A DNA stretch of 64,000 nucleotides, taken from NCBI RefSeq assembly GCF_036173125.1, contig NZ_CP108054.1:9741501-9805500 (forward strand). The letters are read 5' to 3'. The stretch is from Streptomyces sp. NBC_00286. Lineage in GTDB: Bacteria; Actinomycetota; Actinomycetes; Streptomycetales; Streptomycetaceae. Shown here in pieces: positions 1 to 64,000 of this stretch. The translations under genes and the position numbers were made by a program. The notes beneath the pieces were generated by a model. That model was not told the DNA's origin. It saw only the letters and a list, made by a program, of their open reading frames with translations, and did no database searches. Numbering within the stretch: the stretch's first letter is position 1; each line of letters opens with the position of its first letter.

Positions 1-988
1 GCGCGACACCGAGCGCGGCCGATACGATCGCGACGCGGCGGGACGGCCACCAAGCCGACCAACTCCACCGGGCCGCCGAACGCTCGCCCTGCCCCGCCGC
101 CGTACGCACTTCCTGCCGCGCCTCGTCGACCGCCCCGCCGCTCATGGCGTAGGCCGCGCCGCCCCAGGGCAGCAGCCCCTCGGCCAGAGCCGCACGCGGA
201 GTGTCGCGCAGGGCCGCCAGCTCCTCGTACCCGGTGGCACAGTGCGGGCAGCCGCCCATATGGGCGTCCAGATCCGCGCTGCGGCGAGGGCGCTCGGGGC
301 GTACCGCCTCCTCGATCAGGCGATGAAAATCCTGGCAGTCCGGATCGTCGGAACCGGCGAGGCGCGTGGTGAGCACGGACTGGCACAGGTCATGGAACGC
401 GCCTTGCATGCCGTACGCCACGTCCTCGGGCGCAACGCCCAGAAAACGGGCGGTGTCGGCCTCGGACTCCCCGTCCACGACGCCGTACCAGACCAGCCCC
501 TGCACCCGCGCGGGCAACGTCAGAAACGCGGCGAGCATCGGCGGGACGGGCCCTTCGGCGCCCGCATCCGCCTCACGCAGTGCGACGAGCAGACCAGGGT
601 CGAGGCGGGCGCCACGTTCGTCGGCGGACCACTCGGCGGCCACCCGGCAGGCCAGCAGCAGGAGTTGATGCCGCCACGGGGTGGGCGGCTCGATACCGCG
701 CGCCGTCTCCCGGGCCGCGAGGGTGAAGGCCGTCGCCGTGATCCGATGGGCCGCCGACTCGTCGACGGTGCACAGTCGGGCGTACGAGAGAACCGCGGGC
801 CGGTGGCGGCTGCGCAGCTCGCGCCAGGCGGGGCGCGCGGTCCGGGCGTCGGCGCGCAGCAGATCGGTCAGCCGCTCGTCGGACACCGAAGAGAGTTCCT
901 CCTGCTCCGGCGGCATCGGGTGCTGGGGGATCTGCGCGCCGCCGTCGGCCTCGGTGTCGTACTCGTCGGACTCGTCGCCCCGATCCAT
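1..988 (-). CDS. Sigma-factor-like protein with zinc-finger motif, 3' end outside window
   Basis: The gene starts at ATG 988 behind a strong GGAGGAGG and runs off the left edge without a stop, giving about 329 visible residues. After an acidic N-terminus the protein resembles ECF-type sigma factor regions (SDERLTDLLRADAR, later ARFLGVAPEDVAYGMQGAF, a weak helix-turn-helix). It then has an anti-sigma-type H-x3-C-x2-C motif (HMGGCPHC) and what looks like the start of a membrane segment (VAIVSAALGVA) at the edge. Streptomyces proteins of this layout fuse a sigma-like region, a zf-HC2-like motif and a membrane anchor to an exported domain. The exported part is not visible. Function beyond regulation or signalling is inferred. 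Confidence 0.6.
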   Translation of the reverse strand, partial: MDRGDESDEYDTEADGGAQIPQHPMPPEQEELSSVSDERLTDLLRADARTARPAWRELRSRHRPAVLSYARLCTVDESAAHRITATAFTLAARETARGIEPPTPWRHQLLLLACRVAAEWSADERGARLDPGLLVALREADAGAEGPVPPMLAAFLTLPARVQGLVWYGVVDGESEADTARFLGVAPEDVAYGMQGAFHDLCQSVLTTRLAGSDDPDCQDFHRLIEEAVRPERPRRSADLDAHMGGCPHCATGYEELAALRDTPRAALAEGLLPWGGAAYAMSGGAVDEARQEVRTAAGQGERSAARWSWSAWWPSRRVAIVSAALGVA

Positions 989-1108
989 GCCCGCGCCTCC
1001 TCCCTCGCACTACGCGCTGTCACTGCCTGTCAGGATCTCGCTCTCGGTGTGTCTGTGGGTCTGGAGTGACCTTAGTGACGCCAGGGGGTGGAGCGGGCGG
1101 ACATGAAG

Positions 1109-1128
1109 ACATGAATGGCTCTTCATGT
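1109..1128. promoter_or_regulatory. ArsR/SmtB-type operator before the P1B-4 ATPase
   Basis: A perfect inverted repeat ACATGAA-N6-TTCATGT ends 87 bp before the ATPase start. TGAA-N6-TTCA is the classical SmtB/ArsR-family operator core. The presumed ligand is the ArsR protein encoded at 3306-3617. Confidence 0.65.
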
Positions 1129-1215
1129 GATCCTGTATGGTGAGGGCGCGGCCCCGGGAGCCGCCGACTGCCCGTCTGCCCGTACGCCCCCATGCGTCCC
1201 TCACGAAGGACAGTG

Positions 1216-3195
1216 ATGACGTCCACGCTCACCCAGCCGTCGGTCGACCGGGCCGGACCCGCGCGCACCGCAACCGCGCCCCGGCGCCGCACCCGCATCC
1301 TGGCGCTCCCCGAGGCCCGCTGGGCCACCGCGGCCACCGCCCTCTTCCTGCTCGCACTGCCCCTCCAGCTGACCGGCGCCCCCGCCTGGACCTGGGGCCC
1401 GCTCTACGCACTGGCCTACGTCACCGGCGGCTGGGAACCGGGCTGGGAGGGACTCAAAGCCCTCAAGGAGAAGACCCTCGACGTCGACCTCCTGATGATC
1501 GTCGCCGCCCTCGGCGCGGCCTCGATCGGTCAGGTGATGGACGGCGCCCTGCTGATCGTCATCTTCGCGACATCCGGCGCGCTGGAGGCACTCGCCACCG
1601 CCCGCACCGCCGACTCCGTCCGCGGCCTGCTCGACCTGGCCCCCTCCACGGCCACCCGGCTGACTCCGGACGGCGGCGAACAGACCGTCTCCGTCGAGGA
1701 GTTGGCGGTCGGCGACACCATCCTCGTACGACCCGGAGAGCGCGTCGGCGCCGACGGCCGCGTACTGGACGGAGCGAGCGAAGTCGACCAGGCGACCATC
1801 ACCGGCGAACCGCTCCCCGCGCCGAAGGAGCCCGGCGACGAGGTCTTCGCGGGCACCCTCAACGGCACCGGAGCCTTGCGGGTCCGCGTCGAGCGCGACG
1901 CCTCCGACTCGGTGATCGCCCGGATCGTACGGATGGTGGAGGAGGCCTCCGAGACCAAGGCGCCCACGCAGCTGTTCATCGAGAAGGTCGAACAGCGTTA
2001 CTCGCTGGGCATGGTGGCCGCGACCCTCGCCGTGTTCCTCGTGCCGCTCGCCTTCGGCGCGGCACTCGACGACGCACTCCTGCGGGCCATGACCTTCATG
2101 ATCGTCGCCTCGCCGTGCGCGGTCGTACTGGCCACCATGCCCCCGCTGCTCTCCGCGATCGCCAACGCCGGACGACACGGCGTACTGGTCAAGTCGGCCG
2201 TGGTGATGGAGCGGCTCGGTCAGGTGGACACGGTCGCCCTCGACAAGACGGGCACGCTGACCGAAGGCACGCCGCGGGTCACCGACGTACGGACGCTGCC
2301 CCAATCCGGCCTGGACGAGGACGAGTTGCTGCAGCTCGCGGCGGCAGCCGAGCACCCCAGCGAGCACCCGCTGGCCCGAGCCGTCGTGGACGCGGCCCGC
2401 GAACGCGGCTTCGACCTGCCCGCCACGGAGGACTTCACGTCCGCACCCGGCATCGGGGTGCAAGCCGTCGTCGACGGACGCACGGTCGCGGTGGGCGCCC
2501 CGGCCCGCCTGCTGGACGACGCCGGGGACCCGGTCACCGCGCTGGCCCAGGAACTCGAGGAGTCCGGCCGTACCGCGGTCCTGGTCATGATCGACGGCCT
2601 CCCCGCTGGAGTCCTCGGCATCGCGGACCGGCTGCGCCCGGACGCCGCCGCCACCGTCGTCTCCCTCACCAAGCTGACCGGCACCGCTCCGACCCTGCTC
2701 ACCGGCGACAACGCCCGGGCCGCCGCCCACCTGGCCGCCGAGGCCGGCATCGACGACGTACGCGCCGGACTGCTGCCGCAGGACAAGCTGAGCGCGGTCA
2801 AGGAGATGGAAGGAGCGGGCCGCAAGGTGATGGTCGTCGGGGACGGCGTCAACGACGCGCCCGCCCTGGCCGCCGCACACACCGGTATCGCCATGGGCCG
2901 GGCGGGCTCCGACCTCGCCCTGGAGACCGCCGACGCCGTGATCGTCCGCGATGAACTCGCCGCGGTCCCCACTACCGTCGCCCTCTCCCGCCGCGCCAGG
3001 GAACTGGTCGTCCAGAACCTCGTCATCGCCGGGGTGTTCATCGCCGGACTCGTCATCTGGGACCTGGCCGGCACCCTGCCGCTGCCCCTCGGCGTCGCGG
3101 GCCACGAGGGCTCGACCGTCATCGTCGGCCTGAACGGACTGCGCCTGCTGCGGGAATCGGCCTGGCAGCGGGCATCCGGCGCGGGAAGCAGTTGA
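1216..3195 (+). CDS. P1B-4-type heavy-metal efflux ATPase
   Basis: A 659-residue P-type ATPase. ATG 1216 is chosen because GAAGGA lies 5 bp upstream. It has no N-terminal CxxC metal-binding domain. Visible motifs are TITGEP (about 193), the membrane metal site SPC (about 299-301), the phosphorylation site DKTGT (Asp 343), TGDN (about 496), GDGVND (about 542) and HEGST-x5-N near the C-terminus (about 630). SPC with HEG(G/S)T defines subgroup P1B-4, whose members export Co2+, Zn2+, Fe2+ or Ni2+ across the plasma membrane. The neighbouring convergent ArsR has a zinc-type sensor site, so Zn2+ or Co2+ is most likely. Repression through the operator at 1109-1128 is inferred. Confidence 0.92.
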   Translation: MTSTLTQPSVDRAGPARTATAPRRRTRILALPEARWATAATALFLLALPLQLTGAPAWTWGPLYALAYVTGGWEPGWEGLKALKEKTLDVDLLMIVAALGAASIGQVMDGALLIVIFATSGALEALATARTADSVRGLLDLAPSTATRLTPDGGEQTVSVEELAVGDTILVRPGERVGADGRVLDGASEVDQATITGEPLPAPKEPGDEVFAGTLNGTGALRVRVERDASDSVIARIVRMVEEASETKAPTQLFIEKVEQRYSLGMVAATLAVFLVPLAFGAALDDALLRAMTFMIVASPCAVVLATMPPLLSAIANAGRHGVLVKSAVVMERLGQVDTVALDKTGTLTEGTPRVTDVRTLPQSGLDEDELLQLAAAAEHPSEHPLARAVVDAARERGFDLPATEDFTSAPGIGVQAVVDGRTVAVGAPARLLDDAGDPVTALAQELEESGRTAVLVMIDGLPAGVLGIADRLRPDAAATVVSLTKLTGTAPTLLTGDNARAAAHLAAEAGIDDVRAGLLPQDKLSAVKEMEGAGRKVMVVGDGVNDAPALAAAHTGIAMGRAGSDLALETADAVIVRDELAAVPTTVALSRRARELVVQNLVIAGVFIAGLVIWDLAGTLPLPLGVAGHEGSTVIVGLNGLRLLRESAWQRASGAGSS

Positions 3196-3244
3196 CTGCT
3201 CCCGATGAGGCGCACCATCCGTGGCGTGCGGACCCGGACATGAC

Positions 3245-3277
3245 GATGGCCGCCCGGCGGGAAGCCGGGCGGCCATC
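3245..3277. terminator. Bidirectional terminator between ATPase and arsR
   Basis: A perfect 14-bp GC-rich stem (GATGGCCGCCCGGC and its complement) with a GGGAA loop sits between the convergent ends of the ATPase and the ArsR gene. Confidence 0.8.
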
Positions 3278-3305
3278 GGAGTCGTACGGGCCGTGAAGGC
3301 CGGCG

Positions 3306-3617
3306 CTACTCCTGTGCGTGCCGGATGGCGTCCAGCACGATGTGCGCCACGTGGTCGTCGGTCAGGCTGTACTGGGTCTCGCGGGCCTGGCGCCGGGCGG
3401 TGACGATCCGCGAGGTGCGCAGCACCCTCAGGTGCTGGGAGACCAGAGGCTGGCTCACGCCCAGGGTGGCGACCAGTTCGTGGACGTACTTCCCGCCGGT
3501 GGACAGCTCGCGCACGATGCCGAGGCGCACGGGCGAGGCCAGGGCTCGCAGCAGCTCACTGGCGGCCTGGAGGGTGTCCGTTGGCTCGCTCGCCGGGGGA
3601 GGGGAAGTCATTGCCAT
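3306..3617 (-). CDS. ArsR/SmtB-family metal-sensing repressor with alpha5 zinc site
   Basis: A 103-residue winged-helix repressor; ATG 3617 and ATG 3611 are both possible starts and no clear Shine-Dalgarno is seen, so it may be leaderless. The recognition helix lies around residues 50-66 (GVSQPLVSQHLRVLR). The C-terminus matches the alpha5 metal-site signature D-x-H-x10-H-x-x-E exactly (D87, H89, H100, E103), known from the Zn/Co sensors SmtB and CzrA. It should release DNA when zinc or cobalt binds. It is convergent with the P1B-4 ATPase and divergent from nothing; the His-rich gene upstream on the same strand has a related operator-like element, so it probably controls itself, the ATPase and the His-rich protein. 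Confidence 0.9.
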   Translation of the reverse strand: MAMTSPPPASEPTDTLQAASELLRALASPVRLGIVRELSTGGKYVHELVATLGVSQPLVSQHLRVLRTSRIVTARRQARETQYSLTDDHVAHIVLDAIRHAQE

Positions 3618-3633
3618 ATGCAGACATTAGCAT
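3618..3633. promoter_or_regulatory. Operator-like element at the arsR start
   Basis: The 16-mer ATGCAGACATTAGCAT has ATGC/GCAT ends and abuts the arsR start codon. It matches the element at 4056-4071 in 13 of 16 positions. Auto-repression by the ArsR protein is inferred. Confidence 0.5.
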
Positions 3634-3695
3634 GTGACAATGGTTTCCGGTCGCGCGCCCGGCCTGCTCGTGCCCGTGTCACTCGGCGTCGGCCG

Positions 3696-3998
3696 TCAGT
3701 GGTCGTCCCAGTGTCCCTCGTGGGCGGCGTGACGGTGGCCGTCGTGCACGTAGTCGGTGTGGTCGTCGTGCGGTACGGCGACATGGCCGCAGCCCTCGCC
3801 GTGCTGGTGGTCGTGGCCGTCGTGGACGGTGTGGCCCGCGCCGTTGCACTCGTCGATGTGGTCGCCGTGCGCTCGGTGGATGTGGCCGTCGTGGGCGTAG
3901 TCGGTGTGGTCGCCGTGCGGGATGGCGACATGACCGCAGTCCGCGCCGTGGGCGTGCGTGTGGTTCTCGTGGGTGAGGTGGTCGGTGGCGCTGGTCAT
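3696..3998 (-). CDS. His-rich metal-binding protein with internal repeat
   Basis: A 100-residue soluble protein starting at ATG 3998, with AAGGAG 6 bp upstream. More than a fifth of its residues are His. Two copies of a unit of the form C-G-H-V-A-x-P-H-x-D-H-T-D-Y-x-H-D-G-H cover about residues 19-42 and 67-90, linked by another His-rich stretch. There is no signal peptide or membrane segment. Similar actinobacterial proteins are often labelled zinc transporter components, but nothing here suggests transport. Cytoplasmic binding or buffering of Zn2+ or a related metal is the simplest reading, given the adjacent zinc-type ArsR and efflux ATPase. Confidence 0.75.
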   Translation of the reverse strand: MTSATDHLTHENHTHAHGADCGHVAIPHGDHTDYAHDGHIHRAHGDHIDECNGAGHTVHDGHDHQHGEGCGHVAVPHDDHTDYVHDGHRHAAHEGHWDDH

Positions 3999-4055
3999 GA
4001 GGGCTCCTTGCCTTGTGCGTGGGCGTTGCCCGATGGCTCTGGCGTGTGGCAACGC

Positions 4056-4071
4056 ATGGCGACATTAACAT
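4056..4071. promoter_or_regulatory. Operator-like element upstream of the His-rich gene
   Basis: ATGGCGACATTAACAT is nearly the same as the arsR start element (shared ATG, GACATTA and CAT at the same spacing) and lies 58 bp before the His-rich start. Co-regulation by the ArsR protein is inferred. Confidence 0.5.
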
Positions 4072-4327
4072 ATAGCGATTTCTGCATGCATCGGCTGCGG
4101 TGGCTCCGTGACGGAGGTCACGGTGCCGCGGTGGCGGACGCTTCTGTGAGTCTCGCATCCGAGCTCTCGATGCCGGCTGCCGGCGAATAGTCGTAACCCC
4201 CGATATGGGGCGTATCGCGCCGACGTGTAACGCGTAATCCAACCGCGGCGCAGATTCCATAAGGCACGGAAAACGCCCCACGCGCATCCGCGGCCAAGAA
4301 TTGTGCACCCGTCAGATGGGAATCCCC

Positions 4328-4690
4328 ATGACCAACTTCGAACCCGTACCCGAAAACCAGCAATACGACCAGAATCAGGTCCGCAACCACCGTCAGGAAA
4401 GAAGAAGAGACGGCTCCGCGGCGCGGCGAGCAGCACTCGCCATCCACACCGTCGCGGACGTGGCCGCCCTGTTCCTGGGCCTGTGGATCCTGCTCTACCT
4501 GCTGGACGCCAACCAGGCGAACGTCTTCGTCGAGTTCGTGGAAGACACCGCCGACTGGCTGGCGTGGTGGTCACAGGATATTTTCACGATGGACACAGAA
4601 GGACTTCGCGTCCTCCTCAATTACGGCCTGCCTGCTGTGATCTACCTGTTGATCGGACATGGCGTAGCCGCGCGCGTACGCAATCTCTGA
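4328..4690 (+). CDS. Small membrane protein of unknown function
   Basis: A 120-residue protein. ATG 4328 is preferred; ATG 4319 is in frame just upstream. The N-terminal 35 residues are Gln/Asn/Arg-rich and soluble. Two hydrophobic segments follow (about 40-58, AIHTVADVAALFLGLWILLYLL, and about 95-112, LNYGLPAVIYLLIGHGVAA), separated by an acidic, Trp-rich loop. I do not recognise the family beyond an actinobacterial small membrane protein. It stands alone between a divergent His-rich gene and a convergent kinase gene. Confidence 0.65.
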   Translation: MTNFEPVPENQQYDQNQVRNHRQERRRDGSAARRAALAIHTVADVAALFLGLWILLYLLDANQANVFVEFVEDTADWLAWWSQDIFTMDTEGLRVLLNYGLPAVIYLLIGHGVAARVRNL

Positions 4691-4881
4691 AGAAATTCAT
4701 CATCCACTCGCAGATGTGAAGAATGCGAAACTCTGCGAGCGGGGATCCGAAAACCGGACTGAACAAACGCCCGTGCATTGATAGTTGATGAGTGCCGCCG
4801 GGCGTGACCACACGCGCCTGCGGCCGGTACGCCGTTCCGTGTACCGGCCGCGCGGGTCCCGTCGGCGGGGGCTGGCTGCCG

Positions 4882-6918
4882 TCAGCGCGGAGGCAGCTTC
4901 GCGGCAGCCGACCTGGCGAGGGACGTGGCCATCGAGCGGAGTTCGCCGATGGGGCGTCGGCCGTCGACCTGCAGGCGGAGCATCTCGGCGGCCGGTTCGG
5001 CGTTCTTGCCGCTGTACGGGCGGTACTCGACGAAGACCGTGCAGGAGTCGTCCTCGGCCTCGACGATGGCGTCGTATCCGCCGATCCGGATGGGATCGCC
5101 GTCCGCCTCGGTCTTGGGCTGGTCACGGAAGAAGCTCACCTCCGTCTCCAGGTCGTCTTCGTCGCTGGACCACTCGCAGCGCCACTTGGCGACATCGATG
5201 TCCGACGGCGCGCCCGCTTTGACGCCGGGGACGACGGACAGTGCCTTGGCGTCGAGCAGATCACAGGCGTTCGACCAGGCCAGCGAGTCTTTCGGGTAGG
5301 CCTGGGGGCGGCGGGGGACCGGGCCCCGGTTGAGCACGGCGGCCGCGCTCTGGGCGGCCGAGTCGGCGACCCCGCACAGCGCCGCCCTGCCACCGGTCAC
5401 GGTGCCGTCACCCATGTTGACGCGAACCTCGACGAGAAGGCCGTCGGAGTCGCCCTCAGGCACCAGTATCAGCCCGCACTCGTCGTCCTGCGGATCTTCC
5501 TCCAGGATGCCGATCTTCCCGACCGTCGTGGCGGGTTGCGACGACTCGGGGCGTGAGCCCGGCTGGAGGTCCAGCGACACGTCGATACGGTTCTCCTCGT
5601 CGGTGTGGACGAGCACGTCACAGCGGTCGAAGTTCCCGTAATCCACGTCTACTTGAGCCTCGCCGAACCGCCCGAGGGCAGTGGGATCGGCCAGCGTGCA
5701 CAGGTCGGCGGTGCGGGGGTCGCCGATCAGCGACTGCGCCGAGCTCTTGCCCGAGCCGTTGGAGGCCTCGCCGGTGAGCCGACCCTGGCCGGCCTGGTCG
5801 GTGTCATGCGTCTCGCCGTCGTCATCGGGCAGGAAGACGAAGGTCAGGGCCAGAGCCAGGGCGGCACTGGCGCCGAGGGCCGCGACGAGCGGCCAGCGCC
5901 GCCGCGCATGCCCGGCCTCAGTCTCGTCACCGCCACGCCGCCGCCCATGCCCGGCCAGCTCGTCACTGCCAGGCCGCTGGCCATGCCCGGCCAGCTTGCC
6001 ACCGTCATTCAGGGTCTGCTCGTCGACATCCTGCTCCAGCCCGGCGATGGGCGCCAGGAGCCGCTTCACCTCGGCCGCTGCGGGGCGGTGCCGTGGATCG
6101 CGCTGAAGCATGGAGGTGAGTACGGGATACAGCGGTCCCACAGCCTCGGCGTCCATCTCGACGACGCCCCGCTCGGCCTTCCAGTGCGTCAGCCGCTCGG
6201 TGTCCTCCCCCTCGCCGCTTGCTTCCTGTCTGTGCTCTTCGTCCCCGTCGGACACGTGTCCGCGCGGCGGCGACCCGGTGACCAGCGCGTACAGCGTGGC
6301 GCCCAGGCAGAACACGTCCGACTCCGGCAGGGGAATGTTCCCGCGGGCCAGCTCGGGGGCGGCGTAGGCCGGAGTGAAGCTGGACGGGCCGTTGGCCGTG
6401 ACGGTCTCGGTGCCGCCGGACCGGTGCGCGGCGCCGAAGTCCAGCAGCTTCGCGGTACCGCGCCCGGTGAGGCCGACGTTCGCGGGCTTGATGTCGCAGT
6501 GCACGATGCCCGCCTCGTGCAGGGCGGTGAGCGCGTCGGCGAGCTCGGCACCGATGCGGGCCGCCCGCTGGGGCGACATCGGCGGCTCCCGGTCCAGGCC
6601 GCCGCCAGGCACGTACTCCATGATGAACCAGTACGTGTCCTCGCCGCGCCCGCCGCCCTCACCATCGCCGTCCTGCGGCACTTTCACGACATCGAACAGC
6701 GTCACGACGTGGGGATGATCGCGGAACTTGGCCATGGCGCGCGGCTCGCCCAGCAGCCGCCGTACCGCGGTTTCGCGGTCGCCCTCGATCCGCTCCGGTT
6801 TCAGCGCGACGTCCTGCCCGACCATCTTGTCGTGGGCCAGCCACACATCACCGCTCCGCCCGGCGCCGATGACCTCTTTGAGGACATAACGGCCGGCGAA
6901 CTCGTCTCCACGACGCAC
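4882..6918 (-). CDS. Membrane Ser/Thr protein kinase (PknB-like) with extracellular Cys-rich domain
   Basis: A 678-residue protein starting at GTG 6918 behind GAGGGGAGAACC. The Hanks-type kinase domain covers about 8-275: ATP-binding Lys in VALKPE (about 40), catalytic loop HCDIKPANV (about 139), DFG (about 159) and APE. A juxtamembrane stretch with two similar Gly/His/Arg segments leads to one membrane helix (about 347-366). The extracellular part (about 385-678) has evenly spaced Cys and resembles two DUF3558-like lipoprotein domains. It presumably senses an envelope signal and phosphorylates cytoplasmic targets. A perfect 34-bp palindrome lies 22 bp upstream of the start. Confidence 0.9.
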   Translation of the reverse strand: MRRGDEFAGRYVLKEVIGAGRSGDVWLAHDKMVGQDVALKPERIEGDRETAVRRLLGEPRAMAKFRDHPHVVTLFDVVKVPQDGDGEGGGRGEDTYWFIMEYVPGGGLDREPPMSPQRAARIGAELADALTALHEAGIVHCDIKPANVGLTGRGTAKLLDFGAAHRSGGTETVTANGPSSFTPAYAAPELARGNIPLPESDVFCLGATLYALVTGSPPRGHVSDGDEEHRQEASGEGEDTERLTHWKAERGVVEMDAEAVGPLYPVLTSMLQRDPRHRPAAAEVKRLLAPIAGLEQDVDEQTLNDGGKLAGHGQRPGSDELAGHGRRRGGDETEAGHARRRWPLVAALGASAALALALTFVFLPDDDGETHDTDQAGQGRLTGEASNGSGKSSAQSLIGDPRTADLCTLADPTALGRFGEAQVDVDYGNFDRCDVLVHTDEENRIDVSLDLQPGSRPESSQPATTVGKIGILEEDPQDDECGLILVPEGDSDGLLVEVRVNMGDGTVTGGRAALCGVADSAAQSAAAVLNRGPVPRRPQAYPKDSLAWSNACDLLDAKALSVVPGVKAGAPSDIDVAKWRCEWSSDEDDLETEVSFFRDQPKTEADGDPIRIGGYDAIVEAEDDSCTVFVEYRPYSGKNAEPAAEMLRLQVDGRRPIGELRSMATSLARSAAAKLPPR

Positions 6919-6939
6919 GGTTCTCCCCTCATTTCGTCC

Positions 6940-6973
6940 AGAACGCGCGCGGCCACGTGGCCGCGCGCGTTCT
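6940..6973. promoter_or_regulatory. Perfect 34-bp palindrome before the kinase gene
   Basis: Two 17-bp arms (AGAACGCGCGCGGCCAC and its exact complement) meet with no spacer around a CACGTG core. It lies 22 bp upstream of the kinase start, in the likely promoter or 5' untranslated region. It could be a dimeric regulator site. Without a loop it is a poor terminator, though it could extrude as a cruciform. Confidence 0.6.
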
Positions 6974-7422
6974 GATCCCGAACCTACTGCGTACCCGGGG
7001 GGTTACGCAGGGTCTCCCCGGAGCCTCCATCAGGCACCCTTATGTGTAGAGGTGATGAGGTCGATGGTGCCCGAGTGGCTGTGTCCCGTGAAGGGGCGTC
7101 AGATGCTCTGGCTGTATTTCGCCGCCCGGGAACCGGGAGCCGCCGCACAGGCGCCGCAAACGACTGGTGCCGCAGTCGCGGGGATGGCGCCCGCCGTCAC
7201 CCGTACGGAGTAATCCGGCAGGTGTGGCACGGCGTGCGAAGTCCGCACCAGGCGGGCCACCGGGCCGCGCGGTACCGCCCCGCCGGGCGCCCGCTCGCCG
7301 GGCGTTCGCGGTGGGGGTCTCGCAGGATGGTGAGGGCTGCCCGGCCGTGGAACGGGCCGCTGAGCAGCCGGTTCCCGTACGCGGCGGACAGCCGCCCGAT
7401 CCCCCCACTCAGGGAGAAGCAC
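6974..7422. other. Intergenic region without a supported gene
   Basis: About 450 bp between the divergent kinase and the DUF8129-like gene. It holds an imperfect inverted repeat at 6987-7010 (CTGCGTA...TACGCAG) and presumably both promoters. Open frames across it show no recognisable protein. Confidence 0.5.
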
Positions 7423-8472
7423 ATGGCAGTGATGACGCAGGCGCTGGTACCGGCGCTCGAAGATGCCCGGCAGACCCATGCCGCAGTCGCCGACCGGTTC
7501 CGGGCGGATGTGACGGTCACGCCTCCGGGTCCGTACCGCCAGATGCTGGAGCGCCAGGTCGCCGAGGTCCTGGACAGCCTTCAGCGGATCGAGCATCACG
7601 TACGCGAGACACGTCCACGTGGCCTGATCGGCACCACGATCGACATGGCGGGCCTCGTCTCCCGCAGCGCCATGCGTGCGGCCATGCTCCCGCTGGCGAT
7701 CGGGACGTCGCTCGTGACCGGGCTGCTGGGCGGCCGGCAGGCCAATGAGCTGCGGCTGCTGAAGAACGCCGAGCACGAGTTCACGGCCGCGGCCCGGGCA
7801 CTGGCCGCGTCCCGCGCGGGGGAGAGCATCGCCGAGGAGATCCAGGACCAGGCCGCCGCCGACCTGCTCGGTTCGCTGCGCCGCCAGGACCAGGAACTGC
7901 TGGAGACGCTGGAGGACAGTGTCGCCGCGCACGCGCGGGCCGTGGTAGCCGCGGGCAACGGCTTCGGCCCGGACCACGAAGGCACCGTGCTGGAGGAGGC
8001 CGTACGCCTGGTGCGAACGACCGCCGACCGGCTGCGGGACATCGTCCAGACCAGCGGCCGGCAGACCAAGTCCGCGGCCGAGGGCGTGGTCCGCGAGATG
8101 CCGGGCGTGACCCGCATGGCCGAGGAGGTCCAGGGCGCGGTGACCCGCGAGGAGGACCTGCCGATCGCCGGATACGGCAGGCTCGGCCTCGACGAGATCA
8201 ACAAGCGGCTGCGCCCGCTGTCACAGTCCGAACTGACGGTCATCGAAGGCTACGAGCGCGCCCACGCGAACCGCGACGCGGTCCTCGACGCCATCGAGCA
8301 GCTCCGCGGCAGCGAACCGTGGCCCGGCTACGACGCCATGGCACCCAGCGACATCATGGCCGAACTGCAGAACGTCTCCCTGAGCGTGGCCCGCAAGGTG
8401 GCCGAATACGAGCAGCACCACCGCCGACGCGAGCCGGTCATCTCCGCCGCCCAGTCACGCATCCCCCTGTAG
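7423..8472 (+). CDS. Lipid-droplet-associated-like protein with tandem C-terminal repeats
   Basis: A 349-residue protein starting at ATG 7423 with GGGAG 7 bp upstream. The N-terminal two thirds is helical, with a short hydrophobic stretch near residues 85-110 (AAMLPLAIGTSLVTGLLGG). The C-terminus has two tandem copies of a domain of form P-I/W-x-GY-x-x-L/M...L-x-x-x-E...YE-x-x-H-x-x-R (about 245-335). This looks like the actinobacterial DUF8129 repeat, found in proteins annotated as lipid-droplet associated. That family link is from memory and moderately sure. A hairpin follows the stop. Confidence 0.6.
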   Translation: MAVMTQALVPALEDARQTHAAVADRFRADVTVTPPGPYRQMLERQVAEVLDSLQRIEHHVRETRPRGLIGTTIDMAGLVSRSAMRAAMLPLAIGTSLVTGLLGGRQANELRLLKNAEHEFTAAARALAASRAGESIAEEIQDQAAADLLGSLRRQDQELLETLEDSVAAHARAVVAAGNGFGPDHEGTVLEEAVRLVRTTADRLRDIVQTSGRQTKSAAEGVVREMPGVTRMAEEVQGAVTREEDLPIAGYGRLGLDEINKRLRPLSQSELTVIEGYERAHANRDAVLDAIEQLRGSEPWPGYDAMAPSDIMAELQNVSLSVARKVAEYEQHHRRREPVISAAQSRIPL

Positions 8473-8494
8473 CCGCGACGGACGCCGACAACAG

Positions 8495-8524
8495 GCCGCC
8501 TCCCGCCTCCGGGCAGGAGGCGGC
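8495..8524. terminator. Hairpin after the DUF8129-like gene
   Basis: GCCGCCTCC pairs with GGAGGCGGC 22 bp after the stop codon; an alternative inner stem CGCCTCC/GGAGGCG is also possible. Confidence 0.55.
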
Positions 8525-8655
8525 AACGCGTGTACGTTCCCGACCGGCGCCCACAGGCACCTCAACCCCACAAACTCCCCGTGGAACGAGGTCAGTTGAC
8601 CCTACGTTGTATGCCTAAGGCCAACGATGGCTGTTCCCCAGAAGGAGGCTGTCCG

Positions 8656-9471
8656 GTGACGCAGGACTCATCCGCCCCCGACACCACGGCATCAGCGAAG
8701 ATCGACTCGGCGGTGCCGCACTCGGCCCGGATCTGGAACTACTGGCTCGGCGGCAAGGACAACTACCCCGTCGACGAGCAAGCGGGCGACGCCTTCCGCG
8801 AGATCTTCCCCGGCATCACCGACCTCGCCCGCGACTCCCGGGCCTTCCTCGGCCGCGCCGTGCGCCACCTGGCCGGAGAGGCCGGCATCCGCCAGTTCCT
8901 CGACATCGGCACGGGCCTGCCCACGGCGGACAACACCCACCAGATCGCCCAGCGGGTGGCCCCCGACGCCCGCATCGTCTACGTGGACAACGACCCGCTC
9001 GTACTCGCCCACGCCCAGGCCCTGCTGACCAGCACCCGTGAGGGCGTGACCGACTACATCGACGCGGACCTGCACGACCCGGGCGCGGTCCTGCGGGAAG
9101 CAGCCCGCACCCTCGACCTCACGAAGCCCGTGGCACTCACACTCATGCAGGTCAGCGGGCACATCGCGGACTACGACGAAGCACGCTCCATCGTCCGTAC
9201 GCTCATGGAGGCACTGCCGTCCGGCAGCTACTTCGCGTTCAACGACAGCGTGGACACCAACCAGGCCAACGCCGAAGCAACCCGCCTCTACAACGAGAGC
9301 GGCGCGGCCCCGTACTACCTGCGCAGCCCGCAGCAGCTCGCCGGCTTCTTCGCCGGCCTGGAACTGCTGGAGCCCGGCGTCGTACCCATCACCGACTGGC
9401 GCCCCGATCCCGCGACGACCGGCGCGGGCGGCGAGGTGATCGCCTTGGGTGGGGTCGCCCGTAAGCCGTGA
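8656..9471 (+). CDS. SAM-dependent methyltransferase of the PF04672 (DUF574) family
   Basis: A 271-residue protein. GTG 8656 is chosen because AAGGAGG lies 7 bp upstream. The N-terminus has the family hallmark SARIWNYWLGGKDNYPVD (about 19-36). A Rossmann SAM-binding motif FLDIGTGLPT (about 82-91) and the second acidic strand VYVDNDPLVL (about 108-117) follow. The family is highly expanded in Streptomyces and mostly of unknown substrate. It is convergent with the pectate lyase remnant. Confidence 0.9.
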   Translation: MTQDSSAPDTTASAKIDSAVPHSARIWNYWLGGKDNYPVDEQAGDAFREIFPGITDLARDSRAFLGRAVRHLAGEAGIRQFLDIGTGLPTADNTHQIAQRVAPDARIVYVDNDPLVLAHAQALLTSTREGVTDYIDADLHDPGAVLREAARTLDLTKPVALTLMQVSGHIADYDEARSIVRTLMEALPSGSYFAFNDSVDTNQANAEATRLYNESGAAPYYLRSPQQLAGFFAGLELLEPGVVPITDWRPDPATTGAGGEVIALGGVARKP

Positions 9472-9489
9472 GCAGTGCGGTGGTTGCGT

Positions 9490-10785
9490 TCACCGGTGGC
9501 GAGGGCCGGAGTGGTTCAGGACGTGCCACCACACCTCGGCCGGTGACCGCAGCGGACGGTACGGATAGACATCGGCCGGCGCCCAGCCGGTGTCCGTCGA
9601 GAACTCGTCGGGCGCCTCGGCCGCTGCCGCGGCGTCGAGTCCGGCGGGGCGGCCGTTCAGCCAGGAGCCCGTGTCGCTGAAGCGCGTGCCCCCGTAGATC
9701 GCGACCACCACGCCGGGACGGGCACCAGGGCCCTCGTACCGAAATACGTTCCTCTCGGAGACCATCGCGAACTCCACCCCGATACCGAGCGCGTACGTGG
9801 TGTCCGCTGCCCGGCCCCCGTTGACGTTGTTGACCACATGCACCTGACCGAAGCGGACGCGCGGAGCGCGCTGCCCGATGTCGGTGAAGAGGTTGCGGAC
9901 GAAGGTGACCTTCAGATGCCCGCGGTCACGGTCGCCGCGCCCGTCACCGGACCCGATGAGCACCGCCTTGTCGTGGTCGGTGAACCGGCTGTCGGACACC
10001 GTGATGAAGTCCGAACCGTCCTCGATGTCCAGCAGCCCGTCGTGCCGCTGCACCCGCTCGCCATGGAAGCCGACCGGCGCCGTGCGGTCCGGGTAGCGGC
10101 CGTCGGTGAACGTGCAGTGGTCGATCCAGACGTTCCTGCCGGTGACCACCGACATGGCGTCGAAGCGGGCGTTCCAGCTGCCGCGCTCCCCGTCGTCCGG
10201 CGACCAGGTCGTGAAGTAGTCGACGGGCGCCTCGAGTTGGAGGTCCCGGACGATGATGTTGGTGCCGGTGTTGACGCTCAGGAAGACCCCGAGCAGGCGG
10301 GCGTCGCCGCCCGTGCCGACGAGCGTGGTGTTGCTCGGCACGGTCAGCTGAATCTGCTGCTTCTCCGTGTTCGAACCGGTCTGCCGCAGGGCCCGCTGCT
10401 GCTTGCAGTAGGCGTAGCGCGTGTCGGACCACTCGGCGCCGTCCGCGCCGAAGCACGACATGTACTTCGCCAGGTCCTAGCCGGGCGCGTAGTCCTGCTC
10501 ACCGAGCAGCGTGCCGTCACCGGCCTCATGGCCGCTGATGTCTCCCTCGACCCGGATGACCTTGGGCGCGGTCGCCTCGCCGCGGTTGGCCAGCGCCTCC
10601 TTCAGCTCCGCACGCGTCGAGACGGTCCACACCGATTCCGGCCCGGCACCCGCGCCGCCGGTGGTTCCGCCGTTGACGGAAGCCCAGCCGACCGGGCCGG
10701 CGTCACGAGGGCCGGAGGCGATCGCGGGGCCCGCGGGCAACAGGGCCGCAGGCCAGCAGAAGGGCTACGACAAGACTCCCGCATA
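9490..10785 (-). pseudogene. Secreted pectate lyase, broken by amber stop and signal-peptide frameshift
   Basis: The parallel beta-helix pectate lyase (polysaccharide lyase family 1) is clear: NTTLVGTG, NIIVRDLQ, VWIDHCTF, LLDIEDGSDFITVSDSRF, KAVLIGSGDG, RAPRVRFGQVHVVNN. Two lesions are visible. An in-frame TAG at 10478-10480 splits GEQDYAPG from DLAKYMSCFG, where homologues carry Tyr. Upstream, a hydrophobic signal peptide (GSLVVALLLACGPVA) lies in a different frame from the mature N-terminus, with the shift near 10740-10750. The remaining sequence is well conserved, so decay is recent or the lesions are sequence errors. Confidence 0.85.
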
Positions 10786-10888
10786 CGCGGCTTGCGGGTA
10801 CGGCTGAGCGGACGGCACCCCAGGAACGTAAATGGCTCGAATCAGCTGCCGTCATCGACGCGAAGTCCTCCTCATCAATCGCTCGTCA

Positions 10889-12292
10889 TCAATCCCTGAG
10901 CCGGTCGATCTGCCGGATCTTGTTCGTCGCGTCCAGGGCCGCGACTTTGTAGGACTCCGCGAGGGTGGGGTAGTTGAACACCGCGTTGACCAGGTAGTCG
11001 ACCGTGCCGCCGCAGCCCATCACGGACTGCCCGATGTGGATCAGTTCGGTGGCCCCCGTACCGAAGCAGTGCACGCCGAGGAGTCTGCGGTCGTCCGGCG
11101 AGACCAGCAGTTTCAGCATGCCGTGCGAGTCGCCGATGATCTGCCCCCGGGCCAGCTCGCGATAGCGGGAGATGCCGACCTCGTACGGCACGGAATCCTC
11201 GGTGAGCTGGTCCTCGGTCCGCCCGATGAAGCTGATCTCCGGGATGGTGTAGATGCCGATCGGCTGAAGGCCGTCCATCTGGTTCACCGGCTCGCCACAG
11301 GCGTGATACGCCGCCGTACGCCCCTGCTCCATCGAGGTCGCGGCCAGCGCCGGGAACCCGATGACATCGCCGACGGCGTAGATGTGTGGCACCTCGGTGC
11401 GGAAGTGCTCGTCGACCTTGATCCGGCCGCGCCGGTCGGCGGACAGACCGGCCTTGTCGAGATCGAGGTCGTCGGTGAGGCCCTGGCGGCCCGCGGAGTA
11501 CATCACCGCGTCCGCAGGTATCTTCTTGCCGCTCTCCAGAAGCGTGAGAGTGCCCCTCGGGTGACGTTCGACCGCGGCGACGGTCTCCCCGAACCGGAAG
11601 GTGACGGCCAGGTCCCGAAGGTGGTACTTCAGCGACTCGATCACCTCGACGTCACAGAAGTCGAGCATCCCCGGCCGCTGTTCGACCACGGTGACCTTGC
11701 TGCCGAGAGCGGCGAACATGGAGGCGTACTCCATGCCGATCACGCCGGCGCCGACGATGACCATGGAGCGCGGCACCCGTTCCAGATTCAGTACGTTGTC
11801 CGAATCGATGATCGTCCGCTCGTCGAACTCGACGCTGGCGGGCCGGGCGGGGCGGGTGCCGGTGGCGATGACGATGTGTTCGGCGTTCAACAGCCGCTCG
11901 TTGCCGGTGACTTCGCGCAGTGCGACGGTGTGGTCGTCGACGAAGCGGCCGGTGCCGGCGAACAGGGAGACGTGGTTGCGGGAGAGCTGGCTGCGGATGA
12001 CGTCGACCTCGCGGCCCACCACGTGCTGGGTACGTGCCGTCAGGTCCGCGACGGTGATGTCCTCCTTTAGACGGTAGCTCTGGCCGTACAGATCACGTTG
12101 CGTGAGGCCGGTCAGATACAGGACCGCCTCGCGCAGTGTCTTGGACGGGATGGTCCCGGTGTGGATGGAGACCCCGCCGACCATGTCGGGGCGGTCGATG
12201 ACGGCGACCCGGCGGCCGAGTTTGGCGGCGGCGATGGCGGCTTTCTGGCCGCCCGGGCCGGATCCGATGACGAGCATGTCGAAGTCGGGCAC
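10889..12292 (-). CDS. sthA: Soluble pyridine nucleotide transhydrogenase
   Basis: A 467-residue flavoprotein of the pyridine nucleotide-disulphide oxidoreductase fold, starting at GTG 12292. FAD binding is seen at [17 protein letters not shown] (residues 8-24) and NAD(P) binding at [16 protein letters not shown] (about 177-192). The second FAD motif is YAVGDVIG (about 305). The active-site region reads [19 protein letters not shown], lacking the redox CxxxxC of lipoamide dehydrogenase and matching the GTIPSK signature of SthA. It moves reducing equivalents between NADPH and NAD+ in the cytoplasm. No operon partner. Confidence 0.92.
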
Positions 12293-12396
12293 GTGCGGAG
12301 TCTGTCAGCTCGAAGGTCGCACCCGAAAGGGTGAGCAGCCATGTCGGCGACCAACTGCGCGGTTCCGCATACGACTTGATCCTGATCACGAGCGAA

Positions 12397-12412
12397 CGAC
12401 CGCCTCCGGTCG
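12397..12412. terminator. Short hairpin after the SpoIIE phosphatase gene
   Basis: CGACCG-CCTC-CGGTCG, located 16 bp past the stop of the minus-strand phosphatase gene. Confidence 0.45.
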
Positions 12413-12427
12413 CTCTCCGCCCGTCTC

Positions 12428-15229
12428 TCAGGGCAGAGGCTGCTCGGCCCAGATGATCTTGCCGGTGGGGGTGTAGCGGGTGCCCCAGCGTTCGGCGAGC
12501 TGCGCGACGAGGAACAGGCCGCGCCCGCCCTCGTCGGTGGTGGCCGCGTACCGCAGATGGGGGGAGGTGCTGCTGCTGTCGAAGACCTCGCAGATCAGGC
12601 TCCGGTCGCGGAGCATACGGACACGGATGGGGCCGTTGCTGTAGCGGATGGCGTTGGTGACGAGTTCGCTGAGTATCAGCTCGGTGACGAACGCCAACTC
12701 GTCCAGGCCCCACTGGGTCAGCTGTCGGGTGACTGTTTCGCGTACGTCGGCGACGGCGGCCGGGTCGGTGGGCACCTGCCAGTCGGCGATGCGGTCTGCG
12801 GGCATTGCGCTGGTGCGTGCGACGAGGAGGGCGATGTCGTCGTTCTGCGGGGCGGGGAGCATGGCGTCGAGTACGGTCCGACAGGTGTCCTCGGGCGTCC
12901 TGTGGGCGCCGGTCAGGGCGGTGCGCAGAAGTTCGAGCCCGGCGTCGATGTCGCGTTCCCGGTCCTCGATGAGCCCGTCCGTGTAGAGGACGAGGCGGCT
13001 GTCCTCGGCCAGTTGGAGGTCGGCCGTCTCGAACGGCAGCCCCCCGAGCCCGAGCGGCAGACCTGCCGGGACCTCGGGGAACTCGACGCTGCCGTCGGGC
13101 TGGATCAGCGCCGGCTGCGGGTGGCCGGCACGGGCCACGCTGCACTGCCGGGACACCGGGTCGTAGATCGCGTACAGACAGGTCGCGCCGGTGACCGCGG
13201 CACCGCTGTCGGCCCCCTCGTCCTGATCGATACGGGCCACCAACTCGTCGAGAAGCCCGAGGAGTTCATGGGGCGGCAGATCCAGGGCGGAGAAATTGTG
13301 CACCGCGGTACGCAGCCGCCCCATCGTGGCCGCGGCGTGCAGGCCGTGGCCGACGACATCGCCCACGACCAGGGCGACCCGGGCGCCGGGCAGCGGCAGC
13401 ACATCGAACCAGTCCCCGCCCACCCCTGCCTGGGCGGGCAGGTAGCGGTAGGCGACGTCCAGGGCGTTCTGCTCGGGCAGGTTGCGCGGCAGCAGGCTGC
13501 GCTGGAGCGTCTCGGCCATGGTGTGCTCGCGGGTGTAGCGGCGTGCGTTGTCGATGGAGACGGCGGCCCTGGCGACGAGTTCCTCGGCGAGGGCTACTTC
13601 CTCGGTGTCGAAGGGTTCTGGTTTCTGGGAGCGCCAGAAGTTGGCTACGCCCAGTACCAGACCTCCCGCCCGCAGGGGGACGGTGATCAGCGAGTGGATT
13701 CCGTACGCGACGACCTGCTCGGCGCGTTCCAGATCCTGGGCCAGCCACCCGGGGGCGTCCTTGAGGTTCGGCTCGACGACAGCCTGACCGGTGCTGAGGC
13801 TACGGGCCTGCGGTGAGGAAGCGACGAATCTGATGCGCTCACCCACCGGGTAGAGAGGGGCGTCCTGACGGATTCCGCTGAACGCCGTGCGGTGCAGATC
13901 GGTGACCTTGTTCGGCTCCTCCCCGTTCAGCACGGCGTCGGCCAGATCCACGGTGACGAAGTCCGCGAAGCGTGGGACGGCCACCTCCGCCAGCTCTCCG
14001 GCGGTGCGAGCGACATCCAGCCCGGTGCCGATGCCGACTCCGGCGTCGTACAGCAGCTTGAGGCGTTCTCGGGCCATCTCGGCTCGTCCCGACAGGGCGC
14101 GCAGGTCGGTGGTGTCGCGGAGGGTTGCGACGCTGCCGGGCGGGCCTCCCTGGCGGTCGGTGGGCCGCTGGTTGATGGCCAGCAGCCGGTCTCCGACCGG
14201 GTGCACCTCGTCCGTGGCCACCCGTCCCGAGGCCAGGAGGCCGGCGGTGTCGGCGTCGAGACCGAGTTCGAGAACGTGTCGGCCCTCGGCGTCGGCAGGC
14301 AGGCCGAGCAGCTGCTGGGCCTCGTCATTGGCGAGCAGCAGCCGCCCCGCACCGCTGACGATGATCACTCCCTCCCGGACGGCATGCAGTACGGCGTCAT
14401 GGTGCTCGTACATACGGGTCATCTCGTACGGGCCCAGACCCCGGGTCTGGCGCAGCAGCCGCCTGCTCACCAGCGCTGTCCCCGCCGTGGACAGGCCGAG
14501 TGCCGCGGCCGCCGCCGAAAGGAGGATCGGCAGCTGCCGATCCGCGACGCCACCCACATTGGCGGTCGTGATACCCGCCGACACCAGACCCACGACCGAT
14601 CCGTCGGGCGCCTTCACCGGAACCACGGCCTGCACCAGCGGCCCGATGGTCCCCTCGATCTCCTCGGTGATCGAACGGCCGGCCAGCGCGGGTTCCATGG
14701 TCCCGACGAACTTCCTTCCGATCCTGTCCGGTTTGGGGTGCGTATAGCGGGTCCCGTCGGTGTCCATCACGACGATGAAGTCGACTTCCGACCGCACGCG
14801 TGCGGCTTCGGCACGCGGCTGGAGCACCGCCGTGGGGTCGGAACCACGCATGGCCTCGCGCAACCCCGGAGCATTGGCGAACGTCTCGGCGACGGCGAGC
14901 GAACGGTTGCGGGCCTCCTCTGTGCTGTCGTGCCGCACTTGCAGCACCAGCGCCAGCACCGCGGCCACGATCAGCATCAGCACGATCACCACTTGCAGTA
15001 CGAAGACCTGGCCGGCGACGCTGCGCCCGCTCAACGCCGACCGGAACCTGTCGGCCGGTTTTCGCGGGGGCCCGTCTGGGTGCGGTCCTCGTTCTTCGGC
15101 GGGTCCGTGCGATGCGTGCCGCGCCCGCTGCTCGTGCGCCCGGCGAGCACCAACACGCCCAAGCCGTGCGCGCAGACCTATGGCAGAGGAGGTCGGCTGA
15201 GCCCGGGATCGACCCAAGTGGCGGAGCAT
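12428..15229 (-). CDS. Membrane sensor SpoIIE-type PP2C phosphatase with anti-sigma-like ATPase domain
   Basis: A 933-residue protein from ATG 15229; the start is uncertain, as the frame is open to 15316. Order: basic N-terminus, membrane helix (VFVLQVVIVLMLIVAAVLALVLQV, about 75-97), periplasmic Cache-like sensor, second helix (about 240-258), PAS domain, GAF domain, PP2C/SpoIIE phosphatase (GGDWFDVLPL, VVGDVVGHG, ARAGHPQP, LVLYTDGL), and a GHKL ATPase domain (SELVTNAIRYS, DEGGRGLFLV) like RsbW. Such proteins link an extracellular signal to partner-switching control of sigma factors. The partners are not in this window. Confidence 0.92.
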   Translation of the reverse strand: MLRHLGRSRAQPTSSAIGLRARLGRVGARRAHEQRARHASHGPAEERGPHPDGPPRKPADRFRSALSGRSVAGQVFVLQVVIVLMLIVAAVLALVLQVRHDSTEEARNRSLAVAETFANAPGLREAMRGSDPTAVLQPRAEAARVRSEVDFIVVMDTDGTRYTHPKPDRIGRKFVGTMEPALAGRSITEEIEGTIGPLVQAVVPVKAPDGSVVGLVSAGITTANVGGVADRQLPILLSAAAAALGLSTAGTALVSRRLLRQTRGLGPYEMTRMYEHHDAVLHAVREGVIIVSGAGRLLLANDEAQQLLGLPADAEGRHVLELGLDADTAGLLASGRVATDEVHPVGDRLLAINQRPTDRQGGPPGSVATLRDTTDLRALSGRAEMARERLKLLYDAGVGIGTGLDVARTAGELAEVAVPRFADFVTVDLADAVLNGEEPNKVTDLHRTAFSGIRQDAPLYPVGERIRFVASSPQARSLSTGQAVVEPNLKDAPGWLAQDLERAEQVVAYGIHSLITVPLRAGGLVLGVANFWRSQKPEPFDTEEVALAEELVARAAVSIDNARRYTREHTMAETLQRSLLPRNLPEQNALDVAYRYLPAQAGVGGDWFDVLPLPGARVALVVGDVVGHGLHAAATMGRLRTAVHNFSALDLPPHELLGLLDELVARIDQDEGADSGAAVTGATCLYAIYDPVSRQCSVARAGHPQPALIQPDGSVEFPEVPAGLPLGLGGLPFETADLQLAEDSRLVLYTDGLIEDRERDIDAGLELLRTALTGAHRTPEDTCRTVLDAMLPAPQNDDIALLVARTSAMPADRIADWQVPTDPAAVADVRETVTRQLTQWGLDELAFVTELILSELVTNAIRYSNGPIRVRMLRDRSLICEVFDSSSTSPHLRYAATTDEGGRGLFLVAQLAERWGTRYTPTGKIIWAEQPLP

Positions 15230-15376
15230 GTGCCCATGTCTACACTCCCCGATGCCAGGAGGCGAGGGTGTCACGCACTGCGACAGCCGTGGCCTCGGCC
15301 GCGCGGCCGAGGCCACGCCGGCTTGAGGCTCGGGTACGAGCGCTGTGAGGACGCAGGGGAGCGGGGTGCCGCGTGT

Positions 15377-16240
15377 TCAGCCAATGCACACCACGAGCAG
15401 GCAAATCTCCGCCGGGGACGTCGCGGTCGGGGAGCGGCTGGGATGGGTGGCACCGGAAGACGCTCCCGAGTCCGTGTCGTCGGTGGCCGGGGGCGGCTGC
15501 TCTGCTGTCCTCCCGGTGCCGCCCTGATCCGTCTCGGGAGAGGCCGGTGAGTCGGTCCCCGGCTGCGGGGCCGACGTCGCCGGCGCCTCCGGAGTCGGTT
15601 GAGCAGGGCCTGCGGCATCGGGCCGGGTGATCGTCCGCGTCGTGCGGCGCGCGGGGGCGGGGGACTTCTCACGCGGTAGGTCGGCCGCGGGCGGTTGTAC
15701 GGGGGGAGTCGTGCGCGAAGACCGGCTGGTATCGGGCTGGGCCGGTGCCGGAAGCGTGGGCAGTGCCGGCGCTTCCTCCGGGACGCCCTTGTACGTGTCG
15801 TCCTTGTGCGTATCATCCGGCGCGGTTGCTGCCTGGGCCCGGTCGGTGGGGGGCCGGTCCAGCGCGGCGAGGGTCAGGCCGCCTCCAACGAGTGCGACGG
15901 CGGTCGCGACCACGGCCCGGCGCTTGTTCTTCTTCCATCGTGCCAGCTGGCGACGCCGCGCTGCCCGCCCCTGCGGCGCGGCCTCCAGGCCCCCGGAAGA
16001 GCCGGTGTGTGGGACCTCATCCGTGCCGTCGCCGCCCGCTGCCTCGTCACGGAGATCGCTACCGTGCCGCGTACGGGAGGCCGTGAACCACGGCGACGCC
16101 CCGGTCACCGCCGTTTCCGTCGTCGTCGACAGGGCGTGCCCCTCGACCGCCGGGGGAGCGATGTCCGGGGCGTACGCGCCGCACCCGGGGCACACGAGGG
16201 CACCGTTGAGATGCCGGTGACACGAGGAGCAGTAATCCAT
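15377..16240 (-). CDS. Zinc-ribbon membrane protein with Pro/Thr-rich exported tail (SCO2400-like)
   Basis: A 287-residue protein starting at ATG 16240, with AGGAAGA upstream. It opens with a zinc ribbon C-x2-C-x9-C-x2-C (MDYCSSCHRHLNGALVCPGCG), then a polar linker. A basic stop-transfer (RWKKNKRR) precedes one membrane helix (about 109-127, AVVATAVALVGGGLTLAAL). A long Pro/Thr/Ser-rich tail ends in the hydrophobic AEICLLVVCIG. The N-terminus closely resembles S. coelicolor SCO2400-family proteins, of unknown role. The zinc ribbon would be cytoplasmic and the tail exported. Confidence 0.7.
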   Translation of the reverse strand: MDYCSSCHRHLNGALVCPGCGAYAPDIAPPAVEGHALSTTTETAVTGASPWFTASRTRHGSDLRDEAAGGDGTDEVPHTGSSGGLEAAPQGRAARRRQLARWKKNKRRAVVATAVALVGGGLTLAALDRPPTDRAQAATAPDDTHKDDTYKGVPEEAPALPTLPAPAQPDTSRSSRTTPPVQPPAADLPREKSPAPARRTTRTITRPDAAGPAQPTPEAPATSAPQPGTDSPASPETDQGGTGRTAEQPPPATDDTDSGASSGATHPSRSPTATSPAEICLLVVCIG

Positions 16241-16752
16241 GTGCGGTCTTCCTGAGTTGACGTGCCGCCGACCCGCCGAGCTGCGGCCCGGGAACGGTCG
16301 CACGTGAGATCGAGCAGCCAGCAACGCTAACGGGACTGTCGGCAGGCTGTGTGCAGCCCATGTGGCACTCCTGCAGAGGTTCTCCGGAGGGACTTGTGCG
16401 CGGTGTGTGGCCGTAGGCGCTGAGCGGTCGGGGGTGGAGCTGTCGCGATTGTTGCCCTGAGTCGGCGAACCCAGGTGCCGGGCGGCCGCGGCGGCAGCAG
16501 CGGTGAATGCCTCGAAGTGACCGACGCCCACCCACCGCCCGTCCGCGACCGCAAGCACTCCACTTGGCCTCGCCGCCCTATTCGCCGCACCGTCCGGACC
16601 ACCTTCATCGGCGCCCTCAAGACCGACACAGGAAACACATGGGTTAACTCTTGCCACTGGCATGTGGTGCACATACGTTCCCTTCGTCCCCCACTCGGAA
16701 CGCTCGCTGTGGCGATCCCTGAGCGGGCGTCGACAAGGCGGACAGGCACCCC
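16241..16752. other. Intergenic region without a supported gene
   Basis: About 510 bp between the divergent zinc-ribbon protein and the subtilase. Open frames on both strands show no recognisable product. The subtilase promoter should lie here. Confidence 0.5.
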
Positions 16753-17929
16753 GTGAAAATACGCATAGGCACCGCTCTGATGTCGATCCCCCCTCACCGT
16801 GGCCGCACTTCCCGCAACAGCGGAAGCCGTCACGGCGAACGACCACCTGGTCGAGGTGACCCGAGCCACCGGCAAGGCCATACCCGGCCAGTACATCGTC
16901 ACCCTCAAACCCGGTACGAACGCCGGCAGCCTGGCCCGCATCGCGGGCGTGCGTACGAGGCACACCTTCGACGCCGTCATCGACGGCTTCGCGGCCGAGC
17001 TCAACGCCGGTCAGCTCAACGCCCTGCGCCGCAACCCCGCCGTCCTGCGTATCGAGGAGGACCAGCAGGTCCGCGCCGACCGCACCATCCGCGCCGCCGC
17101 CACCCAGAGCAACGCCACCTGGGGCCTGGACCGTATCGACCAGCGCAACCTGCCGCTGTCCACGACGTACGGCTACAACACCACCGCCCCCAACGTGACG
17201 GCGTACATCATCGACACCGGCATCGACCCCAGCCACCCCGACTTCGGCAACCGCGCCACGATCGCCTACGACGCCACTCTCGAAGGCCACGGGCTGGACT
17301 GCAACGGCCACGGCACACATGTCGCCGGAACCATCGGCGGCACCACCTACGGCGTGGCCAAGGGGGCCAAGCTCCGTGGCGTGCGCGTCCTCAACTGCTC
17401 CGGCATAGGGACGAACGCCGATGTGATCGAGGGCATGGACTGGGTCCGTACCCACGCCGTGAAGCCCGCCGTCGCCAACATGTCGCTCGGCGGCGGCTTC
17501 TCAGCCACCGTCAACAGCGTGGCCACGAGCCTCAACAACTCCGGTGTCTTCCTCGCCGTCGCGGCCGGCAACGAAGAAGAGGATGCCTGCAAGACCTCGC
17601 CGGCCAGCGCCTCCGGTGTGATGACCGTCGCGGCGTCGGACAAGACAGACACCGCCGCCTCCTTCACGAACTACGGTTCCTGCGTGGAGACTTACGCGCC
17701 CGGCGTCTCCATCACCTCCGCCTGGCTCCTGGGCACCACCAACACCCTCAGCGGCACCTCGATGGCCAGCCCGCACGTCGCGGGTGTGGGTGCGCTCTAC
17801 AAGGGCGCCAAGGGTGACGCGGCGTCCTCTACCGTCAACAAGTGGATCAACAGCAACGCCATCAGCGGTGTGATCAAGAACAACCGCGCCGGCACCCCCA
17901 ACCGACTGCTGTACAAGAACACCCTCTGA
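16753..17929 (+). CDS. Secreted subtilisin-like serine protease (S8), signal peptide out of frame
   Basis: The protease frame opens at GTG 16799 and gives 376 residues. An I9 prodomain (PGQYIVTLKPG, about 29-95) precedes the catalytic domain. The triad is visible: Asp 139 (IIDTGID), His 174 (GHGTHVAGT) and Ser 321 (SGTSMASPHVAG), with oxyanion Asn in AAGNEEE. A signal-peptide start MKIRIGTALMSI begins at GTG 16753 but is in another frame. Removing one C from the six-C run at 16788-16793 joins it to the protease as MSIPLTVAALPATAEA, a normal export signal. As sequenced, the enzyme would lack a full signal peptide. It is either a recent frameshift or a base-calling error. Confidence 0.88.
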
Positions 17930-17947
17930 AGCTTGTTCTTTAAGGTC

Positions 17948-17970
17948 CGGCCGACCTTGAAGGTTGGCCG
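17948..17970. terminator. Hairpin after the subtilase gene
   Basis: A near-perfect inverted repeat CGGCCGACCTT-G-AAGGTTGGCCG begins 19 bp after the stop codon. Confidence 0.65.
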
Positions 17971-18014
17971 TATTGAAGCTCGTCTTCAGAGGGCTCGTCC
18001 GGCACCATGATCGT

Positions 18015-18218
18015 GTGACGAACAACGAGGAAGCCCGCGTACCGTCCATCAGCACAGGGCTTGTTGTAGGCATGCTGATCGGCATTCCAGTTGGGCTCGT
18101 GCTCGGACTGGCTGTTTTCGACAGCATGGCGATGGGCCTGGTGCTCGGCGGTGGTGCAGGCGGAGTCCTTGGTGTCACTTTCCGGGCGTCGCTGCGCTCG
18201 CAGCGCCAGTCCCCGTGA
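18015..18218 (+). CDS. Small Gly-rich membrane protein
   Basis: 67 residues from GTG 18015. Two hydrophobic stretches (STGLVVGMLIGIPVGLVLGLAV and MAMGLVLGGGAGGVLGVTF) contain Gly-x3-Gly spacing typical of packed membrane helices. The ends are charged. No family is recognised and the ribosome-binding site is weak. Confidence 0.45.
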   Translation: MTNNEEARVPSISTGLVVGMLIGIPVGLVLGLAVFDSMAMGLVLGGGAGGVLGVTFRASLRSQRQSP

Positions 18219-18369
18219 AGACTCCGCATGGCTGCTCAGCTTGATCTGTAGCCTTCGGCGTCGAACGGCATCTCGAACTGGGTCGCTCACCTGGGTATTC
18301 TCCGGACGCTGAGGCGGCCTTCGCCTGATCATGTGCTCCGACCAAGGTGCACTAATCAGAACGAAGGCC

Positions 18370-18657
18370 GTGAGGGTGAGTCTGCTGCCTGAAGCTGTTC
18401 CAGGAGAAGCGTTCGCGGAAGCGTCACGCTTCCGGGCCGAGTTGTACGAGTGTCTGACCGTCCGGGGCGATGAGTTGTTCGAGCTGGTGGACGCGGCGTT
18501 GTGTACGCCGGGTGCGGTGCACTCGGTGGTGGAGCTGACACTGCTGCCCGAGCACCGCCGTGGGCACGGCGCGATGTACAACGGTCTCAATCAAGGCCGG
18601 ATCGACACCGGCCGGCTGCGCTCGCTGCTGGCTGGGCTGCCGCTGCCCCCGTTTCCG
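18370..18657 (+). pseudogene. N-terminal fragment of an IS701-like transposase
   Basis: From GTG 18370 about 95 residues read SRFRAELYECLTVRGDELFELVDAAL...LVPEHRRGHG-like sequence (here LLPEHRRGHGAMYNGLNQGRID) ending LLAGLPLPP. This matches the conserved N-terminus of Streptomyces IS701/NF041680-type transposases, which normally run to about 400 residues. It stops abruptly at about 18655, where the reading passes into the antisense of a DUF3618-type gene. An inverted repeat (GGCCTTCG...CGAAGGCC, about 18313-18367) precedes it and may belong to the element's left end. Confidence 0.7.
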
Positions 18658-18712
18658 GTTCCTCCGAGGAGGGTGCTGCGTCATCGCCCGTGTGCGGTTT
18701 GTCCTTGGTCAT
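18650..18712 (-). pseudogene. Truncated start of a DUF3618-type gene
   Basis: ATG 18712 overlaps the Holin-X stop (ATGA) and begins MTKDKPHTGDDAAPSSEEPE, the typical opening of DUF3618 proteins that follow Holin-X genes in actinobacteria. After about 20 codons the sequence enters the transposase fragment, so the gene is cut off. Confidence 0.6.
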
Positions 18713-19116
18713 CGCTGTGCCTTCTCCTTGATCTCGGCCACGTCGGCCTTGACGCTGTCCATGGCCTGCTCGGGTCTGGGCGGGGATGCCTTGCCGACCT
18801 GCTGCCTGCCGAGAGTGGCCATCAGCGCGGTGATGACGGCCAGGACGCCGGCGACGATCAGCGCCGCCGCCCACACGTCAAGTACGAGCGACAGCGCGGC
18901 GATCGCGGTGGCCAGCAGTGCCTGCAGGGCGAAGATACCCACCAGGCCGGCGCCGCCGAACAGGCCGCCGCCCTTGCCGAACCGCTTGCCCTTCTCGGTC
19001 ATCTCCGCCTGCGCCAGGCGCATCTCATCGCGGACCAGCTGCGAAGCACGCTGTACCAGGTCGCCGACCGCTTCCCGCGATCCGCTGTCGGTGCGAGGGG
19101 AGCCCTCTGCTGTCAT
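18709..19116 (-). CDS. Phage-holin-family (Holin-X, DUF1469) membrane protein
   Basis: 135 residues from ATG 19116 with AGGTGAG upstream. An N-terminal amphipathic helix (VGDLVQRASQLVRDEMRLAQAEM) leads to two membrane helices (about 53-75, GGAGLVGIFALQALLATAIAALSLVL; about 80-100, AAALIVAGVLAVITALMATLG) and a Lys-rich tail. This is the actinobacterial Holin-X superfamily, usually in stress or osmotic gene sets rather than phages. It is translationally coupled (ATGA) to the DUF3618-type gene, which is truncated here. Confidence 0.85.
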   Translation of the reverse strand: MTAEGSPRTDSGSREAVGDLVQRASQLVRDEMRLAQAEMTEKGKRFGKGGGLFGGAGLVGIFALQALLATAIAALSLVLDVWAAALIVAGVLAVITALMATLGRQQVGKASPPRPEQAMDSVKADVAEIKEKAQR

Positions 19117-19221
19117 GGGTGCTCACCTGCCCTTCGTCGGTCTGTCCGCACAATCGGCGGTCTCCTCTTCCACCGTCCGGTCGGTGCCCCGTGTACCCCC
19201 GCGACGGCACATCACCACACG

Positions 19222-19770
19222 TCAGAGCACGCGTCGCCACGGTGGAGGTGGTGCGGCGCGTACCAGGGCTGCTGCGGCCAGCCCGATCACGCCGCCGGCA
19301 GCCACGTCGGAGGGGTAGTGCGCACCGCTGTGCACGCGCTCCGCGGCCACCATCACCGCCGACATCCCACAAGCGGCACCGGCGGCCGGCCACACCGGCG
19401 CGACGGCTCCGGAGAAAGCGAAGGCGGCAGCCGTGTGCCCGGAGGGAAAGGAGAAGCTCTCCGGACGGTCCCGGAGATCCTCCGGCGGGACCCATTCCCG
19501 CGGCGGGCGACGCCGCCGGGACAACTGCTTGACGACCGCGTTGGACAGCACCTGGGCCGTGGCCATGGCCGCCACCCCGGCGGCGGCTGCCGTACGGCCG
19601 CGCCACCCGCCGACGGCGGCCATCAGCCCTGCCGCCGCCCACCACAGCTTGGTGTGCTCGGCCGCCTCCTCCACCGCGGGCACGATCCGCCGCACCCACG
19701 GCGGCCGCCACCCGATCGACCACCTGGCGAGCCGGCGATCGCCGGCACGCAGATCCGCCATCGTTCCCAT
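19222..19770 (-). CDS. PAP2-family membrane phosphatase
   Basis: 182 residues from ATG 19770, with GGAAAG upstream. The three PAP2 signatures are present: KQLSRRRRPPREW (K-x6-RP), FPSGHTAA and ERVHSGAHYPSDVAAG (R-x5-H-x3-D). Hydrophobic segments between them fit a compact integral membrane fold. The family dephosphorylates lipids such as phosphatidic acid or undecaprenyl pyrophosphate at the outer face of the membrane. It lies on the same strand between the YihY and Holin-X genes. Confidence 0.88.
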   Translation of the reverse strand: MGTMADLRAGDRRLARWSIGWRPPWVRRIVPAVEEAAEHTKLWWAAAGLMAAVGGWRGRTAAAAGVAAMATAQVLSNAVVKQLSRRRRPPREWVPPEDLRDRPESFSFPSGHTAAAFAFSGAVAPVWPAAGAACGMSAVMVAAERVHSGAHYPSDVAAGGVIGLAAAALVRAAPPPPWRRVL

Positions 19771-19831
19771 GACCAGCCGACTTTCCGTCCAGGGCCCTCT
19801 CAACCCGGGCTCGCGGTGGTGATCCACGACC

Positions 19832-20923
19832 TCAGGATTCGAGACGGCGTCGGTCCTCCTCGTCCCACTTCCGGGTGTCGCGCGGCTGCACGTACGGCTC
19901 CTTCTCGGCCGGGTGGCCGCCCGCGACGGCGCGCTGGCGGGCCAGCTCCGCGTCGAACTCCAAGCCGAGCAGAATCGCCAGGTTGGTGATCCACAGCCAC
20001 ACCAGGAAAATGATCACGCCGGCGAGCGTGCCGTAAGTCTTGTTGTACGAGCCGAAGTTGGCCACGTACAACGCGAACCCCGCCGAAGCGATCATCCAGA
20101 TCACCAGCGCCAGGAAACTGCCGGGCGTGATCCAGCGGAAGCCGCGGACCCTCGCGTTCGGCGTCGCCCAGTACAGGATCGCGATCATGACCGTCACCAG
20201 GACCACCAGCACCGGCCACTTGGCGTACGACCACACCGTCAGTGCCGTGTCACCAACGCCCAGCGTGGTGCCGACCTGCCGGGCCAGCGCGCCGGTGAAC
20301 ACGACGATCACCGCACTGACCACAGCCATGATCATCAGCGCTACGGTCACCCCGACCCGCACCGGCAGGACCTTCCACACGGGACGGCCCTCGGGAACGT
20401 CGTACACCGCGTTCGCGCTCCTGATGAACGCGGCGACATAGCCGGAGGCCGACCACACCGCGAGCACCAGACCCACGATCGCCATGACGGAGCCGATCCC
20501 GGCGTTGCCCTGCAACTGCTGCACCGCGTTGCGCAGGACGTCCTGCGCGGCCCCCGGCGCGAGACTCTCGATGTTGTCCAGCACCTGCCGCGTCGCCGAC
20601 TCCCCGGCGACTCCGATCACCGAGATCAACGCCAGCAGCGCCGGGAACAGCGCCAGGATCCCGTAGTACGTCAGCGCCGCGGCCCGGTCGGTCAGCTCGT
20701 CCTTCTTGAACTCCTTGAGGGTCCCTTTCAGCACCGCCCACCAGGAGCGCTTGGGCAGATCCGTCGGCGTGTCCGGCGCCTGCCGCTCCACCTGCTCATC
20801 CGGCCCGGCGTCCGGCCCGGCTTCCGGCGCCCGTACGGTCCCGGCCTGCTGGTCGGCCGTACCGTGCGCGCCATGCCGGCCGTGTCCGTCGTGCCTTCCA
20901 TGCCGTCTCAGTGTCCGTACCAT
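19832..20923 (-). CDS. YihY/virulence factor BrkB-family membrane protein
   Basis: 363 residues from ATG 20923. A His/Gly-rich, polar N-terminus (about 1-60) precedes the YihY domain: KDELTDRAAALTYYGILALFPALLALISVIG (about 73-103) and several membrane helices, ending GSYNKTYGTLAGVIIFLVWLWITNLAILLGLEFDAEL. A charged C-terminal tail follows. The family is often called ribonuclease BN by mistake; its role is unknown, probably envelope-related. It diverges from the PRC-barrel stress gene. Confidence 0.88.
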   Translation of the reverse strand: MVRTLRRHGRHDGHGRHGAHGTADQQAGTVRAPEAGPDAGPDEQVERQAPDTPTDLPKRSWWAVLKGTLKEFKKDELTDRAAALTYYGILALFPALLALISVIGVAGESATRQVLDNIESLAPGAAQDVLRNAVQQLQGNAGIGSVMAIVGLVLAVWSASGYVAAFIRSANAVYDVPEGRPVWKVLPVRVGVTVALMIMAVVSAVIVVFTGALARQVGTTLGVGDTALTVWSYAKWPVLVVLVTVMIAILYWATPNARVRGFRWITPGSFLALVIWMIASAGFALYVANFGSYNKTYGTLAGVIIFLVWLWITNLAILLGLEFDAELARQRAVAGGHPAEKEPYVQPRDTRKWDEEDRRRLES

Positions 20924-21046
20924 GCCGCACGCGTATCCTCGGAACGCACTGCTTACACCCCATTCGTGAAGAATGTGTTCTGGGTGCGTTTCATTCTGTT
21001 TTGCGGTGGTTAGCCGGGGATGGAGGACAGCAGAAGGGAGATCACG

Positions 21047-21805
21047 ATGATCACCCAGGAGCAGATCCCGACTGTATTGGACCACCCGGTCTACGACACC
21101 GACGGCAACAAGATCGGCGACGCCAAGCACGTGTTCCTCGATGACGCCACCCGGCGGCCGGAATGGGTCAGCGTCAAGACGGGCCTGTTCGGCACCAGCG
21201 AATCGTTCGTGCCGCTCAGCGACGCCAGCCTGGTCGAGGACCACCTGGAAGTGCCGTACCGCAAGGACAAGGTCAAGGACGCCCCCAACGTCGACGTTGA
21301 TGCCGGCGGGCACCTGTCCGAGGAGGAAGAACACCGCCTGTACGAGTACTACGGCATCGACTGGGACGCCGCCTGGCAGCAGGCCGCCCGCACCGGCACC
21401 GGCCGCGAGGCAGGTACCACGGATGACGCGATGACACGCTCCGAGGAGCAGATGCACGTCGGCACCGAGCGCCAGGAGGTCGGGCGGGCCCGCCTGCGCA
21501 AGTACGTCGTCACCGAGGAAGTCCAAAAGACCGTCCCCGTACGCCACGAGGAAGTCCGCATCGAACGCGAACCGGTCACCGAAGCCAACGTCGACGACGC
21601 CACGGCTGGCCCGGACATCAGCGAAGCCGAGCACGAGGTGACCCTGCACGCGGAACGCCCTGTAGTGGAGACCGAGGCGGAGCCGGTCGAGCGGGTACGC
21701 CTCACCACCGAGGAGCGCACCGAGGAGGAGACCGTCACTGGCAAGGTCCGCAAGGAGAAGATCGAAGCCGACGTTTCCGACGAGGACGACAAGCGCCAGC
21801 AGTAA
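21047..21805 (+). CDS. PRC-barrel and DUF2382 (YsnF-like) stress protein
   Basis: 252 residues from ATG 21047 with AAGGGAG 7 bp upstream. The N-terminal PRC-barrel (PVYDTDGNKIGDAKHVFLDD...PEWVSVKTGLFG, about 10-80) precedes an acidic linker. A C-terminal DUF2382 domain (about 135-245) has repeating LRKYVVTEEVQKTVPVRHEEVRIERE and LHAERPVVETEAEPVERVRL. Such proteins are typical general-stress members in actinobacteria. The upstream region has a GTTT-N15-GGTGG arrangement that loosely fits a SigB-type promoter, but I cannot confirm it. A prophage remnant begins directly downstream. Confidence 0.9.
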   Translation: MITQEQIPTVLDHPVYDTDGNKIGDAKHVFLDDATRRPEWVSVKTGLFGTSESFVPLSDASLVEDHLEVPYRKDKVKDAPNVDVDAGGHLSEEEEHRLYEYYGIDWDAAWQQAARTGTGREAGTTDDAMTRSEEQMHVGTERQEVGRARLRKYVVTEEVQKTVPVRHEEVRIEREPVTEANVDDATAGPDISEAEHEVTLHAERPVVETEAEPVERVRLTTEERTEEETVTGKVRKEKIEADVSDEDDKRQQ

Positions 21806-21949
21806 ATGGGCTGGCTCCACCTGTCCCGCGCCAATCAATCATCGGCCGCGCGGTCCGCACTCAGTAGCCGACTCCGATGGCCTGGCCACTCAGGGCCAAT
21901 CGCTCGGCCTTTCGGCTCGGCGGAGGATTTCCCTGCCGTCCAGGAATCA

Positions 21950-22198
21950 CGAGAGTTCGCGACCAAGACGTTGCACCTGCGCCCGACCGGGACGTGGCCG
22001 ACCGCACTGGATCTTCTCGCCCGGGTTGAGATCGGTGTGCCTCCGGATCCAGGCCCGGCCGCCGCCGCCTTTCTGCAGGCACTGGACCCGCTGGAGGTAG
22101 AGCGCGCGGCTCTCGCTCGGATGGACCTGGAGAATGTGCCGGGTGGCGGAACCGCGGCTGTGCTGGGGCAGTTGGCGGAGTGGGCCCTTGGCGCTTGA
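21950..22198 (+). pseudogene. Fragment of a phage structural gene (prophage remnant)
   Basis: The frame reads ATKTLHLRPTGTWPTALDLLARVEIGVPPDPGP and ends LGQLAEWALGA at 22198, overlapping the next gene by the tight TTGGCGCTTGA arrangement typical of phage head-tail operons. I do not recognise the family. Coding character fades upstream of about 21950, so the start is probably lost. Confidence 0.45.
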
Positions 22199-22647
22199 TC
22201 TGTCGGGTGTGCGCCGGATCGTCGAGAGACTGCTCGACGATGAGGTCCGGTTGTGGCGGGACACGGACGGTGCATCGGGCGATGAACTCGATGAGAAAAC
22301 GGGCGAGTTGAGGACGGGTGGCCATGCGGCGGGTCCCCTGTGGAAGGGCCCTGCGGCCATCGTGCTTCCGGGGCAACTCTCGTTCGCACCGCCTCTGGAT
22401 GGGGTGGTCGCCTCGTCTCCTGTCTCGACCGCGTACCAGGCATTGCTGCCCTTGTCTGCCCCGTCTGTGAGGGTCGATGACGTGCTGAGCGTTTCCCGTT
22501 CCGGGCGGGACGCACAGCTGGTCGGCCGCCGGTTCCGGGTGGCGGGGGTAGCGGTCGGTGCGTACTCGGGTGGTGCGCGTAGTGCGTTTGGAGCCCACCC
22601 TGACGCGGGCGCTTTCCGGGACCCGATCCAGCTGGCGACGGCGCTGA
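22188..22647 (+). pseudogene. Phage DUF6093-like gene with a frameshift (prophage remnant)
   Basis: From TTG 22188 the protein begins LALDLSGVRRIVERLLDDEVRLWRD and continues with PLDGV and GRDAQLVGRRFRVAGVAVGAYS, typical of phage DUF6093 head-tail proteins. At GGG 22568-22570 one G is extra. Without it the reading continues SVVRVVRLEPTLT and stops at 22647, the expected C-terminus. As sequenced, the frame runs on into the next phage gene. Confidence 0.7.
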
Positions 22648-22652
22648 CCGGA

Positions 22653-23030
22653 ATGGGGACAGCCGTCCGGGCGCGTACGCGGGCGATCACCCGACATCAC
22701 GCAATGCTGCTGCGGGTCCGCATCCAGAAGAACGCCTCCGGGCGACCCGGCCCGAACGTGGTCACCGGCCGGTACCGGGCCTCATGGGACCTGAAGATGG
22801 CGGTCGCCGGGAGCCAGGTGAGCGCCGTGGTGTTCACCGATGCGCCTCAGCAGCGGCGGCTGGAGTACGGCTTCGTCGGGGTCGACCGTTTGGGGAGGCA
22901 CTACCAGCAGCCGCCATACCCGCACGTCGAGCCCGCCTTCCGGCAGACACAGCCCGGTTTCCTCGAGGCCCACGTTCGGCGCCGGGCAGATCTATGCCGC
23001 TGGTGTCGTGGACGACGCGCAGCGGGGTGA
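22653..23030 (+). CDS. HK97 gp10-like phage protein (prophage remnant)
   Basis: The visible part reads MGTAVRARTRAITRHHAMLLRVRIQKNASGRPGPNVVTGRYRASWD, then VFTDAPQQRRLEYGFVGVDRLGRHYQQPPYPHVEPAF. This is the pattern of HK97-gp10-type tail-completion proteins. Similarity seems to begin slightly upstream (about 22620), so the true start is uncertain; ATG 22653 is the first in-frame ATG. It is the best preserved part of the remnant. Confidence 0.65.
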   Translation: MGTAVRARTRAITRHHAMLLRVRIQKNASGRPGPNVVTGRYRASWDLKMAVAGSQVSAVVFTDAPQQRRLEYGFVGVDRLGRHYQQPPYPHVEPAFRQTQPGFLEAHVRRRADLCRWCRGRRAAG

Positions 23031-23110
23031 GGGACGGCATCGCCGTTTGGGGGCCGGGATGCTGGCGAAGCGGGTCGTCATACCAGCCTCTTCCGGTTAC
23101 GAAGCCGTGA
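22994..23110 (+). pseudogene. Truncated next gene of the prophage remnant
   Basis: ATG 22994 overlaps the gp10-like gene and opens MPLVSWTTRSGVRDGIAVWG, then loses sense and stops after 38 codons. The phage block ends here, about 70 bp before a bacterial regulator gene. I cannot name the family. Confidence 0.35.
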
Positions 23111-23178
23111 TCGGTGCGGTGGCGTCCATGACGTACTCCTCGGGGATGTGGAACTGCCGGGACGGGTGGCGTTGCGCC

Positions 23179-23883
23179 TCAGGATGGGCGCACGCTCGTG
23201 GGCGGTGAGGAAGCCGGCTCCAGGCGGACGCAGCAGTGACCGGGGCTGGGTGCCAGGCACGCTTGGAGGCCGTTTTCAGCAAGTCCGTCCAGCACGCCCC
23301 GCAGTAGGTGGAGGTTCATGCCGCATACCGTCTGGGTGTGTTCGCGGGCGAGCGTGTGGAAGGGGCAGTTGCCCAGGACGATGGCGTCACCGTCGCAGCG
23401 GGGTTCGAAGCCGCTCTCCTCCAGCACGGCGAACACGTCTGCCTGGCCCGGTCCGGTGAGCCGTGTGCCCAGTTCGTGGGCCTTTCGGTGCAGGACCGCG
23501 CGGACCGGCTCACCGGTGGCTTCGGATTCCTCCAGCGCCTGGGCGAGGAGCCGTCCGGCCAGTTCGTAGTGCCGCTCGGGCAGGCTGACGGTGACCTGCT
23601 TACTGGAGCGCTTGTAGAGCTTGGCGGGCCGGCCCGCTCCTGGGCCGGTGCGTCCGCTGCGCCGTTCGTAGACGACGTCGAGCAGTGATTCGTCAGCCAG
23701 CCGGTCCAGGTGGAAGGCCGCGGTCTGCCGGGCAAGGCCGAGGGCCTCGGCGGCCTCGTCGCGGCTGACCGGTCCCGGCTGGCGCACGACGTGGTCGTAG
23801 AGCCTCCTGCGGGTCGGCTCGTCGAGCGCGGCGACGGCGGAGACGCCGGGGCGGGGTGCTTCCTTCGAGTGGTCCACGAACAC
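23179..23883 (-). CDS. Helix-turn-helix regulator with conserved Cys (COG2345/SufR-like)
   Basis: 234 residues from GTG 23883 (GTG 23877 also possible; no clear ribosome-binding site). An N-terminal winged helix (about 20-70, SRDEAAEALGLARQTAAFHLDRL) is followed by a dimerisation region. The C-terminal Cys pattern is NCPFH...VCGMNLHLLRGVL...CLAPSPGHCCVRL (about 174, 189, 211, 219-220). In SufR-type relatives such Cys bind an Fe-S cluster that tunes DNA binding, so redox or iron sensing is likely. It is divergent from the DoxX gene, whose promoter region holds two inverted repeats. Confidence 0.82.
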   Translation of the reverse strand: MFVDHSKEAPRPGVSAVAALDEPTRRRLYDHVVRQPGPVSRDEAAEALGLARQTAAFHLDRLADESLLDVVYERRSGRTGPGAGRPAKLYKRSSKQVTVSLPERHYELAGRLLAQALEESEATGEPVRAVLHRKAHELGTRLTGPGQADVFAVLEESGFEPRCDGDAIVLGNCPFHTLAREHTQTVCGMNLHLLRGVLDGLAENGLQACLAPSPGHCCVRLEPASSPPTSVRPS

Positions 23884-23895
23884 AAGTGTAAAACC

Positions 23896-23957
23896 AATAG
23901 CGATTGACTAAAGAAGGTTTCCGCGCTTCTATCGTTAGTGAGAGTTGTCGATAGAAG
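23896..23957. promoter_or_regulatory. Inverted repeats between the Cys-rich regulator and doxX-like gene
   Basis: CTTCTATCG-N14-CGATAGAAG (23926-23957) has perfect 9-bp arms and its right arm overlaps the doxX-like ribosome-binding site. CAAT-AGCG-ATTG lies at about 23896-23907. These are probable operators of the divergent regulator. Confidence 0.5.
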
Positions 23958-23966
23958 GAGGGCGTC

Positions 23967-24413
23967 ATGTCGTCCGCAACCACAAGCACCACGACCACCA
24001 CATCAACCTCCTCCCGGCGGGCCGTGCTCAACGATCCCGGCTACCAGGCGTTCGTCATCCTGCGCACCGGGTTCGCCGTGGCGCCGATCCTGTTCGGGCT
24101 GGACAAGTTCGCCAACCTGCTCGTGGACTGGCCCATCTACCTCGCGCCGTGGATCAACGATGTCGTTCCGGGCAGCGCCCAGGCGGCCATGTACGCAGTC
24201 GGAGTGATCGAGATCGTCGCGGGCCTCGCCGTGGCGCTCGCCCCGCGCTTCGGGGGCTGGCTGGTGGCCGGATGGCTCGCCGGGATCATCGTCAACCTGC
24301 TGACCATCCCCGGGCACTACGACATCGCACTGCGCGACTTCGGCCTTCTGCTCGGCGCGGTCGCCCTCGCCCGGCTGGCACAGCGCTACCACGGCAAGCG
24401 GCAGTCTCAGTGA
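23967..24413 (+). CDS. DoxX-family membrane protein
   Basis: 148 residues from ATG 23967 behind GAAGGAGG. A Thr/Ser-rich N-terminus (TTSTTTTTSTSS) precedes four membrane helices: about 28-48 (VILRTGFAVAPILFGLDKF), 68-88, 92-112 and 118-138. RTGFAVAPILFGLDKF is a DoxX-type opening. DoxX-like proteins take part in membrane redox or thiol stress in actinobacteria. The divergent Cys-rich regulator fits a redox-controlled gene. Confidence 0.75.
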   Translation: MSSATTSTTTTTSTSSRRAVLNDPGYQAFVILRTGFAVAPILFGLDKFANLLVDWPIYLAPWINDVVPGSAQAAMYAVGVIEIVAGLAVALAPRFGGWLVAGWLAGIIVNLLTIPGHYDIALRDFGLLLGAVALARLAQRYHGKRQSQ

Positions 24414-24577
24414 CGGCAGGCCGGTCACGGAAGATGACGGGCGGGTGGGTCCCATCGGCTCACCCGCACGCGTGGCCGGGGCGGTCTCGGCAATCCGGAA
24501 CGCGGGTTCCAGACCCGCCCGGCATCGAGTCACTGCGCCGTCGCCGGCCTCCTAGCGTGAAGTGAGGAAGGAAGATC

Positions 24578-25452
24578 ATGAGTGAGAAATTGGACCGGCT
24601 GGCCGCTGAAGGCGTAGCGGTCTGGCTGGACGACCTGAGCCGGGAACGGCTTGCGGGTGGCCAGCTGACCGGCCTGGTGGGGGAGCAGCGGGTGGTCGGC
24701 ATCACCAGCAACCCGACGATCTTCGCCAAGGCGATCCGCTCCGGTGCCCGCTACGACGAGCATGTAGAAGGCCTCGCCCGGCGCGGGGTTCGGGTCGAAG
24801 AGGCCGTCAGACTGCTGACCGCGTTCGACGTGCGCTGGGCCTGCGACGCACTGCGCCCGGTGTACGAGGCCAGTGACGGTATCGACGGGCGAGTGTCGCT
24901 CGAGTTGGATCCGCGCGTCGCCCACGACACTGCGGCGACGGTTGCCGAGGCACGGGCCCTGTGGTGGCTGGTGGACCGCCCGAACATGTTCGTGAAGATC
25001 CCCGCCACGCAGAAGGTCCTGGAGGCGATCAGCGCGGCGCTTGCCGAGGGCATCAGTATCAACGTGACCCTGATCTTCTCGCTGGGCCGCTATGACCAGG
25101 TGCTCCGCGCCTTCCTGGAGGGCATGGGCAGGGCGCATGCGGCGGGCCACGACCTGACGTCCATCGCGTCGGTGGCCTCCTTCTTCGTCAGCCGGGTGGA
25201 CACCGAGGTCGACAGCCGGCTGGACAAGATCGGCACGCCGCAGGCGCGGGACCTGCGCGGCCGGGCCGCGATCGCGAACGCGCGCCTGGCCTACCAGCAC
25301 TTTGAGCAGGCGTGCGCATCGGACCGGTGGCGGGCCCTGGCGGCGGCCGGGATGCGCCCGCAACGCCCGCTGTGGGCATCCACGGGGCCCGCCTACGACG
25401 ACACCCGCTACGTCGACGAACTGGTGGCTCCCCAGGTGGTCAACACCATGCC
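24578..25452 (+). pseudogene. tal: Transaldolase, C-terminus missing
   Basis: From ATG 24578 the sequence is a good transaldolase: [13 protein letters not shown] (about 47-59), [18 protein letters not shown] with the Schiff-base Lys (about 149), [47 protein letters not shown] and VVNTMP at 25452. The family then continues with about 80-90 residues (a DHG, RGDT region). Here the reading turns into unrelated Arg/Pro-rich sequence. The gene is cut at about 25452. The enzyme belongs to the non-oxidative pentose phosphate pathway, but no other gene of that pathway is nearby. Confidence 0.8.
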
Positions 25453-26420
25453 GTGTCCAGCCAGAGCCCGATGCGCGGGGTCTCTGCGTGCAGGGCATGG
25501 TCGTGTGCTTAGACCGTCCAGACGCCGTACCCGTTCTTCGGCCGCTCGGCCTCTTTGGCCTGGACGGCCGCGGCGGCGGGGGCCGGCACGACGACGTGGC
25601 CCGCCGCTGCCGGTCCAGGTCGGCATCGGCAGCGATGACGTACGCAAGGTCAAGCCCGGCACAGCACTTGGGGTGCCCACACGGCACCGGGCAGGCGATG
25701 CGACGCAATGTGAGTCGTCAACAAGCCGGGCGCGGACCCAACCGCCCCGTGATGCCGTAACCGACGGCACGGCCTGCACGTCATAGCAGGTCTGCCAGCC
25801 GGAACCGTCACCGACCGTCACCCTCGGCCGGACGCATCCAGGCGCTCCGGCCGAGGGTCATCCGAACGGCCACCGCCTCCGTCACCATCGGAGCCGGTGG
25901 CCGATGCCCTGGCACAGGGTCCGACCGCATCATCCCGCGCGCTGGCTGCGGCCCTTCAACTGCTCCGCCATGTCCGCGAGCATGCCGCACCCCGGCCAGG
26001 AGGGACGCGGTCGCTCAGCTTCGCAGCGGTTCCGCCAGTGGCCCCAACAGCGCCGCGACCCAGTGCGGTCTGGGCGGGCACGGTATCGGGGTGGATGAAC
26101 TCGCCCTGGGCATGGGGCGGTCACCGACCGCTTCGCACTGGCCGCGTTCCTCGACAGCGAACTGGCCGGCGTCCCCGGCATCCTCACCGGGCCGCGTCGC
26201 TAGTGGATGGACGGCGATCTGAACACGGGGCTCGGGGAGTTCCATGCGCCGCCGCTCCTGTGAGTCCCATGGCGCCGGCTCGCGGTGTCAGGAAGCGGAT
26301 GCGGCAGCCGCACATGGCCAAAACGAGTGCCTGGTTCAGGCGAAGCGCGCCGTAGCGGCCATGTGCGGTCGAGGCGGTCCGGCGCGGAAAGAACGTCCGC
26401 GCAGAACATGAGCGCCCGGG
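25453..26420. other. Degraded region without an intact gene
   Basis: About 970 bp after the transaldolase breakpoint. Fragments look coding without being complete: on the minus strand near 25620-25700 a piece [20 protein letters not shown], and on the plus strand at about 26120-26203 a tail FALAAFLDSELAGVPGILTG ending in a stop. None can be named. It looks like deletion debris. Confidence 0.5.
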
Positions 26421-27551
26421 TCAGGAGTTGGCGGGGGACTCGTCCGGGAAGATCCTGGTCACGAGGGTGCCGTCCTTCGTGAGGTAGCCGTGGAGCATGC
26501 CGGGGCTGCTGTGCGGGGCGTCGAAGGTGCCGTCGGGTCCGAGCGCGATGACTCCGCCGGTCCCGCCGAGCTGCGGCAGCCGCTTGACGATGACCTGGTG
26601 CGCCGCCTGGGGCACGTTCATCTTCCCGAACTCGATCAGGTTGGAGATCGTCGACGTCGCCGCGCCCCGGATGAACACCTCGCCCGCGCCGGTCGCGCTG
26701 GCCGCCACGACCCCGTTCTTCGCGTACGTACCGGCCCCGATGATCGGTGAGTCGCCCACTCGGCCGGGCAGCTTGTTGGTCAGGCCGCCGGTCGACGTCG
26801 CAGCCGCCAGGTCCTTCTTACGGTCGATCGCCACCGCGCCGACCGTGCCCTTGGACTGCTCGTCGGCCGGCAGTGCCTTGGACTTGGCGGCGTTCGTGTC
26901 GCCCGCCTCGGCGGCCTTCGCCTTCATCAGGGCGTCCCACCGGGCCTGGGTGAAGTAGTAGTCCTGGGTCACCGTCTTCAGCCCGTGCTGCGCGGCGAAG
27001 TCGTCCGCTCCTTCCCCGGCCAGCATGACGTGGTTCGACTTGTCCATCACGAGGCGGGCCGCCTGGATGGGGTTGCGTACGTTGCGCACCCCGGCGACCG
27101 CGCCTGCCTTCAGGTCGGAGCCGCGCATGATGGAGGCGTCGAGCTCGTGTTCGGCGTCGGCGTTGAACACCGCGCCCTTGCCCGCGTTGAACAGCGGATT
27201 GTCCTCCAGCCGCTCCACTGCCGCCTGCACCGCATCGGTGCTGTTGCCGCCCCGGTTGAGTACCTTCTGCCCCGCCCGCAGGGCCTCGCTGAGCCCGTCG
27301 CGGTATGCCTTCTCGAGCTCCGGCGAGGTCGTGGCGGGGTCCAGCGCCGTCCCGGCGCCGCCGTGTACCGCGAGCACGACGTCCCTGGCATCCGGGGCGG
27401 GCTTTCCGCCGGCCTTCTGCTCCGCGTGCTGGGCAGCGGGCAGGCTGCTGTCGGCAGTGGAGGTCGACCCTTCGGCCTGAGGCACGGCGATCGCCGTGGC
27501 CACCACTGCGGCCGTTGCCACAACAGGAAGAATCAGTTTCGCAGGTCGCAT
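26421..27551 (-). CDS. Secreted isoaspartyl peptidase/L-asparaginase (Ntn hydrolase)
   Basis: 376 residues from ATG 27551, with GGAAGGGA upstream. A signal peptide (LILPVVATAAVVATAIAVPQA) opens the protein. The plant-type asparaginase fold follows: VLAVHGGAGTALDP, NPLFNAGKGAVFN and AIMRG-like ASIMRGSDLKAGAV. The autocleavage site is KGTVGAVAID, with nucleophile Thr about 236, then GRVGDSPIIGAGTYA. The enzyme self-cleaves into two chains and hydrolyses isoaspartyl dipeptides or Asn outside the cell. A GntR gene lies upstream on the same strand. Confidence 0.92.
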   Translation of the reverse strand: MRPAKLILPVVATAAVVATAIAVPQAEGSTSTADSSLPAAQHAEQKAGGKPAPDARDVVLAVHGGAGTALDPATTSPELEKAYRDGLSEALRAGQKVLNRGGNSTDAVQAAVERLEDNPLFNAGKGAVFNADAEHELDASIMRGSDLKAGAVAGVRNVRNPIQAARLVMDKSNHVMLAGEGADDFAAQHGLKTVTQDYYFTQARWDALMKAKAAEAGDTNAAKSKALPADEQSKGTVGAVAIDRKKDLAAATSTGGLTNKLPGRVGDSPIIGAGTYAKNGVVAASATGAGEVFIRGAATSTISNLIEFGKMNVPQAAHQVIVKRLPQLGGTGGVIALGPDGTFDAPHSSPGMLHGYLTKDGTLVTRIFPDESPANS

Positions 27552-27990
27552 GTGTGTGTTTCCCTTCCAGCGTGTTCCGTCAGATCGGGTCGTTTTCATG
27601 AGCACTTCATGGGGGTCTGCGGCTGTCGTGCAGGTTCCGATGACGCGGATCTGCCGCCGGGCCTGGCCGTTGCGGGACGTGCGAGCCCTCCAACCGACTG
27701 CCTGGACGTTGTCCTGGAGCCGGCGTTCCGTCAGCGCAGTGAGTCGGACGAGGGCCTTGGGAGTCTGTTGTGTGCACGATGAGCAGAGCTGCCTGGAAGA
27801 GTGTCGGTGTGCGGCGCGGGCAGCGGCGTGGCGACGTCTGAGACGGGCGTTTCGGGCATGGGGACGGTGTTCCTCAAAGCCGGATGTGCCGGCAGACGGG
27901 GATGAGGGCATGGGGGAGGAAGCGGCGGCGTGGAAACGAGAAGGGGGCCGGGAGCGGTAGGGGGAGAGCAGCGGCGCCGGACGGGGATCG
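27552..27990. other. Intergenic region without a supported gene
   Basis: About 440 bp between the peptidase and the GntR gene. No frame on either strand reads as a recognisable protein. Confidence 0.5.
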
Positions 27991-28656
27991 TCAGTCGCGG
28001 GGGGCGTCGTTGCCCGTCATGCTCGTGATCATCTGCTGCCGTACACGGTCGAGGTGGAGCTCCATCAGTTCGGCGGCACGCTCGGCCTGGCCCTCGGCGA
28101 TGGCCTCCGCGAGCTGGTCGTGGTCGGTCAGTGAGGCGTCGGTGTGCGACGCGGCCACGTCGTGCCTGCTGCGCACCACGATGATCTGCTGATGCACCCG
28201 CCACACCTGCTCGGTGATGCGGGGGCTGCGGGCAGCGTCGAGCACCGCGCGATGGAAGTCGAGGTCCATGCGGTGCGCGAGCTCGCGGCCCGCGGCGAGG
28301 TGTTTCCTCGACCGTTCGCAGGCGCGGCGCAGCGCGGCGATGTCCCTGCGGTCGCGCCGTGCGGCGGCCAGGCGCGCAGCGGCGGTCTCGAGTGCTGAGC
28401 GCAACTCGAAGAGCGCCTCGACCTCATCCGGCTGTGCCTCGAACGCGACAGCGCCCTTGTTGGGACGGTGCACCAGGAGGCCCTCACTGACGAGCTGCCG
28501 GATCGCCTCGCGCAGGGGTCCCCTGCTGATGCCGAACTCACGGGCGATCACAGCCTCGTTGACCCGGGTACCAGACGCGATCTGGCCGCTCAGGAGCCGC
28601 TCGCGAAGCGTCTCCACAAGCTGGACGGCGAGGCCGCGCTCAAGGGTGTCAGGCAT
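27991..28656 (-). CDS. GntR-family regulator (FadR subfamily, FCD domain)
   Basis: 221 residues from ATG 28656, with GGGAGG 6 bp upstream. The N-terminal winged helix (about 9-70, TRVNEAVIAREFGISRGPLREAIRQLVSEGLL) is followed by an all-helical FCD effector domain. Its metal/acid-binding residues are visible in DLDFHRAVLDAARS and MELHLDRVR. FCD members usually sense a carboxylic or sugar acid. Two strong inverted repeats lie upstream. The gene it would divergently control has been lost: only a start-like ATG at 28901 with GGGAGGAG remains. Confidence 0.88.
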   Translation of the reverse strand: MPDTLERGLAVQLVETLRERLLSGQIASGTRVNEAVIAREFGISRGPLREAIRQLVSEGLLVHRPNKGAVAFEAQPDEVEALFELRSALETAAARLAAARRDRRDIAALRRACERSRKHLAAGRELAHRMDLDFHRAVLDAARSPRITEQVWRVHQQIIVVRSRHDVAASHTDASLTDHDQLAEAIAEGQAERAAELMELHLDRVRQQMITSMTGNDAPRD

Positions 28657-28743
28657 GCGCACCTCCCGTCCGTTCAGAGCCGACCGATGGCGTAATCACC
28701 GCGCCACAAGTGCGCGTCCCACGCCGCCGACTGCAGCGACAAA

Positions 28744-28797
28744 GTGTTGACAGATGACAGATGACAGTTGATAAGGCGGATCGCAGTCTGTCAACAC
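28744..28797. promoter_or_regulatory. Long-spaced inverted repeat upstream of the GntR gene
   Basis: GTGTTGACAGA at 28744-28754 is repeated exactly inverted (TCTGTCAACAC) at 28787-28797. The spacer contains the direct repeat GATGACAGATGACAG. Probable GntR binding or promoter region. Confidence 0.55.
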
Positions 28798-28827
28798 CCC
28801 TGTGCGGTATCGACTCGGGCCTCGTCA

Positions 28828-28848
28828 AAGTGATAACTGTTAACACTT
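28828..28848. promoter_or_regulatory. GntR-type palindrome
   Basis: AAGTGATAAC-T-GTTAACACTT is a 21-bp near-perfect palindrome (one mismatch), suited to a dimeric GntR/FadR protein. Confidence 0.6.
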
Positions 28849-28888
28849 CGAGTCGGCTCGGCCGTACAGCCGAAGAGGGAGGAGCGGG

Positions 28889-29250
28889 CTATGCACGCGG
28901 TGGTGGCGGAGGTCTGGCAGCGCAGGCGCTCATCCCTTTCAGGCACTCGGCAATGCTGCGCGCCGGACTCGAACCGCTCACGGCGCTGTGCTTAGCCGAT
29001 ACGTCCCGGCACGGCCAGTTCCTCGGTGCCGCAGGCGCAGGCTTCGTCACGACGTACACGGACGAGAACGCCATCGCCGCGCCCGCGATCACCGGTTGAC
29101 CATGTGGGCCGCGGCCAGCGGCAGGGTGGCGACGTTGTAGCGAAGGCCCGGAAGAGGTTGCCCTTGCTCGTGGCCAGCGTCCTGCGGGAGACGCGGATCG
29201 CGTCGGCTGACACCCGCAGGTCGCCCCGTACGAGGGTCAAGACCGGCGGG
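28889..29250 (-). pseudogene. C-terminal fragment of a copper ATPase, degenerate copy
   Basis: The minus strand reads [35 protein letters not shown], then in a shifted frame [18 protein letters not shown]. This corresponds to the last about 60 residues of the complete copA in this window (50.0-49.8 kb). Frameshifts separate the pieces and the rest of the gene is absent. Confidence 0.7.
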
Positions 29251-29433
29251 CACCTGCAAGACGACCACGAGGCGGCGTCATCCGCAGACATCGCGTTCAC
29301 CATCCTCGGACCGGACACCTACGGCCTGCTGGTCAGCGGGGGTGGACCCCGGTCCGCGGGGAACGTTGGGCCCCAGACGCGCTCCTCCGACGGCTGCTTC
29401 CCTGAACGTCACAACAGGCGGTGGTGCTCGGGC

Positions 29434-30164
29434 TCAACTGTGGCGTCGGCCGCGCCCGCGCACTCCGGTGACGAGCACTCCGATGGCGAAGACCAGGACG
29501 AGGACGAAGATGGCGATACCCAGGACGTCCTGGAGCCTGCTGGCCAGGCCGCTGTAGCCCACGTCGACTCCGTAGATCACCGAGCACACGCCGGCAACTA
29601 TGGCCGTCCAGCCCAGCCAGCCGGGGACCCGGCGACTCGTGAGAATCGCTGTCCCGAACAGCGCGAGGGTCAGCCCGAGCAGGATGCGGAAATAGCTCTG
29701 GAATCCCCATTCCAGCCAGCGCACGGTCTCGGCGTTGGCAAAGCGGATCTGCTTCTCCGCGCCCGAGGCGCTGACCCAGGAGTCGACGGCCTGCTTCAGT
29801 CCCACTCCGTCCAGCCCCTGCAGAACAGCCCAGATTGCGGCGGTCGCCACCGCTGCCGCGGCCGCGAGTCGAGCGACCAGGACTGGTCGGCAGAGCGCAG
29901 GACGCGGTACAGCACGAGCAGGCCGCTCAGCGTTACCAGGACGCCGATGAACTGGCCGAGATGAACGGCGATCCAGCTGCTGCTGTCCGCATACTCGGTG
30001 AAGATCGCCGGGTGGTCGTCTTCCTCTCCTGACGGATGAAGTGCGGCGGTCAGGATGACGTTGAGAAGGAAGCCCCCGACCATGAGCGCGCCGGCGATCG
30101 TCAGCGTGCGGCGTTGCGAGTCGGCTGTATCCGCCCCTTCGCCAGCGTGCATATCCCGACTCAT
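29434..30164 (-). pseudogene. Multi-pass membrane protein split by a frameshift
   Basis: From ATG 30164 the protein reads MSRDMHAGEG, helix TLTIAGALMVGGFLLNVILTA, and helix IAVHLGQFIGVLVTLSGLLVLYRVL to about 29885. The continuation (ARLAAAAAVATAAIWAVLQGLDGVGLKQAV, then four hydrophobic segments ending RGRGRRHS at 29434) is in another frame. Joined, it would be about 243 residues with six membrane helices. Function is not recognised. It may be a pseudogene or a base-calling error. Confidence 0.65.
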
Positions 30165-30448
30165 GAGCAGACCCAGTCCTCTCCACGTCACCGACCGACG
30201 TTCTTGAAGATCACCAGCTGAAGCCGCTCTCTCAAGAAACACTGCACCACCTCACCCGAACGAGGTCCGATCGCGGCCGATTGCACCAGCGCGCGGGCCG
30301 CACCCCCATGGGACGAACCGGCCCGGCGAGGACCGGATGCCGAGCAGCGCCGCTGCCACAGCCAGGGAGCGGTGTGAGGGGGTACGCCGGTGTCGCCGCG
30401 CGGTGTCCGGCTCGGCGGTGCCCTCAGCCGTCCTGGTTTGCTGGCCGC

Positions 30449-30700
30449 CCCGCTCGGCGGAGGGCGGCTGGTGCAGGAGTTGATGTGGTGGCGTACCGGG
30501 GACCGGGCCGAACGAGCGGCCGCACGCAGTGGGCAGGTCCTTGGCGTCCTGCTGATCGCCGTCGGGTGGATCTCCATCCTGCGCGGCGCCTTGAGCGGTC
30601 TGTGGCTGGCGATCATCGGCTGGTGGGCATCATCACCGCGTGGGACGTCTCTCGGATCGTTCAGCGCCATGCACTCCGCGGCGGCACGGAGAGCCGGTGA
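30449..30700 (+). pseudogene. Site-2 protease (M50) with CBS domain, internally deleted
   Basis: The plus strand reads GGGRLVQELMWWRTGDRAERAAARSGQVLGVLLIAVGW...LWLAIIGW, the region after the LDGG metal motif of M50 intramembrane proteases. It then jumps, in a new frame, to VGIITAWDVSRIVQRHALRGG and stops at 30700, the end of a CBS domain. The N-terminal membrane part and most of the CBS region are gone. Confidence 0.7.
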
Positions 30701-31170
30701 GTGCTCCAGGGTTGGGCACAGATCCCACAGCGGCCACACCGGGTCCGGGAGCCTGCGCCGTAAGCGCCGTTTCACGCAAGCTGTCACCGCAGGCTCTTCC
30801 CAAACGGCGTTGCAGGCGCAGGTGCCGCATACGTCGGCGGACGAGTCTGCGTAGCCACCGCATGGGATGTTCCGAAGTGCCACCAGTCGGGGATGGTGCC
30901 TGCCGAGCAGCAAGCGCGCGTAGGGCATGGGGGTGCGGGTGCCCTCCGCTTCCATTACGCAGGCGAACGCATTTCCAGCTCCTTTCGACCGGTCGATGCG
31001 GATGGTGAATGGCTGTGGGCGGGTCGCCGGGCAGCTCCGAGGCCAGCACCTGGCATCCCTGCTGCGGCCCTGCTGCGGCCCTGCTGCGGCTCTGCTGCGG
31101 CCCTGCTGCGAGGCGACCACTTTGCCGTCGATGAGGAGCCAGATGCCGCCAGGTGCGGCACTGCTGAGCG
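30701..31170. other. Region without an intact gene, with an 11-bp tandem repeat
   Basis: About 470 bp. A minus-strand frame is open across it, but its composition is not protein-like. An 11-bp unit (CTGCTGCGGCC) is repeated about 4.7 times at 31059-31110. Confidence 0.5.
31059..31110. repeat. 11-bp tandem repeat, about 4.7 copies
   Basis: Units CTGCTGCGGCC, CTGCTGCGGCC, CTGCTGCGGCT, CTGCTGCGGCC and a partial fifth copy. It lies between two pseudogenes. Confidence 0.85.
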
Positions 31171-31499
31171 TCAGGATATGCCGGGCATCCCCTCCATATC
31201 GTGAGACGAACCGGACCCGCCCGAGGTGCCGTCGGACGAACCGGAGCCGTCCGAGGACATCGCGGTCTTCTCGCCGGCGGCGTGACCGCGTACCACTTGC
31301 TGTCCTTGGTCTGGCCCTTCATCTCACCGGCCTTGGCATTGCCCATGTAGCGGTACAGCGGCCGACCGGCGAGGGTGAGCTGCTTCATTCCGTCCGAGCG
31401 GTCCACCGAGCCGACGAGGCTCTGCTCCACGCCCATCGCCTTGACGGAGTCCTGTGCCATGATCGGCATCCAGGTCTTCGCACAGTCGCCGGTACACAC
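31171..31499 (-). pseudogene. Secreted Y-x4-D repeat lipoprotein (PF03640-like), truncated and frameshifted
   Basis: The minus strand reads CTGDCAKTWMPIMAQDSVKAMGVEQSLVGSVDRSDGMKQLTLAGRPLYRYMGNAKAGEMKGQTKDSKWYAVTP in pieces that match the repeat family PF03640 (CTGxCAxxWPP, GRPLYxFxxD). No signal peptide or lipobox precedes it at 31500. At about 31274-31284 one base is missing; correcting it gives AGEKTAMSSDGSGSSDGTSGG and the tail DMEGMPGIS with a stop at 31171. Confidence 0.7.
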
Positions 31500-31557
31500 T
31501 CACTTAGCACGCCGGATCTCAGTGGACCGTTCAGCCAGGGACGCCTCCCATCGCAAA

Positions 31558-31593
31558 GCCTTGCCCGCGGCACGCGGCCGTCGGGCAAGGCTC
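31558..31593. terminator. Strong terminator after the L,D-transpeptidase gene
   Basis: AGCCTTGCCCG pairs with CGGGCAAGGCT across a GC-rich inner stem and ACGC loop, 20 bp past the stop. Confidence 0.75.
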
Positions 31594-31612
31594 TCGTCGG
31601 ATGCGTGGGTTG

Positions 31613-32878
31613 TCAGGCCAGTGCGCTGCCCTTCTTCCAGGACTCCCAGTCGACGTTCCAGGCGCCGTAGCCGTTGTTCACGGCCACGGTGTCCGTGGAC
31701 TTGACGACGGTCACGGGATCGCCGTAGTTCACCCGGTCGTAGAACCACTTGGCGTTGGCGGTGCTCAGGCCGATGCAGCCGTGGCTGGCGTTGACCTTGC
31801 CGAACTTGCCCTCGTTCCACGGGGCGGCGTGGGCGTAGGTGCCCGAGGGGGTGAGCTGGACGTCCCACTTGACGGCGCCGAGGTCATACGCCTCGGGGCC
31901 GAAGATGCCGACCGTGGCGGAGTTCATCCGGATCGTCGGGACCTTGCTCAGCACCACCATGGTGCCGTTCCACGTCTCGAAGGTCTCCTTGCCCGTGGAG
32001 ACCGGAAGGGTTTTGACGACCTTGCCGTTCTCGGCCACGGTCATCGTCTTCTTGACCACGTCCACCGTGCTGACGACCGACTTGCCGATGGTGAAGTCGA
32101 TCTCGCGCTTCTGCGTGCCGACCAGGTCGCCGTTCTTCACTCCGGCCAGGTCCATCCGCAGCTTCACCTTGGTGCCGGGCTTCCAATACTCCTTGGGCCG
32201 GTAGTCGACGCGGTCCTTGCCGTCCCGATCCTTCATCCAGCTCCACGCGCCCTCGACGGCCGGGGAAGAGGTGACACTGAGCTTGCGCTCCACTGCCGCC
32301 TTGTCGTGGATCGCCTTGTTGAAGACGATCGACACCGGAAGGGCGACGCCGACGGTGGCGCCCTTGTTGACGTTGTAGGTGCCGACGAAGATCTCGTCCT
32401 TGCTGAGCGTTGTGAAGCTGCTGGTGCGGGTCGTCTTCTTGCCATCAGACGCGGCGAGTTGGGCCTTGAGCGTGTAGGTGGTGCCGTATCCGGTGGCGTG
32501 GGACGAGGTCCAGGAGGTGCCGTCGGAGGACAGTGAGCCGTCGAGTGTCTTTCCGTCGCCGGCCGTGACCGCGACCGACGCCAGCTTCCCGTCGCTCGGC
32601 TTCACCGTGAGAGGCTCACCGGGTATCACGTCCTTGCCGTCGGTGGCAGGAGAGACCGTGACGGCGGCCGGCCCGTTCTTGCCGGAATCCGCGTCCACCT
32701 CTGACCCGGGCTTCGAATCCGAGGCCGGCGATTCCTTCGAGGCGCCATTGGCGGCCTGACTGCAGGCGGCCAGAGTCACGACCCCGGCCAGGGCGAGTGC
32801 CGCGAATCCCAGCCGCCTGCGCCGAGGCCGTCGCTCTGCGGGCTCCATGTGCCCCCGTCGGCTGTCTTGCACAGTCAT
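31613..32878 (-). CDS. L,D-transpeptidase lipoprotein (Ig-like domains plus YkuD)
   Basis: 421 residues from ATG 32878; ATG 32848 is also in frame. A basic N-terminus and a lipoprotein signal (LALAGVVTLAACS, Cys about 39) precede two Ig-like domains and the YkuD catalytic domain. Its motif is HAAPWNEGKFGKVNASHGCIGLS, with catalytic Cys about 369. A Trp-rich tail follows. The layout is that of mycobacterial LdtMt2-type enzymes, which make 3-3 peptidoglycan cross-links outside the membrane. A TACTAA-N5-TTCGC element sits 17 bp upstream of the start. It therefore probably belongs to the same regulon as copper-island genes. Confidence 0.93.
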   Translation of the reverse strand: MTVQDSRRGHMEPAERRPRRRRLGFAALALAGVVTLAACSQAANGASKESPASDSKPGSEVDADSGKNGPAAVTVSPATDGKDVIPGEPLTVKPSDGKLASVAVTAGDGKTLDGSLSSDGTSWTSSHATGYGTTYTLKAQLAASDGKKTTRTSSFTTLSKDEIFVGTYNVNKGATVGVALPVSIVFNKAIHDKAAVERKLSVTSSPAVEGAWSWMKDRDGKDRVDYRPKEYWKPGTKVKLRMDLAGVKNGDLVGTQKREIDFTIGKSVVSTVDVVKKTMTVAENGKVVKTLPVSTGKETFETWNGTMVVLSKVPTIRMNSATVGIFGPEAYDLGAVKWDVQLTPSGTYAHAAPWNEGKFGKVNASHGCIGLSTANAKWFYDRVNYGDPVTVVKSTDTVAVNNGYGAWNVDWESWKKGSALA

Positions 32879-32894
32879 CCTCCATCCAGATGTA

Positions 32895-32910
32895 GCGAAG
32901 TATTTTAGTA
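32895..32910 (-). promoter_or_regulatory. TACTAA-box 1, before the L,D-transpeptidase
   Basis: On the gene strand TACTAA-AATAC-TTCGC, 17 bp upstream of the transpeptidase start. Member of the twelve-site family. Confidence 0.65.
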
Positions 32911-33028
32911 GACGAGCGTCGAGGGTTCTCGGTTCCCGCCGTCGGGGCTCGTGATTCAGGTGACTCCTCCTGGGCCCGACTCGGTCGTATGGCTGCGGCC
33001 GTCGAGGTCAAGAAGGTGGTGCACTACC

Positions 33029-33044
33029 ACGAAATGCATTAGTA
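33029..33044 (-). promoter_or_regulatory. TACTAA-box 2, transpeptidase/csoR intergenic
   Basis: TACTAA-TGCAT-TTCGT on the minus strand, 150 bp upstream of the transpeptidase start and 235 bp upstream of csoR. Which gene it serves is unclear. Confidence 0.55.
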
Positions 33045-33206
33045 GCTTGGTGTTTCATCGTCGGCGGCCGAGCGGTCGTCCCCCGCGCCGCTCGGCCGGC
33101 CGACGGTCTTCGCGCTCGAAGTTCGTCCGCATGGGCCCGGGTGCGTACGTACCGGATCACGCTCTCGCTCTCTGCCTCGTTCTCTCCTCGTCGACCACGG
33201 CCGTCT

Positions 33207-33223
33207 CATACGGCCGGGGGGTA
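33207..33223. promoter_or_regulatory. CsoR-type copper box before csoR, left half degenerate
   Basis: ATACGGCCGGGGGGTAT has the length and ends of the ATACCCC-N3-GGGGTAT palindrome, with a mutated left C-run. Located 56 bp before csoR, it may mediate autoregulation. A hairpin (GATGGTGG/CCACCATC, 33230-33254) follows in the leader. Confidence 0.5.
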
Positions 33224-33278
33224 TATTCGAGATGGTGGAGGTACTCCCACCATCACCAGAGGCGAGGGAATGAGACGC

Positions 33279-33560
33279 ATGGCCGGTCACAAGAAGCACA
33301 AGGACGACGTGCTCGTGCGGCTGCGCCGCATCGAGGGCCAGGTGCGCGGTCTTCAGCGCCTCGTCGAGCAGGACACGTACTGCATCGACGTCCTTACCCA
33401 GGTCTCGGCCACCACCCGCGCCCTGCAGTCCTTCGCCCTTCAGATGCTCGACGAACACATGGCGACGTGCGTGAGTGACGCTGTGGAAAAGGGCGGCGAG
33501 GACAAGGCTCTGAAGCTCAAGGAGGCGTCCGATGCCATCGCCCGGCTGGTTCGTTCCTGA
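33279..33560 (+). CDS. csoR: Copper-sensing repressor CsoR
   Basis: 93 residues from ATG 33279, with GAGGGA 9 bp upstream (ATG 33270 is also in frame but too close to it). The all-helical CsoR/RcnR fold shows LVRLRRIEGQVRGLQRLVEQDTYCIDVLTQ. The Cu(I) triad is complete: Cys 35, His 60 and Cys 64 (YCIDV, DEHMATC). CsoR tetramers leave DNA when Cu(I) binds. GC-rich palindromes of the CsoR type occur before DUF4396, an MFS pump, copZ-copA and the DUF6153-multicopper oxidase genes, which form its likely regulon. Confidence 0.95.
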   Translation: MAGHKKHKDDVLVRLRRIEGQVRGLQRLVEQDTYCIDVLTQVSATTRALQSFALQMLDEHMATCVSDAVEKGGEDKALKLKEASDAIARLVRS

Positions 33561-33812
33561 CGGGCGGTCGGCTCGCGGGTAGCGCTGCCATTGGCCAACC
33601 CGTACGAGGGCTCGTGGCGTCGCGGACGGTAGGGCGGCGAGGCGGCGGGTCACTTACGACGACGGGTGGATTCCTGGTGCCCGATGCGTTGCGGGCCATG
33701 CGGAGGGTGACGGCCTTTGTGGCCATCGCGACTGCGCGGTGTCCGTCTGCCGCCAGTCGACACGCCGGCCTTGGGGCGGCGTGCCTGTGGCTTGGTGCGG
33801 GTCGCCCAAACT
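33561..33812. other. Intergenic region without a supported gene
   Basis: About 250 bp between csoR and the terminator of the convergent TetR gene. Nothing recognisable. Confidence 0.45.
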
Positions 33813-33840
33813 CCCGCACTCTGCCTGAGCGGAGTGCGGG
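33813..33840. terminator. Terminator after the tetR-type gene
   Basis: CCCGCACTC and GAGTGCGGG form a 9-bp stem 14 bp past the TetR stop. Confidence 0.7.
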
Positions 33841-33853
33841 CCTGTGGTCCTCG

Positions 33854-34501
33854 CTATGTCTGATGCGGTCCGTAGTGGTCCAGGAACATATCGACGCCGC
33901 TGGTGATGAGGCGGTCGGTGAGGTCGTCGTCGATATGGGTTCCGTAGGAGCCGAAGACCATGTGGGGGAAGACCAAGAGTGCGTAGAGCTGGATGATCGC
34001 GGTCTCCGTGTCGGGGATGACCAGCCGTCCTTGGTCGGCCAGGGTGTGCAGCGCGCCCGCAACGGCCGGGTGATGGGCTTCGGGGCCACGGGCCTTCCAG
34101 GCCTCGGCGAGCTCGGGGAAGCGGTGCAGTTCGGCGGCGACGAGGTTGCGCAGGGCGGCGACCTCGCGGTTGGCACGTACGGCGTGGACCCAGACGCGAG
34201 CAGCGTCGATGAGTGCGGCGCGGAGGTCCTCGGCCTCGGCCAACCCCTCGAGTGCGGCTGGTGAGGCGCCGGCGAGGGGTTCGTCGAGCGCGCTCGTGAT
34301 GACCGCGGTGAACAGTGCTTCCTTGCTGCCGAAGTGGTTGTAGACGGTCACCTTGGAGACGCCCGCCTCGGCGGCGATGGCGTCCATGCCGACGCCGAAT
34401 CCCTCTCGCAGGAACAGTTCACGGGCGGCCCGGACGATGGCTTGCCGTTTGGCTTGGGCGCGGGGGCCGCTCGGGGGTGGTTTCACGGTCTCGCTACTCA
34501 T
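33854..34501 (-). CDS. TetR-family repressor of the adjacent MFS pumps
   Basis: 215 residues from ATG 34501. The N-terminal TetR domain (about 15-62) shows RQAIVRAARELFLREGFGVGMDAIAAEAGVSKVTVYNHFGSKEALF. The C-terminal ligand domain resembles the AefR/TetR_C group. It is divergent from two MFS genes; the shared 135-bp intergenic region holds strong palindromes, so drug-induced release of this repressor is the likely control. Confidence 0.9.
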   Translation of the reverse strand: MSSETVKPPPSGPRAQAKRQAIVRAARELFLREGFGVGMDAIAAEAGVSKVTVYNHFGSKEALFTAVITSALDEPLAGASPAALEGLAEAEDLRAALIDAARVWVHAVRANREVAALRNLVAAELHRFPELAEAWKARGPEAHHPAVAGALHTLADQGRLVIPDTETAIIQLYALLVFPHMVFGSYGTHIDDDLTDRLITSGVDMFLDHYGPHQT

Positions 34502-34522
34502 GACCGAATCCTAGCAAGCAAC

Positions 34523-34571
34523 TGAACTGAACTGTTGAGTTCATATGAACTGGGACGTACAGTTCAGTTCA
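34523..34571. promoter_or_regulatory. TetR operator region
   Basis: TGAACTGAACTG (34523-34534) and its exact inverse CAGTTCAGTTCA (34560-34571) flank the 14-bp palindrome AGTTCATATGAACT (34538-34551). GAACT/AGTTC half-sites thus occur six times in 49 bp. Confidence 0.75.
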
Positions 34572-34636
34572 GGGGTTCGTGCGGACAAGGCCGTGCGGAG
34601 GAGCAGCCCCGTCATGTCCTGTACGGGAGGAATCTC

Positions 34637-36229
34637 GTGTCTTCGACCACTCGTCCGGTGCCCGCACTACCGCGGTCCGGAGCCGCGCCGCCCGGCGGCA
34701 GGCGATGGCTGACCCTCGCCGTGCTCGGTGTGAGCCTGCTGGTAGTCGGTCTCGACACCACAGTGCTGAATGTCGCTCTGCCCACGCTGGTGACTGAACT
34801 GGGCGCCTCCACCAGCCAGTTGCAGTGGATCGTCGACAGCTATCTGCTGATGGCCGGCAGCCTCGTACTGTTCTGCGGCAGCCTCGCGGACCGGCTGGGC
34901 CGCAAGTGGGTGTTCATGACCGGCCTTGCACTGTTCACCGCGGCCTCCGTGGTCGCCGCGTACGCCGGGTCGGTGACGACGCTCGTCGTGGCGCGCGGTG
35001 TGATGGGCGTCGGCGAGGCGCTGATCATGCCCGCCACGCTCGCGATCATCGGGAACGTCTTCCCGCGCGGTGCCCAGCGGACCAAGGCGATAGGCATCTG
35101 GTCGGCGGCGGTCGGAGTCGGCACGGTGATCGGGCCAATGGTGGGCGGCTGGCTGCTGGGCGTCTTCTGGTGGGGCTCGGTGTTCCTGATCAACCTGCCC
35201 ATCGGGATCGCCGGCCTGATAGCCGCTGCCTTCCTGGTGCCGAACTCGAAGGCGGCGGATGCCCGGAGGCTGGATCCGGCGGGGGCCCTGCTGTCGGTGG
35301 CGGCCGTCGCCGCCGTGCTGTGGGCGGTGATCGATGGCCCGGACCGGGGTTGGACCAGCCCCGCTGTGCTGGCCGCCTTCGCGGCGGGAGCGGTGCTGGC
35401 CGGTGCGTTCATCGCCTGGCAGCGGCGCGGCGCGTCACCGATGCTGCCGCTGCGGATCTTCCGGCACCGGGCCCTCGCGGTTGGCGATGTACTCATCCTG
35501 CTGGGGGCGTTCGCCCTCATCGGCACCCTGTTTGTGGTCGTGCAGTACTTCCAGTTCGTACTCGGATACAGCGCCGCGCAGACGGGTCTGCGGCTCGGTC
35601 CTGTGGCACTGGCACTGCTGATCGCGGGGCCGCTGGCCGGCGTACTGGCGCCGCGGATCGGCATGCGGGCGGTGTCGACGGCCGGGCTCGCGCTGCTGCT
35701 GGGCTCATCGGCCGTGCTCGCCACCACCGGCACCGGGGACGGCTACGGGCGGGCACTGCTGGCGATGCTGCTCCTGGGCGCGGGTGCCGGGTTCGTCATC
35801 ACCTCCACCAGCGACGCCATCGTCGGATCGCTGCCGGAGGCTGATCTAGGCGTCGGCTCGGCCACCAACAGCGCGTCCATCCAACTCGGCGCGGCGGCGG
35901 GCGTGGCGGTCGCGGGCAGTCTGCTGTCCGATCGCTACCGCTCCGGCCTCGCCGAGGACGCGCACAGCGCCGCTTTGCCGCCCGAACTCCTGGCCTCCAC
36001 AAAGGAATCGGTCGGGACCGCGCTCGCGGTCGCCGAGAAGTTGCCCGGTGAGGCCGGGGCCGCCTTCGCGGACGCGGCCCGCCGGGCGTTCACCGACGGC
36101 ATGGGCCCTGCGATGGCTGCGGCGGTCGGCGTCACCGCGGTGGGCATCGCCGTCGCGCTCGCCTTCGCTCCCTCCCGCCCTACGGACTCTGCCACTGATC
36201 GCCGTACGAACTCCAAGGAGTCGTCATGA
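34637..36229 (+). CDS. MFS drug exporter (DHA2, 14-helix EmrB/QacA type)
   Basis: 530 residues from GTG 34637 with GGGAGGAA 5 bp upstream. Family motifs: LDTTVLNVALPTL in helix 1 (motif D1), GSLADRLGRKWVF (motif A) and GPMVGGWLL (motif C). About 14 helices are evident. A substrate-proton antiporter in the plasma membrane. Its stop overlaps the next MFS start (ATGA), so the two pumps are co-translated under the divergent TetR. Confidence 0.9.
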   Translation: MSSTTRPVPALPRSGAAPPGGRRWLTLAVLGVSLLVVGLDTTVLNVALPTLVTELGASTSQLQWIVDSYLLMAGSLVLFCGSLADRLGRKWVFMTGLALFTAASVVAAYAGSVTTLVVARGVMGVGEALIMPATLAIIGNVFPRGAQRTKAIGIWSAAVGVGTVIGPMVGGWLLGVFWWGSVFLINLPIGIAGLIAAAFLVPNSKAADARRLDPAGALLSVAAVAAVLWAVIDGPDRGWTSPAVLAAFAAGAVLAGAFIAWQRRGASPMLPLRIFRHRALAVGDVLILLGAFALIGTLFVVVQYFQFVLGYSAAQTGLRLGPVALALLIAGPLAGVLAPRIGMRAVSTAGLALLLGSSAVLATTGTGDGYGRALLAMLLLGAGAGFVITSTSDAIVGSLPEADLGVGSATNSASIQLGAAAGVAVAGSLLSDRYRSGLAEDAHSAALPPELLASTKESVGTALAVAEKLPGEAGAAFADAARRAFTDGMGPAMAAAVGVTAVGIAVALAFAPSRPTDSATDRRTNSKESS

Positions 36230-37665
36230 CCCACCCGGCCCCCGGCGCCCCGCACGCGCAGGAAGACCAACACGACCATCCGCCCCCCGACCCGCGCCGC
36301 TGGATCGCCCTGGCGCTGATCTGTCTGGCCCAGTTCATGCTGATTCTCGACGTCACCGTGGTGAACGTCGCGCTGCCCGACATGGCCGCCGATCTCGGCC
36401 TCGGCCGGGAGACTCTGACCTGGGTGGTCACCGCGTACACGCTGTGCTTCGGCGGGCTCATGCTGCTCGGCGGCCGGCTCGCAGACGCCCTTGGCGCCCG
36501 CCGCACCCTGCTCGCCGGGCTCGCCCTCTTCACCGCCGCCTCACTGGTCACCGGACTGGCCGAGAACGCCGAGACCCTGCTCGGAGGCCGGATCGCCCAG
36601 GGCGTCGGCGCCGCACTGCTCTCCCCGTCTGCGCTGTCCATCGTCACCACCACCTTCCACGGCGCGGAGCGCAACAAGGCCCTCGGCGTGTGGGCGGCCA
36701 TCGGAGGCACCGGCGCGGCGGCCGGCGTACTGGTCGGCGGGGCGCTGACGGACGGGCCGGGCTGGGAGTGGGTCTTCTACGTCAACGTGCCGGTCGGCCT
36801 CCTCGTACTCGCCGCCGTTCCCGCCCTCGTAGCGGCCCGGGCTCCGCAACCCGCCCGGCTCGACCTCCCTGGCGCGCTGCTGGTCACGGTGGGCACCGGT
36901 GCGCTGATCTACGGGCTCGTCGAGGCGGGGGACTCGGGCTGGACGGACCCCGCCACGCTGCTGCCGCTGGCCGGTGCGGTGGTGGTGTACGCCATCTTCG
37001 CGGCGGTCGAACGGGTAAGCCGCGCCCCGCTGATGGACCTGCGGATGTTCACCCGGCGGCCGGTGCTCGCGGGCGCCTTCCTGATGCTGATCGCCACCGC
37101 GCTACTGATCGCCTTCTTCTTCCTCGGCTCGGTCTACCTCCAGCACGTGCGCGGCTTCAGTCCGCTCAAGACCGGACTGGTCTTCCTCCCGGTCGCCGTC
37201 GCCACCGGAGTCGGTGCCCACCTCGGCTCCCGGCTAGTCGGCAGGATCGGCAGCCGCCCGACAGCCGTCGGGGGCATGGTGATCGCGGCCGCCGGAACCA
37301 TTCCGCTGACGCAGCTGTCGGATACCGGCAGCGTGTACGCCGGCCTGCTGCCGGGCTTGGTGGTCGCCTCCATCGGCATCGGCGCGGTCTTCGTCACCGC
37401 CACCACCACCGCGCTCGCCATGGTCGAGCACAGGGAGGCGGGACTCGCCTCCGGCGTCGTCAACACCTTCCACGAGGTGGGCGGCTCGATCGGCGTCGCC
37501 GTCGTGTCCACCGTCGCTGCGTCAGGCTTCGAGCGCGGCTCGGTCGGCGGTTTCGCGGACGCGTTCACCGTGTGCGCGGTGGCGGCTGCCGTGAGCGCGG
37601 CCATGTCCCTGGGGCTCGTACCGCGCGGCAAGCCGCAGATGACCGGCGGCCCTCACGTGCACTGA
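36226..37665 (+). CDS. Second MFS drug exporter (DHA2 type)
   Basis: 479 residues from ATG 36226, overlapping the previous stop by ATGA. A His/Pro-rich N-terminus (APHAQEDQHDHPPPDP) precedes LDVTVVNVALPDM (motif D1), GGRLADALGARRTLL (motif A), and GTGAAAGVLVGGAL (motif C). About 14 helices. Tandem DHA2 pumps may form a pair or widen substrate range; no substrate can be read from sequence. Confidence 0.9.
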   Translation: MTHPAPGAPHAQEDQHDHPPPDPRRWIALALICLAQFMLILDVTVVNVALPDMAADLGLGRETLTWVVTAYTLCFGGLMLLGGRLADALGARRTLLAGLALFTAASLVTGLAENAETLLGGRIAQGVGAALLSPSALSIVTTTFHGAERNKALGVWAAIGGTGAAAGVLVGGALTDGPGWEWVFYVNVPVGLLVLAAVPALVAARAPQPARLDLPGALLVTVGTGALIYGLVEAGDSGWTDPATLLPLAGAVVVYAIFAAVERVSRAPLMDLRMFTRRPVLAGAFLMLIATALLIAFFFLGSVYLQHVRGFSPLKTGLVFLPVAVATGVGAHLGSRLVGRIGSRPTAVGGMVIAAAGTIPLTQLSDTGSVYAGLLPGLVVASIGIGAVFVTATTTALAMVEHREAGLASGVVNTFHEVGGSIGVAVVSTVAASGFERGSVGGFADAFTVCAVAAAVSAAMSLGLVPRGKPQMTGGPHVH

Positions 37666-37788
37666 CGACGACGGGACCCGTCACGGCCACAATCACCATC
37701 AAGAGGTGCCGCGTCCGGTCTCTGGTGTATGGGCGTGGCAGGACGGAGGGGAGGGCGGTGCTCCGTGGCATCGCCCGCCGCGCCCCCC

Positions 37789-38181
37789 TCAGTTGAGAGC
37801 GCCGCTCAGCACCGCCAGTACCGGCCCACCCGCCAGGCCGAGACCAAGTGAGGCGGCGGTGGCCGTGTACGCGACGGTGCGTGCGGTGCGGTCGCCGTTG
37901 TGGAGTGCTGTTCCCTCGCCCCGGGAGACGGCCGGGACGATCAAGCGCAGGTAGTAGAAGAGCGAGGCGACCGTGTTGACCGCGGCCAGGACGGCGAGCC
38001 ACGCGTAGCCACCGTCGACGGCGGCGGTGAACACCTCCAGCTTGCCGAGGAAGACCGCGGTGGGCGGGGTGCCGACGAGGCCCAGCAGGCAGATGACGAG
38101 GCTCGCGGCCAGCAGCGGGCGCTCCTTGGCGAGCCCTCGGTAGTCGTCCAGCGAATGGGCACGGGGGAGGGCGCAGACCAC
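37789..38181 (-). pseudogene. nuoN: C-terminal part of a complex I NuoN-like subunit
   Basis: About 130 residues: SLDDYRGLAKERPLLAASLVICLLGLVGTPPTAVFLGKLEVFTAAVDGGYAWLAVLAAVNTVASLFYYLRLIVPAV. This is the conserved end of NuoN-type proton-pumping subunits. It begins directly at the NuoM fragment, so the N-terminal two thirds is deleted. Confidence 0.8.
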
Positions 38182-38665
38182 TGAACTTCAGCGCGGCGCG
38201 GGCGGCCCGCCGATGACCCCAGCCGGCGATGACGAAGTACATCGCCACGATGGACAGGTCGAAGAAGACGAAGAACAGGATCAGGTCGAGGGCCGCGAAG
38301 AGCCCCGGGCAGGTGGTCTCCAGGAAGAGGAACAGCGCGGCGAACTCCCGGATGCGGCGGTTCTCCCGCAGCGAGTACAGCGCGCAGGCCAGGAACAGCA
38401 GGCAGGTGAGGGCGAGCAGCGGCAGCGACAGCCCGTCCACGCCGACGTGGTAGCCGACCCCCGCGCTGGGGATCCAGCGGGCCCGCTCCTCGTACTGCAT
38501 GCCGCCGTCGGCCTCGTACCCGGTCCACATCGCGATGACGAGGGCGAGCTCGACAGCCGACGCCGCCACCCAGACAGTGCGGAACACCGTCGGCGTCGTG
38601 CGGCGCGGGAGCGCGAACAGCAGCAGGGCGACGGCCGTGGGCGCGAAGACGAGGGCGGTCAGCAA
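38180..38665 (-). pseudogene. nuoM: N-terminal part of a complex I NuoM-like subunit
   Basis: From about 38665 the reading is a NuoM start: helices at 1-20, GVDGLSLPLLALTCLLFLACALYS, FAALFLFLETTCPGLFAALDLILFFVFFDLSIVAMYFVIAGWG, ending AARAALKF at about 38185. It then runs out of frame into the NuoN tail. About 330 residues of NuoM are missing. Confidence 0.8.
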
Positions 38666-38671
38666 GCGGGG

Positions 38672-39738
38672 TCACCTCACGAGGACGAGCACGACGGCGA
38701 GGACGGTGAAGGCGGCGACGGCCTGGGCGAGGTACTGGTGCAGCTGGCCCGTTTGCGGGCGGCGGGCCCACTGGCCGAGCGCACGCGTACCGGCAGCGAC
38801 CGTGGCCACCGTGCCGTCGACGGCACGCTCCAGGACGCCGTCCGTCCAGCGGGCGAATCGCATGGCAGCCGCGGCCGAACCGTCGACGGCGCGATCCACG
38901 ACACGATCGTCGAAGGCCGCGGCGGCGCGTGCGAGCCGCATCACGGGTGCGACGAGGAGGACATGAGCGGCACGCTCGAAGAGCAGCCAGTCCGCGAAGC
39001 CCGACTTCGCCCGTGCGGGCAAGGGCAGCGGGCGCGTGCCCCAGGTCCAGGTGACCGCGGCCGCCATCAGAGCGAGAACCCCGGACAGCACGAACTCCCA
39101 GACGTGCGGGTCAGGTTGACCGGCGTACGCGAGTACGCGCCCGACATTGTCATGCAGCGGTGGGAAGGCCACCGGTGTCAGCGCGAGGCAGGCCAGGGCC
39201 AGCAGGGCCAAGGGCGCCACCTCGCCGCCTGGGATACGGCGCGTTTCCGGTCGCGGGACCGCCGGCTGCCACGGGTACCAGGCGGCCTTGGCGCTGTAGA
39301 CCGTCGACAGCAGAGCGGCCGCGAGTGCGACACCGTACAACCAAGGGCTGGTCTCCAGAGCTCCCGCGAGCCGGACGTCCTTGGCGGCCCACAGCGACGG
39401 TGGCGGAATCCCGGCCAGGGAGAGCGCGCCGACGGTGAAGGCCACACCGACTGTCCGGTGGTGGCGCGCGGCGCCGAGCAGTTCCGGGAGTCGCTGGGTG
39501 CCCAGCGCGGTCAGCCAGGCCCCTGCGGCCAGGAAGAGCAGGCTCTTCGCCGCCGCGTGAGCGATGAGTTGCAGCGTGCCGCCGCAGGTCGCGTCGGTTC
39601 CCGCAGCCAGCACCATGAAGCCGATCTGCGCACAGGTCGAGGCGGCGAGCAGTTGCTTGAGGTCGGTTTGCGCCACCGCGACTAGCCCGAGGCAGAGCGC
39701 GGTGGCGGCGCCCGTCCACGCGACCGGACTACTCAGCG
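38672..39738 (-). pseudogene. nuoL: Complex I NuoL-like subunit, N-terminus missing
   Basis: About 355 residues from SSPVAWTGAATALCLGLVAVAQTDLKQLLAASTCAQIGFMVLAAG through HAAAKSLLFLAAGAW to the lateral-helix-type C-terminus. The first about 250 residues are absent: at 39738 the reading is replaced by the end of the VOC gene. The nuoL-nuoM-nuoN order on this strand is kept, so this is the wreck of a second, partial complex I operon. Confidence 0.8.
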
Positions 39739-40367
39739 AGGCCCAACGTGAGGGGCGCCCCGTCCGCGAAGCCGATTTCGACGCGCAGGGGACCCGTGGT
39801 GCCGGGCGCGGTGCGCAGGCCGTTGGGCTTTCCCCCGCACCAGCCTTCGATGACGTCGGCTGGGCCGGCCACATCGATGCTGGTGATGCCGACCGGTTGG
39901 CGGCGGTGCGCGGCGCTGAGGGCAGCAGGGCCTTCCGGCCAGTGGATGAGACAGGGCAAGAAGCGCCGATCGAAGTTGGCGCCGAAGCCGGCCAGCGTGT
40001 ACGGCGGAAAGCCCAGGCCCTCCGCGGGTGCCTCGATCACGGACATCCCGTTCGTGGCGGCGAGCTCGCGCAGCCGCTCCTCGTCCTCGAACGCTACGAG
40101 CCATGCCATCGGGACCAGGGGCTGCGAGGGGTGTGCGGCGAGTGCCTCCGTGTCGAATTCCAGCAGCGGCGGAGCGCCGGGCGCGGGAGCCTCACCGTTC
40201 GGGTAGTGGATCTCCAGCACCTGGCCATGCTGCAGCGGTACCACGAGGTTGGACAGTCCAAGACCCGGAATGGTCCGACCGCGGGCGATACCCAACCCGG
40301 CCTCGCTGAGCACTTGCTCGGCGTCAGTCTTGGTCCGGGCGGCCAGGACGACGTGATCGATCTCCAT
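39729..40367 (-). CDS. VOC/glyoxalase-like protein (Glyoxalase_3 type)
   Basis: 212 residues from ATG 40367. The N-terminus MEIDHVVLAARTKTDAEQVL and GLSNLVVPLQHGQVLEIHYP show a vicinal-oxygen-chelate fold with possible metal ligands His 5 and Glu about 62; a second half-domain begins ITSIDVAGPADVI. The substrate is unknown. Its stop at 39729 coincides with the breakpoint in nuoL, so the gene was joined there by rearrangement but is itself complete. Confidence 0.8.
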   Translation of the reverse strand: MEIDHVVLAARTKTDAEQVLSEAGLGIARGRTIPGLGLSNLVVPLQHGQVLEIHYPNGEAPAPGAPPLLEFDTEALAAHPSQPLVPMAWLVAFEDEERLRELAATNGMSVIEAPAEGLGFPPYTLAGFGANFDRRFLPCLIHWPEGPAALSAAHRRQPVGITSIDVAGPADVIEGWCGGKPNGLRTAPGTTGPLRVEIGFADGAPLTLGLAE

Positions 40368-40684
40368 CGGAACTCACCTTCCGCCGCATCCCGCCTGCAC
40401 TGCGAGGAACACCAAATTATTCGTAGTGAAGTTCGTTTTCAATAGTGTCGGGCAGTGGCCCAGAGCGGGCTGTAATTGCGGGAGTTTGACTGGGTGTGCC
40501 CTGGCTTATGGAACGAGTTGGCGTATACCTGCTGGTCCTCGGGCAGGTCGTCAGTGAGCATGGCGTCGGCTGGCGGGGCGGAGTTGTCGCCGGGTTGGTG
40601 TTCTGGTTGTTGTGACGGCCCCCTTCTTCCCTGCGGCCGAGGGCTGTAGGCCGTGCCGGTAAACCGGTCTCGGCGTGGTGCCGG
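40368..40684. other. Intergenic region without a supported gene
   Basis: About 320 bp. An AT-rich stretch at 40411-40445 (AATTATTCGTAGTG) probably holds the VOC promoter. It loosely recalls the TACTAA-box but with wrong spacing, so I do not count it. Confidence 0.45.
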
Positions 40685-41092
40685 TCAGCCGAGGGTCTGG
40701 ATGAGTTGATTGCACGCGTGTTCGCAGGATCGGCACGCTTCGGCGCAGACACGGCAGTGCTCCATGTCGGCGTGCGAAGAGCATTCGTTGCCGCAGGCTT
40801 TGCAGGCGGTCGCGCACGCCTGGAGGATGGCGCGAGTGACGTTGGCGTCGTAGCCGGTGTGGCGGGACAGCACGGATGCCGTGGCGGTGCAGATGTCGGC
40901 GCAGTCCATGTCGGTGCGAATGCACTTGGTGAGTTCGCCGACCGTGCCTTCGGACAGGCAGGCGTCCGCGCAGGCCGTACATGCCTGCGCGCAGGCGATG
41001 CATTCCTCGATGCACTTGGTGAGCTTCTCGCGGTCGACCTCGCCGAGGTCGGCAGGGTAGGTGGCGAGCATGTCCTTGACTGTGGTCGTCAC
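40685..41092 (-). CDS. Cys-rich four-helix copper-binding protein (DUF326/Csp-like)
   Basis: 135 residues from GTG 41092 behind AAGGAGG. Eighteen Cys lie in C-x3-C, C-x2-C and C-x3-C patterns on four helices: KCIEECIACAQACTACADAC, KCIRTDMDCADIC, ACATACKACGNEC and HCRVCAEACRSCEHAC. This is the DUF326/Csp family, whose four-helix bundles store many Cu(I) ions in the core. There is no signal peptide, so it resembles cytosolic Csp3. It fits the surrounding copper genes, although I see no CsoR box directly upstream. Confidence 0.88.
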   Translation of the reverse strand: MTTTVKDMLATYPADLGEVDREKLTKCIEECIACAQACTACADACLSEGTVGELTKCIRTDMDCADICTATASVLSRHTGYDANVTRAILQACATACKACGNECSSHADMEHCRVCAEACRSCEHACNQLIQTLG

Positions 41093-41193
41093 GGGGTGCC
41101 TCCTTTCACTGCCGGAGGCCGGCGGGCCGGGCGGCCGCGTGCAGTCCACCCCCGGCCTCTGACGGGTTGACCATGGTGCGGCGACGCAAACGC

Positions 41194-41228
41194 GCCCGGA
41201 CACCCCTTGCTCTCAGGGATGCCCGGGC
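41194..41228. terminator. Hairpin after the DUF4396 gene
   Basis: GCCCGG-ACA-CCC pairs imperfectly with GGG-ATG-CCGGGC, 20 bp past the DUF4396 stop and upstream of the Csp-like gene. Confidence 0.55.
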
Positions 41229-41247
41229 ACGCTGGTCGGGTCGGTGG

Positions 41248-41784
41248 TCAGTGGTAGGCGTGGACGACGGCGTGGCCCTTGCCACGGCCGATCATCCACT
41301 TGTTCACCGGCGTGGTGATCAGGAACGCGACCCCGAACCCACCGAGAAGGGCGGACCAGAACAGCCCGTCGGAAAGGTGGGCGTCCATCGCGCCCGGGGT
41401 GAGGGCGATGATGCCGTTGTCGACGATCTCCATCACGGCGATGGAGACGGTGTCGGCGGCGAGTGCCACCTTGATCGCGGTCTTGAGATCCAGGCCAGCC
41501 CGGCGCACGGCGAAGAGCGTGAACGAGTAGCCGAACAGGAACGCCAGCGAGATCGCCAGGACCATGGTCTGCACGTTGCCCCACATCAGGGCGGTGCCGA
41601 TGACCATGCCGAGGATCTCGCCGATGGCGCACCCCGTGAGGCAGTGCAGCGTCGCCTTCGCCGCCATGGCCCAGGACGCTCCGCCGTGTCCCCCATCGGG
41701 TACCGCATGGTCGGAGTGGCCGTGGTGGCCCTCGTGCGTGGTGCTGGTGTGGTGCGCGCTGTGGTCCATGACCTTCATCCCCAT
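41248..41784 (-). CDS. DUF4396 membrane protein with His-rich N-terminus
   Basis: 178 residues from ATG 41784 (ATG 41778 or 41769 are possible starts). A His-rich N-terminus (MDHSAHHTSTTHEGHHGHSDHAVPDGGHGG) precedes four membrane helices, the first containing TLHCLTGCAIGEILGMVIG. This Cys/Gly motif is typical of DUF4396, often found beside copper genes. A perfect CsoR-type palindrome lies 42 bp upstream, so copper induction is likely. It may bind or move copper, but that is inference. Confidence 0.85.
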   Translation of the reverse strand: MGMKVMDHSAHHTSTTHEGHHGHSDHAVPDGGHGGASWAMAAKATLHCLTGCAIGEILGMVIGTALMWGNVQTMVLAISLAFLFGYSFTLFAVRRAGLDLKTAIKVALAADTVSIAVMEIVDNGIIALTPGAMDAHLSDGLFWSALLGGFGVAFLITTPVNKWMIGRGKGHAVVHAYH

Positions 41785-41817
41785 TCCCGTCCATAGGGGC
41801 CCGTCGTTGAGCCGCGG

Positions 41818-41967
41818 TCAGGAGCATATACCCCCATGGGGTATATGCCAAGGGGTGGCGCCGGGGGCGTTCCGTCGCTGGGATGGCAGGTGGATCCGGA
41901 GGCGCTTGAGAATCGCGGTGCTGCGCTCCTCGCGGTCGCCCATCGGGTGATCCAGGTGATGCTGCAT
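41818..41967 (-). CDS. Possible 49-residue protein behind a TACTAA-box
   Basis: ATG 41967 follows GGAGGAG at ideal spacing. The product MQHHLDHPMGDREERSTAILKR...IHLPSQRRNAPG ends at a stop within the copper box at 41826. The piece ERSTAILKRLR loosely recalls the start of CsoR-type repressors, so it may be a truncated metal regulator. TACTAA-box 3 lies 62 bp upstream. Confidence 0.4.
   Translation of the reverse strand: MQHHLDHPMGDREERSTAILKRLRIHLPSQRRNAPGATPWHIPHGGICS
41826..41848. promoter_or_regulatory. CsoR-type copper box before DUF4396
   Basis: CATATACCCC-CAT-GGGGTATATG: perfect 10-bp arms around three bases, 42 bp upstream of the DUF4396 start. Confidence 0.8.
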
Positions 41968-42306
41968 AGGCACTCCTCCGTCGGGTGGCGGATGCGCGTG
42001 GAGAACATCGACCGCAGTCCCCGTCAGAACTAAGGTCTTTAGTATGTCTGTGCAGAGTGACGGGCGGCCGATCGAGGACCGACAAGAGGGCGGTGCGGAG
42101 AGTGGCGGAGGCCTGCCGCAGACGCCCGTCAAGAGCCCGATTCCCTCCGCTGCTCATGTGGCCCCGGCGGTGCGAGTCGAGCTGGACGGCGACGAAGACG
42201 CCCAGGATGATGCAGCGCCCTCACGGGTGCCGGGCCCAGGTACAGGACTCCGGTCGATGGGCTGGGCCGTACGGCGAGTTCCGTACCTGCACGATAAGGA
42301 GGTTCA
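41968..42306. other. Region between TACTAA-boxes 3 and 4, no supported gene
   Basis: About 340 bp. A minus-strand stretch GCIILGVFVAVQLDSHRRGH near 42150-42210 looks like a leftover membrane segment. No complete gene can be defined, yet both ends carry TACTAA-boxes, suggesting a lost gene. Confidence 0.4.
42029..42044 (-). promoter_or_regulatory. TACTAA-box 3
   Basis: TACTAA-AGACC-TTAGT on the minus strand, symmetric (ACTAA-N5-TTAGT), 62 bp before the 49-residue frame. Confidence 0.65.
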
Positions 42307-42322
42307 TCTAAGTAGATTAGTA
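42307..42322 (-). promoter_or_regulatory. TACTAA-box 4
   Basis: TACTAA-TCTAC-TTAGA on the minus strand, at the 3' side of the lnt remnant; its target gene appears lost. Confidence 0.6.
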
Positions 42323-42329
42323 AATTGTT

Positions 42330-43901
42330 GGTCATGCTCGGGCAGGGAAGCGGGCGCCTGAGCTGCGCTGTGGCACGCCGCGAGCGACGCAGCGAGAGCG
42401 CCAGGGCGACGAGAACGGGCGCCCCCAGCGCCACCTCAGGCCACACGCCGAGCCACTCGGAGAGGGTGAGCCCCGAAGCGAGCGGTACCCGCTCCACCAG
42501 ATGGCCGGCACGCCAGGTCCCCAGCCGGTCCATGACCTGTCCGTCCGGCCCGACGATGGCGCTCACCCCGCTCGTCGAGGCGAGGGTGACCGCCCGTCCG
42601 TACTCGATCGCGCGGATGCGGGCCATCGCAAGCTGCTGTTCGGACTGCCCGGCCTGGATACCGCGCTCGTACGTCGCGTTGTTCGTCTGGACGACGAGGA
42701 GATTGGCGCCCGCCCGTACGGTGTCCCGGACCCGGTCGTCGTACGCGATCTCGTAGCAGATCACGTCACCAAGCAGCACCTGCCCCGCCTCCAGCGGGGC
42801 CGTGGAAGTACCGGGCAGGAGGTCGCGCGGGATGAGCTGGAGCGCGCCGAGGCCGCCGAGCAGCGAACGCGCCGGTATGTACTCGCCGAAGGGTATGAGC
42901 TGGCGCTTGGCGTACCAGGAGGCCGGGCCCTGGCCGGGCAGCCACAGCTGGCCGGCGTTGTACGCCCGGCCGCCGGGGGCTTCCAGTAGGGCGCCGATGG
43001 GGAGGGGCTGTCCAGTTCCCGGACCGCGTCGGCGACGAGGGAGCCAAGCTCCGGATTGCGTCCCGGATCGCCGTCGAGGGAGTTCTCCGGCCACAGGACG
43101 ACGTCCGGACGCGGGACCTCGCCGCGGCGCACGGCGGCGGCCAGGGCCTTCGTCTCGCGGGCGTGGTTCTGTGCGACGTTGCGCAATCGAGCCTGCTCCT
43201 CCAGCGTGCGCTCGCGTTTGACGTTGCCCTGGACGACGGCGACCACGGCGCTCGGTCCGGATGTCCTCCGGGCGGGGAGGGCGAGCGGTGTCGTGATCAG
43301 GGCGACCACGCCGAGGCATATGGCCGCGCTGACCTGCCGACGGCCGCCGCGCCATGCCGTCAGGCCGTACACCAGCAGCGATCCCAGGAACGCGACGGCG
43401 AAGGAGAGGGCTGGGCCGCCGCCCACAGCGGCCCAGCCGGCATACGGGGCATCCGCCTGCCCGAAGGCCAGCCGACCCCAGGGGAAGCCGCCCAGTGGAG
43501 CCCGGCCGCGTACTGCCTCCAGGACCACCCACCACGCGGCGGTGTACAGCGGCCAGCCCGGCAGCGCGATCAAGCGGGGCAGCGGCATCGCGGCGAGCGC
43601 GAAGACCAGGGCCTGGACCGCCGTGAGGGTGAGCCACGGGACCAGGCCGAGGTTCGCCAGCCAGACGATCAGCGGGGCGAGGAAGGTGATACCGAAGATC
43701 CCGCCCGCGGTGAAGGCGGATCTGGCGCGCCGTCCGCGCACGGCCAGGATCAGTCAGGGCCGGGCCGAGCGGGGCCAGGAACCACCATCCGACCGGCGGG
43801 AACGAGGCGTAGAGGAGCAGTCCCCCGGCGGACGCGGCTGCCCAGGACCGGATGGTGGCCGCAGTGGGGCGGCGGGTCACGCGCGGAGGTCCGGCCCTCA
43901 C
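42330..43901 (-). pseudogene. lnt: Apolipoprotein N-acyltransferase, two frameshifts
   Basis: Starts at GTG 43901, overlapping the upstream stop (GTGA). Lnt features: N-terminal membrane helices, then the nitrilase domain with VQGNVKRERT, VLWPENSLDGDP (catalytic Glu/Lys region), QLIPFGEYIPAR, GDVICYEIAYDDRVRD (catalytic Cys) and NNATYERGIQ. One extra A near 43750 separates FLAPLGPAL from LILAVRGRRARSAFTAG. One base is missing near 43007 between AVRELD and QPLPIGALLEAPGGRAYN. No stop is found at the usual end. The enzyme adds the third acyl chain to lipoproteins at the membrane. Confidence 0.8.
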
Positions 43902-44353
43902 GAAGGCACTGCGCAGACGTTCGCGGTGCGCAGTCGTCGTACGAGCACGTGGACCAGCAGCGCCACCGAGGCGGCGGCGAGTACCGGTTGCAGCGGAGCG
44001 AAGTACGACAGGGCGCCGCTGACGCCGATGGCCAGCACGACTAGCTTGTTGCAGATCGGGCAGCCGACCGCGAAGACGGACAGCAGCCCCGCGCCGAGGG
44101 CGCGAGCGGTGCGAGGACGCTCGGGCAGCGCGGCCTCGGGGGCTTCGGCTGAGCCGATGCGGACGTACGTGGCCACGAGGAGGCCCTCCAGTACGGAGCT
44201 GACCAGCCACACCGGGTAGTTCCACCAGAGCACGGGGGTCATCCGCGTGTAGAAGGGGGTCGGCACCACGCCCGTCGGGACGCCGATGACGAGTGCGGCG
44301 ATCACCGTGACCGCTGCTGCCACGGCCCATCTGCGGGCGGGCCAGGTGCGCAT
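43898..44353 (-). CDS. Membrane protein with CPIC motif, coupled to lnt
   Basis: 151 residues from ATG 44353 with GAGGAG 5 bp upstream. About five membrane helices, the fourth carrying VFAVGCPICNKLVVLAIGVSGALSYFAP. The C-P-I-C motif near a membrane helix could bind copper or act in thiol redox, as in vitamin K reductase-like proteins; this is inference. Its stop overlaps the lnt start. TACTAA-box 5 is 99 bp upstream. Confidence 0.7.
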   Translation of the reverse strand: MRTWPARRWAVAAAVTVIAALVIGVPTGVVPTPFYTRMTPVLWWNYPVWLVSSVLEGLLVATYVRIGSAEAPEAALPERPRTARALGAGLLSVFAVGCPICNKLVVLAIGVSGALSYFAPLQPVLAAASVALLVHVLVRRLRTANVCAVPS

Positions 44354-44451
44354 GGGGCTGCTCCTCGGGATCGGGCCGCCGACCGGGCGACACGTCAAAC
44401 CGGGGAGCCTGACAACGGCCTCCGGTCGGCGGCTGGCAGCCATGCTATGTC

Positions 44452-44467
44452 ACTAATTGGGTTAGTA
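44452..44467 (-). promoter_or_regulatory. TACTAA-box 5, before the CPIC protein-lnt operon
   Basis: TACTAA-CCCAA-TTAGT on the gene strand; fully symmetric ACTAA-N5-TTAGT. Confidence 0.7.
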
Positions 44468-44533
44468 GAAATGAGAGGTTTGATCAGTGGCGAGGCCGGG
44501 GTCCGACGAAGGGTCGGCCATGGGCAAGGCCGC

Positions 44534-44755
44534 TCATGCGTCGCTGGTAGGAGTGTTGTCGATCCGCCCGTGCAGCAGCAGGCCGACGCACCACCGCTCC
44601 TCATCCTCGAGCGCCGCGCGCCTGCCCCTGACTCGGGCCAGCGGAGGGCAACGGCTCTGGTGCGTGCTGACCAGCCGGGCTATGTCGTAGTAGATCGCGG
44701 CGAGGAGCAGGCCGCCGATCAGTATCGCTATCGCGGCCATGGGAGCCCAGTTCAC
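44534..44755 (-). CDS. Small membrane protein, second gene of a coupled pair
   Basis: 73 residues from GTG 44755, which overlaps the previous stop (GTGA). One helix (APMAAIAILIGGLLLAAIYYDIARLV) and a basic C-terminal tail with two Cys. No family recognised. Confidence 0.55.
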   Translation of the reverse strand: MNWAPMAAIAILIGGLLLAAIYYDIARLVSTHQSRCPPLARVRGRRAALEDEERWCVGLLLHGRIDNTPTSDA

Positions 44756-44958
44756 AAGGTTCGGCGTGTGTCCTTCTGTGCGGCGCGCAGCTCGGCGACT
44801 TCCTTGCGCAGCTCGTTCAGCTCGCAGTGCGCCGCGGGTGAGTCGATCGAGGTGCCCCGCCGTGATACGTGCAACCCCCCGCGCGTCATGAACCACATCA
44901 TCAGGCCCATGCCGATCGGGCAGGCCAGGAGGAGCAGTGGATACAGAAACTGAGGCAT
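44752..44958 (-). CDS. Small membrane protein, first gene of a coupled pair
   Basis: 68 residues from ATG 44958. One N-terminal helix MPQFLYPLLLLACPIGMGLMMWFM with a Cys-Pro and five Met, then a short coiled segment CELNELRKEVAELRAAQ. Met and Cys in the helix suggest copper handling, but this is speculative. TACTAA-box 6 is 49 bp upstream. Confidence 0.6.
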   Translation of the reverse strand: MPQFLYPLLLLACPIGMGLMMWFMTRGGLHVSRRGTSIDSPAAHCELNELRKEVAELRAAQKDTRRTL

Positions 44959-45006
44959 GAGGGCCTCCCGGTGGGCTGTGGGGCGCTCGTCGAACCCGCT
45001 CTAGCT

Positions 45007-45022
45007 ACTAAGTAATTTAGAT
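45007..45022 (-). promoter_or_regulatory. TACTAA-box 6, before the small membrane protein pair
   Basis: ATCTAA-ATTAC-TTAGT on the gene strand; the only member in which the hexamer differs (ATCTAA). Confidence 0.55.
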
Positions 45023-45159
45023 AAATGGGAACGTTGACGCCAGTCCGGGTGTGCTCGATCGCACGGCGTGACGGATTTGTTGCTGAAGGTGTCTCGGGAT
45101 GAGGGTGGGCCGGTCGGCTGCGGCGAGGTTGATGGCTGGGTGTTCACGTGCGGGCCGGA

Positions 45160-45372
45160 GGCGATGCGCGCCGTCGGTCGGCGGCGCCCTCGAGGATTTG
45201 ATGCGTGAGCGGCTCGGCCGTGAGTGCCTGTATGTCCCGTCGTGCGGACTGGCCGTGTACCTGGCACTACGCCGCTGGTGCGCTCCTGGTGGAAGCGTGC
45301 TGATGTCGCCGGTCAACGACGACGTCATGGTGTTCGTCGTGCTGGCAGCTGGGCGGCAAGAGAGCATGCAGC
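45160..45372 (+). pseudogene. Fragment of a DegT/DnrJ-like PLP aminotransferase
   Basis: The plus strand reads MRERLGRECLYVPSCGLAVYLALRRWCAPGGSVLMSPVNDDVMVFVVLAAG, matching the N-terminal region of a Streptomyces DegT-type aminotransferase group. It has no PLP-lysine region and the flanks are out of frame. Confidence 0.55.
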
Positions 45373-45473
45373 CACCGCTCGGTCCCTCGAAGAGCGCTGC
45401 CCTTCCGAGGAGCCGTGCGGTGGCTGGCGTGTCGCCTGTTTCCACGACGAGATCACGCAGTTCCAACGGTCTC

Positions 45474-46919
45474 CTAGGCGTTCACGGAGTCGTCCTGCGG
45501 CCGGGCGGTGGGCTCTTGCGCTCCCTCGGCGCTCGCGGACCCGCCGCCGCGCATCAGCAGTGCGGTCAGGAGACCGCCGGCGGCCGCGATGCCCGCCGCC
45601 GCGAGGAACGCGGCGCTGAATCCGTCGGTGAGTGCGGGCAAGTCGCCGAGCCGATCCGCGCCCTGGGAGGTGGCGAGTGCGGTGAGCGCGGCCAGGCCGA
45701 GGGCGGAGCCCACCTGGTAGGTGGTGTTGACGATGCCGGAGGCCAGGCCCGCCTGCTCCTGGGGTACGCCCGACATGGCGGCCATCATCGCCGGGATGTA
45801 CGCCAGCGACATGCCGAGCGCGGCCATCAGCGAGGCCGGCAGGACGTCCACCACGAAGGTGCCGGTCGGCTCCACGGCGGCCAGCCACAGCAGGCCCGCG
45901 GCCAGGACGAGCAGCCCGCCCGCGATCAACGGTTTGGGGCCGAAGCGGCCGAGCAGTCGTGCGGTGATCATCGTCATGAAGACCATCAGCAGACCGGTCA
46001 TCGGCAGCAGCGCGGCGCCGCTGGCGAAGGCCCCGTAGCCGAGCACCTGCTGGAGGTAGAGGTTGAGGAAGTACCACATCGGGATCCAGGCGGCGCCGAG
46101 CAGGGTCATCGCCAGGTTCGACGGGGCGAGGCCCGGCGTCCGCCACACGCCCAGCGGCATCAGTGGTGCCCTGACCGAGCGCTGGATTGCCAGGAAGAGG
46201 GCCAGCAGCACGGTGGCGGTGAGGAGTTCGAGCACGGTCTGGGCGGCACCCCAGCCGATCTCGGGAGCACGCACTACCGCGAACACCGCGAGCGCGAGAC
46301 CGGCCGTGACGGTGACGGCGCCGAGGACGTCGACCGAGCCGCGTCGGCCCGCGACCGCCGGCAGCAGGCCGGTGGCCAGGAGGGTGGCGATGCCGATCGG
46401 GATGTAGATGATGAACACCCAGGGCCAGCTGGCCCATTCGGTGAAGACGCCGCCGAGGAAGACGCCCGCCGTGCCGCCGGCCGGGGCCGCGGCGCCGTAC
46501 AGCGCGAGGGCCTTGCCGAGTTCCCTCGGATCGTGGCTGAAGAGCATCATCAGTAGGGTCATGGAGGCAGGTGCGATGAGCGCGCCGCCCACGCCCTGGA
46601 CGGCACGGCCCAGGACCTCGACCCACGCGGTGGTGGCGGCTGCGGCGACGACCGAGCCCGCGATCAGTACGGTCCAGCCGGTCACGAAGATCCGCCGGGC
46701 GCCCAGGAGATCCGACAGTCTGCCGCCGAGCAGCAGCAGTCCACCGAAGGCGATGACGTACGCGTTGAAGACCCACTGCAGATCGCCCTGGGAGAAGCCG
46801 AGGTCGCGCTGCATCTCGGGCAGGGCCACGCCGATGATCGAGGTGTCCATGATCACCATGAACTGGGCGGTGGCGAGCACGAGGAGTGCCCACCAGCGCC
46901 GGGGGTTGACGGTTGACAT
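45474..46919 (-). CDS. MFS exporter (DHA2 type) behind copper boxes
   Basis: 481 residues from ATG 46919 behind GGGGAGG. Motifs: MDTSIIGVALPEM (D1), GGRLSDLLGARRIFV (A) and GGTAGVFLGGVFTEW (C), about 14 helices. Two CsoR-type palindromes lie 22-76 bp upstream, unusual for a drug-type exporter. It may export a copper chelate or metallophore; the substrate is unknown. Confidence 0.9.
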   Translation of the reverse strand: MSTVNPRRWWALLVLATAQFMVIMDTSIIGVALPEMQRDLGFSQGDLQWVFNAYVIAFGGLLLLGGRLSDLLGARRIFVTGWTVLIAGSVVAAAATTAWVEVLGRAVQGVGGALIAPASMTLLMMLFSHDPRELGKALALYGAAAPAGGTAGVFLGGVFTEWASWPWVFIIYIPIGIATLLATGLLPAVAGRRGSVDVLGAVTVTAGLALAVFAVVRAPEIGWGAAQTVLELLTATVLLALFLAIQRSVRAPLMPLGVWRTPGLAPSNLAMTLLGAAWIPMWYFLNLYLQQVLGYGAFASGAALLPMTGLLMVFMTMITARLLGRFGPKPLIAGGLLVLAAGLLWLAAVEPTGTFVVDVLPASLMAALGMSLAYIPAMMAAMSGVPQEQAGLASGIVNTTYQVGSALGLAALTALATSQGADRLGDLPALTDGFSAAFLAAAGIAAAGGLLTALLMRGGGSASAEGAQEPTARPQDDSVNA

Positions 46920-46940
46920 GAGGTTTTCCTCCCCTTCAAT

Positions 46941-46957
46941 ATACCCCTAGGGGGTAT
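46941..46957. promoter_or_regulatory. CsoR-type copper box before the MFS gene
   Basis: ATACCCC-TAG-GGGGTAT, perfect, 22 bp upstream of the MFS start. Confidence 0.8.
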
Positions 46958-46974
46958 GAAGGGAAGGCAAGCTA

Positions 46975-46995
46975 GCATACGGGTGGGGGGTATGC
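46975..46995. promoter_or_regulatory. Second, weaker copper box
   Basis: GCATACGGGTGGGGGGTATGC has matching ends GCATAC/GTATGC but a degenerate C-run. Confidence 0.5.
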
Positions 46996-47020
46996 AAGAG
47001 GGGTCGCGCGGTTCTCTTTT

Positions 47021-47035
47021 TACCCCCTAGGGGTA
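47021..47035. promoter_or_regulatory. Third copper box, facing the other way
   Basis: TACCCC-CTA-GGGGTA, perfect, 12 bp before the start of a short plus-strand frame at 47047. Confidence 0.7.
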
Positions 47036-47046
47036 TGCTCTGGTGT

Positions 47047-47205
47047 ATGCGTATCGGAGAGCTGCCGCTGGCTGCCTCGAGCCGCCCCTGCCGGTCGCTG
47101 TGCGGGGTCGGATCGGCCGAAGTGGTCCTGATGAAACGGGTGTTGGGGCTGTGTCTGAGGCTGCGGCTCGTCGTGTCCGGTGACTGGGCCAGGACCACCG
47201 GCTGA
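47047..47205 (+). pseudogene. Possible degenerate MerR-like start
   Basis: A 52-residue frame directly after a copper box opens MRIGELPLAA, like the N-terminus of MerR regulators (MRIGELA), but the helix-turn-helix does not follow. It may be the remains of a copper-controlled regulator. Confidence 0.3.
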
Positions 47206-47346
47206 CGTGGCGGCCGGAAGCTCTCGCGCTGTCGGACTGGCCGGGGTCGCTGGGTCGGGCCATGCTCTTTGAGGTGCAAGCAGGCGTCGGCGGGGCCCCG
47301 ATGGTGGCTCTGATGCCGTGTGGGACCCCGCCGGGCTCAGATCAAC

Positions 47347-49206
47347 TCAGTGACTCTTGTACTCGAAGATGTACAGCCCGAAGTCGCGGTCGGAGGCCGC
47401 GACGTACTCCTTGCTGAAGGAGTTGAAGGTCTGCACCCCCAGAAGTTGTTGCCGCCCTCGTCGATGAAGCGGCCGACCTCCACGAGTTTGTCGTTCTTGA
47501 TCTTCGTGACCCGGAATCCGCCCGCGCAGTAGGCGAAGTACGCCAGGTCGGGCCGGACGCCGGAGGTCGCCACCTCGTGGACCGACAGGTCACCGGCGCC
47601 GGAGGCGTACGCGGGGTCCTGGCTCTCCGGAATGGCGTACGTGTCCAGCCCGGTCATCTTCCCGTCCTTGTTGCGGTAGAGGTGCGCGTAGCCCCAGCCG
47701 TCGAAGTGCGAGGAGAAGGTGAGCCGGTCGCCCTTGGTGCCGATGTCCACCGGCAGGGTGGCGGGACCGGTGCCGGCGAGGCAGTCCTCGTTGCTGTAGG
47801 GCTGGTCGAAGGCGGCGAAGCCCTGGCCGCGGGGGTGCGACACCGAAGGTCGGCAGGGTGCCCTCGACGGTCATGCCGCTCTGTGCGTCGCAGGCGTCCG
47901 AGCCGGTGCGGTTGAAGACGAGTACGGCGTCGTAGCCGCCCGCCGCCTCGATGTCGGCGGCCTTCTCGGTGAACGTGCAGACGCCGCGCTCCACTACGGC
48001 GATGTCCACGTTGGCCGGGTCGCCCGCGGGGACGGCGGGGCTGTCGTTGCAGCCCAGGCCGACGTGCACCGTGTCGCCGGTGATGGTCTTGCCCGCCTCC
48101 AGCGGGATGCCCTGGCCGGCTGTGACGGCGGCGTTGTCGTCGAGGTTGCGGGCCGAGAGCGCGTACGGGCCGAAGTCCTCGTCGGCGCCGATCACATACC
48201 GGTTGCCGAGAGTGAACTCCGCCTGGTGGCCGTGGCCTTCCGGCGCCACGTCACGCCCGTTCGCCGTGCCCTCGGGATCGGGGTCGGTGAAGTCGGTGTC
48301 GCCGATGTACTTGAGGTTCTTCGGGTCGGTCGCGTCCAGGGCGACGTAGCCCGCGTCCCAGTAGGAGGCCAGCAGGACCTGGCGGCCGCGGATGTTCTTG
48401 ACGACCATGTCGTGCAGGAAGACCTCGGTCAGGTTGTCCGGAGCGGCCTGGAGGATCTGCGGGAACGTCTCGTCCAGGTCGTACTCGGCGATGAGTTGCG
48501 GCTTCGTCGGATCCGTGATGTCCATGATGTCGACGTCCGTGCCCTCTTCGTTGTCGACGATCACGGCGTACGCCTTGCGGCCCGCATCCCACGCGAACAC
48601 GCTGTGGATCTGGCGGGCGGTCTCCGTCTTCTCGCCGCCCAGGGTGAAGTCGCCGACGCCCTCGGCGAGTGCCTTCGGCTTGGTGGGGTTGCTGACGTCG
48701 TAGATGTTCATGCCGCCGGAGCCGGTCTCGCCGCAGATCTCGTTGTTGCTGACGAGCACGTCACCGTTGAAGGACGGCGTGGAGAGGTGCACCGTCTGGA
48801 TGCCCTCGCCGGGAGCGCTGCCCGCCGGAGCGGGGATGAAGCCGACTTCCTTGGGCTTGCTGGGCTTTCGGATGTCGACGACGTACACGCCGGTGTTGTC
48901 GCAGCCGACGCCGCCCCAGGAGGCGAGGTAGGCGTATACCTTGTGGACACCGACGTCGGCGATCTTGCCTTCGACCACGTTGCTCAGCTTGAGCTTGCTG
49001 ACCAGCTGGGCGTTTTTCTGAGTGGCAGGCAGATGTCCGTCGCTGCCGCCGTGTTGGTCGTGGCCGTGGCTGGCCGCCGCGTTGTCGATGGCGCCGTCGG
49101 TTGCCGAGACGCCGTCATGTGCTTGTGCGGAACCGGCGAGAGCGGTCGTGGCGAAGAGCATCGCCGCGAACACGCCCACGCCGGTCTGTCTGTGGGCCTT
49201 GCGCAT
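47347..49206 (-). pseudogene. Secreted LVIVD-repeat protein with PA domain, two frameshifts
   Basis: From ATG 49206 (GGAGG 7 bp upstream): signal peptide (GVFAAMLFATTALAGSAQAHD), a His-rich segment (SHGHDQHGGSDGH), then LVIVD-type beta-propeller repeats (VYVVDIRKPSKPKEVGF, MNIYDVSNPTKPKALAE, VDIMDITDPTKPQLIAEYD). A PA domain is inserted (VVERGVCTFTEKAADIEAAGGYDAVLVFN). The frame shifts after TLPTFGV (about 47850) to SHPRGQGFAAFDQPYSN. It shifts again at a G-run (about 47440) to VQTFNSFSKEYVAASDRDFGLYIFEYKSH. Joined, the protein is about 620 residues. TACTAA-box 7 is 75 bp upstream. Confidence 0.8.
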
Positions 49207-49280
49207 GCTTGACCTCCACTCGTGCGGCCGGGGTGACCGGCCCAAAACGAGGTGATGCCGGTCACCAACTGACCGGCATC

Positions 49281-49296
49281 GCGAAGGTACTTAGTA
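49281..49296 (-). promoter_or_regulatory. TACTAA-box 7, before the LVIVD/PA gene
   Basis: TACTAA-GTACC-TTCGC on the gene strand, 75 bp upstream. Confidence 0.65.
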
Positions 49297-49777
49297 CGAG
49301 GATCCACCGTAGAGGTATTTAACCTGATCGTATTTTCCGGGACTTGGGCTGAGCGCGGCAGGCGTCGGAGTCGTCGGTTGTGCGATGCGCGGCAGGTTTC
49401 CCGCAGGTCGGCAACGCCTCCTGCGGACCGGCATGACGACCGCCGAGACACAGTTCACGTTCGCCTCCGGTCCGAAGCCGCCTGCGAACACTGTTGGGGC
49501 GTATGGACCAGCTGGCGAGGCACAGGACAAGGTCGCGGAGGCTTGAGGCGGAAGCGCGGCGGCAAGTCGGCGGCATAGAGGGGTCGTGCATGATGGTGGC
49601 CCTCGGTGCTCCGGTGGTAAAGCCGCACACTTCGCTCTGTGCACGCAGTCATCGGCGGTGGGGGAGGGCTTCCGACAGGCTCGGGACTGAGCCGACGAGC
49701 CCAAGGGACGGGCCCGACACCGAGGCGGCCGGCCTCATCGGGCCGGGCGCATCAGCAGAAGGTGCATGCCCTTGCGC
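49297..49777. other. Intergenic region without a supported gene
   Basis: About 480 bp between the LVIVD gene and the end of copA. No frame reads as a known protein. Confidence 0.5.
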
Positions 49778-52096
49778 TCACTTGAAGGACCGCAGCCGCA
49801 GGCTGTTGGTCACCACGAACACCGACGAGAAGGCCATCGCGGCGCCCGCGATCATCGGGTTGAGCATGCCGAGGGCGGCGAGCGGCAGTGCTGCGACGTT
49901 GTAGCCGAAGGCCCAGAAGAGGTTGCCCTTGATGGTGGCCAGCGTCTTGCGGGAGAGACGGATCGCGTCCGCCGCCACCCGCAGGTCACCGCGTACGAGC
50001 GTCAAGTCGCCCGCCTCGATCGCCGCGTCCGTGCCGGTGCCCATAGCCAGGCCGAGGTCTGCGGTGGCGAGGGCGGCCGCGTCGTTGACGCCGTCGCCGA
50101 CCATCGCGACCGAACGGCCCTCAGCCTGCAACCGCTTGACGACGTCGACCTTGTCCTCGGGCAGGACCTCGGCGATCACCTCGTCGATGCCAACGGAACG
50201 GGCAACCGACTCGGCGACGAGTTGGTTGTCACCGGTCAGCAGGACGGGCTTCAGGCCGAGCGCGCGCAGTTCGGCCACCGCCTCGGCGCTGGTCTCCTTG
50301 ACCGCGTCGGCAACGGTGAGGACACCGCGCGCCTCGCCGTCCCACGCGACGGCGACCGCCGTACGCCCCTCTGCCTCTGCGGCGGCCTTGGCTTCGGCCA
50401 GCTCCCGGGGCAGCTCGATGGCCCTCCCCCACTCTCGGCTTCGCTCGAGCGGGGGGACCCCCATCTTGAGCAGCTTCTCGCGGCCGACGAGCACCGCGTG
50501 GCCGTCGACGACGCCCTGGACGCCGAGGCCGGCGACGTTCTCGAAGTTCTCCGGCACGGGCAGGCTTCCGACCTGCTCAGTAGTACCGGCAGCGATGGCC
50601 TGGGCGATCGGGTGCTCGGAGGCGTGCTCCAAGGCACCCGCCAGTCGCAGCAGTTCGTCCTTGTCCACGCCCGGTGCGGGGATCACGTCATGAAGCTGCA
50701 TCCGGCCCGTCGTCACGGTGCCGGTCTTGTCGAGGACGACGGTGTCGACGCGGCGGGTGGACTCCAGGACCTCGGGGCCCTTGATGAGGATGCCGAGCTG
50801 GGCGCCGCGCCCGGTGCCGACCATCAGCGCGGTCGGGGTGGCTAGGCCTAGGGCGCAGGGGCAGGCGATGATCAGAACGGCCACTGCGGCGGTAAAGGCG
50901 GCGGTCGCGTCTCCCGTAACGCCGAGCCAGGCGCCGAGGGTGGCCACGGCGATCAGCAGGACCGCGGGGACGAAGACGCCGGAGATCCGGTCTGCGAGAC
51001 GCTGGACCTCGGCCTTGCCGTTCTGCGCGTCCTCGACGAGCTTCGCCATCCGCGCCAGCTGCGTGTCCGCGCCGATGCGGGTCGCCTCGACGACGAGCCT
51101 GCCGCCGGCGTTCACGGTCGCGCCCGTCACGGCGTCGCCGACGGTCACGTCCACCGGCACCGACTCGCCCGTGAGCATGGAAGCGTCCACCGCCGACGCG
51201 CCCTCGACGACAGTCCCGTCGGTGGCGATCTTCTCGCCGGGACGCACGACGAAACGGTCACCGACGGCCAACTGCACGACAGGGATGCGTACTTCCTTGC
51301 CGCCCCGCAGCACCGTAACGTCCTTGGCGCCCAGTTCCAGCAGTGCCCGAAGCGCAGCACCGGCCTTGCGCTTGGACTTCGCCTCCAGATAGCGCCCGGC
51401 AAGGATGAACGTGGTCACCCCGGCCGCGGCCTCCAGATAGATGGAGGAGGAGCCGTCCCCGCGGGAGACGGTGAACTCGAAGCCGTGCCGCATGCCCGGC
51501 ATCCCGGCGTGACCCCAGAACAGCGCCCACACCGACCAGCCGAGCGCGGCGAGCGTGCCGATCGACACCAGGGTGTCCATGGTCGCGGCACCATGGCGGA
51601 CGTTCGTCCAAGCGGCCTTGTGGAAGGGGAAGGCGCCCCAGACGACGACCGGGGCGGCCAGCGTCAGCGATAGCCACTGCCAGTTGTCGAACTGCAGGGC
51701 CGGCACCATCGCCATCAGGACCACGGGCACGGTGAGCACCAGCGACACGTACAGACGCTGTCGCAAGGACAACAGTTCGCCGTCCGCCGCCGGAGTGGCC
51801 TCGCCCTCGCTCGTGTCGGCGGTGGCGGAGGCGGGCGGGGGCGGTTCCTCGGCGGTGTAGCCGGTCTTCTCGACGGTGGCGATGAGATCGGCGACGTCGA
51901 TGCCGTCCGCGTAGGAGACCTTCGCCTTCTCGGTGGCGAAGTTGACGGTCGCCGTGACGCCGTCCATGCGGTTGAGCTTCTTCTCGATACGGGCCGCGCA
52001 CGACGCGCAAGTCATGCCGCCGATCGAGAGCTCGACCGCGGAGGAGGGCGCGGGTGCCGTGTCGGGGACGGCCTTCTCGGGAGCCGTGCTGGTCAT
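49778..52096 (-). CDS. copA: Cu(I)-exporting P1B-1 ATPase CopA
   Basis: 772 residues from ATG 52096. One N-terminal heavy-metal domain ([16 protein letters not shown], about 27-42), a linker, then the ATPase core: TGES, membrane metal site CPC ([21 protein letters not shown]), DKTGT, HP in [15 protein letters not shown]. The final helices have YN ([10 protein letters not shown]) and M-x2-SS ([15 protein letters not shown]), the P1B-1 signature for Cu(I). About 20 residues between KLLKMG and [10 protein letters not shown] are encoded by a repeat-like insertion. It is downstream of copZ and its CsoR box. Confidence 0.95.
50421..50463. repeat. Palindromic REP-like element inside copA
   Basis: About 43 bp with CCCTCCCCC...CTTCGCTCGAGCGGGGGGAC resembles a GC-rich palindromic repeat often seen between Streptomyces genes. 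Here it is in frame in copA and encodes [13 protein letters not shown] in the nucleotide-binding domain. Confidence 0.55.
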
Positions 52097-52208
52097 GGGC
52101 GTATCTCCAGGGGGAGGCCGGGACGTACGGCGTCCGTATCAGCGGAGCGATACGTCCCGGCGTGGGGAGCAATTCGCTGTCCGGGGCCGTAGGCCCAGGA
52201 GGGGGCTG

Positions 52209-52502
52209 TCAGGCGCGGCCGACGAGCTCGTAACCGGCCTCGTCCACGGCGGCGCGGACGGCCGCCTCCTCGAGCGGTGCGGCGGAGGTGACGGTGACCT
52301 CGCCGGTCTTGGCGACGGCCTTGACTGCGGTGACGCCGTCCAGAGCGGAGATCTCCTGGGAGACGGAGCTCTCGCAGTGGCCGCAGGTCATGCCGTTCAC
52401 CTTGTAGGTGGTGGTGACGCCGATGCCCTCGACGTCGACCGTGGCGCCGGAACCGCAGGAGCCGCAGCAAGAGCCGGAGCTGGAGTTCGTCTGGGTGGTC
52501 AT
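52209..52502 (-). CDS. copZ: Copper chaperone CopZ-like, with Cys-rich N-terminus
   Basis: 97 residues from ATG 52502 with GGAGGAA upstream. A Cys-rich leader (SSSGSCCGSCGSG) precedes a heavy-metal domain with NGMTCGHCESSVSQEI and GYELVG. It should bind Cu(I) in the cytoplasm and hand it to CopA, encoded 112 bp downstream. A perfect CsoR box lies 80 bp upstream. Confidence 0.92.
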   Translation of the reverse strand: MTTQTNSSSGSCCGSCGSGATVDVEGIGVTTTYKVNGMTCGHCESSVSQEISALDGVTAVKAVAKTGEVTVTSAAPLEEAAVRAAVDEAGYELVGRA

Positions 52503-52581
52503 GGCTACTTCCTCCGGGTGTGGGTGCGTGGGCTGCTTCCGGGAGGGGTGTTGTCCCCGCCCCGTCCGTGACACCAACACT

Positions 52582-52598
52582 ATACCCCCTAGGGGTAT
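52582..52598. promoter_or_regulatory. CsoR-type copper box before copZ-copA
   Basis: ATACCCC-CTA-GGGGTAT, perfect, 80 bp upstream of copZ. Confidence 0.85.
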
Positions 52599-52649
52599 TC
52601 CTCCACGTGTGGGGCTGCGCACATGGTCCGTCCGGCTGGTTCTTTGCTC

Positions 52650-52668
52650 GCCTACCTGCTTAGTAGGC
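52650..52668 (-). promoter_or_regulatory. TACTAA-box 8, between copZ and the cbtA remnant
   Basis: TACTAA-GCAGG-TAGGC on the minus strand, also readable as the palindrome GCCTAC-N7-GTAGGC. It could serve the cbt genes (53 bp ahead on the plus strand) or copZ (148 bp). Confidence 0.5.
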
Positions 52669-52720
52669 GTCGTGGCCTGCGACGGTCTCCTCGTCGGCTC
52701 CTGCCACTGAGGGAGCGCTC

Positions 52721-52999
52721 ATGACGTCACTTCTGTCCCTGCTCGGGCGCGGTGCGCTCGCGGGCGGAGCTGTCGGCCTGGTCAGCGGAGGATTCTCGTG
52801 GCTGCTCGCCGAGCCGGTACTGGACCGGGCGGTGGAGCTCGAGGCGGCCAGCGAGGGGGCGGGCGGCACGGGACCCGCCGCGGCCGAGGTCTTCTCCCAC
52901 TCCACGCAGCACGCGGACCTGCTGGTCGCCGCCGTCCTCACCGGAGAGGCACTCGAGGTCCTGTGCGAGCCGCCCGCCCCTGGGCGGCGGTGGGCATGA
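52721..52999 (+). pseudogene. CbtA-like membrane protein, truncated
   Basis: 92 residues from ATG 52721. The N-terminus LGRGALAGGAVGLVSGGFSWLLAEPVLDRAVELE and EVFSHSTQHADLLVAAVLTGEAL follow CbtA (cobalt-transporter subunit) proteins, which continue for about 150 more residues. Here it ends in Pro/Arg-rich sequence. The codons just upstream (CDGLLVGSCH, then stop at about 52710) recall the C-terminus of CbtB, so a cbtB remnant may precede it. Confidence 0.55.
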
Positions 53000-53094
53000 C
53001 CGGCGCGCCAGCCGTGCCCGCCTCCCGTCACCGCGACTGTGACCTCGGTCGGCATCCGTGTGTGGCACGGGCACCGGTCGAGGTTCTGGACGGC

Positions 53095-53472
53095 TCAGCG
53101 GACGACCAGAGTGCCTGTCATGTTCGGGTGGAGGGTACAGACGAAGGCGTATCGACCTGCCTGGGAGGGGGCGGTGAACGTCCCGGAATCTCCGCCGGAG
53201 ATGTTCCCGGTGTCGAAGGCGTCGCCTTCGGTGGCCGTGACGGTGTGGGGGGCGGAGTCCTTGTTGGCCACGGTGATCTTCTCGCCGGGCCGCACTTCCG
53301 GATTCGCCGGGCTGAACGCGAAGTCTTCCATCGTGATGCTGCCCGTCTCGGTGGGGCTGGGAGAGGTGGCGGGTTCGTTGTCCCCGTCGGCACAGGCGGT
53401 CGCGAGCAGCAGGGCGACTGTTGCTCCGAGCGCCAACGGGACGGTACGTCCGCGAAGGTGTGAAGGCGACAT
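53095..53472 (-). CDS. Cupredoxin lipoprotein (plastocyanin/azurin-like)
   Basis: 125 residues from ATG 53472. A lipoprotein signal (LALGATVALLLATAC, Cys 27) precedes a short Thr/Pro linker and a blue-copper fold. Type 1 copper ligands are visible: His 76 (APHTV), Cys 112, His 115 and Met 118 (VCTLHPNM). It would bind one copper on the outer membrane face and carry electrons or copper. No CsoR box or TACTAA-box is seen upstream. Confidence 0.9.
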   Translation of the reverse strand: MSPSHLRGRTVPLALGATVALLLATACADGDNEPATSPSPTETGSITMEDFAFSPANPEVRPGEKITVANKDSAPHTVTATEGDAFDTGNISGGDSGTFTAPSQAGRYAFVCTLHPNMTGTLVVR

Positions 53473-53622
53473 CGGACCGGACCCTTCGGGCGGGCGCCCG
53501 TGAGCGGCCTGCGCTGGGGAACATGGAGTCCGAGACCGCTCGGGCGCGTGGATCGCGTATGTCCATTGTCTCCGTCCCGGGCACCGGAGACGAAACGGCT
53601 TCGCGTGCTGCGGGCCTGTGTG

Positions 53623-53660
53623 TGCTGAGCGATACGGGTCTCTGCTGAGCGATACGAGTC
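53623..53660. repeat. Direct repeat, 18 bp twice
   Basis: TGCTGAGCGATACGGGTC and TGCTGAGCGATACGAGTC, two bases apart, in the 290-bp gap before the DUF5134 gene. Apart from this the gap shows nothing. Confidence 0.8.
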
Positions 53661-53766
53661 CGTGCCGAGCCCACTTCGCGCGACCTGATGCCTAGGCCAC
53701 CACGGTGCACGCGCTTGGCCCCTGGCGCGGTGTCGTCCTACTGGTCGGCGGCGACTCGACTGGCCT

Positions 53767-54639
53767 TCACGCGGCCATCATCAGCAGCATCGCGGACATG
53801 GTCCCGCCCATGCCGATATGCGCTGCCAGCGCCGCGTCGTGCGCGGCTCCGAGTTTGCGGCGCCGCCCGTGGCCTGCCCGCTGGCCCGTCCTGGTCCTGT
53901 CCCACACCGAGAGCGTCAGCGACGCCAGGTAGACGAGCACGGTGTCCGGCATGGCGAGCAGCCAGCGGCCCCAGCCTCCCCGAGAGCCGGCACCCCGACC
54001 ACCTCGCCGCGCGCCCCGGATCCTCGCCCACACGGACGCGCCGATCGACAGCAGGAAGTAGACGGCGAGAGCCGCGACCACGAAGCGCCATACAGAACCG
54101 GACCCGGCGGAGGAACCGGCGTCGGCCGCGGCATTCGTCATGCCCGGCATATCCATTCCGTGCGTGGACCCCATGCCGTGCGTGTGGTCCATGCCCTCCA
54201 TCTCGTGCGTGCTCGTCGCGCTCGCTGTGTTCTCCATACCCGGCATGTGGGCCATTGAGTGTCCGCCGCCCAGCGCGAGTACCGGACCGGAGGACGTGCT
54301 CGTCATGGCCAGCGTCATGATCACCATGCCGAAGCTGCCGACGATCAGGTGCACCCAGTGACGGCCGTGCTTCCACCCGGACGAGCGCGTGTGCTTGACC
54401 GCCATCGCCACAGCCCCGAGCCCTAGGAGGCCGAACGCCACTGACCACCACATGCCGTAGCCCGCGTACCAGCCGACCGTCGCCGGCAGGGCCATGGCCG
54501 CCATGCACAGCCCCATCAGCAGGTCGCCGCCCGCCGCGAACCGGGCCTCACCCCTGGTGGTCACCATCCGGACCGCGCTGACGGCAGCCACCAGGGCGGA
54601 GACCAACGCGATGGCCCAACTGAGCGCGAGGATTCCCAT
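53767..54639 (-). CDS. DUF5134-like membrane protein with Met/His-rich loop
   Basis: 290 residues from ATG 54639 (GTG 54645 also possible), with GAAGG upstream. About five helices in the N-terminal half, then a Met/His-rich loop (HSMAHMPGMENTAS..., MEGMDHTHGMGSTHGMDMPGM, about 127-170), then two or more helices. Met/His clusters of this kind bind Cu(I)/Cu(II) outside the membrane in copper proteins. Actinobacterial DUF5134 proteins are of unknown role. TACTAA-box 9 is 96 bp upstream. Confidence 0.75.
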   Translation of the reverse strand: MGILALSWAIALVSALVAAVSAVRMVTTRGEARFAAGGDLLMGLCMAAMALPATVGWYAGYGMWWSVAFGLLGLGAVAMAVKHTRSSGWKHGRHWVHLIVGSFGMVIMTLAMTSTSSGPVLALGGGHSMAHMPGMENTASATSTHEMEGMDHTHGMGSTHGMDMPGMTNAAADAGSSAGSGSVWRFVVAALAVYFLLSIGASVWARIRGARRGGRGAGSRGGWGRWLLAMPDTVLVYLASLTLSVWDRTRTGQRAGHGRRRKLGAAHDAALAAHIGMGGTMSAMLLMMAA

Positions 54640-54734
54640 CTTCACCTTCCCGTTCGTCCGAGCTGGCGGGCCTGCGCTGCCGACGCCGCCTCGTCGTACG
54701 GAGCACCGCGAGGGGCGCTACCTGGGCATTAACT

Positions 54735-54750
54735 GCTAGTGCCCTTAGTA
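54735..54750 (-). promoter_or_regulatory. TACTAA-box 9, before the DUF5134 gene
   Basis: TACTAA-GGGCA-CTAGC on the gene strand. Confidence 0.6.
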
Positions 54751-55131
54751 CGTTTCGGAGCCGGAGGGTGTTCAGGTGGCCGGTGGGATTGCGTACCGCG
54801 GTCTGGTCGACGGCTTACAGGAGTGCCGGAACCGCCTGCGGCCGGACGGCTCAACCGAAGTCGTTGACCTGGTCGACCGTCGAAGTACCAGTGGCCTGCC
54901 ACTCCTGCGCACTCAGCAGGCGGGTCCGCTCGGCGGGCCGGTGCAGGGCAGCGACGGCTCCCCGATCGAGGGCGTGCCCCGTAGGGCGGTAGAGGTGGCC
55001 TGCAACGAGATGTTCATGATCAGCTGGTGTATCCGGGCCGTAGCCGCATCCGTCCGCCGGGACTGCGGCGGGCGGGGCGGACGAAGGACGACTGCCCGGT
55101 GGGAACCGCGGTCACGGTTGCACCAATCCGC
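54751..55131. other. Region without a supported gene
   Basis: About 380 bp. A plus-strand frame (VAGGIAYRGLVDGLQECRNRLRPDG) is open for 150 codons but matches nothing I know; it may be degenerate. Confidence 0.4.
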
Positions 55132-55584
55132 TTATGGCTCCGCCCGTGATCCGCTGGGCCCATGGCTTCCGCCTATCACGCGGTACATGCCGATCGAGTC
55201 GTGCGTGGCGGTGTCGGCGAAGCCGAACTTCTCGTAGAGGAAGCGCGCGGGGCCGTCCGCGATCAGCGAGACGTAGGCGGTGGCGGGCGCCCGGCGCTCC
55301 AGTTCCTCGGTGAGCGCGGCCATGATGCGCTTGCCGAGGGCGCGCCCCTGATGTGCGGGGTGTACGCACACGTCGACGATCTGGAACGCGGTACCGCCGT
55401 CACCGATGACGCGCCCCATACCGATGGGCTCCCCCTCGTGATGAAGGACCACCCCGTGCCACGTATTGGGCAGGGCGAGCGCAACCGCTTCAGGGGCCTT
55501 GTCCGAGAGGCCGGCATCGGTGCGCAGGCGGCGGAAGACCTCGACGGAGGGCACGCCCACGCTCAACTCGTAAGGATTGTTCAA
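55132..55584 (-). CDS. GNAT-family acetyltransferase
   Basis: 150 residues from TTG 55584, chosen for GGAGG 8 bp upstream. The acetyl-CoA motif A is VDVCVHPAHQGRALGKRIMAAL (about 73-94), followed by ARFLYEKFGFADT (motif B). The substrate is unknown; similar enzymes modify amines or N-termini. The short C-terminal tail RVIGGSHGPSG is unremarkable. Confidence 0.88.
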   Translation of the reverse strand: MNNPYELSVGVPSVEVFRRLRTDAGLSDKAPEAVALALPNTWHGVVLHHEGEPIGMGRVIGDGGTAFQIVDVCVHPAHQGRALGKRIMAALTEELERRAPATAYVSLIADGPARFLYEKFGFADTATHDSIGMYRVIGGSHGPSGSRAEP

Positions 55585-55648
55585 ACTATCCACCTCCGAT
55601 CGTGCGATGGGCGCGGTGATGGGCCTGCTCCAGTGCTCGGCTCGCTGG

Positions 55649-56176
55649 TCAGTGGCCGGATTCGGCGTGGTCGCCGTGGTCGCTGAGCTGTGCTTCGAAC
55701 CAGTCGTGCAGCGCATCGACCAGTGCGGGCTCTTCGGTGGTGTAGGTGAGGGTGGCGCCGTCGGGCCGTTCGCGATAGCGGACCTCTATGTGCTCATAGC
55801 CGTCTTCCAGTTCCGTCAGGCCCGGCATGCTGTCGCCGTGGATCTGGGCGGGGTCGCCGAAATCGCCCTGGCTGAACGCCTTGGCCTCCTGCTGTAGGTG
55901 GGCGCGTATGAGGTCGATCTGCTCGGCGTCGTCGGACTCGTCGGCGACGACATCCTGGATCCCGCCCGTCTCGGTGGGGGTGAAGTGGTGGGTGGTTTGT
56001 TCGAGGTCGAAAGGCATCACGGTTCGACCGCGCTCGGCGACCACCTGGCGCCGGTCGGTCCGTCCCTCGCCGCTGTCCTGCTGTGGGTCGCCGATCAGAA
56101 GGACGGCGGCCAGCGCCGCGCCGACAGCCCCTGCGGCGATGCTTGCCGTTAACAGTCGGCGCTTGCTGTTATTCAT
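55649..56176 (-). CDS. Conserved exported protein of unknown function, coupled to a MarR gene
   Basis: 175 residues from ATG 56176. The start overlaps the MarR stop (ATGAATAA) and GGAGG lies 6 bp upstream. One N-terminal helix (LTASIAAGAVGAALAAVLLIG) is a signal anchor. The domain MPFDLEQTTHHFTPTETGGIQDVVADESDDAEQIDLIRAHLQQEA...FGDPAQIHGDSMPGL...YRERPDGATLTYTTEEPALVDALHDWFEAQLSDHG is widespread and frequently mislabelled aspartate carbamoyltransferase. His and acidic residues suggest metal binding; this is inference. Confidence 0.7.
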   Translation of the reverse strand: MNNSKRRLLTASIAAGAVGAALAAVLLIGDPQQDSGEGRTDRRQVVAERGRTVMPFDLEQTTHHFTPTETGGIQDVVADESDDAEQIDLIRAHLQQEAKAFSQGDFGDPAQIHGDSMPGLTELEDGYEHIEVRYRERPDGATLTYTTEEPALVDALHDWFEAQLSDHGDHAESGH

Positions 56177-56612
56177 CCAGTGCCTCCGTCAGGACTTCGA
56201 GGGCGTGCAGTACGCCCGCTCGTTCGTCGCGTGGAATCGCATCGAGCAACCGGGAGAACTTCTCCCGCCGCGCGTCGGCGAGGTTGTGCGCGGCCTTCTG
56301 TCCCGAAGCCGTGAGGCGCAGGACGACGCCGCGGCCGTCGTCGGGGGCTGGGGCGCGTTCCACCCAGCCGCGGGCGGTCAGCTGCCCGACGAGCCGGCTG
56401 ACGGTGCTCTTCTGCAGTCGCAGTCGGCGGGCCAGTTCCACCTGCCGCAGTTCACCCTCCTGCGCGAGCTCCCCGAGGGCGTGAGCCTCGGAGACCGGGA
56501 TCGCCTGACCACACGGAGTGCTTTCGGGCTGATGCAGCCCGAAAGCACGCACGAAGCTCCGCAGCGCGTCTTGAAGCAGGGCTGGATTTGCCGCTCCACC
56601 TTCTTCCGACAT
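56169..56612 (-). CDS. MarR-family regulator
   Basis: 147 residues from ATG 56612; no Shine-Dalgarno is seen, so it may be leaderless. The winged helix lies at about 50-110 (LRQVELARRLRLQKSTVSRLVGQLTARGWVERAPAPDDGRGVVLRLTASG). It is translationally coupled to the exported protein and probably controls this operon. A direct repeat in the promoter is its likely binding site. Confidence 0.9.
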   Translation of the reverse strand: MSEEGGAANPALLQDALRSFVRAFGLHQPESTPCGQAIPVSEAHALGELAQEGELRQVELARRLRLQKSTVSRLVGQLTARGWVERAPAPDDGRGVVLRLTASGQKAAHNLADARREKFSRLLDAIPRDERAGVLHALEVLTEALDE

Positions 56613-56613
56613 A

Positions 56614-56649
56614 GTTCGACAGTACAACCAGGTGGTTCGGCGATACAAC
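56614..56649. promoter_or_regulatory. Direct repeat at the MarR promoter
   Basis: GTTCGACAGTACAAC (56614-56628) and GTTCGGCGATACAAC (56635-56649) match at 12 of 15 positions and are offset by 21 bp, two helical turns. Likely MarR sites. Confidence 0.5.
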
Positions 56650-56689
56650 TATCTCTCCGTGATGTGCCGGCCAGAAGGCAGGCGGCGCG

Positions 56690-57062
56690 ATTGACGAGGC
56701 GCACGCCATGCGCCACTACCTCACCCGTCGCGGGGTGCCCGACGCTCGCATGGTCAGCGACTACGCCGGCTTCGACACCTGGGACTCCTGCGTGCGGGCC
56801 AAGAAGATCTCCGGCGTCGACCGCGCGATCCTCGTCAGCCAAGGGTTCCGCATTCGCCAGGCGGTCGCGCTGCGCCAGGAGGAGGCGTCGACTCGCACGG
56901 CGTCAGGGCGGCCGACTGCCACGACGCAGTTTGGTACCACGGCGCCACCCGCGGACTGTTCGCAGCGAGCAAGGCGGTCGTGGGCGCGGCCTTCGAGCCG
57001 GACCCGAGTTTCTCGGGCCGAGGGAGCCGGCAGTGGCGCGGGCGCCGGACGGAGCCCGGTGA
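56690..57062 (+). pseudogene. SanA/YdcF-like (DUF218) protein, C-terminal part with frameshifts
   Basis: The plus strand reads DEAHAMRHYLTRRGVPDARMVSDYAGFDTWDSCVRAKKI.GVDRAILVSQGFRIRQAVAL, the core of DUF218 envelope proteins. The frame then shifts (about 56885) to GVDSHGVRAADCHDAVWYHGATRGLFAASKAVVGAAFEPDP and again near the end to REPAVARAPDGAR with a stop at 57062. The N-terminal half is missing. Confidence 0.7.
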
Positions 57063-57405
57063 TCAGGCGTCGGCTGACGAACCGTTGAATCGCGGCGTGC
57101 GCTTTTCCAGGAAGCCACACGGGCAACCGTTTTCGTCCTCTGTCCCGGACAGAGCATGGAAGCCCCGTTCGAAGAGTGCGCCGTGACCGCGGCCCGCTCT
57201 TCAGGGCACGGTCGACGCCACCGGACCTGCCGCGCTCCTGCCCGCAGGACGGCAACCGGCTCTCGGTAGGTGTGATCAATGCGCACGACGCCCGCGACCG
57301 GCATGGGCTTCTCCGGGTTCTTCCTGCTCCCCGTCCAGCTGACCAAGAACGGCTGTGGTTCTCCTCCTTCCCCAGCCGTGGACGACGCGGGGCGCTCTTG
57401 GGCAG
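57063..57405. other. Region without a supported gene
   Basis: About 340 bp between the DUF218 remnant and TACTAA-box 10. A minus-strand stretch NPEKPMPVAGVVRIDHTYREPVA looks coding but cannot be placed. Confidence 0.4.
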
Positions 57406-57421
57406 TACTAAGGTAGTTCGT
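57406..57421 (+). promoter_or_regulatory. TACTAA-box 10, before ccsB
   Basis: TACTAA-GGTAG-TTCGT on the plus strand, 72 bp upstream of the ccsB start. It is the only box oriented this way, matching the only plus-strand target, so gene-strand polarity is kept. Confidence 0.65.
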
Positions 57422-58338
57422 GCTTCCACTGTCGCCTCGACGGCACAGCGGACCCCGGCCGCACTCGCACGCGGCCGGACGAGGAGCGTGGCCGTGGACG
57501 GTGCAACAGGAAGCAGCACGCAAGTGCTGGCACCGCCCGCGGCCACGTCTCACGAAGAAAACCGAGCCCCGGCGGGCGACCGCCCTGGCGCGGCCGGTGA
57601 CAGCCCCAGGGCCGACCTGGTGGGACGGATCGCAGTCTCGCTGACCGTGCTGGCGCTCCTGCTCCACTCCGGCTCGGTCCTCGCCCGCGGTCTCGCGGTG
57701 AGCTGCCCGCCGTGGGGCAAACATGTGCGAGTTCTCCACCGCCTTCGCCCTGATGGCGTCGGCCGCGTAGGTAGGTTTACTGGCAGCCCGGAAGCCCGTG
57801 CGCTGGCCGGGAGTTCCGGTCCTCTTCTCGGTCCTGCTGACCCTCGGCCTCGCGGTGTCGGTGCTGTACGTGGACTCCGCGCAGCTCGTGCCGGCTCTGC
57901 ACTCGTACTGGCTGTGGATCCACGTCTCCGCCGCGATCATCTCCGGTGGCGTGTTCCACACCGCGGCCGTGGTCACCGTCCTATACCTGTTCCGCGACCG
58001 CTGGGAGCACGCGGTTGCGGCGGGCCGAGTCGCGGGGCGGACGGCGGGGCTCCGGCGGCGGCTGCCGTCCGCGCGGACGCTGGACAAGTTGGCGTACCGG
58101 CTGACGGGCCTGGTGTTCCCGCTGTGGACCTTCGCGGTCATCGCGGCCCGGTGTGGGCGGAGGCCGCGTGGGGCCGCTACTGGGGCTGGGACCCCAAGGA
58201 GACCTGGGCCTTCATCACTTGGGTCGCGTACGCCGCGTACCTCAACGCCCGTGTCATTGCCGGGTGGAAGGGTCGGCGCGCGGCGGTGCTCGGGCTCGTG
58301 GCGTTCGCCACCTTCGTCTTCAACTACTACGGCGTCAA

Positions 58339-59737
58339 CATCCTCATCATCCGGATTCCTCCGTGGATACCCCCGCCTTCAGGCGGGGGAGGAAGCGGAC
58401 TCCTGCGGAGCAGGGCAGGGAAAGCCGATTCGCCTCCTGGGCGGTTCGGCGTCCATCGCCAACTACCAAGCAGGGGTCACAAGTTGATGTGATAGTTGGT
58501 GAGTCATGGCCACTGGCGTGAAGCGGGCCTTCAAGTACCGTTTCTATCCGACCGATGCGCAGGCAGCCGAGCTGTCGCGCACCTTCGGATGCGTGCGCAA
58601 GGTCTACAACATGGCCCTCGCGGCCCGTACCGAGGCCTGGGCGCGGCAGGAACGGGTCAACTACAACCAGACCTCGGCCCTGCTGACCGCGTGGAAGAAG
58701 ACAGAGGAACTCGCCTACCTCAACGAGGTCTCCTCCGTGCCGCTGCAGCAGGCCTTGCGGCACCTGCAGGCCGCCTTCGCGAACTTCTTCGCCAAACGCG
58801 CCAAGTACCCGCGCTTCAAGGCGAAGAAGACCTCCCGGGCGAGCGCGGAGTACACCTCCTCCGCCTTCCGGTTCCGCGACGGCCAGCTGACACTGGCCAA
58901 GATGGCCGACCCGCTGGACATCGTCTGGTCGCGTCCCCTGCCCGAGGGGGCGACGCCGAGCACGGTGACGGTGAGCCGGGACAGCGCCGGACGCTGGTTC
59001 GTCTCCCTGCTGTGCGAGGACCCGCGGGTCAAGCCGCTCGCGGCGGTCGACGCGGCAGTGGGTATCGACGTCGGGCTTAACCACCTGCTGACCCTCTCCA
59101 CGGGGGAGAAGATCGCCAACCCGCGGCATGAGCGCCGCGACCGCGAGCGACTGGCGAAGGCCCAGCGGGAGCTGTCCCGCAAGGCCAAGGGCGAGGGTGC
59201 CAACCGGCAAAAGGCCCGCCAGAAGGTCGCCAAGATCCATGCCCGGATCGCCGACCGCAGGCGGGATGTGCTGCACAAGCTGACCACTCGACTCGTGCGT
59301 GAGAACCAAACGCTTGTGATCGAGGACCTGACCGTACGCAACATGGTCAAAAACCGGAGCCTGGCCCGCGCCATCAGTGATGCCGCGTGGTCCCAGTTCC
59401 GGAGCATGCTGGAGTACAAGGCCGACTGGTACGGGCGGGAAGTAATCGCGGTGGACCGCTTCTTTCCTTCCTCCAAGCTGTGCTCCGCCTGCGGCAGCCT
59501 TTCTGAGGCGATGCCGCTGCATGTCCGTTCCTGGACGTGCGGCAGTTGCGGCACGGCCCATGACCGGGACGTGAACGCCGCTGAGAACCTTCTGGCCGCC
59601 GGGCTGGCGGTGTCTGTCTGTGGAGCCGGTGTAAGACCTCAACGGAGAACTCCGGGCGGGCAGTCGGCGGTGAAGCAGAAAACCCCACGGCGCGAGCCGT
59701 AGGAATCCCCCTCGTTCACGAGGGGGAGGAAGTCAAC
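58339..59737 (+). mobile_element. IS200/IS605-type element, TnpB-only (IS1341-like), inserted in ccsB
   Basis: A 1399-bp element. TCAA flanks the left end (58335-58338) and ends the right end (59734-59737), as expected for IS605-type cleavage. Subterminal hairpins are CCCCCGCC-TTCA-GGCGGGGG (58370-58389) and CCCCCTCG-TTCA-CGAGGGGG (59708-59727). There is no tnpA, so movement would need a transposase in tr ans from elsewhere. Deleting the element joins GGCGTCAA to CATCGGTCTGCAC, restoring YYGVNIGLHS of ccsB in frame. Confidence 0.85.
58506..59702 (+). CDS. tnpB: TnpB RNA-guided nuclease of the element
   Basis: 398 residues from ATG 58506. An N-terminal OrfB_IS605 helix-turn-helix (KRAFKYRFYPTDAQAAEL...CVRKVYNMAL) precedes the RuvC-like nuclease. 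The catalytic acids are present: Asp 188 (VGIDVGLNHLLTLS), Glu 273 (VIEDLTVRNM) and Asp 355 (HDRDVNAAEN). A zinc ribbon C-x2-C...C-x2-C (CSACG, CGSCG) sits between the last two. TnpB cuts DNA using a right-end-derived guide RNA and is the ancestor of Cas12. The gene looks intact and likely active. Confidence 0.93.
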   Translation: MATGVKRAFKYRFYPTDAQAAELSRTFGCVRKVYNMALAARTEAWARQERVNYNQTSALLTAWKKTEELAYLNEVSSVPLQQALRHLQAAFANFFAKRAKYPRFKAKKTSRASAEYTSSAFRFRDGQLTLAKMADPLDIVWSRPLPEGATPSTVTVSRDSAGRWFVSLLCEDPRVKPLAAVDAAVGIDVGLNHLLTLSTGEKIANPRHERRDRERLAKAQRELSRKAKGEGANRQKARQKVAKIHARIADRRRDVLHKLTTRLVRENQTLVIEDLTVRNMVKNRSLARAISDAAWSQFRSMLEYKADWYGREVIAVDRFFPSSKLCSACGSLSEAMPLHVRSWTCGSCGTAHDRDVNAAENLLAAGLAVSVCGAGVRPQRRTPGGQSAVKQKTPRREP

Positions 59738-59753
59738 ATCGGTCTGCACTCCC
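59590..59753 (+). ncRNA. Predicted omega-RNA with ccsB-derived guide
   Basis: In IS605-type elements the guide RNA covers the 3' end of tnpB and the right end, with the guide read from the flank. Here the scaffold would include the hairpin at 59708-59727, and the guide would begin at 59738 (CATCGGTCTGCACTCC). It would match the empty ccsB site next to TCAA. The 5' limit is a guess. Confidence 0.45.
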
Positions 59754-59813
59754 ATGGAAGGCTGCCGACCCGATAAAGAGCTCATCGGGCGGTGAGGCCG
59801 TAAGGTGTTCCAG

Positions 59814-59828
59814 TACCCCCTGGGGGTA
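59814..59828. promoter_or_regulatory. CsoR-type copper box before the DUF6153-oxidase genes
   Basis: TACCCC-CTG-GGGGTA, perfect 6-bp arms, 45 bp upstream of the DUF6153 start. Confidence 0.8.
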
Positions 59829-59872
59829 GGATGCGACTCCGGCGACCAGCCAGCACGGCACAGGTGGAACTC

Positions 59873-60334
59873 ATGGCGATACGGACAGCTCACAGCGGCG
59901 GCATGGCCGTCCGCTGGGCGTACGGGGTGTTCCTCACCCTGTGCGTCGCGCTGGCCGTGCTTGTCCACCACGAGACGCCCATGACATCCGTGATGTCCAC
60001 GACGACCGCGTCGCCCACGTCGGCCTCTGCTCGCATACCGGCTCCCGCCCACGCCGCGCATGCCATGGCGGACCCGGCCCATGCGATGGCGGGCGAGGCG
60101 GTGCCTTCCGCCTCGGAATCGTCCGCGCGCGGCGTTGATTCCGGCGCGTGTGCCATGCCCGGCATGCAGCACTGCGCCACGACGAGCGTCGGTTCCGTAC
60201 AACTGGCCGCGCCGGGCCAGAGCACGTTCCACCCGCCCGCGGATCTGGGGCGTGCCGCGGAAGGTCGTGTCCCCGCCAGTGCGGTCGGCCGTGCCCCGCC
60301 CGATCTGTCCGTCCTCTCGCAACTGCGCATGTAG
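59873..60334 (+). CDS. DUF6153-type exported protein
   Basis: 153 residues from ATG 59873 with AGGTGGA upstream. One N-terminal helix (WAYGVFLTLCVALAVLVHH), then a Ser/Ala/His/Met-rich exported part with HAAHAMADPAHAMAG, CAMPGMQHCATT and the conserved ending PPDLSVLSQLRM. The Cys-Met-His cluster CAMPGMQHC suggests copper binding. It is 76 bp upstream of the multicopper oxidase and likely co-transcribed under CsoR. Confidence 0.75.
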   Translation: MAIRTAHSGGMAVRWAYGVFLTLCVALAVLVHHETPMTSVMSTTTASPTSASARIPAPAHAAHAMADPAHAMAGEAVPSASESSARGVDSGACAMPGMQHCATTSVGSVQLAAPGQSTFHPPADLGRAAEGRVPASAVGRAPPDLSVLSQLRM

Positions 60335-60410
60335 GCCGCGCCGGACGGCGCGCGATGTGCCGTCCCCTTCGCGACCACATCGGCAGTTTCGATACAGAGG
60401 ACACACCACC

Positions 60411-62042
60411 ATGAACAGCATCAACCGCCGCTCCATCTTGCTCGCCGGGCTGGGAGCCGCAGGCGCCGGAGCGCTCGCCGCGTGCACCAATGCGAATAGC
60501 TCAGGTAGCGGCACCGCCCTGATCAACCCCAACGCCTCGGCGGTCGCCGCCACCGAGAAGAAGCGCAAGAGCACCGGGCGCCAGCAGAAGGTCACCCTGA
60601 CGGCCGCACCGGCCATGATCGACTTGGGCGGCGGCGTCACGCCCAAGACCTGGGCCTTCGACGGCCGTACCCCGGGCAAGGAGGTCCGGCTCTCCGTTGG
60701 CGACACCCTGGTCGCCGAGCTGTCGAACCAGCTCCCGAACAAGACCACCACGTCCATCCACTGGCACGGCATCGCGCTGCGCAACGACATGGACGGCGTG
60801 CCGCCCACCACCCAGACCGCCGTCCGGGCCGGCTCCACCTTCGCCTACAAGTTCGTCGCCGACGCCCCCGGCACCTACTTCTTCCACCCGCACGTTGGCG
60901 TCCAGCTCGACCGCGGCCTGTACGCCCCGTTGATCGTCGAGGACCCCAAGGAGACCCTCGCGTACGACGACGAGTGGGTCGTCCTCCTCGACGACTGGGT
61001 TGACGGCGTCACCGGCACCCCCGACAAGGTCTTCGCCGAGGTCAGGCAGGGGATGGGCGGCATGGAGGGGCACGACATGGGGGAGAGCAGCAGCCCCAGC
61101 TCCAGTGGTATGGAAGGCCATGACATGGGGGACATGAGCGGGATGGACATGGGGGACTCTGAGTCTCCCTCGGCTTCCGCCTCCTCGTCCGGCGGCATGT
61201 CGATGAAGTTCATGCTCATGGGCGCGGAAAGCGACCTGCTCGGCGGCGACGCCGGGGACGTCAAGTACCCGCACCACCTGATCAACGGCCGGGTGGCGAC
61301 CGACCCCGACGTCTACACCGGCAAGCCCGGCAAGAAGGTACGGCTGAGGATCATCAACGCGGGCGGCGACACCGCCTACCGCATCGCCCTCGGCGGCCAC
61401 AAGCTGACCATCACCCACACAGACGGCTTCCCGATCCAGCACCAGGAGGTGGACGCCCTGCTCGTCGGAATGGGCGAGCGCTACGACGTCCTGGTCACCC
61501 TGGGGGACGGCGTCTTCCCGCTCGTCGCCGTGGCCGAGGGCAAGGACGCGAACGGCTTCGCGCTGGTGCGCACGGGCTCGGGGAGCGCCCCGAAGCCGAC
61601 CGTCCGCCCGAAGGAACTCGACGGCATGATCATGACGGCCTCCCAGCTGCGCGCCGCCGACGACGTGCGCCTGAAGTCCGCCAGGGCCGACGTGACGCAC
61701 CAGCTCAAGCTGACCGGCGGCATGGCCAAGTACGACTGGGCCATCAACGGCAAGCCCTTCGACATGGACAACCCCGAGGCGAACCCGATCATGATCGAAG
61801 AGGGCCAGCGCGTACGGCTCGACTTCGTCAACGACACCGACATGTGGCACCCGATGCACTTGCACGGCCACACGTACCAGATCGGCACCTCTGGTCCCCG
61901 CAAGGACACCGCGATCGTGCTGCCCAAGAAGAAGCTGTCCGTCTTCTTCGACGCTGACAACCCGGGGCAGTGGATGCTGCACTGCCACAACGCGTACCAC
62001 GGCGAGGCCGGGATGATGGCGAACGTGGCCTATCCGGCCTGA
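60411..62042 (+). CDS. Multicopper oxidase, Tat-exported
   Basis: 543 residues from ATG 60411. A twin-arginine lipoprotein-like signal (NRRSILLAGLGAAGAGALAACT) opens the protein. Copper motifs: HWHG (His 117), HPHVG (His 159), HPMHLHGH (His 480) and HCHNAYH (His 524), forming one type 1 and one trinuclear centre. A Met/Gly/His/Ser-rich loop (about 215-265, GMEGHDMGDMSGMDMG) may bind Cu(I) substrate. It probably oxidises Cu(I) outside the membrane. Regulated through the CsoR box at 59814. Confidence 0.93.
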   Translation: MNSINRRSILLAGLGAAGAGALAACTNANSSGSGTALINPNASAVAATEKKRKSTGRQQKVTLTAAPAMIDLGGGVTPKTWAFDGRTPGKEVRLSVGDTLVAELSNQLPNKTTTSIHWHGIALRNDMDGVPPTTQTAVRAGSTFAYKFVADAPGTYFFHPHVGVQLDRGLYAPLIVEDPKETLAYDDEWVVLLDDWVDGVTGTPDKVFAEVRQGMGGMEGHDMGESSSPSSSGMEGHDMGDMSGMDMGDSESPSASASSSGGMSMKFMLMGAESDLLGGDAGDVKYPHHLINGRVATDPDVYTGKPGKKVRLRIINAGGDTAYRIALGGHKLTITHTDGFPIQHQEVDALLVGMGERYDVLVTLGDGVFPLVAVAEGKDANGFALVRTGSGSAPKPTVRPKELDGMIMTASQLRAADDVRLKSARADVTHQLKLTGGMAKYDWAINGKPFDMDNPEANPIMIEEGQRVRLDFVNDTDMWHPMHLHGHTYQIGTSGPRKDTAIVLPKKKLSVFFDADNPGQWMLHCHNAYHGEAGMMANVAYPA

Positions 62043-62310
62043 CGTTCGCCTCGCGCCGTCCGGGCGGCCCATCGGCTGGCGGTGGGTGCGTCCGGATGCG
62101 GCGTGCGGATGGTTTCTCGGCTCTCCGGCTTGCGCGCGACGCGGATGACACACGGGGAGTTGGGCGGCGTATGGCCGTTGACCAGGAAGTCGAAGTGCCG
62201 CGCCTTCTGGATGCTGAACCCGGCGTGCTCAATGGCTTGTTCAGTATCCCGGCCGAGGTTGCAGCCACCTCCAGCAGGGGCCACACGAGGTTGATCCTGC
62301 GCGGACCGTT
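62030..62310 (-). pseudogene. C-terminal fragment of a class I methyltransferase
   Basis: The minus strand reads RRINLVWPLL and then, in a shifted frame, AGGGCNLGRDTEQAIEHAGFSIQKARHFDFLVNGHTPPNSPCVIRVARKP. This is the end of a UbiE-like SAM methyltransferase. The SAM-binding half is missing and the end overlaps the oxidase stop. Confidence 0.65.
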
Positions 62311-62372
62311 CCTACTATTCGAGCGCAGTACGCCTGGCTGGCGGCGCGGCCCTGGGGGCTCTGGGTGCGGAA

Positions 62373-62412
62373 GCCGCCGCGGGACCGGAAGCGATTCCGG
62401 TCCCGCGGCGGC
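62373..62412. terminator. Very strong terminator after the sulP remnant
   Basis: A perfect 18-bp stem (GCCGCCGCGGGACCGGAA and complement) with GCGA loop, 10 bp past the minus-strand stop at 62422. Confidence 0.8.
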
Positions 62413-62421
62413 CTCGGCCCG

Positions 62422-63040
62422 TCAGACGGCCGACGTGACCTTCACGGCTTCGGTGCCCTCCGAGCTGTGCCGTGCCGCCCAGTTCTCCAGAGCGTTGGTC
62501 CCCGAAGGCACTCGGGGTCGGCGGCTGTATCGCGCCGAGCAGTCCTTGGACCTCCACCTTGGCCACCGGCAGGCCGAGGAACACCGAAGCGGCCGTGGCG
62601 AGTCCCGCGGCGGCGAGTGGTGCCGGCACCACCTGGATCGCCTCCGGCAGCTTCTTACACAGCATGAGCACGGCGATGGTGCCCGCCCCGAGGCCGAGCG
62701 AACAGCTGGCCCGCGATCAGCACCAGCCCGATCCCGGCCAGCACGCCCTCGACGACGGTGACCGAGATGGCCCGGAAGTAGTGCCCGAACTTCAGGGTGT
62801 CCATGAGGAGTTGGAGTACGCAGGTGGCGAGCACGATGACGCCGAGAACGGGCAGCTCGTACTCGCGTACGGCTTCGAAGACCAGCACGGTCAGACCGGC
62901 AGCCGGGCCCGAGACCTGCAGATTGCTGCCGGGCAGCAGCCCGGTGACGAGGCCACCCACGATGTCGGCGACGGGGCCGAGTTCGGCTGGTACGCAGAGG
63001 CGACGGCGACGCCCACGCACTGCGCAGCGGAGACCTACAC
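62422..63040 (-). pseudogene. SulP-family anion transporter, deleted and frameshifted
   Basis: Pieces in order on the minus strand: VPAELGPVADIVGGLVTGLLPGSNLQVSGPAAGLTVLVFEAV, YFRAISVTVVEGVLAGIGLVLIAGQLFA; then (about 62700) a jump to LGLGAGTIAVLMLCKKLPEAIQVVPAPLAAAGLATAASVFLGLPVAKVEVQGLLGAIQPP. The last stretch, LENWAARHSSEGTEAVKVTSAV, has a stop at 62422. These are N-terminal and middle SulP segments; most of the transporter and any STAS or carbonic anhydrase domain are missing. TACTAA-box 11 lies just upstream. Confidence 0.75.
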
Positions 63041-63048
63041 AGTGCTCC

Positions 63049-63064
63049 GCTAAGTTTATTAGTA
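63049..63064 (-). promoter_or_regulatory. TACTAA-box 11, before the sulP remnant
   Basis: TACTAA-TAAAC-TTAGC on the gene strand. Confidence 0.65.
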
Positions 63065-63091
63065 CATTAACCGTAGTCGACGTCCGAGTCG

Positions 63092-63343
63092 TTACGGTGA
63101 GATGTCACCCTCATGGGGATCGGTTTCAGGGGTAGACCCCACCGGTTCTTCCCGCCTGCGCTGGCGCCGCTCCCTCCATGCCAGCTCTGCTGTCACGATC
63201 ACCGCAAGAACCGCGACCAGTGCTATCACAAGGGTGCTGATGGCGGAGATCCCTGACAGGAACCCGCCTTCCTCCTTGATGTCCGAAGCGACGTGAAAGG
63301 TGCTGGTGAAGCTCGGGGTGTAGGCGTCGCTGTATCCGGTCAT
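63092..63343 (-). CDS. Small single-helix membrane protein
   Basis: 83 residues from ATG 63343, behind GGAGGGGG. A polar N-terminus (MTGYSDAYTPSFTSTFHVASDIKEEGG) leads to one helix (ISAISTLVIALVAVLAVIVTAELAW) and a basic then acidic C-terminus. No family recognised. TACTAA-box 12 is 58 bp upstream, so it is a likely regulon member. Confidence 0.65.
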   Translation of the reverse strand: MTGYSDAYTPSFTSTFHVASDIKEEGGFLSGISAISTLVIALVAVLAVIVTAELAWRERRQRRREEPVGSTPETDPHEGDISP

Positions 63344-63400
63344 GTCCCCCTCCAGTCCCCTGCTTTTGGGGGTGTGTGACGCCTACGTTACCCGAGTTTA

Positions 63401-63416
63401 TCTAAGGATCTTAGTA
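63401..63416 (-). promoter_or_regulatory. TACTAA-box 12, before the small membrane protein
   Basis: TACTAA-GATCC-TTAGA on the gene strand. Confidence 0.65.
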
Positions 63417-63655
63417 GATGCATCTCTCCGGTCGCTTCTCAGTGACCGTGTCCGTCTTCCGTTTGGCCGGTCTCGGCGTCGGTTGACTCGTGAAGGTCAT
63501 CGGGATGGGCGGCTTCGTCGCCCACCGCCGCCGCAGGCGTACCCGGTGACGCAGACGCGCAGATCACAGCAGACCTTGTCCTCGGGGGCGTTGAGCGACG
63601 CAGCGTCCGCCGCAGTTCCCACTGCGCACCGCTCAGGCGGGTGCTGATCACGGCA
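63417..63655. other. Region with a possible coding tail
   Basis: About 240 bp. A minus-strand frame ends HPDDLHESTDAETGQTEDGHGH at 63439; the acidic His-containing tail looks protein-like, but no complete gene can be drawn. Confidence 0.35.
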
Positions 63656-64000
63656 TCAGCAATGTCCCGTCGACGACGGTGAAGGAGCATGCGGCTGCGC
63701 GGAGTTCACAGTCTGTTCCATGCAGTGCTCTGTCCGGTGATCGGCGTGTGCATGATCACCGGCCTGCTGGGTGGCGAGCACGAGCACGGCGACCCGGTGG
63801 TCGGACTGGACCAGCGTCACGCGCAGCGGGTCTTTCGCCCCGTTCGTCAGGACATATTCGTAGAGCGCGGGTGCCGTCGAGCCGTGGTCCTGCGTATCGG
63901 GACTTCGGGTCTCGTGCCAGCCGCACCTGTGCAGGGCTTCGGCCAGCTGTTTTACGGCATGCTGGGCGGCGGAGTTGTCTGCGTACGCCGCGATGCGGTG
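63656..64000 (-). CDS. Hypothetical protein, 5' end outside window
   Basis: The minus strand is open from the right edge to a TGA at 63656-63658, about 114 visible residues: AAQHAVKQLAEALHRCGWHE, LYEYVLTNGAKDPLRVTLVQSDHRVAVLVLATQQ, and a His-rich end (HAHADHRTEHCMEQ). The composition is coding-like (alpha/beta domain), but I do not recognise it. Confidence 0.5.
   Translation of the reverse strand, partial: HRIAAYADNSAAQHAVKQLAEALHRCGWHETRSPDTQDHGSTAPALYEYVLTNGAKDPLRVTLVQSDHRVAVLVLATQQAGDHAHADHRTEHCMEQTVNSAQPHAPSPSSTGHC

Follow-up and report, generated by a model that had tools for sequence, protein, structure and literature searches.

An island of copper and cell-envelope genes lies in the window, the stretch of 64,000 nucleotides of Streptomyces sp. 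NBC_00286 contig NZ_CP108054.1 that was analysed. We confirmed that a repeated 17-base DNA mark is clustered in this single island and is genuine. Its sites in the window, the genes concerned and the matrix scores are as follows, with all operators being predicted.

32894..32910, minus strand: operator of the L,D-transpeptidase gene (31613-32872; YkuD domain), score 20.8
33028..33044, minus strand: second operator, farther upstream of the L,D-transpeptidase gene and divergent from csoR (33279-33560), score 17.5
42028..42044, minus strand: operator upstream of a DUF4396 gene (41248-41784; DUF4396 domain), score 22.5
42306..42322, minus strand: operator matching the pre-lgt operator of relatives (aligned with G280, G400 and G263); lgt frame broken here; score 30.2
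44451..44467, minus strand: operator of the gene for a 151-residue protein (43898-44353) preceding lnt, kept in G400 and G280, score 24.3
45006..45022, plus strand: operator of two small membrane protein genes (44958-44534, minus strand; start 64 bases off), score 28.8
49280..49296, minus strand: operator of an LVIVD/PA-domain gene (47590-49206; domain search), score 15.7
52649..52665, minus strand: degenerate site at copZ (52209-52502), below 7.5 here; strong in relatives G400 and G280 (28.3 and 26.3)
54734..54750, minus strand: operator of a DUF5134 gene (53767-54639; Pfam), score 11.3
57406..57422, plus strand: operator at a ccsB-like gene (frame 57176-58492; Cytochrom_C_asm), score 13.8
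63048..63064, minus strand: operator; downstream gene putatively sulP according to the sequence-only reading; score 26.4
63400..63416, minus strand: operator of an 83-residue open frame (63092-63343), score 29.3

The sequence-only reading had described a family of twelve sites. Eleven of them score with the matrix, whereas the twelfth, at 52650, is degenerate in this genome. The coordinates it gave were correct to within one base, but TACTAA is exact in all twelve sites and not in eleven. The true start of the ccsB-like gene is unsure because its open frame begins ahead of the operator, and a Pfam search with the 83-residue frame returned no matches. Predicted targets include an L,D-transpeptidase, NlpC/P60 and DUF5134 proteins, and in relatives also Lgt, Lnt and ResB. 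Many sites are located shortly ahead of gene starts (27 of 199 have no gene start within 260 bases), and the same site-gene pairs recur across islands despite differing gene content and order. These recurring pairs led us to reject a role of the sites in maintenance or recombination of a mobile element instead of transcription. Such a role would fit the occurrence of island relatives on large plasmids and the proximity of the island to the contig end, but in view of the site positions it is extremely improbable.

The clustering is apparent from simple counts. The window has 12 copies of TACTAA, at 32905-63416, compared to a mean of 0.86 and a maximum of 5 in 100 shuffles, and none before 32.8 kb, as had been claimed. 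The extended form TACTAA-N5-TT is found 10 times (shuffle mean 0) and only 11 times in the 9.85-Mb genome, all at 9774398-9809647 (window-frame 32898-68147) and thus inside 35 kb; read backwards, the pattern occurs 5 times genome-wide. The motif is therefore not spread across the genome, and the earlier claim of a clustered TACTAA family is borne out. When up to two mismatches with TACTAA-N5-TTAGTA are allowed, 13 places are found genome-wide, 10 of which are in the island; since the backward control gives 34, it is the clustering that is unusual and not the total. With a matrix trained on the islands of other genomes, 13 sites were detected across 43 kb of this genome, compared to zero in 343.5 kb of control DNA. 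The family extends past the window end, with sites at window-frame 68131 and 73294.

The full element is an inverted repeat, TACTAAG-N3-CTTAGTA, of 17 bp. In seven island stretches CTAA-N5-TTAG occurs 41 times, while any other spacing between 0 and 15 gives 0-2 cases. Polarity has little meaning for an inverted repeat with a fixed 5-base spacing, and the proposed rule that TACTAA is distal to the gene could not be upheld: in site 45006 the TACTAA half faces its gene pair, and across all islands and loci this half is distal in 67 cases, proximal in 26 and equal in 10, with 96 of the 199 sites left out as ambiguous. The shared polarity seen earlier, together with a SigE-type sigma factor gene within the site-bearing region (window-frame 64503-65078, a short way beyond the end of the window), would suit a promoter element for that sigma factor. 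We consider this very unlikely and rejected it on the dyad spacing; moreover, no homologue of the sigma gene is present in the 120 kb of G400 examined, despite 13 TACTAA there, and Rhodococcus plasmids display the same 17-bp frame. A reading of TACTAA as a -10 element was also rejected. Relative to the operator centre, TANNNT in 135 oriented sites was most frequent at offsets -5 (37 sites), 3 (24), -1 (15) and 4 (14), which all begin within the operator, and the best offset beyond it was 12 (10 sites). No fixed arrangement was thus seen outside the operator, although the test is weak because homologous copies are numerous among these sites.

The window contains no gene for a BlaI/MecI/CopY-type regulator, as had been noted, but a blaI gene lies 10 kb outside it, at the island edge. 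It is followed in the same operon by a gene for a membrane metallopeptidase of the M56/M48 kind. The BlaI protein has a Penicillinase_R domain (PF03965, 89.6 bits against a cut-off of 22.6), and its nearest solved chain is 2g9w (E 2.4e-22). The metallopeptidase carries an HEQAH motif and matches M48 above the cut-off (38.3 bits) and M56 below it (23.1 bits, cut-off 31); its orthologues carry an M56 annotation. M48 and M56 were the sole matches at E values up to 0.001, and no beta-lactam sensor domain was found in its 303 residues. Upstream of blaI, an element with the same 17-bp frame shows one spacing in 50 of 73 loci, with the copy here scoring below 7.5. Judged by sequence, dyad sites lie ahead of the blaI operon and of the targets, as expected for a BlaI/MecI-type system.

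Four of 392 genomes of the genus have at least eight copies of TACTAAN5TTMG. Site clusters occur in three other Streptomyces close to orthologous blaI genes (86-89% identity), and the cluster region contains three blaI copies in G400 and two in G280, which leaves more than one candidate BlaI partner in those two genomes. Another 68 blaI loci, all outside the matrix training set, gave 28 pairs of CTAA/TTAG half-sites at spacing 5 and 0-5 at other spacings. Matrix matches numbered 125, and 60 of the 68 loci had at least one; these loci have common ancestry, so the counts are not independent events. Twenty control loci of other PF03965 genes gave 1 dyad and 2 matrix matches, with one control locus (L251) coinciding with L215, a 77% relative. 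In genome G128, three further sites are present on contig C2. Contig C34 of G215 has three sites (L057, L088, L093) in DNA of 29-32% GC; at that composition the pattern should occur more frequently.

The 17-bp frame is also present in 4 of 10 other actinobacterial plasmid stretches. In Rhodococcus and Microbacterium, ACTA-N7-TAGT occurs 16 times in 243 kb and other spacings 0-6 times; in loci with BlaI of at least 80% identity, one alternative spacing of ACTA/TAGT reaches 12 versus 16. The sixth base of the operator is T in Rhodococcus and A in Streptomyces. ACTA-N7-TAGT is absent from 6 of the 10 plasmid stretches with BlaI relatives and from 11 loci with BlaI of 60-73% identity. The extension of the blaI linkage over several genera argues against binding of the sites by another island regulator, such as CsoR or a TetR-type protein. 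The region does contain csoR as well as a TetR gene (window-frame 68603-69253), but this explanation is quite improbable and was rejected on the distinct boxes: those of CsoR (consensus as given in PMC3902906, in the portion available) differ from the 17-bp element and are separately placed in the window. The TetR gene has no full-length match in the G263 stretches examined, and G263 has sites.

The DNA itself shows the motif with its symmetry and spacing, its island confinement, the genes it precedes and, in many genomes, its linkage to blaI. These features point to the sites being, very probably, operators of one repressor, the BlaI encoded at the island edge, and binding of BlaI to them is well supported by sequence. 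About a dozen envelope and copper genes would have TACTAAG-N3-CTTAGTA in their promoters as the binding site of a BlaI dimer, which would also bind a weaker form of the repeat ahead of blaI itself. We infer that this physical binding represses the genes, and that envelope damage, for example by copper, most likely leads the operon's metallopeptidase to inactivate BlaI, with copper or such damage as the inducer. Inactivation would switch on genes for the L,D-transpeptidase, NlpC/P60 proteins and lipoprotein acylation, as well as those for cytochrome c and thiol-redox maturation and for small membrane proteins. CsoR, a second repressor, has separate boxes at copZA and at a few further genes. The earlier idea of an envelope or copper regulon thus holds up through the targets and blaI, without the fixed polarity and the twelfth site.

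CopY copper repressors belong to the same protein family as BlaI and occur in a copper gene setting, sense metal with a C-terminal cysteine motif and bind the cop box. The island BlaI contains no cysteine, which excludes strict CopY identity, and its predicted operator is a 17-bp dyad rather than a cop box; the suggested BlaI/MecI/CopY likeness therefore stands for BlaI-type dyads and not for strict CopY. BlaI systems have mainly been described as few-gene beta-lactam switches, and the BlaI regulon of M. tuberculosis was reportedly studied by Sala in 2009. As far as described in the available parts of PMC3305447 and PMC9834060, BlaI-BlaR1 and MecI-MecR1 of Staphylococcus aureus and Bacillus licheniformis resemble the island pair in combining a Penicillinase_R repressor and a zinc-metallopeptidase partner in one operon, in dimer-bound operators (predicted here) and in likely self-regulation. 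In contrast to BlaR1 and MecR1, the island partner has no sensor domain match, and the island targets are numerous and spread across some 40 kb, where those systems have a small divergon. Among the island target proteins searched there was no beta-lactamase; an L,D-transpeptidase is a predicted target. A published BlaI motif consists of GTCTAT repeats five bases apart (available text of PMC8457756), a comparison that concerns spacing and not orientation. The Clostridium thermocellum regulons of BlaI_0696 and BlaI_1845, in the account available, are smaller, with three operons and one. No description of the island's BlaI regulon was found in the literature searched, which covers only a minority of subscription journals.

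With a single BlaI-type repressor, a portable set of spare genes for building the envelope could be under one switch, and BlaI appears to run such a mobile, copper-linked set in many actinobacteria. Its predicted operator is directly testable. Tentatively, the copper and metal islands and plasmids of actinobacteria may have a portable envelope-repair regulon in common, in which a BlaI-M56 pair without a beta-lactam sensor would perceive metal damage to the exported-protein and cell-wall machinery. Through one type of 17-bp operator with one lineage-variable base, the pair would switch on spare copies for L,D-transpeptidase, wall peptidases and lipoprotein acylation and for the maturation of cytochrome c and thiol-redox functions. 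If copper damage to the envelope is the signal, this would explain the lipoprotein and cytochrome maturation genes on such islands and plasmids and give M56 peptidases without a sensor domain a role. Inhibition of L,D-transpeptidases by copper has been reported (cited in the available part of PMC12729407), as has a disturbance of lipoprotein acylation (available text of PMC7387801). The latter source also describes the copper-inducible lit2 of Listeria monocytogenes, where, as here, an extra lipoprotein-acylation enzyme travels with copper resistance; lit2 is one gene, whereas the island holds an envelope gene set with a predicted BlaI-type switch.

The sequence-only reading had described the first 32.8 kb of the window as empty of the motif, and this was borne out: all 12 TACTAA in the window lie beyond that point. 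A count covering 213.5 kb around the window plus 180 kb from the contig's other end gave 14 TACTAA, all of them at 9774405-9814797. Genome-wide (a single contig of 9,853,519 bases, of which the window is 9741501-9805500), all 11 copies of TACTAA-N5-TT fall inside 35.3 kb; the control, the pattern read backwards, is seen five times. With two mismatches allowed, 13 genomic places were found, ten in the island and three elsewhere, and the backward control gave 34.

The motif is an inverted repeat with fixed spacing. In seven stretches from this genome and five related genomes, CTAA-Nk-TTAG was found 41 times at k=5, whereas the remaining values of k in the range 0-15 gave zero to two cases each. 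A matrix trained on 66 sequences, taken only from other genomes' islands with both orientations counted, gave the consensus TACTAAG-N3-CTTAGTA; the training sequences had been selected on CTAA-N5-TTAG or TACTAA-N5-TTCG, a choice that predetermines the inner columns but not the outer ones. At a score of at least 10, the matrix detected 13 sites in 43 kb of the island; the 343.5 kb of control DNA had no such site, its top score being 8.9. Eleven of these sites lie inside the window and two beyond its end (window-frame numbering, continued past the end):

68131-68147: matrix site near the 3' end of a FemAB gene
73294-73310: matrix site before the NlpC/P60 gene

One of the twelve sites originally listed, at 52650 before copZ, is degenerate in this genome and scored below 7.5; sites before copZ in the related Streptomyces genomes G400 and G280 score 28.3 and 26.3, respectively.

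A profile search for a BlaI/CopY-type regulator, proposed from the operator dyad, gave four PF03965 matches in the genome, one of them weak. The strongest (9815812-9816144) is located 10 kb beyond the window end and upholds the BlaI part of the proposal; the island BlaI sequence contains no cysteine, which rules out a CopY-type sensor. The genes are arranged as follows (window-frame):

74279-74653, minus strand: blaI (PF03965)
73371-74282: membrane peptidase gene, overlapping the adjacent blaI by a few bases; 303 residues, HEQAH
72120-73145: NlpC/P60 gene, after the peptidase gene

The peptidase exceeds the Pfam cut-off for M48 and falls under that for M56, the annotation carried by its plasmid orthologues. 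A named-genome scan gave 73 blaI loci (72 Streptomyces, one Microtetraspora), and TACTA-N8-CGTA precedes blaI in 50 of them; among other spacings from 0 to 15, one alone was seen, once. The element, TACTAT plus TGCGTA in the same 17-bp frame as the predicted operators (here window-frame 74680-74696), suggests that blaI regulates itself. Two more blaI genes of the G400 cluster (C1:1927086 and C1:1960983) are each preceded by a variant dyad, one being ACCTAAG-N3-CTTAGGT; these are perhaps diverged operators of blaI paralogues.

Across the genus, TACTAAN5TTMG is present at least once in 142 of 392 genomes and at least eight times in four: the window genome (11), G400 (9), G263 (8) and G280 (8). 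All eight copies in G280 lie within about 52 kb and eight of nine in G400 within about 60 kb; of the G263 copies, six fall in 8.3 kb, the seventh is close to a second blaI orthologue and the last is in another place. Orthologues of blaI (86-89% identity) lie inside these three clusters or at most 10 kb away. After the five loci in training genomes were dropped, the remaining 68 (1.286 Mb) contained 28 dyads at k=5, compared with 0-5 for the other spacings; the matrix matched them 125 times, with at least one match in 60 loci. Twenty control loci of other PF03965 genes (381 kb) held one dyad and two matrix matches; control L251 is the same place as L215, a 77% relative, identity being known for that control locus alone. 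In G128, three TACTAAN5TTCG occur in 8.4 kb of a second contig (C2:574-8922), where no PF03965 match is listed.

BlaI relatives were found in 120 plasmid records, with six Streptomyces plasmids at 88-93% identity. Fourteen plasmid stretches were read and ten counted, leaving out Streptomyces L259, L260 and L261 and the near-duplicate L263. The ten (243 kb) contain 16 ACTA-N7-TAGT versus 0-6 at other spacings: six in R. erythropolis, four in Microbacterium and three each in R. rhodochrous and R. opacus. It was not found in the other six stretches, and its absence from 11 loci whose BlaI is 60-73% identical counts against a common frame. In R. erythropolis the six are found at, or close to, the starts of copD, ctaD, DUF3105, an M23-blaI-M56 operon, a small gene with an antitoxin annotation, and a thioredoxin gene from which copC diverges; lspA, lnt, ResB, CcdA, TlpA or CtaG genes likewise occur on such stretches. 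An excerpt of PMC8457756 gives the Clostridium thermocellum BlaI motif as inverted GTCTAT repeats five nucleotides apart, which fits the 17-bp frame of the actinobacterial sites. The matrix matched pFRL6 once and pFRL4 five times. On pFRL4, a linear Streptomyces plasmid (L261, 30894-35317), the island's block of FemAB, MurJ and a SigE-type sigma factor is accompanied by blaI, M56 and NlpC/P60 (C40), which points to horizontal transfer.

Genes close to 199 sites in islands and loci were grouped, some frames being antisense artefacts of the gene finder. NlpC/P60 was most frequent (54 entries from 44 sources, with overlapping matches in some loci), followed by DUF5134 (22), L,D-transpeptidase (10 from six sources), DUF6153 (9), PF03640 lipoprotein (7), NicO (7), DUF4396 (6), copZ (6) and smaller groups; no gene start was found within 260 bases of 27 sites. 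In G280, candidate operators stand before lgt, before ResB and before the gene ahead of lnt; in G400 they stand before genes for a thioredoxin-type lipoprotein, a VanW protein and an M23 peptidase. The island's MurJ and FemAB genes are candidate targets at most. LNT_N is matched three times in the genome and MurJ four times, so those in the island are extra copies; the lnt and neighbouring lgt frames are broken here (window 42129-44393), and relatives, G280 among them, have intact copies.

The window also encodes CopA, CopZ, a cupredoxin, a multicopper oxidase and CsoR, and contains by motif resemblance:

41829, 46942, 47021, 52583 and 59814: CsoR-type boxes

These are similar to the Streptomyces CsoR consensus ATATACCCCTNAGGGGTATAT, as given in PMC3902906, and therefore indicate a second regulator for the copper genes. 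Thus, cytosolic copper is probably read by CsoR and envelope genes by BlaI. Two of the boxes stand together before an MFS transporter gene.

In the best reading, BlaI dimers would repress the site-bearing genes and the peptidase may inactivate BlaI upon an envelope signal, with BlaR1 as the model (by analogy; PMC9834060, in extract). Six bases ahead of the lgt start codon, immediately 3' of the predicted operator, G280 and G400 carry the hexamer TATAGT and G263 carries TAGAGT, a position that fits an lgt promoter blocked by operator occupancy.
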